Below are positions 1-20,845 of a stretch of 20,845 bases of DNA, in pieces. Numbering within the stretch: the first letter of the stretch is position 1; each line of letters starts with the position of its first letter. Origin of the DNA: a virus; IMG/VR virus record IMGVR_UViG_3300024255_000199, positions 1 through 20,845 of that record. One strand, written 5' to 3'. The position numbers were made by a program, and so were the translations under genes. A model generated the notes under the pieces. That model had not been told where the DNA came from, searched no databases, and was given only the letters and a program-made list of their open reading frames with translations.

Positions 1-696
1 CTGGTTAAGCTTAAGACGACGTGCAACACGAATCTCGTCAAGGCCAAAGATGTTGGCAAGAGTCGCTTCGTTGACGAGAACGCCACGTTGCATGAAGTCT
101 CTGATTCTCTTGTTACGCTTGAGTGCGTTGAAGGCATCAGGTGAGATAACCATCTTATTAGGATAGGTACCGATCTGAGCACGAACAGCTTCTTTAGCTT
201 CGTCGATTAGGACTTCGATGTCAGAAGTAGCAGCGTTGAACTTGTCTGCACCAGAAGCGCGAGTAGCAAGGTCGAATACGCAAGAAGTTTCATACGAAGC
301 AGAGGCCGTAACGGCGTCAGCAACGGTGATCTCCCAGGACTGCATAAGACGATTTGCAGCGTCCTTAGCAGCATACTGACGAAGGTCAAGCTGAGCAGCG
401 CCATTCTTGGCTTCTGCTGCGATTTCCTCAGCAATCTCCCAGCTGATCGCTTCCTGACGGAGCGAGAAGCTTCTGGTTCCGAACTCGTTTTGGATCTTCT
501 GGATGTTAGATCCTGGAGCACGGAGGAAGTTCTGAGCGGCAAAGGCTTCCTTGCCAAATACCAACGTACGGCCGGCGCGAGTATTCATAGATACCGCGGG
601 ACCGAAGAATGTAGCTACGCCTTCGGCATTTTTATAGCCTTGGGCGAGTTGCGTAAGAATAGGGTCAATTACGCGTACCTGATCTAGGTTCATCAT
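1..696 (-). CDS. Major capsid protein (partial, C-terminus outside window)
   Basis: The minus-strand frame stays open from ATG at 696 to base 1, giving 232 residues with no stop. The protein begins MMNLDQVRVIDPILTQLAQG and continues with 'ATFFGPAVSMNTRAGRTLVFGKEA', 'RAPGSNIQ' and 'WEIAEEIAAEA'. This is the usual N-terminal pattern of a phage major head protein family (HK97-fold type): N-arm, a 'tracker' of lipid-free basic/aromatic residues, a 'RAPG' segment, then the amphipathic spine helix. 'NKMVISPDAFNALKRNKRI' fits the P-domain/A-domain stretch. A good Shine-Dalgarno AAAGGAG (707-713) lies 10 nt upstream of the first ATG; a second ATG follows directly, so the start could be at 693. It follows protease/scaffold and decoration genes, as expected for a head operon. 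Family assignment is by pattern memory; the role is quite sure. Confidence 0.85.
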   Translation of the reverse strand, partial: MMNLDQVRVIDPILTQLAQGYKNAEGVATFFGPAVSMNTRAGRTLVFGKEAFAAQNFLRAPGSNIQKIQNEFGTRSFSLRQEAISWEIAEEIAAEAKNGAAQLDLRQYAAKDAANRLMQSWEITVADAVTASASYETSCVFDLATRASGADKFNAATSDIEVLIDEAKEAVRAQIGTYPNKMVISPDAFNALKRNKRIRDFMQRGVLVNEATLANIFGLDEIRVARRLKLNQ

Positions 697-721
697 GATT
701 AGTTTTCTCCTTTAGTATCTA

Positions 722-1219
722 TCAAGCTGCGCCAGCTTGCTGAAGCTTAACGCGAATGTATCTTCCAGCAACGCCATTGGCTGCAACATCAAGTGCGCGG
801 CCAAGAATCAAGTTACCAGAGGCAGCTTTGTAAGCTTTGCCATCTGTACCTGAAGCAGCAACGGCGTCATCAAGGGCGATGTCACCAGTAGCTCCGTCAA
901 GAACCTCAACAATGACGATACCCTCAGTAACGATGGAGAGAAGACCCTGATAAGGGAATACTCCAGGCTTAGCTGGGGTCGTAGAAGGATTAAGTTGTCC
1001 TTCATATACGGCGTTAGTGCCGTCTTCAACTTGATAGCCCTTGGCGGTGAGTTCACCTTGTCCAGGAGCATCATAAACAGAAACACCGGCGGCGTAAGCG
1101 CCTACACCGGCATAAGCACCAGAGCGAGTTACGAATCGGTGAGCTTCAATAGAAGCACTAGTGGATACGGTCTCGACATACTGGTGGTCAAAAGACATAT
1201 AGCGTGGGTCAGTTGCCAT
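722..1219 (-). CDS. Capsid decoration/cement protein (DUF2190-like)
   Basis: A 165-residue, small-residue-rich, beta-type protein with few charged residues. Position between the head protease/scaffold and the major capsid protein is the classic site of a head decoration (cement) protein that binds the outside of the expanded shell. The C-terminal part, 'GRALDVAANGVAGRYIRVKL', resembles the ending of DUF2190/decoration proteins, where a '...G.AL.AA..G...VRV.L' pattern is usual. There is no signal peptide or membrane segment. The start at 1219 is supported by a GAGGT Shine-Dalgarno 8 nt upstream that overlaps the TGA stop of the upstream protease gene, so the two genes are probably translationally coupled. 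The family match is inferred from pattern and context; the alternative is a minor head protein. Confidence 0.6.
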   Translation of the reverse strand: MATDPRYMSFDHQYVETVSTSASIEAHRFVTRSGAYAGVGAYAAGVSVYDAPGQGELTAKGYQVEDGTNAVYEGQLNPSTTPAKPGVFPYQGLLSIVTEGIVIVEVLDGATGDIALDDAVAASGTDGKAYKAASGNLILGRALDVAANGVAGRYIRVKLQQAGAA

Positions 1220-1230
1220 TAGTAATTACC

Positions 1231-2568
1231 TCAGTTATTGTTTTCAATGACAAACTTAACAGCAGTTAAGTAGTCGCATTCGTTCTCTTCTGCATAAGAT
1301 AATGCATCGGCGTGAACGTTAGCCGTGTTTGGATCGTAAGCGTATCCAGAAGCATTAGGCTCAACCGACTTCGACTTTTTAGGAGCCGATGCTGGTGTTG
1401 CAAATTCTTCAAATGAAACCATAGAAGGTAGGGAATCAAGAACTCCACGCATGAAGTCAAATTGAGATGCCTTACCGGTTTCAGAGAAATTCACAGAGTT
1501 CTTATGATTAAGAGTCTCCATGAAACGAACAAGGTCACCCTTAGGTACAACTTGTTCCGTAAGCTTGCCAGACTCATAGAGTCCTTCAGCAAACGAAGAA
1601 ATTTCTTTCTCGCGAGCTAGCTTTCTTTGCTTATTAAGCTCTTCCTCGAGTTCGGCTACACGAGCGTTGAGGGTGTCAACACTCTGATCTCCAATAGCGG
1701 ATTCGCTATGATCTAGAGATTCGGTAGCCACAGGTGCAGCTTCTTCAGCGTGGTCGGCTGACTCTTCTTTCTTTACTTCTTTAACCTCTTCGGACATGTC
1801 AGTTTTCTTTTCTTCGTCTTCGTCCTCTTCTTTCTCATCCTCGGCCATATCAGCCTTGGCCTCAGTCTCTTCTTCTTTCTCTTTCTTTTCCTCTTCTTTT
1901 TCAGAAGTTTCTTCAGCATTATCAACTACCTCTTCGGCGTTGTCACTGACTTCTTCTTTCTTCTCTTCGTCGTCTCCTTCCTCTTTACCCTCTTTCTCTT
2001 CCATGTGCTTTTTAAGGCCTTCGGGCATTTCGCCGTAGGACATATCTTTCTCCATCATGGAGGTAGCTTGTTTCTTGAGAGCCAATGCTTGGAAGAGCTC
2101 GTCTTCGTCGTATTCGGCAGCTAGAGAGGCAATTTTCTTATCGTTATCTTCCATCTCGCCAGAAATATCTTCCGCGCCGTCCTCTTTAGCAGGCTCTTCG
2201 CCTTCTCCCTCGGAATCCATCTCTTCTTCACCGCCTTCTTCAGCAGGTGCTTCTCCCTCTTCTTCAGGAGCCTCAGGTGCCTCTTCACCACCCTCGTCCT
2301 CTAGACCCATGTCGTCGCCTTCACCTTCAAGGGCTTCAGCATCGGCTTCAGGGGCCATTTCTTCATCTGTTTCTTCGTCAGCGGCGTACTCCATCTTGTA
2401 GTCGGCTGGAGCGCCTGTTTCATCGACCTGGTTACCAGAGTCGTCATATACAGAAGGCTTACCGCCTCCTATGTTGATATTGACGGTCATTCCACCCTCA
2501 GCATGATCAACACTCTGATCTACTGAGACCTCCTGAACCTCGTCAGCAGTTTTTCTTTTTCTAGTCAT
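1231..2568 (-). CDS. Possible nested in-frame scaffold protein (Mu gpZ-like)
   Basis: An internal in-frame ATG at 2568 (Met185 of the 629-residue protein) would give a 445-residue protein starting MTRKRKTADEVQEV. It lacks the whole protease domain but keeps the acidic region, coiled coil and conserved C-terminus. In phage Mu, scaffold gpZ is made from an internal start inside protease gene I; this ATG sits at the equivalent boundary, after the conserved protease block. Two sequence signals support it: GTTTAAAG at 2595-2602 on the minus strand, 26 nt upstream, and ACT directly before the ATG, both recurring at other starts in this window. No Shine-Dalgarno is visible. This is an inference; both signals could be chance within coding sequence. 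Confidence 0.4.
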   Translation of the reverse strand: MTRKRKTADEVQEVSVDQSVDHAEGGMTVNINIGGGKPSVYDDSGNQVDETGAPADYKMEYAADEETDEEMAPEADAEALEGEGDDMGLEDEGGEEAPEAPEEEGEAPAEEGGEEEMDSEGEGEEPAKEDGAEDISGEMEDNDKKIASLAAEYDEDELFQALALKKQATSMMEKDMSYGEMPEGLKKHMEEKEGKEEGDDEEKKEEVSDNAEEVVDNAEETSEKEEEKKEKEEETEAKADMAEDEKEEDEDEEKKTDMSEEVKEVKKEESADHAEEAAPVATESLDHSESAIGDQSVDTLNARVAELEEELNKQRKLAREKEISSFAEGLYESGKLTEQVVPKGDLVRFMETLNHKNSVNFSETGKASQFDFMRGVLDSLPSMVSFEEFATPASAPKKSKSVEPNASGYAYDPNTANVHADALSYAEENECDYLTAVKFVIENNN

Positions 2569-3120
2569 AGTAGAGTTGTTTGTTTCTAAGGCTTCTTTAA
2601 ACGAAATAACGGTTTCTCCCTCTTCAGGAGCTAAATTGATAATTTTTTCGTCGTTAAATTCACCTTCGGAAAAAGCAGTGAGTCCCTTTACGGCGGGAAT
2701 CGAAACTAATCCAAGATGGCGGAGCGCCAATTTTCCAGGGTGCGGATTTGTTTCCGCGTCTGGCAAGTAGAAAGAACTACTTACTTTCTTGAACACTCCA
2801 TCTTTAATCAGTTTTTCAGCCTTAGGGGTAAGTTCGACGTTACCCCATAATGCTTTACCTTTTCTCCAAAGATTTTTTACCCACCCTAACGCAGGTGTAG
2901 AGTCCGTTTGATCATGCCCAATAATTAACGGAGCTTCATGTTGGCCAGGGACGTAAGTACCGACCACCTGGTCCAAATCCTCCTCAGTGAACATCATTTT
3001 TTGCCCGGCGGAACTGATCTGAGGACCAGCCCTGAACATTTCGATGTGCACGGCCTTTTTGGGCTGTTGAGAAGAAAGTGGCTCTTCAGCGTTTAAAATT
3101 TGCTCCTTATTATTAGACAT
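1231..3120 (-). CDS. Mu gpI-like prohead protease fused to acidic scaffold
   Basis: 629 residues in three parts. Residues about 20-150 match the Mu-like head maturation protease: 'EAPLIIGHDQTDSTPALGWV' (62-81), 'FKKVSSSFYLPD' (110-121, the likely nucleophile serine region) and 'LRHLGLVSIPAVKGL' (133-147). Residues about 230-495 are very acidic and low in complexity (Glu, Asp, Lys, Ala), as expected for a scaffold core. Residues about 505-530 ('LNARVAELEEELNKQRKLA') form a heptad coiled coil. The C-terminus 'HADALSYAEENECDYLTAVK' (about 604-623) is a conserved ending of these proteases. The role is to template prohead assembly and then degrade the scaffold. The gene starts 9 nt after the sheath stop with no clear Shine-Dalgarno, suggesting coupling. 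A nested start at 2568 is described separately. Confidence 0.85.
   Translation of the reverse strand: MSNNKEQILNAEEPLSSQQPKKAVHIEMFRAGPQISSAGQKMMFTEEDLDQVVGTYVPGQHEAPLIIGHDQTDSTPALGWVKNLWRKGKALWGNVELTPKAEKLIKDGVFKKVSSSFYLPDAETNPHPGKLALRHLGLVSIPAVKGLTAFSEGEFNDEKIINLAPEEGETVISFKEALETNNSTMTRKRKTADEVQEVSVDQSVDHAEGGMTVNINIGGGKPSVYDDSGNQVDETGAPADYKMEYAADEETDEEMAPEADAEALEGEGDDMGLEDEGGEEAPEAPEEEGEAPAEEGGEEEMDSEGEGEEPAKEDGAEDISGEMEDNDKKIASLAAEYDEDELFQALALKKQATSMMEKDMSYGEMPEGLKKHMEEKEGKEEGDDEEKKEEVSDNAEEVVDNAEETSEKEEEKKEKEEETEAKADMAEDEKEEDEDEEKKTDMSEEVKEVKKEESADHAEEAAPVATESLDHSESAIGDQSVDTLNARVAELEEELNKQRKLAREKEISSFAEGLYESGKLTEQVVPKGDLVRFMETLNHKNSVNFSETGKASQFDFMRGVLDSLPSMVSFEEFATPASAPKKSKSVEPNASGYAYDPNTANVHADALSYAEENECDYLTAVKFVIENNN
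2595..2602 (-). promoter_or_regulatory. GTTTAAAG motif, intragenic, ahead of nested scaffold start
   Basis: Exact minus-strand GTTTAAAG inside the protease/scaffold gene (encoding part of Ser-Phe-Lys-Glu), 26 nt upstream of the internal ATG at 2568. It has the same orientation and similar spacing as the intergenic copies. Being in coding sequence it could be coincidental. Confidence 0.35.
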
Positions 3121-3129
3121 TTTTAATTA

Positions 3130-6100
3130 TTAGACCGTAGTTGCGTTAAGTAAGTAATCGAATCTGTCAACATTTCTAGAGAAGGTATCTTGTACCTGAG
3201 CAACCTGACCAGCAGGTGTTCTTACAACGGTAACAACAAGACGCTCAAGAGTTGGCGAAGTAGCCACATAAGCATCGAGTCTTAACGTTCCATTTTCTAG
3301 ATCACTAACAGCGTTATTAGCATCAGAACAAACAACTAAGTAAGCTTGTTCTGGTCTAGCTCCAAAGAGTGCACCTTGGCGATAGAGTTGTCCCATTACC
3401 TGAGAGGCAATAGACTTGGCCCTAGCGTAAAGTGTACCAGCAGAGTCAATTTGCTCAAAGAGAACATCATCAAAGCTTCTTGCAAGTACGTCAAGAAGTA
3501 CGTTTAGAATCGCACGTGTGTTGACAAACTTAAAGAGTGCATTGGAGCTCATTGTACGAGCACCCCAAGCAACAATTCCTCTATTAGGAAGGCTCCTAAT
3601 TGGATTGAGGCCTAAAGGATAAGTAACTTCTTGTTGCTGAGCCGTGATATCAAAGCGGAGGCCAGTGGCTCCTCTTAGTGGATATCTTGCTCCTGCAGGT
3701 GCTTGCTGGAAGCCTTCGTTCACATAACGAGAACAGGCAATACCGGCAATAAAGCTACTAGGCGGTACAAAACGTCCGCTTGAGTTTTTAATATAAGGAG
3801 CGTAGAAAGCACCGTGACCAAAAGGTACGCCGGCGGTTCCTTTAACAAAGGCAAGCTCATCTTGCACTTCGCTAAGGCTGAGTTCATCAGCTCCGCAATC
3901 AATAAGAGCAATATGCTGAGTTCCAGAAATACCCTCGACTTCTCCAAGCTTACCTTCGGCAGCTCTGAGCAATGATTGGGTAACTTTTACTCTTTCTTCA
4001 CGAGCTTGAGTTTTAGTCATTCCGCCTACAGTGGCTTTGAATGAACCAAATGCTTCAGGTGCAAGTAAGAATCCGGGGCGATAATCGCCTGATCCCATAC
4101 CTTGCTCAATAGCGTACACAAAGTCTTGAGAGCGCGCTTTTGCCGAGAGTTTGTAGTTAACAAAGTCAGCCGCTTCGCTCAAAGAGTTAACTCTTGAAAC
4201 GTTAGAATCCTTTTTGCCGTAGCGGTCAAGACCAGCAACAACAGGGGAAGGAATACCATTTTTAGATGTAATCTTTACCTTAAGAACATAATCGTGACGA
4301 TAGAAACCGTTAGCGATGGAGCTGTCAAGATAAACTACAGTAGAAGAAGTGGTAAACGTAGGAGCAACTTCGACTTCAAACTGATCATCACGAGTAACAG
4401 CAGAGTCAACTTTAAAGCGATAGCCGTTGATTACAACGTAAGATCCTTCATAAATTTCTTCCGTGAACTTAGTAGATACTGTGCTAAAAGCAGATCCAGA
4501 AGCCGTATCTCCAGCAGGGTTACGAACGACGGCGTTGGTGTCAGAAGTGACTCCTACAACCTCGTAAGTTTTAGCTCCGATAAGAACTCTGTATCCAGCG
4601 GCAAGAACACTATTAAAGTTAGTACCGGATCCAATTAAGGAACCATTAGCCTCAAGATTTAAAGTTCCCGTCTGTGAAGATGTCGCGCCTTGGATAGTTG
4701 TAGAACCAGAGGTAACTGCAACGGTTCCTGTAAGTGCTTTTCCGTCGTTTGAAGGACGAAGCGCCGGAGCACCTGTTACACTTAAGCTAGCACCAATTGC
4801 TTCTCCGTTATTAGGAGCGTATCCACCTATTCCAAGAGATGTCTCGTAGTCTTCTACAACTGACTCAACATTATAATAAGCTTCTAGCTCTTTCTCTTCA
4901 AGAATTTCTCTAATAGAAGAGGAAACGCTATCCGTAAGCTCGGCAGGAGTAGCACCGTTAGCGATGATTACTCTGTTTTCTCCAGCAATGTTAACGTAGA
5001 AAGATTGAATAGTGTCGGGGACATATCCGAGTCTGTTTACGTTGCCACCAACAGAAGTAATTGTTCCCTGTGGGACTTTAGTAAGACCTGTTCCATCAGC
5101 ACCAGGAGTAAAGGCAGAGCCAGAAGCATCCCACTGATAGTAAGCAGCAGCAGCATCAGCCCAACGAACATGGTCATCTTTTCCGACTCTTTCGTCAGTT
5201 GAAACAGCGACGATCTTATCATCAGGGATAGCAGAAGCAGAAGCATATACTTCTTGGTCAACCAGGAAGTCCTCGATTGCTTGCTGGTTATCAGCAGCAA
5301 CTGAAGGGTCATAGGCAAGTCTGCGAACTGTAACTACAGATGTTAAGTCGTTGCTGGTAAATGTAAGAGCCGCATTTGATCCATTATTAATAATAAAGGT
5401 GTCAGCGCCAACATCTACACTTAATACTGTATATACTGTGCTATAGAAGATATTTCCAGTAGGAAGTTCACCAGCTGCTCCTTCAAATGCGATCTTGTCG
5501 CCTGCAGCAAGAGCCACACCGCCGATCTTAAGATCATCGATGTCTGCAACTTTTACCACTCCGGTAGAGGCAGTAAAGGCGGCCGAAGGATCCGTTTTAA
5601 CGGTCTTAGAAGTTTCTCCTAAGAAGTTTCCGATTGCGGCACCAGATACAAAGAGGATAGGCTCTTGTGTAGATACGTCTCTAGAAACACAACGGAAGTT
5701 GAGTTCTTTAACGGGAACATAACGACTAACAACACCTGCGTCTGTAGGAGATGCATAGGCGGTATCAGAGATCTGATAGCCTTTAAAGCTTTGAATGGTT
5801 GGAATTACGCGAGAGTCTTTAGAATAAATTCTAAAAGTTGCGTTCGATGCTTCTACTTCGTCTTGCTCAATCTTATAGAACGTGTTAAAATCAGGATCAG
5901 TTTTGCCAAGGTAGCCGACGATATCAAAGGCGTTGTCGTCAGCATCAAGAGCTGTAGTTGTGATCACTTTAATAGCAACACCGTCCGAGTCGTTAACACC
6001 TAAGGACTTATCCCCAAAGTAACGATCGCCGATCTTTAAAGCAAAAAGATTCCAACCAGCGCCTTTATTTACAACAACCTTCGACTCGGGTGTTGGGGTT

Positions 6101-6441
6101 ACGCGGGTATAGTAGAGGATTCCGTTCACACCCACGTTTTCAAAGAATGACTTTACGGAATCGTAAGAGATCATTGATTGCGGGTTGTTCGAAGCAGATG
6201 GCGTACCGCCTGCTCTTTGAACAAAATCTTCTAATGAACCAATCTGTGTTGGTTGATATGGTGGGAGAGCTGAATACTCGTCAACGGGATTTGTATCATA
6301 TGGGTCTACAGGAGTAGATCCAAAGATATAACCAATAGCATGAGAAGCTATGGGTTGAGGTAATCCACCAGTCGATGACTGAGTAACAAACACTCCAGGA
6401 CGCTGAATAGCGCCTACATTAATGTTTACAGGATTAGCCAT
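3130..6441 (-). CDS. Contractile tail sheath protein, enlarged
   Basis: 1103 residues; the role is the contractile outer tube of the tail. The N-terminus 'INVGAIQRPGVFVTQSS' and 'IGYIFGSTPVDPYDTNP' match the sheath N-terminal region. The conserved C-terminal sheath domain is clear: 'GLRFDITAQQQEVTYPLGLN', 'NRGIVAWGARTMSS' (about 954-966), 'FVNTRAILNVLLDVLARSF' and 'LERLVVTVVRTPAGQVAQV'. At 1103 residues it is far longer than T4 gp18 (about 660). The extra length lies between roughly residues 230 and 760 and is beta-rich, including a 'GTVAVTSGSTTIQG...GSGTNF' segment typical of small Ig-like/GTNF surface domains. GTTTAAAG lies 39 nt upstream of the ATG (6481-6488). The Shine-Dalgarno is weak (AAAGAA). 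Confidence 0.93.
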   Translation of the reverse strand: MANPVNINVGAIQRPGVFVTQSSTGGLPQPIASHAIGYIFGSTPVDPYDTNPVDEYSALPPYQPTQIGSLEDFVQRAGGTPSASNNPQSMISYDSVKSFFENVGVNGILYYTRVTPTPESKVVVNKGAGWNLFALKIGDRYFGDKSLGVNDSDGVAIKVITTTALDADDNAFDIVGYLGKTDPDFNTFYKIEQDEVEASNATFRIYSKDSRVIPTIQSFKGYQISDTAYASPTDAGVVSRYVPVKELNFRCVSRDVSTQEPILFVSGAAIGNFLGETSKTVKTDPSAAFTASTGVVKVADIDDLKIGGVALAAGDKIAFEGAAGELPTGNIFYSTVYTVLSVDVGADTFIINNGSNAALTFTSNDLTSVVTVRRLAYDPSVAADNQQAIEDFLVDQEVYASASAIPDDKIVAVSTDERVGKDDHVRWADAAAAYYQWDASGSAFTPGADGTGLTKVPQGTITSVGGNVNRLGYVPDTIQSFYVNIAGENRVIIANGATPAELTDSVSSSIREILEEKELEAYYNVESVVEDYETSLGIGGYAPNNGEAIGASLSVTGAPALRPSNDGKALTGTVAVTSGSTTIQGATSSQTGTLNLEANGSLIGSGTNFNSVLAAGYRVLIGAKTYEVVGVTSDTNAVVRNPAGDTASGSAFSTVSTKFTEEIYEGSYVVINGYRFKVDSAVTRDDQFEVEVAPTFTTSSTVVYLDSSIANGFYRHDYVLKVKITSKNGIPSPVVAGLDRYGKKDSNVSRVNSLSEAADFVNYKLSAKARSQDFVYAIEQGMGSGDYRPGFLLAPEAFGSFKATVGGMTKTQAREERVKVTQSLLRAAEGKLGEVEGISGTQHIALIDCGADELSLSEVQDELAFVKGTAGVPFGHGAFYAPYIKNSSGRFVPPSSFIAGIACSRYVNEGFQQAPAGARYPLRGATGLRFDITAQQQEVTYPLGLNPIRSLPNRGIVAWGARTMSSNALFKFVNTRAILNVLLDVLARSFDDVLFEQIDSAGTLYARAKSIASQVMGQLYRQGALFGARPEQAYLVVCSDANNAVSDLENGTLRLDAYVATSPTLERLVVTVVRTPAGQVAQVQDTFSRNVDRFDYLLNATTV

Positions 6442-6480
6442 AAAATAATTCTTTACAAAGTAAGAGGCCTTTCAGAAGAC

Positions 6481-6488
6481 CTTTAAAC
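6481..6488 (-). promoter_or_regulatory. GTTTAAAG motif ahead of tail sheath
   Basis: Exact minus-strand GTTTAAAG in the 66-nt gap between the 80-residue gene and the sheath gene, 39 nt upstream of the sheath ATG. It is one of nine copies, all oriented with local transcription. Proposed as a promoter that would give the abundant sheath its own transcript. Confidence 0.5.
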
Positions 6489-6507
6489 AAACAGTCTTTT
6501 TTAATCT

Positions 6508-6750
6508 TTAATCTTCTGTACTATTTCTATACAGTTCAAAAAGGTTATTCATTAGCCAGTCTGGGCAGCTTTCAGACCCGCATTTTTGGATATCTAATAT
6601 TTTTAAAGCTTTTCTCATTATTTTATTAAAATCTACGTCTGTTACATGGTAAGAGCAAACTAGCACGAACTCTTTTAGCCTAATTTGATCTTGCTGAGTG
6701 GCTATCGAGCAAAGAATAAGGATAAGTTTTAGGCGAAGTTCATCGGTCAT
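6508..6750 (-). CDS. Hypothetical protein, 80 residues
   Basis: I do not recognise a family. The 80-residue protein is mainly helical by composition ('LRLKLILILCSIATQQ', 'FNKIMRKALKILDI') and has three or four cysteines ('CSIAT', 'VCSYH', 'KCGSESCPDW'). The ATG directly follows the TAA stop of the gene upstream (TAAATG) with no Shine-Dalgarno, so expression probably depends on translational coupling. It sits between a tail-chaperone-like pair and the tail sheath, so a tail assembly role is possible but is only context. Confidence 0.6.
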   Translation of the reverse strand: MTDELRLKLILILCSIATQQDQIRLKEFVLVCSYHVTDVDFNKIMRKALKILDIQKCGSESCPDWLMNNLFELYRNSTED

Positions 6751-7176
6751 TTATTTTTGGGGTTTCTTCATTTCAGCAATTGCATTTTGATGTACTTGAA
6801 TCATCGCCATTACTTTTGTCATTGGTTGTGATTCAAAAAATTTCAGCGCGACAAAAGAATTATTTTGTAGAGCGTAACAAACTTCTAACCACTTAAATTT
6901 AGGCATATAATTACAAAGTATTTCTTCTGTAACTATATCAAATACTTCCCTTATTACTCTTAACGTAAGCTTACTAATTCGTACATCAGATACGTTTACA
7001 AGCTCCAAAATACTTATAGTTTCCTCTACAGATAGAGTCTTACCTTCTTGGAAAAATCTTTCTAAGTATTCTAGGTCTTCCCCCGTGATATCTCTAAATG
7101 AGAGTGACTTTTTATTTTTATCGGTTATTAAAATCGTATAATTGTGCTCTCTACTCAGAGAGTATTTATTGTTCAT
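6751..7176 (-). CDS. Hypothetical protein downstream of tail assembly chaperone
   Basis: 141 residues from the ATG at 7176 (MNNKYSLSREHN); GTG codons at 7179 and 7182 are in frame just upstream, but an AGG about 7 nt before the ATG favours 7176. The start overlaps the end of the upstream gene by 11 nt. The protein is mixed alpha/beta with a helical C-terminal half ('SKLTLRVIREVFDIVTEEIL', 'MTKVMAMIQVHQNAIAEMKK'). I do not recognise a family. Tail assembly chaperones often come as two overlapping frames, so this could be the second of the pair, but I see no slippery sequence joining the two frames, and the overlap looks like ordinary coupling. Confidence 0.65.
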   Translation of the reverse strand: MNNKYSLSREHNYTILITDKNKKSLSFRDITGEDLEYLERFFQEGKTLSVEETISILELVNVSDVRISKLTLRVIREVFDIVTEEILCNYMPKFKWLEVCYALQNNSFVALKFFESQPMTKVMAMIQVHQNAIAEMKKPQK

Positions 7177-7510
7177 CACCACCTAATAAGGTGTTCAATG
7201 CCTCACCGATCTTCTTAAGATGCCGCGCAGTTAATTTTTTTGCATCTTTTAAAGAGAGCCTTTTGCCGCCGTTTTGAGGATAATGAAGAACACAAATTGT
7301 CTGAAGAGTCGCTTCAATTTCACTAATTTTCTCGTTACTATTAATTTCAGAAATATTAATGAGGTCGTCAGCGCATGGCTCTTTTAGATAAAGATACTTC
7401 CCTTGAGATATCTCTACAGGGATTATTTCTGGTTCGCCGAAATCAAAATTTTCAAAGCTACTTTCTTGATCCTCTTCTACTCCTGGCCGAGACATTTTGC
7501 TAGAAGGCAT
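7166..7510 (-). CDS. Probable tail assembly chaperone (gp41/gpE-like)
   Basis: 114 residues. After an acidic, disordered start (about 1-30) comes a compact pattern, 'VEISQGKYLYLKEPCADDLI' (32-51), followed by helices ending 'LTARHLKKIGEALNTLLGG'. This matches the layout of phage tail assembly chaperones of the Mu gp41/P2 gpE type: a short beta hairpin, a 'L.EP.A.DL' segment, then helices with a terminal 'D/H...I...L...L'. Such proteins bind the tape measure protein while the tube polymerises. It is the first gene of the minus-strand head/tail unit, preceded 27 nt upstream by GTTTAAAG. An in-frame ATG at 7495 is an alternative start. Family assignment is by pattern only. Confidence 0.5.
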   Translation of the reverse strand: MPSSKMSRPGVEEDQESSFENFDFGEPEIIPVEISQGKYLYLKEPCADDLINISEINSNEKISEIEATLQTICVLHYPQNGGKRLSLKDAKKLTARHLKKIGEALNTLLGGDEQ

Positions 7511-7537
7511 GGTTTGTGATTATATATACGTAACTTT

Positions 7538-7545
7538 CTTTAAAC
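7538..7545 (-). promoter_or_regulatory. GTTTAAAG motif driving minus-strand unit A
   Basis: Exact minus-strand GTTTAAAG in the 81-nt divergent gap 7511-7591, 27 nt upstream of the ATG at 7510. It faces away from the plus-strand copy at 7563-7570, 17 nt apart, so the pair forms an inverted repeat with 8-bp arms. Candidate divergent promoter or operator half. Confidence 0.55.
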
Positions 7546-7562
7546 CTTAATTTTGATTTTTT

Positions 7563-7570
7563 GTTTAAAG
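7563..7570 (+). promoter_or_regulatory. GTTTAAAG motif driving plus-strand unit B
   Basis: Exact plus-strand GTTTAAAG, preceded by a T-run (gattttttG), 21 nt upstream of the ATG at 7592. The same 21-nt spacing is seen at 14702-14709 before the ATG at 14731. Mirror partner of the 7538-7545 copy. Confidence 0.55.
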
Positions 7571-7591
7571 ACATCTTAGAAGAGATAAGAT

Positions 7592-7993
7592 ATGGCAATA
7601 AATTCTTCAAGCTCTCCGTACGGGCACTGGACCGAATCTCGTACAAATTCGGACTATAGAGCAAGACCTACTCAAAACAATGACTACGTCAAACAAGCAC
7701 TAGCTCAAGAAAGATACTTAAGAAGCTCTAACAGAGTCAATCAAGGCCCTCAGTACAACACACGAAGAATAATGGCACAAAACACAGAACAAAATCCTCA
7801 CGTATACGGCTCAGAAGACATGTGGGGATGGCAAAACTGGACAGAAAAAGCTAAAACAAAAAATGCCTCGACTCTTGCTCCAGGACTTTACGAAGTAAGT
7901 CCAACGGGAGACGCCCCTGGTACTCAGTACCCTGGGCCTTCTAGAGTGCAAGGTTGGGCTGGGTGCTCAAGTTGCAAGAGAAGAAGAATATGA
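7592..7993 (+). CDS. Hypothetical protein, polar, Cys-Lys-Arg tail
   Basis: 133 residues, rich in Asn, Gln, Ser, Tyr and Arg, with little hydrophobic core, so likely largely disordered or a virion-associated peptide. It contains 'EDMWGWQNWTEKAKTKN' (about 75-91) and ends 'GWAGCSSCKRRRI', a CxxC followed by a basic tail. I do not recognise a family. It opens the plus-strand block and its TGA overlaps the next ATG (ATGA). A purine-rich AGAAGAG just upstream may act as a weak Shine-Dalgarno. Position between two structural blocks suggests a late virion protein, but this is context only. Confidence 0.65.
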   Translation: MAINSSSSPYGHWTESRTNSDYRARPTQNNDYVKQALAQERYLRSSNRVNQGPQYNTRRIMAQNTEQNPHVYGSEDMWGWQNWTEKAKTKNASTLAPGLYEVSPTGDAPGTQYPGPSRVQGWAGCSSCKRRRI

Positions 7994-8250
7994 CTACTAG
8001 AAAAGCAAGGCTAAGCAAGCTGACTAAAGACGAAACTCCGTCAAAAATCCCTCAAGAAGAGCTAGAGAACTTTTTTACGGACCCCGAGCCGAGTGAGGTT
8101 GAAGAAAAACCCGCAGAGAAGAGGAGGGTTCGGCCATTTAAAACCGGTAAAGTTTTTTTAGGTGAAGAGGACATGCGACATTTTGAGGCGTATAAAAAGT
8201 ACCTAAAAGAAGAACAAGGTATTAAAGATATCAAACATAAGCCTATTTAA
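7990..8250 (+). CDS. Hypothetical small charged protein, 86 residues
   Basis: Start chosen at ATG 7990, which overlaps the upstream stop as ATGA and is preceded by a purine-rich AAGAGAAGAAGAA; a TTG at 7954 would add 12 residues but is less likely. The protein (MTTRKARLSKLTKD...) is strongly charged, with an acidic middle ('PEPSEVEEKPAEKRR') and a helical C-terminal half ('EDMRHFEAYKKYLKEEQGI'). No family is recognised. Coupled translation with the previous gene suggests related roles. Confidence 0.65.
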   Translation: MTTRKARLSKLTKDETPSKIPQEELENFFTDPEPSEVEEKPAEKRRVRPFKTGKVFLGEEDMRHFEAYKKYLKEEQGIKDIKHKPI

Positions 8251-8259
8251 TGATATAAT
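8251..8259 (+). promoter_or_regulatory. Extended -10-like promoter before dCMP deaminase
   Basis: TGATATAAT is a perfect extended -10 (TGnTATAAT) for a host sigma-70-type polymerase, 21 nt before the ATG at 8281, in the only 30-nt gap of block B. No convincing -35 is seen. It differs from the GTTTAAAG motif found before virion genes, which would let the deaminase be expressed at another time. Confidence 0.4.
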
Positions 8260-8280
8260 ATAGTCAGATATACTAAGACT

Positions 8281-8688
8281 ATGAAACCAGAAATAAAAGA
8301 AGCATATATGAAAACAGCTGAACTTTTTGCCCAGGTTTCAAATTGTACTAAATTAAAAGTAGGAGCAATTGTGGTTAAAAACGGAAGTATCTTGGCGCAT
8401 GGCTGGAACGGTACACCGTCTGGTTTTCACACTAATTGCTGCGAACTAGAAGATGGCAGTACAAATCCCTTTGTTCTTCACGCCGAACAGAATGCTCTTA
8501 TAAAAATGGCCAAGTCTTCAGAATCAATTGATAAGTCCGAGCTATTTTGCACTCACAGTCCTTGTCCAGATTGCTCTAAAATGATTGCACAAAGCGGTAT
8601 TAAAACTGTATACTATAGAAATGAGTACCGCATTGGAGATGGTATAAACGTACTAAGAAAATTAGGCGTTAACGTAGAAAAAATGTAA
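8281..8688 (+). CDS. dCMP (deoxycytidylate) deaminase
   Basis: 135 residues with the full zinc-dependent cytidine/deoxycytidylate deaminase signature: 'VLHAEQNALIKMA' with zinc ligand His67 and proton-shuttle Glu69, and 'SPCPDC' with zinc ligands Cys95 and Cys98. The N-terminal 'CTKLKVGAIVVKNGSILAHG' (22-41) and 'WNGTPSGFHTNCCE' (42-55) are typical of dCMP deaminases of the ComEB/T4 Cd type rather than cytidine deaminases. The enzyme converts dCMP to dUMP, feeding thymidylate synthesis for phage DNA. Length is normal to slightly short. The ATG is directly preceded by ACT with no Shine-Dalgarno. Its stop overlaps the next start by 1 nt (TAATG). It is the only metabolic enzyme recognised in the window. 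Confidence 0.93.
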   Translation: MKPEIKEAYMKTAELFAQVSNCTKLKVGAIVVKNGSILAHGWNGTPSGFHTNCCELEDGSTNPFVLHAEQNALIKMAKSSESIDKSELFCTHSPCPDCSKMIAQSGIKTVYYRNEYRIGDGINVLRKLGVNVEKM

Positions 8689-9032
8689 TGTTTGAAAGTC
8701 CTCAAGATCGAAAAAAGATAAAATCTATTTTTGAAAATCTTTCTCGTGATGAGAAAGAGCTTACTCCTATGTTCAAAAAGATCGCTCAAGATGGAGGTCC
8801 TATTGCTTTGTATGTTGCGACTAAAGACAATAGCGATATTACTTGGATGTTCGATAAAGATGATATTAGCGAAATGCTTGGAGGTAAAGATACTCTGGAC
8901 AGCGTAACAGATCAGCTCCTACCTACTGAAAAAGACAAGGAAGAAGGAATAATATTTATTATATTTAAAAAAATAGGACCTTTATACTCCGTAAGACTAG
9001 AAAGAGCAATTCTCCAAGAAACTTTTGCCTAA
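8688..9032 (+). CDS. Hypothetical protein, 114 residues
   Basis: No family recognised. The protein has a helical, charged N-terminus ('DRKKIKSIFENLSRDEKELT') followed by alternating strands ('GPIALYVATKDNSDITWMF', 'EEGIIFIIFKKIGPLYSVRL'), suggesting a small alpha/beta fold. Its start overlaps the deaminase stop by one base, so it is translationally coupled to it and might be functionally linked. Its stop shares the loop of a hairpin with the stop of the convergent gene. Confidence 0.65.
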   Translation: MFESPQDRKKIKSIFENLSRDEKELTPMFKKIAQDGGPIALYVATKDNSDITWMFDKDDISEMLGGKDTLDSVTDQLLPTEKDKEEGIIFIIFKKIGPLYSVRLERAILQETFA

Positions 9033-9039
9033 GCAAAAG
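9022..9039. terminator. Bidirectional hairpin over both convergent stop codons
   Basis: CTTTTGC (9022-9028), loop CTAA (9029-9032), GCAAAAG (9033-9039): a perfect 7-bp stem with a 4-nt loop. The loop holds the stops of both converging genes (plus-strand TAA 9030-9032; minus-strand TAG 9029-9031). On the minus strand the stem is followed by TTTCTT, as in a weak intrinsic terminator; on the plus strand there is no immediate T-tract. The stem is modest in GC, so termination strength is uncertain. Confidence 0.45.
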
Positions 9040-9967
9040 CTGTGATTATTTCATTAACTTTGCTTATTAAGTCTTTAATTTGAGGTACTATTTTATTTAA
9101 GTCTGTTATATTTTCTGAAACCTGACTAACTCTTAGTCTGAGATCTTCGGCTCCTCCGTCTCCAAGGTCAGAATCTGGAATAGTAACAGTTTCTCCTTCT
9201 AAGAAGTTTGCCCCGGTGTCATCTATAGAGGTTATAGAAGCTAAGCCATTTACATCTACAGATATTGTTAAATCTAAATCAGATCCGTTGCTTCCAGATA
9301 AATTATCTATATTGTAATTACCAGCAGTCCTACTAGTATTAGCAGATGAAAGAACCGAGATAGAAACAACGCTACCAAAGCTATTAAACGCTGATAGCGC
9401 AAGATTATTTACTTTTCTAACTCGCTTGTAGATATCTTCGATAGAATCAGCGTTTACTTGGGTTTTATTTGATAGAGCGGACTGCTCAGCAAGTACTTCT
9501 GTCAAACTAGTCTCTACCGCGGTTAAATCGTCAATTCTAGAAAGTTTGGAGTCTACCTGGTCAGATCTAGAATCAAAGCTATTTGCGATAGTGGAAACGG
9601 AGTCTTCTAATAACTCGAAAGCGTTTTCTAAATTTGTAATAGAAGAGGAAGAAGCATCTGCCAATGCTGCTTGCGCAGAGGCAATTGCTGTAGAAAATAT
9701 TTTTAAGTCTCTGATCCCAGCGTAAGTCCTATTTGCGAATCTGACGTTTACCACTCCCTGGTCCGTTGTTGGGTCAACAACTTCACATAAAGAAGTGCCA
9801 AGCATCAGCCCACTTTTTGTGCCTGACCCATCTTCTACAAATAGAGTGGAGTCAGAAAGTAGCCCATCTTGAGAAAGCACTTCTCCTGTGCTGGCCAATT
9901 CTTGCCTGGAGACATTTAACAATCCTCCGGCGTAATCTTCAATAAATCTAGATCGAAGGTCTGCCAT
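9029..9967 (-). CDS. Coiled-coil tail fibre-like structural protein
   Basis: 312 residues. The N-terminus 'RSRFIEDYAGGLLNVSRQEL' (5-24) looks like a virion-attachment segment seen in marine phage structural proteins. Residues about 90-200 are heptad-rich with Ala/Ser/Leu/Asn and few prolines ('LENAFELLEDSVSTIANSF', 'LTEVLAEQSALSNKTQVNAD'), predicting a trimeric coiled coil. Residues about 205-280 form a beta module, 'RTAGNYNIDNLSGSNGSDLD' through 'NFLEGETVTIPDSDLG', resembling a GTY...GD.ITI module common in phage fibres. A short helix closes the protein. The start overlaps the upstream gene by 20 nt and is preceded by ACT with no Shine-Dalgarno. Likely a short fibre, whisker or neck appendage; exact role unknown. 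Confidence 0.6.
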   Translation of the reverse strand: MADLRSRFIEDYAGGLLNVSRQELASTGEVLSQDGLLSDSTLFVEDGSGTKSGLMLGTSLCEVVDPTTDQGVVNVRFANRTYAGIRDLKIFSTAIASAQAALADASSSSITNLENAFELLEDSVSTIANSFDSRSDQVDSKLSRIDDLTAVETSLTEVLAEQSALSNKTQVNADSIEDIYKRVRKVNNLALSAFNSFGSVVSISVLSSANTSRTAGNYNIDNLSGSNGSDLDLTISVDVNGLASITSIDDTGANFLEGETVTIPDSDLGDGGAEDLRLRVSQVSENITDLNKIVPQIKDLISKVNEIITAFA

Positions 9968-10772
9968 AGTGCTGATTAATTTGCGTTTCTTTAATATTCT
10001 TAGGGAAGAATGCGTACATTTGTATCGGTATTATACTCGTAGGAGGGGGATTATCCCATAAAACAAGCCAGTTATTAGTGACTAATAATCTTATTTTAGA
10101 AGCAATCCTAGTATTCCCCCAGTTGATATCATTTCCACGTAGATCTATCATAGTGGAATAATTCTTTCTAAAGGGTGGAACGGTTCCGGGTATAATATTT
10201 GAAGAAGATGTTAGCGTAGGCGTAAAAGAAAATAGCGCCCTCTCCATAGCTTCTTCTGTAAGTCTACAATTCTTTAAACTTAATACTTTGATATTTTTAG
10301 AGTATCCCAAATTAATTACTTCTAAGCTTAAGCAATCATTTAAATTTAAAACTTCTAAATTTTCTAGCTCTGTCGCCACAAAAGATTTTAAATCAGAGTT
10401 TCCTTCTAAATTTAAATTTTTTAAATAGCTTCTCTTTAAGTTAAAATTAGCATAGAGCAAAGAGTTTCTTTGTAAATTCATCACCTCTATTTTGGGATCT
10501 ACACTGTACGTGCTCTCTTCTTCTATCCACAAGTCATCCCAAGTTAAAATATTTTGGTTTGTAAGCTTAAATTCTTTAATTGGTTGTGGAGAATTTGTGT
10601 CTATGGATACTACCATAGAATTAGTTTTTTGTTTGTACAGATACGCTTCGTCAGAAGATATCTCTTCTTCGTCAAAAAATTTAACGTAATTAAAAGATGA
10701 TCTTTGAGATTTATTAAAAGATAAAATCTTTACGTCTTTAGAGTCAATTAAAAAACTCGTAGATATTCTCAT
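9948..10772 (-). CDS. Leucine-rich-repeat protein
   Basis: 274 residues. Residues about 94-180 carry successive leucine-rich units: 'IEVMNLQRNSLLYANFNL', 'LKNLNLEGNSDLKSF', 'LEVLNLNDCLSLEVINLG', 'IKVLSLKNCRLTEEAM', with L..L.L..N/C spacing of roughly 20-23 residues. LRRs form curved binding surfaces for proteins or glycans. No signal peptide or membrane segment is visible. The start is well supported by GGAGG 9 nt upstream; the ATG overlaps the upstream TGA (ATGA), and the 3' end overlaps the fibre-like gene. Being coupled between a giant unknown protein and a fibre-like protein, it is probably a virion component, perhaps in the baseplate or a fibre. LRRs are uncommon in phage virions. Confidence 0.6.
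   Translation of the reverse strand: MRISTSFLIDSKDVKILSFNKSQRSSFNYVKFFDEEEISSDEAYLYKQKTNSMVVSIDTNSPQPIKEFKLTNQNILTWDDLWIEEESTYSVDPKIEVMNLQRNSLLYANFNLKRSYLKNLNLEGNSDLKSFVATELENLEVLNLNDCLSLEVINLGYSKNIKVLSLKNCRLTEEAMERALFSFTPTLTSSSNIIPGTVPPFRKNYSTMIDLRGNDINWGNTRIASKIRLLVTNNWLVLWDNPPPTSIIPIQMYAFFPKNIKETQINQHYGRPSI
10272..10279 (-). promoter_or_regulatory. GTTTAAAG motif, intragenic in LRR gene
   Basis: Exact minus-strand match with the extended form TTAAGTTTAAAG, inside the leucine-rich-repeat gene (coding for Leu-Lys-Asn), 304 nt upstream of the next ATG (9967). Orientation agrees with transcription but distance is large, so it may be coincidental or an internal promoter. Confidence 0.2.
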
Positions 10773-13700
10773 TTGAATAGGCCTCCAGAAAGAGTTTTAG
10801 GACAGAAATTTAAAAATTTGCCGCCTGGCCCTCTTTTAAATCTTTTACATTTTAGCAAGTTCATACAGGCAAGATGGGCATATGGGTCCTCTAATAAAGA
10901 GCATTTAAAGGAGTCATCTCTTTCAAAGCCTCCCTTAATGGACTCAATAAGCCCATATTCTGTGTTATAGTAAGAGGCGTATAGAGACTCGTTAGCTTCC
11001 TCTTCTTCTCTTTTTAAGAAAATTACAGGGTCTGTTTTTATTTCCTTTTGAATAGGTATTCCCTTATCACTAATCTTTAGATCGTTTCCTAAAAGCTTGA
11101 AATAAGCAGGTTTATTGTTGGCGCTATAGGGGAGGAATAAAGCCTCGGGTTTCAGTTCAGCAAAAGAGCCGTAAGGCCTATCTATAATAATAGAGTTATT
11201 ATTTATAGGAGAGAAAGAAGTTGTGTCTCTTTGGGAGAATATAGACTTATTAATTGCAGTACCACAAGAGTTCACGTTACTTTCTACTCTAGATTCACAT
11301 TTACTTCCGCCAAATTTTTTGCACGATTCTAAAGGACTAAATTTTTCAATTAACTTTTCTGAAATTAGCCCATCAGCCACAGAGTTTTTTATTTTTTCTT
11401 GGACTTTAGTTTCTTGAGGATACGTCGATGGAATTTTTATCTCTGCAACTCTTTCTATAGGCCCGGCATTTTCTACACCTAAGGTACTAGTTACTTCGTT
11501 ACCTGGTGTATTTGATCTTTTTTCAGAGATATTATTAATATTTCTGTACGGAGAAAGAGAAGAGGTATCTCTAAAATCTTTAGAATTAGCCTCTATGAGA
11601 GACTTATGATCTTTTGCAAATGTAACAAATTTGCTGATAACATCAGCCGCAGTAATATCAGAACTTTCCTTATTAGCTATAAAAGAAAAATTTTCTTTAA
11701 TCTGAGGAGAGAATAAATTAGCCTGCTCTGGCGTAATAGATTGTTCTCTAGGTATAGACTCTGGAACAGGAGAATTACCTATACCCGGAGAATTGAAGAT
11801 TTCTGCTAGGCCATCAACTTTGGGACTTCCTATATTAGTAAGGTCTCCGTCTACAGGAATAAGGCCTTTGATTATTTTAAAGAACTCTTCTGGCTTTTTA
11901 TTTTGAGCATTAACTATATTTTCAAAGGGGTATAACCCAATATCATTTTGGCCAAACTTATAATCTAAAGAATTAACAAAGCTCGTAGTTGTTATATCTA
12001 GAAGAGTTGATAGATTTTGAACTAAAAAGACAAGAGAACCTAGCTCAATAGGATTTTCTGGAGATATAAAGAAGTTAGGAACTTGATAAGAATTAGAGTA
12101 GTAGCTAAGTTTTTGTAAAACCCCACTTAAATATCCATAATTAATTACTTTTGTTAGTCTTCCCCCACTATACCCATCTATTAGCTGTTCATACTCATTA
12201 TGACCTCTAGCGTCTTTAGTATTTAAAATAGAAATTAGCTCTTTAGGTGTTAGACCATTGCTTTTATCAAACAAATTCTGAATAAGATTAGTTGATGCTC
12301 CCCCTAAGTTTTTATCTATAAGCTTAGACCACTGCTTCAAGGCTAAAGGAGCATTTTCATTAGCGGTCATATAATCTATTGATTTTGAGTCGTAACCAAA
12401 GACGGATTGCCCATAAATTAAAGATTCAGTGATGGGTTTTAAAAGGTTAATTTTATCCTTGTCTAGAAGCATATTTGTTTCTTTATTTTGCAATAGATAA
12501 GAAATAGACTCAAATAGGTCCAAATAGTTTCCAGATAAATATTTTTTGAAGACTTGCAGTTGGTCTGGATCAATTGCAAAAGTGAGATTAATAAGCAAAC
12601 CAATTAGCTTCCCATACTTGCTCTCGTTAAAGGTAACTGCTGAGCTTTTATTTTTAACAGCAAAATTTAATATATTTACTAAGTTATTTTCGTCTTGTAA
12701 GTAGAGATAGTTAATATAGCTATCTATTGCGCTTTCCCCACCATACTCGTAGATTAGCTGAGATAGTTCATATGCTCTAAAGAAAGAAATTTGGTCTCTA
12801 GAGTCCGTTATTGGAGCAAACTTTAATAGCAAATCTTCAAAAGATTCAGCAGATAAAAATAAGTCAATTTCTCCTTCTTGGAAGTTCAAAGATCTCAGCT
12901 GATTAGCTAATTCGTTCTTTTCAAGGATAGAAAATTTGAAAGAAATGTTTGGTACAAAACTTCCTGGGAGGTACCCAATGCCTTCTATACCAGAAGTCAG
13001 CTGCTCTAGACTAAATTGAATTTTCCTAGCCCAAGAGGCGATCTCTGTAAGTGACTCCGAGGTTAATGGCGGGCGATATAAAACGTCTGACAGCTTTCTA
13101 TAAGAGCTTAACAAGTAAGAAAGCATACCATTGAATCCTGGCAGGACTTTAGAGCCTTGATAGTCTTCTGCAAGAACTCTTGTGGGAATAAATACGTTTC
13201 CAAGTTCTGCAACTTCAATAGAGATAGGACCATAGCCTTCATATCCTGGTAACAGACCTTCTTTTGTTAAGGAGGAATTAAGGCTGTCAATAGCGTCTGC
13301 AACAAAATTTGTAAGCGATAAAAGTCTCTCTATTCCAAATAAGACAATGTCAACGTCAGCTTCATCAGAGTACGGATTGGGATTTTTGTACGTATATTTA
13401 TCTTCTATGCCGTCCTTATACTTAGCGTAAATGGGATTATAACTGATAATCTTAATGCTTTCTTCACCAGGCTTATCTTCTATTAAAATACTTTCAGGAA
13501 GTTTTAATTTTTGCTTGAAAGATCTTAAAGACTTGAAATTATCTAAGAAGTTCAACCCAGCAATTTTGTTTGTTTTTTCTTCAGAAAGAAAAAGAGAGTT
13601 AAACCTCCCAAAAAGACTTACGCCTTCTTCTCCGTCAAATCCCGTGTTGGCAACTCTACCATATAAGCTTGCATAGAATTTTTCACAAAAACTAGCAATA

Positions 13701-14668
13701 AAATCCACATCTCCAATGGGAGATCCTTCGTACCCTCCAAAGTAGTTTACCGTTGCTTTTAGTGAAAGAATATTTGTTAGCACCGCTTTTCCTTTACCAG
13801 CAAATGTAAGGCCAAGATCTTTTTCGTCGTAGGTAAGTGAGCTCTTTACCTCTTTTATTTCAGAATCTGATATGATACCGTTAATATCTCTTGAGTTAGT
13901 AAGAGCTTGGTTTACATACACTTCGGCATTGTTTTTTAATTTATCTAAAAATCTTTCTTTTTTGGATAAAAATTTTGAATTAAATTCTGCCCATTCTTCT
14001 TTATTAAAATCCCAAAACGTCGGTTGGCTTATACCTTGATTCAAAGAGTATACTCTTTTATTATATATAGTAAGTCTTTTTGTGCTAAAAGAAGCACCCT
14101 CTTTGTATTGTTCTTTTTGATATTCCCAGTAAAGGTACTCAGGAATTAAGGTATGCAAGACTCTTTCTGAAATCTCGTCTTTAAAGTACTCCTCTCTTTC
14201 TATAGTAAACGACGGGGCATATTCTTCTACTAACTGAATAAGCTGATCTGACTTTAGTCCCTTTTGAAATAATTTTTCTTGGGTAATCTGTTTTATAATT
14301 TCAGATATGTACCTCTCTATATAATTTTCTAGCTGAGTGTTTCTGCCACCACTTTGCGCTATAAATTGAAATAAAACTTCTTGACAGTACGCCAGTATAG
14401 TTACAAATAGAGTAACATCAAATCCTAGCTCCACTAGCGTGAAAGCTAACTGATTATATAAAGGAATTATAGACGTAGGTTTTTCTTCTAATATCCTATT
14501 TAGTACGTCCCCTAGTAAATCGACGTATAATTTTTTATAAGCCTTTCTCTTAGCACTTATTTCTATTTCTCCTTGCGTTTGCTCATACGCGTTAAGAGCT
14601 TGATCCACCACGAAAGAAAGATTTGAAGCGATGGCGTTCGCTTGTTGTTGAGTTAATGCAGTTAGCAT
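10769..14668 (-). CDS. Very large unknown protein, probably structural, 1299 residues
   Basis: No family recognised. Residues 1-1000 are mainly helical with long regions of Leu/Ile/Tyr/Asn and no convincing transmembrane run, so it is unlike a typical tape measure protein. A Pro/Ser/Asn-rich linker follows (about 990-1110, including 'GIGNSPVPESIPREQSIT'), then a cysteine-bearing C-terminal region: Cys1116, 1124 and 1135, then Cys1256, 1268, 1274 and 1289 in 'CSLLEDPYAHLAC' and 'CKRFKRGPGGKFLNFC', which could bind zinc or form disulphides in the mature particle. It leads minus-strand unit C, with GTTTAAAG 20 nt upstream and GCGGAT next to the ATG. Its stop overlaps the LRR gene's start. Candidate roles are baseplate hub, neck or internal head protein; none is proven. 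Confidence 0.6.
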   Translation of the reverse strand: MLTALTQQQANAIASNLSFVVDQALNAYEQTQGEIEISAKRKAYKKLYVDLLGDVLNRILEEKPTSIIPLYNQLAFTLVELGFDVTLFVTILAYCQEVLFQFIAQSGGRNTQLENYIERYISEIIKQITQEKLFQKGLKSDQLIQLVEEYAPSFTIEREEYFKDEISERVLHTLIPEYLYWEYQKEQYKEGASFSTKRLTIYNKRVYSLNQGISQPTFWDFNKEEWAEFNSKFLSKKERFLDKLKNNAEVYVNQALTNSRDINGIISDSEIKEVKSSLTYDEKDLGLTFAGKGKAVLTNILSLKATVNYFGGYEGSPIGDVDFIASFCEKFYASLYGRVANTGFDGEEGVSLFGRFNSLFLSEEKTNKIAGLNFLDNFKSLRSFKQKLKLPESILIEDKPGEESIKIISYNPIYAKYKDGIEDKYTYKNPNPYSDEADVDIVLFGIERLLSLTNFVADAIDSLNSSLTKEGLLPGYEGYGPISIEVAELGNVFIPTRVLAEDYQGSKVLPGFNGMLSYLLSSYRKLSDVLYRPPLTSESLTEIASWARKIQFSLEQLTSGIEGIGYLPGSFVPNISFKFSILEKNELANQLRSLNFQEGEIDLFLSAESFEDLLLKFAPITDSRDQISFFRAYELSQLIYEYGGESAIDSYINYLYLQDENNLVNILNFAVKNKSSAVTFNESKYGKLIGLLINLTFAIDPDQLQVFKKYLSGNYLDLFESISYLLQNKETNMLLDKDKINLLKPITESLIYGQSVFGYDSKSIDYMTANENAPLALKQWSKLIDKNLGGASTNLIQNLFDKSNGLTPKELISILNTKDARGHNEYEQLIDGYSGGRLTKVINYGYLSGVLQKLSYYSNSYQVPNFFISPENPIELGSLVFLVQNLSTLLDITTTSFVNSLDYKFGQNDIGLYPFENIVNAQNKKPEEFFKIIKGLIPVDGDLTNIGSPKVDGLAEIFNSPGIGNSPVPESIPREQSITPEQANLFSPQIKENFSFIANKESSDITAADVISKFVTFAKDHKSLIEANSKDFRDTSSLSPYRNINNISEKRSNTPGNEVTSTLGVENAGPIERVAEIKIPSTYPQETKVQEKIKNSVADGLISEKLIEKFSPLESCKKFGGSKCESRVESNVNSCGTAINKSIFSQRDTTSFSPINNNSIIIDRPYGSFAELKPEALFLPYSANNKPAYFKLLGNDLKISDKGIPIQKEIKTDPVIFLKREEEEANESLYASYYNTEYGLIESIKGGFERDDSFKCSLLEDPYAHLACMNLLKCKRFKRGPGGKFLNFCPKTLSGGLFK

Positions 14669-14688
14669 ATCCGCACGCTTTTTTTAAA

Positions 14689-14709
14689 CTTTAAACTTTA
14701 AGTTTAAAG
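14689..14709. promoter_or_regulatory. Perfect palindrome built from two outward GTTTAAAG motifs
   Basis: In the 62-nt divergent gap, a 10-bp arm CTTTAAACTT (14689-14698), one central T, and its exact inverted copy (14700-14709). The minus-strand GTTTAAAG (14689-14696) is 20 nt from the ATG at 14668; the plus-strand copy (14702-14709) is 21 nt from the ATG at 14731. A further minus-strand GTTTAAAA overlaps at 14682-14689. It could be a back-to-back promoter or a dimer operator. Confidence 0.6.
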
Positions 14710-14730
14710 CTTTGTAGCAAATTTGAAACT

Positions 14731-15198
14731 ATGCCTTCTAAAATCTCTGTTACTATTATAAAAACAAAATCTGTTGACGCAGTTTCTGACCTAAATAAAA
14801 TGGCTGTACACTTAGAGCAGGTTTTAACTGAAAAAGAAGGAGTTGAGGTAAAGACTAGACAGTCAGTTACAGAGACCGTAATAAAATCTTCAGACTATAT
14901 TGTTTTTATAGGTTGGGACACTCTAGGAATTTCTAATATTTTCTCTGCACTTCATACGCTTGAAAAAACAGAAGTAGAGGACGATAAAAAAATATTCTTA
15001 TTTGACGAGCCAGGAAGTAATTGCTGGGATGATTTAAATAGGTTACTCACGTTCGGCATGGATTTAGATAGAATAGACAGTAAACTTTTTACAAAAATTG
15101 AGCATTGTTGGAACTATCGTGATATAATGAGCTATATAGACCTAAAGTTAAGAAAGTCAGAAGCTAATGCAAACTCAGGAGATTCTAGCACTGTGTAA
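14731..15198 (+). CDS. Degenerate LOG/SLOG-like Rossmann protein
   Basis: 155 residues. The order of elements resembles LOG (lonely guy/lysine-decarboxylase-like) and SLOG proteins: a strand after 'SSD' ('YIVFIGWDTLG', 56-66) in the place of the PGGxGT nucleotide-binding turn, a helix ('ISNIFSALHTLEK'), a strand 'KKIFLFDEPG' (86-95), 'CWDDLNRLL', then a closing helix with 'DIMSYI'. In true LOG proteins the turn is Gly-rich and catalysis needs a conserved Arg and Glu; here it is GWDTLG, so the enzyme activity is probably lost. The last 30 residues are a charged tail. The ATG is preceded by ACT with no Shine-Dalgarno, and GTTTAAAG is 21 nt upstream. It leads the portal unit. The fold assignment is a hypothesis from pattern alone. 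Confidence 0.4.
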   Translation: MPSKISVTIIKTKSVDAVSDLNKMAVHLEQVLTEKEGVEVKTRQSVTETVIKSSDYIVFIGWDTLGISNIFSALHTLEKTEVEDDKKIFLFDEPGSNCWDDLNRLLTFGMDLDRIDSKLFTKIEHCWNYRDIMSYIDLKLRKSEANANSGDSSTV

Positions 15199-16132
15199 TA
15201 TTGAGGAGTCTGCATTAGATAAAATTTTAGCGCATGATAAATGGAAGCTAGAACAACAACTTATTCACGATAAGTGGGTTGTTGAGTTTAATGCACATAT
15301 CAAAAGTACCTCAAGACCTAAAATAATAACCACTCAAAATCTCTCTGAAGACGACGTGCTTATTAACGAACTAACTGGGTACGGAGAACTCGACGAAACG
15401 CATATCGGAAAGCTTTCAAAAACCCCGGTGTGGCAGGCATCAGAAAACAAAGCAATAGATATTTTTTACGAATGGAAAAAAGCTATTAAGGATATAGACG
15501 ATCTGCCTAAAAAAGATCTTAGTGACTCTAGGACCAAAAAGCTTTTAACAACCTTTCTCTGGTCTAACTCTCTCGCACAACGGAGTGTTCTTTGGCCAGA
15601 TGGAAAAGACATGCATTATGTAGAGGCCGCAAAAAGAGAGATTAAACAAAAACTTCAGTCTTACGCAGATATAACTATTGTTAGATGCTACGAATCTTTT
15701 AAAAAGTTTTGGAAAGAAGTTAATGACGGAGCCGAAGTCGAGTTTAATTCAACCTTCATGGCACAAGTTTTAGACAACGCTTACGAAGAGACTCTTAAAA
15801 AAGAAAGGATAACCAAAAAATCTGATCTTTTAAAGTCTCCTTTATTTATAAAAATATCAGAAGATCATCCTAATATAGACCTAGAAGATCTTAAAGATCA
15901 AATGATCGCTAAGAGAGGAGATTTTATAAGCGCTATTTTAGCAATAGAGCTAAAAACATTTTCCTTGACCGTCCCAGAAAAGTATAAAGAGCTATACACC
16001 CAAGATTCTTGGGGGGAAAACTACTTCAAGTACGTACGAAAATACGACGAAGCTTGGAGAAAAACTTATAAGTCATTGTATCAATCTATCCGCAAAGAAC
16101 AAGAACTATGGAAGAAGGAATTAACATTTTAA
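15167..16132 (+). CDS. Hypothetical protein upstream of portal, 321 residues
   Basis: No family recognised. Helix-rich and charged, with many Trp, Lys and Glu. A short tandem repeat is visible near the N-terminus: 'HDKWKLEQQLIHDKWVVEFN' (23-42) repeats 'HDKW'. Other helical stretches are 'IDIFYEWKKAIKDIDDLP' and 'VEAAKREIKQKLQSYADI'. The start overlaps the LOG-like gene by 32 nt, and no better start lies downstream. Position two genes ahead of the portal is where small terminase or head-completion genes often lie, but no helix-turn-helix or other marker supports that here. Confidence 0.65.
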   Translation: MQTQEILALCNIEESALDKILAHDKWKLEQQLIHDKWVVEFNAHIKSTSRPKIITTQNLSEDDVLINELTGYGELDETHIGKLSKTPVWQASENKAIDIFYEWKKAIKDIDDLPKKDLSDSRTKKLLTTFLWSNSLAQRSVLWPDGKDMHYVEAAKREIKQKLQSYADITIVRCYESFKKFWKEVNDGAEVEFNSTFMAQVLDNAYEETLKKERITKKSDLLKSPLFIKISEDHPNIDLEDLKDQMIAKRGDFISAILAIELKTFSLTVPEKYKELYTQDSWGENYFKYVRKYDEAWRKTYKSLYQSIRKEQELWKKELTF

Positions 16133-16302
16133 CAACTGGGCATAACGTTAAAGTCGACGGAGCCGAGGAGCTAATTGAAGAATGGGAAAATGGAAACATT
16201 ACCCGGGAAGAGCTAAGAGAAAAGCTTATGAACCTAGAAACAATTGTTATTGATCTAACCCAGGTAGTTGAGCCTAGTAAGTTTAAAGATAGCGAAGAAT
16301 GA
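16108..16302 (+). CDS. Hypothetical small acidic protein ahead of portal
   Basis: 64 residues, MEEGINILTTGHNVKVDGAE..., with a central acidic helix ('AEELIEEWENGNITREEL') resembling a small helical assembly protein. It overlaps the upstream gene by 25 nt and ends 16 nt before the portal. The ATG is preceded by ACT, a context shared by five other starts in this window, which favours it over its antisense overlap. The 3' end contains a GTTTAAAG (16281-16288) in coding sequence. No family recognised; possibly a head assembly factor by position. Confidence 0.55.
   Translation: MEEGINILTTGHNVKVDGAEELIEEWENGNITREELREKLMNLETIVIDLTQVVEPSKFKDSEE
16281..16288 (+). promoter_or_regulatory. GTTTAAAG motif ahead of portal gene
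   Basis: Exact plus-strand match, extended as AGTAAGTTTAAAG, inside the last codons of the 64-residue gene and 30 nt upstream of the portal ATG. Orientation and distance fit the other copies, suggesting a separate start of transcription for the portal. Confidence 0.45.
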
Positions 16303-16318
16303 TGTGTAGAAGTACCCA

Positions 16319-18187
16319 ATGAGCTCTGAAAATCCTCAAAGACATATTAAATCTGGGTTTTTCGACAGGTATTTTTCCCTGGGAGTTTCTCAAGGTAACT
16401 TAGCTGGATATAAGTCGGATCCTTATTCCTACTCAGGTGCCCCGCACCTTACCAGCGGAGTAATATTACCTCGTAGAGACGACATCCTCTTAGAAGAGGG
16501 CGGTGGTGGACCTAGAGCCATCGAGAAGTACATGAGGCTGTTCAACGACAGCCAAATCCTTGCCGCTTGGGAAAAGCTCATTGGTGAGATTGTACAGAGA
16601 CCCTGGGAAGTTTATCCTGCTTCTGATTCTTCAGAAGACGAAGAAGTCGCAGAGTTTGTGCGTCAAGTAATCAATCGGATGGGTAGCAATACTCGACAAT
16701 CGTATGGTAAAGAATCTTTAGTTTCTGCAAACTCTGGATTTGACACGTTCATCCGTGGAATGTGTGAGTCTATAGTGCTCGGAATGTCAGTAGCTGAGAT
16801 CTGCTGGATGAGGCAAGGAAAGTACATTGTACCTTCAGAAATAAAATCTAGAGACCCACGAAGATTTCTTTTTAGGCTTAATGAAGATGGGACCGTAAGC
16901 CCTAGACTTATTACAATGTTTTCTCCAGTAGAAGGCATGGGAGTTCCTCTTAGGTCTATGGTAATGCATAGGCACTGGGCCTATAGCAATTTTATGGATG
17001 TCCACGGCTCTGGCCTTGGTCGCCAACTCTATCCGCTTGTAGAGTTTAGAAGAACTCTGCTTAATTTTTGGTTACAGTACGCAGATAAGCATACCACTCC
17101 AACTGCCGTGGGTAAGTTCAGCCTTGGCACTCCTGAAGAAGAAGTTAATTCCTTATTTACGGCCTTACAACGTCTTGGGCAGGAAACTGCTGTTGTTATA
17201 CCGGATGAAATGGAGATTAACTGGCTAGAAAGTAATGGAAGACCCGAACTTTATAATCAGTTAATCTCGTACATTGACCAACAAATTAGTTTCGTGATTA
17301 ACGGTGAAACTACCGTTGGCCAGGAAACGGGAAGTGTTGGGTCGTTTGCGCGGGATCAGATCGCTGACTCTGTTCGTATGCGTAAAGCAAAGGCTTTTTC
17401 TGAAGAGCTTGACGAAACAATTAACTCCACTTTGGTCCGATGGATAGTAGAGCTTAACTATCCCGGTAAAAACCCTCCTAGATTAGTCCGTAACTTTGAA
17501 GATCTTAAGCAGCGCGAAGATCCTGTTCGTATGGTTCAGGTTCTTTCGCAGCTTGGGGCCATAGGCTATCAAGTAGAAGATATAGACTGGCTTAGAGACA
17601 AGCTTAACATTCCTTCTCTAACTAAGCAAGAAATGCCTGATGGTGGGATGATGGGCGGGATGATGCCACCTGTAGAAGAAGGAGATGCTGAAGAAGCTCC
17701 AATGGCTGAAGACATGGAGTTTGGGGCTGATCTTATGAAGCTATTTGACTTTGAAGAACCTTCTGAAAAACAGAAGATATCTCAAGAAATCTCTGCTAAT
17801 TTCAAAGGTAACCTTGACGACGTTGGATTCCAACGAATTGTTTCTGATTCTACCGGAAACGAAATGTCTATCTCTAAGCTTAGCATAGATGAGTTTACTT
17901 CTCCTGGGGAGATCATTTTTGTTGTAGAAAGATTCTTTGAAGAAATTAGAGGCCTTCGCAAAATACCAATTGAAACATTTGAAGTAAAAGCAAGACTAGA
18001 AACAGATTTACAAAGATTTAAAGGCTTAGTCCATCAAGATGGCCTCTCAGAGCAAGACTCTGAAAGCCTTATTGCTCTGTATCACGCAGTTTTTAGACTA
18101 AATAGGTATATTGTCCACCGCGAGACAGTTACTATCGATACAGAGGCCAAAGGATATTGGAGATGGTTTGATCCTTATTTCCAATAG
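16319..18187 (+). CDS. Portal protein, Mu gp29-like (DUF935)
   Basis: 622 residues. The portal forms the ring at the head vertex through which DNA enters and leaves. DUF935 hallmarks appear in order: 'LFNDSQILAAWEKLIGEIVQ' (74-93), 'PWEVYPASD', 'GMSVAEICWMRQGKYIVPSE' (155-174), 'RDPRRFLFRLNEDGTV' (178-193), 'PLRSMVMHRHWAYSNFMDVH' (210-229), 'GSGLGRQLYPLVEFRRTLL' (230-248), 'NGETTVGQETGSVGSFARDQ' (328-347) and 'VRWIVELNYPG' (373-383). Residues about 440-490 are a Met/Gly/Glu-rich linker ('DGGMMGGMMPP'), followed by a C-terminal region ending 'GYWRWFDPYF'. Longer than Mu gp29 (512 residues) because of that extension. The Shine-Dalgarno is weak (GAAG). No terminase gene is seen nearby. Confidence 0.92.
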   Translation: MSSENPQRHIKSGFFDRYFSLGVSQGNLAGYKSDPYSYSGAPHLTSGVILPRRDDILLEEGGGGPRAIEKYMRLFNDSQILAAWEKLIGEIVQRPWEVYPASDSSEDEEVAEFVRQVINRMGSNTRQSYGKESLVSANSGFDTFIRGMCESIVLGMSVAEICWMRQGKYIVPSEIKSRDPRRFLFRLNEDGTVSPRLITMFSPVEGMGVPLRSMVMHRHWAYSNFMDVHGSGLGRQLYPLVEFRRTLLNFWLQYADKHTTPTAVGKFSLGTPEEEVNSLFTALQRLGQETAVVIPDEMEINWLESNGRPELYNQLISYIDQQISFVINGETTVGQETGSVGSFARDQIADSVRMRKAKAFSEELDETINSTLVRWIVELNYPGKNPPRLVRNFEDLKQREDPVRMVQVLSQLGAIGYQVEDIDWLRDKLNIPSLTKQEMPDGGMMGGMMPPVEEGDAEEAPMAEDMEFGADLMKLFDFEEPSEKQKISQEISANFKGNLDDVGFQRIVSDSTGNEMSISKLSIDEFTSPGEIIFVVERFFEEIRGLRKIPIETFEVKARLETDLQRFKGLVHQDGLSEQDSESLIALYHAVFRLNRYIVHRETVTIDTEAKGYWRWFDPYFQ

Positions 18188-18195
18188 CGCATGTA

Positions 18196-18203
18196 GTTTA
18201 AAA
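18196..18203 (+). promoter_or_regulatory. GTTTAAAA near-match ahead of tail tube candidate
   Basis: A one-base variant (GTTTAAAA) in the 51-nt gap after the portal, 35 nt upstream of the ATG at 18239. TTATACAT lies between it and the gene. Same orientation as the gene; the weaker match lowers confidence. Confidence 0.35.
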
Positions 18204-18238
18204 TACTATTAGAAATATTGCATTATACATAACGTACT

Positions 18239-18667
18239 ATGTTAGCATATAAGCCTATCACACAAGCACAGTACTGGATCCAGGCCTCCCCTTTCCAGCA
18301 CTATTTTACAACTTTTTCTGGTATCAGAGACACCTCAGGAACTACTCAGTATGCTGACGGTGTAAGAGGTCGTATCTTCCAGCTCAAAGGTCCTCGCACC
18401 CTTGCAGAAGTTACTGTCTCTGTTCCTTTTGACCCTGAAAAGCACGCCGACATTGTTGACTTTTGGAAAACCTACGACTGCTCTTACATCACTCTTACAG
18501 TTACTCCTGTGAGTTGTGGTGAAGATCCCTCACCTGTAGGAAACAGAACCATCACTATCCCAGACGCTCAGATTACCTCGTTAAATTTTGGCCAGGCCGA
18601 TAGAGCTTCTACAAACGTATCTACACTAGAGCTAACGTTTGTAATGGATACATTCACATATAACTGA
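18239..18667 (+). CDS. Probable tail tube protein
   Basis: 142 residues, beta-rich, close to the size of contractile-tail tube proteins (T4 gp19 is 163). The order of segments fits a tube fold: an N-terminal arm, a 'YADGVRGRIFQLKGPRTLA' stretch (about 38-56), a strand pair leading to a helix 'HADIVDFWKTY' (69-79), then 'NRTITIPDAQITSLNFGQ' and the closing strands 'STLELTFVMDTF'. This resembles the '..LW.W....I.I.D...L.....E' course of gp19-like tubes. No signal peptide. ACT precedes the ATG with no Shine-Dalgarno. A tube gene is required and no other candidate is present in this window. The call is from pattern and size, so a head-tail joining protein remains possible. Confidence 0.45.
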   Translation: MLAYKPITQAQYWIQASPFQHYFTTFSGIRDTSGTTQYADGVRGRIFQLKGPRTLAEVTVSVPFDPEKHADIVDFWKTYDCSYITLTVTPVSCGEDPSPVGNRTITIPDAQITSLNFGQADRASTNVSTLELTFVMDTFTYN

Positions 18668-18689
18668 TCTATTATAGGAGAGTTGAGGT

Positions 18690-19715
18690 ATGTCAACCTC
18701 CAACTTATTTTTTAAGGGCTGTGCTTCTTCGGAGCTAACAGACGAGCAGAAGGCAGCTGTAGAAGCAGTAAGTGCTGAGGGTGACCTGGTTGATGAGTCC
18801 TGCGCGCGCGAGACTAATAGCTGTGGGATTAGCCTAGAAGAGCTTATAGACACTTATGAGTTTTATGAGTTTCAAAAAGGCATTTATAGATCTTGGGGCG
18901 ATGTGTACTTTCCTTGGGAAATAAAAGAAAGTACTACCAACTTAAATTTTTCTGAAACAATTGATAAGTGGAGCATCTCTAGATATAGAGAAGTTGTAGC
19001 GTATTTTATCGGGGACAGAGTTTTATATATAGAAGACGACGGATATATTATATCTTTATACGAAGCAAACGAAGATATCCTTGCCTTATCTCCTCCGCTA
19101 GATAGAACAAAGTGGACAAAAATCTGTAGTATAGAAGTCTCAGAACCAGTTCAATTGCCCACAGTTGAGGAGCTAGTTGAGAGATACGACCCTTACTTTT
19201 TAAAGCTATATTTAAAAGAGTGGGGAGAGGCGAGTGCTGGCTGGAAAAAAGATCTCTTTGATCCTTCTGATGACAGCTGGAATAATTATAAAGAAAAAAG
19301 AGAATACTACTATGTCCCTGGCGAGTTTGTTCTGATGGAATCAGAATGTAGTGATGCTTTTTGTCTCTGGATAAATATTAAAAAAATACCAACAGGTGAT
19401 TATTATACAAATGCTCACGCTAAGTTTCCTTATTTTGACCCGGTAAAAGATGAAAACGGAGTAGAGCACTTATACTGGGATAAGCTATATTGTGTAAACT
19501 CTGGTAAAAATAAATGTTTAGGGCCCCAACGCCAACGAGATCTTCCTAATTATCAGCTTGTACAAATAGGATCAGAAGGACACTACGTAGAGCAGCCTAT
19601 CCCATTCTATGATTTGAAAGGAAACAAGTTGTGCAATAGCTACGAAACATTAAATGATGCCGCGACGTTAAGACCTAGAACTGTGTTAACAAATGACGAA
19701 ATTGATAACCTCTAA
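18690..19715 (+). CDS. Adhesin with two carbohydrate-binding-like repeats
   Basis: 341 residues. Two tandem units of about 100 residues can be aligned: unit 1 (about 49-147) starts 'LEELIDTYEFYEFQKGIYRS' and unit 2 (about 159-268) starts 'VEELVERYDPYFLKLYLKEW'. Each later has an aromatic segment followed by a G-x-x-V strand ('VVAYFIGDRVLYIEDDGYI'; 'YYYVPGEFVLMESECSDAF') and closes with a tryptophan ('DRTKWTKIC'; 'LYWDKLYC'). That closing pattern, W..., 'GD.V.Y...Y', 'W..', recalls CBM5/12 chitin/carbohydrate-binding modules. Several cysteines are present. A strong AGGAG (18676-18680) sits 9 nt before the ATG. Likely a receptor-binding or tail appendage protein; the CBM link is an inference. 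Confidence 0.5.
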   Translation: MSTSNLFFKGCASSELTDEQKAAVEAVSAEGDLVDESCARETNSCGISLEELIDTYEFYEFQKGIYRSWGDVYFPWEIKESTTNLNFSETIDKWSISRYREVVAYFIGDRVLYIEDDGYIISLYEANEDILALSPPLDRTKWTKICSIEVSEPVQLPTVEELVERYDPYFLKLYLKEWGEASAGWKKDLFDPSDDSWNNYKEKREYYYVPGEFVLMESECSDAFCLWINIKKIPTGDYYTNAHAKFPYFDPVKDENGVEHLYWDKLYCVNSGKNKCLGPQRQRDLPNYQLVQIGSEGHYVEQPIPFYDLKGNKLCNSYETLNDAATLRPRTVLTNDEIDNL

Positions 19716-19723
19716 GTTTAAAG
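19716..19723 (+). promoter_or_regulatory. GTTTAAAG motif just before fibre gene
   Basis: Exact plus-strand match (TCTAAGTTTAAAG) starting right after the stop of the upstream gene and only 6 nt from the ATG at 19730. If it is a -10-like element the transcript would be leaderless or start inside the gene. Confidence 0.45.
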
Positions 19724-19729
19724 TAAACT

Positions 19730-20596
19730 ATGGCAAACGTATTTGGTGCCGGGACAAGCGGCGGATCTAACAGAGGAACTCTACTTTCACCTTGTGGCGG
19801 CGGCTATGGGTCTGGTGTAGGAATGTTGCCCTCTCCTAAGCAACAAGTTGTTGCTGCTCAGAATGTGACTTCCAATCCTAATGTATTTAGGAGCACTGAT
19901 CCCAGAGGAGAGATAGTAAATTCAAAAGACTTCTATACAAGAAGAGAACTAGATAAGTATCTTGACGCAAAGGCCGATATCTCCAGCGTATATAGCAAAC
20001 TTGAAACTTACGCAAAAACAGAAGTTGATAATAAAATTAGTGGGTTAAATATATCAGCTTATGCGCTATCTACGTACGTCGACTCTGAAGTAAGCTCGAG
20101 TTTTTCGAGTGTTACTTCATATGTTGCAACTAACTACTACCTTAAAACGCAGCTTTACACAAAAACGGAAATAGATAGCCTAGTAGATTCTGCATCATTG
20201 GGGGATTCTTATCTTTCAAAAGGTCCTTCTTCTATAAGTGACATAACGATAACCCCAATAAATGGGGCTCTACCTGTTAGTTTAATAGTACAGTCAAGTA
20301 ATAATCTGGATACTACTCAAGTTCAACGCTGGGAAAACAATTCAACAGACCACTTAGCTTCTATCTATGCGGATGGAAAGTTTATAGTTTCAAACTATGT
20401 GAGTATAGGAGAGAACGTAAATAGTGACGCTGCTGCACTAAGCATAAATGAGAGAAGAATTGAAAACCTTGCAGAGCCAATAAATGAATTAGACGCGGTT
20501 AATAAAACATATATGGAAAGATTTATTACAACAACCATCGACGATGTTTTGACAGACTCGGATGAAAACTATCTTATTGACGCCCTAGAGTACTAA
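19730..20596 (+). CDS. Tail fibre protein
   Basis: 288 residues. A Gly/Ser-rich N-terminus ('GAGTSGGSNRGTLL', 'GGGYGSGVGM') is followed by repeats of the Y-x-K/R-x-E-[VIL]-D type used in phage fibre shafts: 'FYTRRELDKYL', 'TYAKTEVDNKI', 'LYTKTEIDSLV'. Near the C-terminus 'RRIENLAEPINELDAVNKTY' (about 242-261) matches the 'NL..P....DAVNK.Y' motif of many phage tail fibres. The middle ('VQRWENNSTDHLASIYADGK', about 197-216) resembles a fibre beta segment. This is a distal or shaft host-recognition fibre. It probably couples to the next gene, whose ATG lies 1 nt past this stop. The start context is ACT-ATG with no Shine-Dalgarno. Confidence 0.8.
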   Translation: MANVFGAGTSGGSNRGTLLSPCGGGYGSGVGMLPSPKQQVVAAQNVTSNPNVFRSTDPRGEIVNSKDFYTRRELDKYLDAKADISSVYSKLETYAKTEVDNKISGLNISAYALSTYVDSEVSSSFSSVTSYVATNYYLKTQLYTKTEIDSLVDSASLGDSYLSKGPSSISDITITPINGALPVSLIVQSSNNLDTTQVQRWENNSTDHLASIYADGKFIVSNYVSIGENVNSDAAALSINERRIENLAEPINELDAVNKTYMERFITTTIDDVLTDSDENYLIDALEY

Positions 20597-20597
20597 A

Positions 20598-20845
20598 ATG
20601 CCCAGCTCAACACCTTCATCACCCAGAGACATTATACTGCATCGTAGATCGCAGGTATTTGCAAAAAGGCCAAGGGATATAGATATTCAACTTGGAGAGA
20701 TTGCTATAAATTATGATAAAGATGACACGTCTTTATACTTAAAAGATAATGAGAATAAGATAAGAAAAGTTGGCGGGATATTTTATTCTGATACAGCACC
20801 AGACCCTACGCTATCAGTAGAGGGGTATCAAGACTTATCTCATGG
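20598..20845 (+). CDS. Tail fibre/tip protein, N-terminal fragment
   Basis: The ATG at 20598 opens a frame that runs without a stop to the window's end (82 codons), so the gene is truncated by the window. The visible protein, MPSSTPSSPRDIILHRRSQV..., contains 'QLGEIAINYDKDDTSLYLKD' (about 31-50), a common motif at the start of marine phage tail fibre and structural proteins ('GELAIN...D..LFLKD'), and 'IFYSDTAPDP', a linker seen in the same family. It starts 1 nt after the preceding fibre gene, so the two are probably expressed together. Only the N-terminus can be judged. Confidence 0.7.
   Translation, partial: MPSSTPSSPRDIILHRRSQVFAKRPRDIDIQLGEIAINYDKDDTSLYLKDNENKIRKVGGIFYSDTAPDPTLSVEGYQDLSH

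Follow-up and report, generated by a model that had tools for sequence, protein, structure and literature searches.

The eight-base word GTTTAAAG is very probably a start signal for the late genes of a group of cyanophages. We consider it likely, from sequence comparisons, that the word is the single-box, -10-type late promoter of S-TIM5-like cyanomyoviruses, and that it would be read by the host RNA polymerase together with a phage-encoded, SigF-like sigma factor. The support consists of upstream enrichment, class of gene, orientation, position, conservation, codon constraint, a switch of the word in one clade, and a sigma gene in the related phages. We infer from these the promoter role, the late timing, the start site and the recognition by a phage sigma. 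Three elements are new beyond the initial annotation, which had put the word forward as a candidate late promoter: a sister clade in which the word differs by one base and reads GTTGAAAG, codon conservation at the two copies that lie within genes, and a positional argument for a -10 element.

Results

Nine copies of the box in an S-TIM5-like fragment

The DNA analysed here (the window) is an entire virus record of 20,845 bases with an A+T content of 60%. Its portal protein is 82 to 86% identical to those of the cyanophages S-TIM5, S-TIM54, S-TIM61 and S-TIM66, and its gene order matches that of S-TIM5 at about 41 to 63 kb; these similarities mark the window as part of the genome of an S-TIM5-like cyanomyovirus. 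TIM5-like cyanophages are described in PMC8975747 as a marine lineage that was counted across the North Pacific, where it is a minor share of the cyanophages. PHROG matches in the window are to the major head protein, head protease, tail sheath, portal, tail tube and dCMP deaminase. The tail sheath gene (3130-6441, minus strand) is unusually long, at 1103 aa (phrog_17610).

An exact-word scan of the window recovered the nine copies of GTTTAAAG that had been located by eye, all with the coordinates and strands first given, and the distances from box to ATG agree with the open reading frames (Table 1). The chance expectation of 0.6 copies was too low because the window is 60% A+T: 100 dinucleotide shuffles gave a mean of 1.89 copies (sd 1.21, maximum 5), and none of them reached nine. 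When one mismatch was allowed there were 48 matches against 38.6 expected, a number reached by 6 of the 100 shuffles; this excess is small, and the signal is therefore the exact word. Seven of the nine copies fall within the 60-nt sense-strand windows 5' of 22 open reading frames, which make up 2.8% of stranded positions (p=5e-10), and the two others (2595 and 10272) are on the coding strand inside open reading frames. The boxes at 7538 and 7563 share one divergent gap, as do those at 14689 and 14702.

Two earlier statements stood in part. The four copies extended to TAAGTTTAAAG are present, but the added TAA is not part of the conserved box; the three positions 5' of the 8-mer stay under the 0.25-bit line in the aligned copies of S-TIM5 and S-TIM54. 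The box does mostly precede virion genes, and gene 7592-7993 is a virion protein according to the S-TIM5 annotation, but no PHROG family matches the genes at 7166 and 14731, whose S-TIM5 counterparts are labelled "hypothetical".

Table 1. Exact copies of GTTTAAAG in the window, with retention of the box in orthologous upstream regions
Feature	Position	Strand	Kept	Remarks
GTTTAAAG in protease/scaffold gene	2595..2602	-		26 nt 5' of in-frame ATG; candidate internal late promoter, nested scaffold
GTTTAAAG box, 39 nt 5' of tail sheath gene	6481..6488	-	10/13	
GTTTAAAG box, 27 nt 5' of gene 7166-7510	7538..7545	-	27/29	divergent gap
GTTTAAAG box, 21 nt 5' of gene 7592-7993	7563..7570	+	19/30	
GTTTAAAG within gene 9948-10772	10272..10279	-		possible internal promoter for downstream gene 9029-9967
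GTTTAAAG box, 20 nt 5' of gene 10769-14668	14689..14696	-	26/26	divergent gap
GTTTAAAG box, 21 nt 5' of gene 14731-15198	14702..14709	+	43/51	
GTTTAAAG box, 30 nt 5' of portal gene	16281..16288	+	37/42	overlaps 3' end of gene 16108-16302
GTTTAAAG, 6 nt 5' of ATG of gene 19730-20596	19716..19723	+	10/18	

The seven upstream boxes are kept in relatives: across 80-nt orthologous upstream regions the flanking sequence changes but the word stays, and upstream of nine other tested genes it occurs in 2 of 330 regions. Matches that did not start at residue 1 or 2, or that had less than 60 nt upstream, were left out of these counts. The relatives are not independent, and many of the rows are near-copies; among the far rows there are GTTGAAAG-clade loci and some doubtful starts. 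The site at 19716 is the weakest of the nine, and S-TIM5 has no counterpart at that place; if this copy is a promoter, the start would be leaderless.

The window also contains TGATATAAT, the extended -10 word of host-like type seen in the S-TIM genomes. One copy, at 8251-8259 (plus strand), 21 nt ahead of the dCMP deaminase gene, is likely an early promoter amid late genes; another is at 15120-15128 (plus strand), 38 nt ahead of gene 15167 and still within the terminal part of gene 14731-15198.

The top-ranked upstream word in two complete genomes

In an unbiased scan, every 8-mer found within 60 nt 5' of annotated genes was ranked by its enrichment over the whole genome. The box came first of 9370 8-mers in S-TIM5 (212 genes; 25 of 36 copies upstream, p=2.8e-29) and first of 9288 in S-TIM54 (209 genes; 28 of 38, p=1.7e-34), so that the upstream enrichment proposed from the window extends to both complete relatives. 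The k-mer p-values come from binomial tests made on sequences that are related, with no correction for kinship, and the S-TIM54 result is a check rather than an independent sample because the two genomes are related.

The enrichment follows the class of gene. The box precedes 17 of 47 virion-class genes in S-TIM5 and 17 of 46 in S-TIM54; for all other genes the figures are 8/165 and 11/163 (Fisher p=1.6e-7 and 1.7e-6, respectively). Among the latter it was found upstream of hypothetical genes (7/124 and 10/120) and DNA-metabolism genes (1/16 and 1/17), and of none of the bacterial-like genes (0/25 and 0/26). Two figures for S-TIM5 count against the late-promoter reading: 11 of the 36 copies are more than 60 nt from, or not 5' of, any annotated gene, and 30 of the 47 virion genes do not have the exact word. 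Transcription entering from upstream may reach many of the virion genes that have no box.

Among words of other kinds TGATATAA(T) ranked best; it was found 5' of 10 genes in S-TIM5 and 9 in S-TIM54, none of them virion-class, and we take it to be a host-like extended -10 element. The word GATTAAAG is enriched upstream too (7 of 16 copies in S-TIM5, 9 of 20 in S-TIM54), with some copies 5' of early-type genes such as nrdA; it may be a variant of the GTTTAAAG promoter or a separate class.

Copies inside coding sequence

It would be easy to dismiss the two intragenic copies as coding coincidences, a reading that was overturned by their codon-level conservation in close relatives. The protease/scaffold fusion gene (1231-3120, minus strand) has, downstream of its protease domain, an internal ATG that is conserved. 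Its copy of the word is kept in all 18 sequences of the GTTTAAAG clade, with the in-frame ATG at +26 (11 sequences) or +23 (7 sequences). Within at most the first 240 codons, with the partial L213 left out, 126 residues other than Met and Trp are invariant and just 8 are codon-invariant in all 18 sequences. Five of these eight are consecutive (ATT TCG TTT AAA GAA) and form the longest codon-invariant run, the only other run being Trp-Gly. We had expected GTTGAAAG at this site in the sister clade; this expectation failed, as 0 of 7 sister-clade protease genes have GTTTAAAG or GTTGAAAG there, and all 7 retain the internal ATG.

The copy at 10272 is kept in 11 of 11 close relatives, in which AGT TTA AAG is the only codon-invariant run of the gene and 8 of 103 are codon-invariant. 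It is absent from 18 of 18 more distant relatives, users of GTTTAAAG among them. We read both intragenic copies as putative internal late promoters, and the internal ATG of the protease/scaffold gene is probably a nested scaffold start. This reading has a parallel in the C/Nu3 arrangement of phage lambda, where the scaffold is nested in the protease gene.

A one-base switch in a sister clade

Word counts were made for portal-defined sets of relatives, with loci of less than 6000 bases left out. Among the 20 loci of close relatives GTTTAAAG is upstream in 80 of 121 copies and ranks second, one base off the overlapping AGTTTAAA, which ranks first. In the next set, with portals 60 to 66% identical (21 loci), it ranks first with 62 of 81 copies upstream; here GTTGAAAG has 22 of 34 upstream because three GTTGAAAG loci (L061, L079 and L080) are placed in this set. 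In 14 loci with portals 56 to 59% identical, the leading word is GTTGAAAG (75 of 102 copies upstream), and GTTTAAAG has 1 of 8. Counts of GTTTAAAG/GTTGAAAG over whole records run the same way: 22/5 (G001), 17/2 (G002), 24/10 (G003), 23/10 (G004), 14/5 (G005), 29/8 (G006), 13/3 (G009), 14/1 (G010) and 11/6 (G011), with the ratio reversed in G007 (4/28) and G008 (3/39) and neither word present in G012 (0/0).

The loci that hold the sigma gene are regions that were not used to find either word. Of the copies in 16 such loci of the sister clade, 55 of 103 for GTTGAAAG are upstream, second in rank behind the overlapping TTGAAAGC, and 0 of 14 for GTTTAAAG; in six loci of the GTTTAAAG clade, GTTTAAAG ranks first (10 of 16) and GTTGAAAG has 0 of 6. 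The portal tree took in 43 of the 80 portal loci, 28 with GTTTAAAG and 15 with GTTGAAAG, and a single change of the word was found in 100% of 200 bootstrap trees, with a branch support of 52/100. The switch is therefore one event. In the sister clade one letter of the signal has changed, and the altered form is probably matched to the RNA-polymerase adaptor protein that the virus itself encodes.

A phage-encoded sigma-family protein

The 20.8-kb window holds no sigma gene, but its relatives encode a sigma-family protein, in keeping with the earlier suggestion that a phage-encoded sigma factor might read the box. The 256-aa protein of S-TIM5 (110339-111109) is annotated SigF. It scores 43 bits against the NF005644 SigF profile (E=4e-11; curated cut-off 261), 23.7 bits against Sigma70_r2 (cut-off 24), and E=5e-18 against phrog_351, RNA polymerase sigma factor. 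Its AlphaFold model is moderate (mean pLDDT 72, pTM 0.35), and the 50 Foldseek matches listed are all sigma or RNA polymerase entries, the best at E 7e-5, with low TM-scores of 0.2-0.3. A homologue is present in 9 of 18 records; these nine include 6 of 6 portal-selected records longer than 75 kb, and three of them had been chosen for holding the gene. In IMG/VR sample 3300017745 two contigs, L006 (portal 100% identical to that of the window) and L106 (sigma gene), are possibly pieces of one phage.

The helix of regions 2.3-2.4 is where sigma-70 proteins contact the -10 element. We compared this helix by eye in 49 sigmas, leaving out repeats and partial copies and truncating L113 and L116 where an in-frame stop occurs; alignment A1 holds 32. 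It reads FSTWVNRCLQFHML in the 28 sigmas of the GTTTAAAG clade (N for Q in L116) and FSTWLNRS-(L/M)-(T/N)-FQ-(L/V/I)-L in the 21 of the GTTGAAAG clade, four positions differing throughout between the clades. The co-change of helix and box is statistically weak, because the word switched once and the sigmas of the two clades, about 41% identical, have many differences outside the helix too.

Placement of the box and alternative readings

The late region, with limits that we set, is 39,000-130,900 in S-TIM5 and 39,000-135,600 in S-TIM54. Eight of ten divergent gene starts in this region have the box in each genome, compared with 0 of 98 (S-TIM5) and 1 of 96 (S-TIM54) same-strand genes that begin less than 15 nt after their neighbour. 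Upstream copies in the reversed orientation are all in divergent gaps (10/10 and 9/9). Since the box stands at divergent starts and is nearly absent from coupled genes, it behaves like a promoter and not like a translation signal. It is accordingly very unlikely that the word is an RNA-level signal for the translation or processing of late mRNAs, even though it lies on the sense strand, mostly 18-49 nt 5' of start codons (S-TIM54 also has distances of 6 and 52); the ATG is also too distant for a Shine-Dalgarno site. The palindrome TTTAAA inside the word and the DNA methylase encoded by the S-TIM phages might suggest a DNA-handling site for methylation, packaging or replication, and a base-composition effect could be imagined as well. 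Both are highly improbable given that strand and place are strongly asymmetric relative to genes, that copies are far above those in shuffles, and that 50 kb of the T4-like cyanophage Syn9 contain 2 copies, 0 of them upstream of genes. For a promoter, the position of the box is informative. The aligned copies from S-TIM5 and S-TIM54, those of GATTAAAG included, have one 8-bp block with weak A/T preferences 3' of it; a second conserved block or -35 partner, as in a two-part promoter, was sought in them and none was found. The model for a box acting as an activator site or -35-like element, with a degenerate -10 downstream, is the MotA box of T4 middle promoters. The A/T preferences would fit with this arrangement, as would a modest excess of TATAAT-like words 12-24 nt 3' of the box (9 of 25 sites against 5.4 expected in S-TIM5, 11 of 28 against 6.8 in S-TIM54). 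However, if the box were a -35 element, the start codon would precede the transcript start at 15 of 25 and 16 of 28 sites, respectively, and the host-like -10 element TGATATAA lies at matching distances to start codons in the same genomes (9-42 nt; 22-29 nt in 7 of 10 for S-TIM5 and 7 of 9 for S-TIM54). We regard the -35-like arrangement as quite unlikely.

The remaining alternative concerns the reader of the promoter, which could be a host sigma factor (SigA or SigF) or another phage factor in place of the phage SigF-like protein. The scores of the phage sigma under the curated SigF and Sigma70_r2 cut-offs leave room for this, and the link between box and sigma consists of their co-occurrence and one co-change only. 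Against it, the box is unlike the host-like TGATATAA(T) of the same genomes, it is unlike the GGTAA reported for cyanobacterial SigF promoters (PMC2758279), and box and sigma helix differ in the same clade. We therefore think a reader other than the phage SigF-like protein unlikely, if somewhat less so than the other alternatives.

Discussion

In the mechanism that we favor, host RNA polymerase carrying the phage-encoded SigF-like sigma would read a single -10-type box, and transcription would start about 6 nt 3' of it, giving virion-gene leaders of about 10-40 nt. The copies in coding sequence would serve as internal late promoters, one of them probably for a nested scaffold protein. In the sister clade, sigma and box would have changed together, the box to GTTGAAAG.

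The late promoters of T4, which depend on the gp55 sigma, gp33 and the gp45 clamp, are alike in being a short single -10-type box without a -35, placed before virion genes, and reading by a phage sigma would be a further likeness; for the S-TIM genomes the -10-type, single-box likeness is inferred from the block structure and the start-codon distances. The word itself is different, as the initial annotation had noted: the T4 late box has the consensus TATAAATA. The S-TIM5 sigma, moreover, is similar to SigF and carries no gp55 assignment. The clamp profile PF02916 is uninformative here, as it matched 0 of 8 records, among them Syn9, the intended positive control, and all the other controls; PF00712 matched 0 of 8 records with its controls working. 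Late boxes vary between T4-type phages, Aeh1 being one example described in PMC2988020. Cyanobacterial SigF promoters are given in PMC2758279 as having TAGGC at -32 and GGTAA at -12. The resemblance to that system is that SigF is the best curated profile match of the phage sigma; the differences are that GTTTAAAG does not contain GGTAA and that its aligned copies have no conserved upstream element. For the cyanophages Syn9 and Ma-LMM01, PMC5780444 describes temporal classes with structural genes expressed late, and late expression of structural genes would be the point of likeness here; its account of Ma-LMM01 reports gp55 and gp33 homologues as absent and no phage-specific motifs.

Synechococcus phage S-CBWM1, with a portal 35% identical to that of the window, has no copy of GTTTAAAG and appears to have a candidate box of its own. 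Its top upstream word is GGGTAAAA(T), and GGGTAAAA is upstream in 18 of 34 copies (p=4e-18). By eye, GGGTAAAA(T) lies about 22-27 nt 5' of the portal, head protease, tape measure and other genes (L187-L189), and also 5' of a tail fibre gene and a virion gene. Unlike GTTTAAAG, this box contains the GGTAA of cyanobacterial SigF promoters. Of the two annotated sigmas of S-CBWM1, one is similar to that of S-TIM5 (27% over 124 aa, E=5e-8) and the other is not. The S-CBWM1 box may point to a single sigma lineage whose boxes drift.

It is quite possible, and we offer this tentatively, that SigF-like phage late sigmas rewired their single-box specificity more than once, with the late promoters of each genome following. 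S-CBWM1 would then have GGGTAAAA(T), the S-TIM5 group together with its nearest relatives GTTTAAAG, and the sister clade GTTGAAAG. The same proposal would have the box also present in coding sequence under codon-level selection, where it would drive a protease-nested scaffold. Among the matches listed in literature searches on S-TIM5, TIM5-like phages, and late promoters of cyanophages and phage sigmas, the motif is unreported, although it may be mentioned in the original 2012 S-TIM5 paper; no account of a transcription programme of TIM5-like cyanophages was found among the papers searched. The box would allow late transcription units to be read off metagenomic fragments. A genome-wide one-base change of the box beside a changed sigma helix would be a natural experiment on the joint change of a sigma factor and its dozens of promoters, and it could be tested with just two DNA words and a pair of small proteins.
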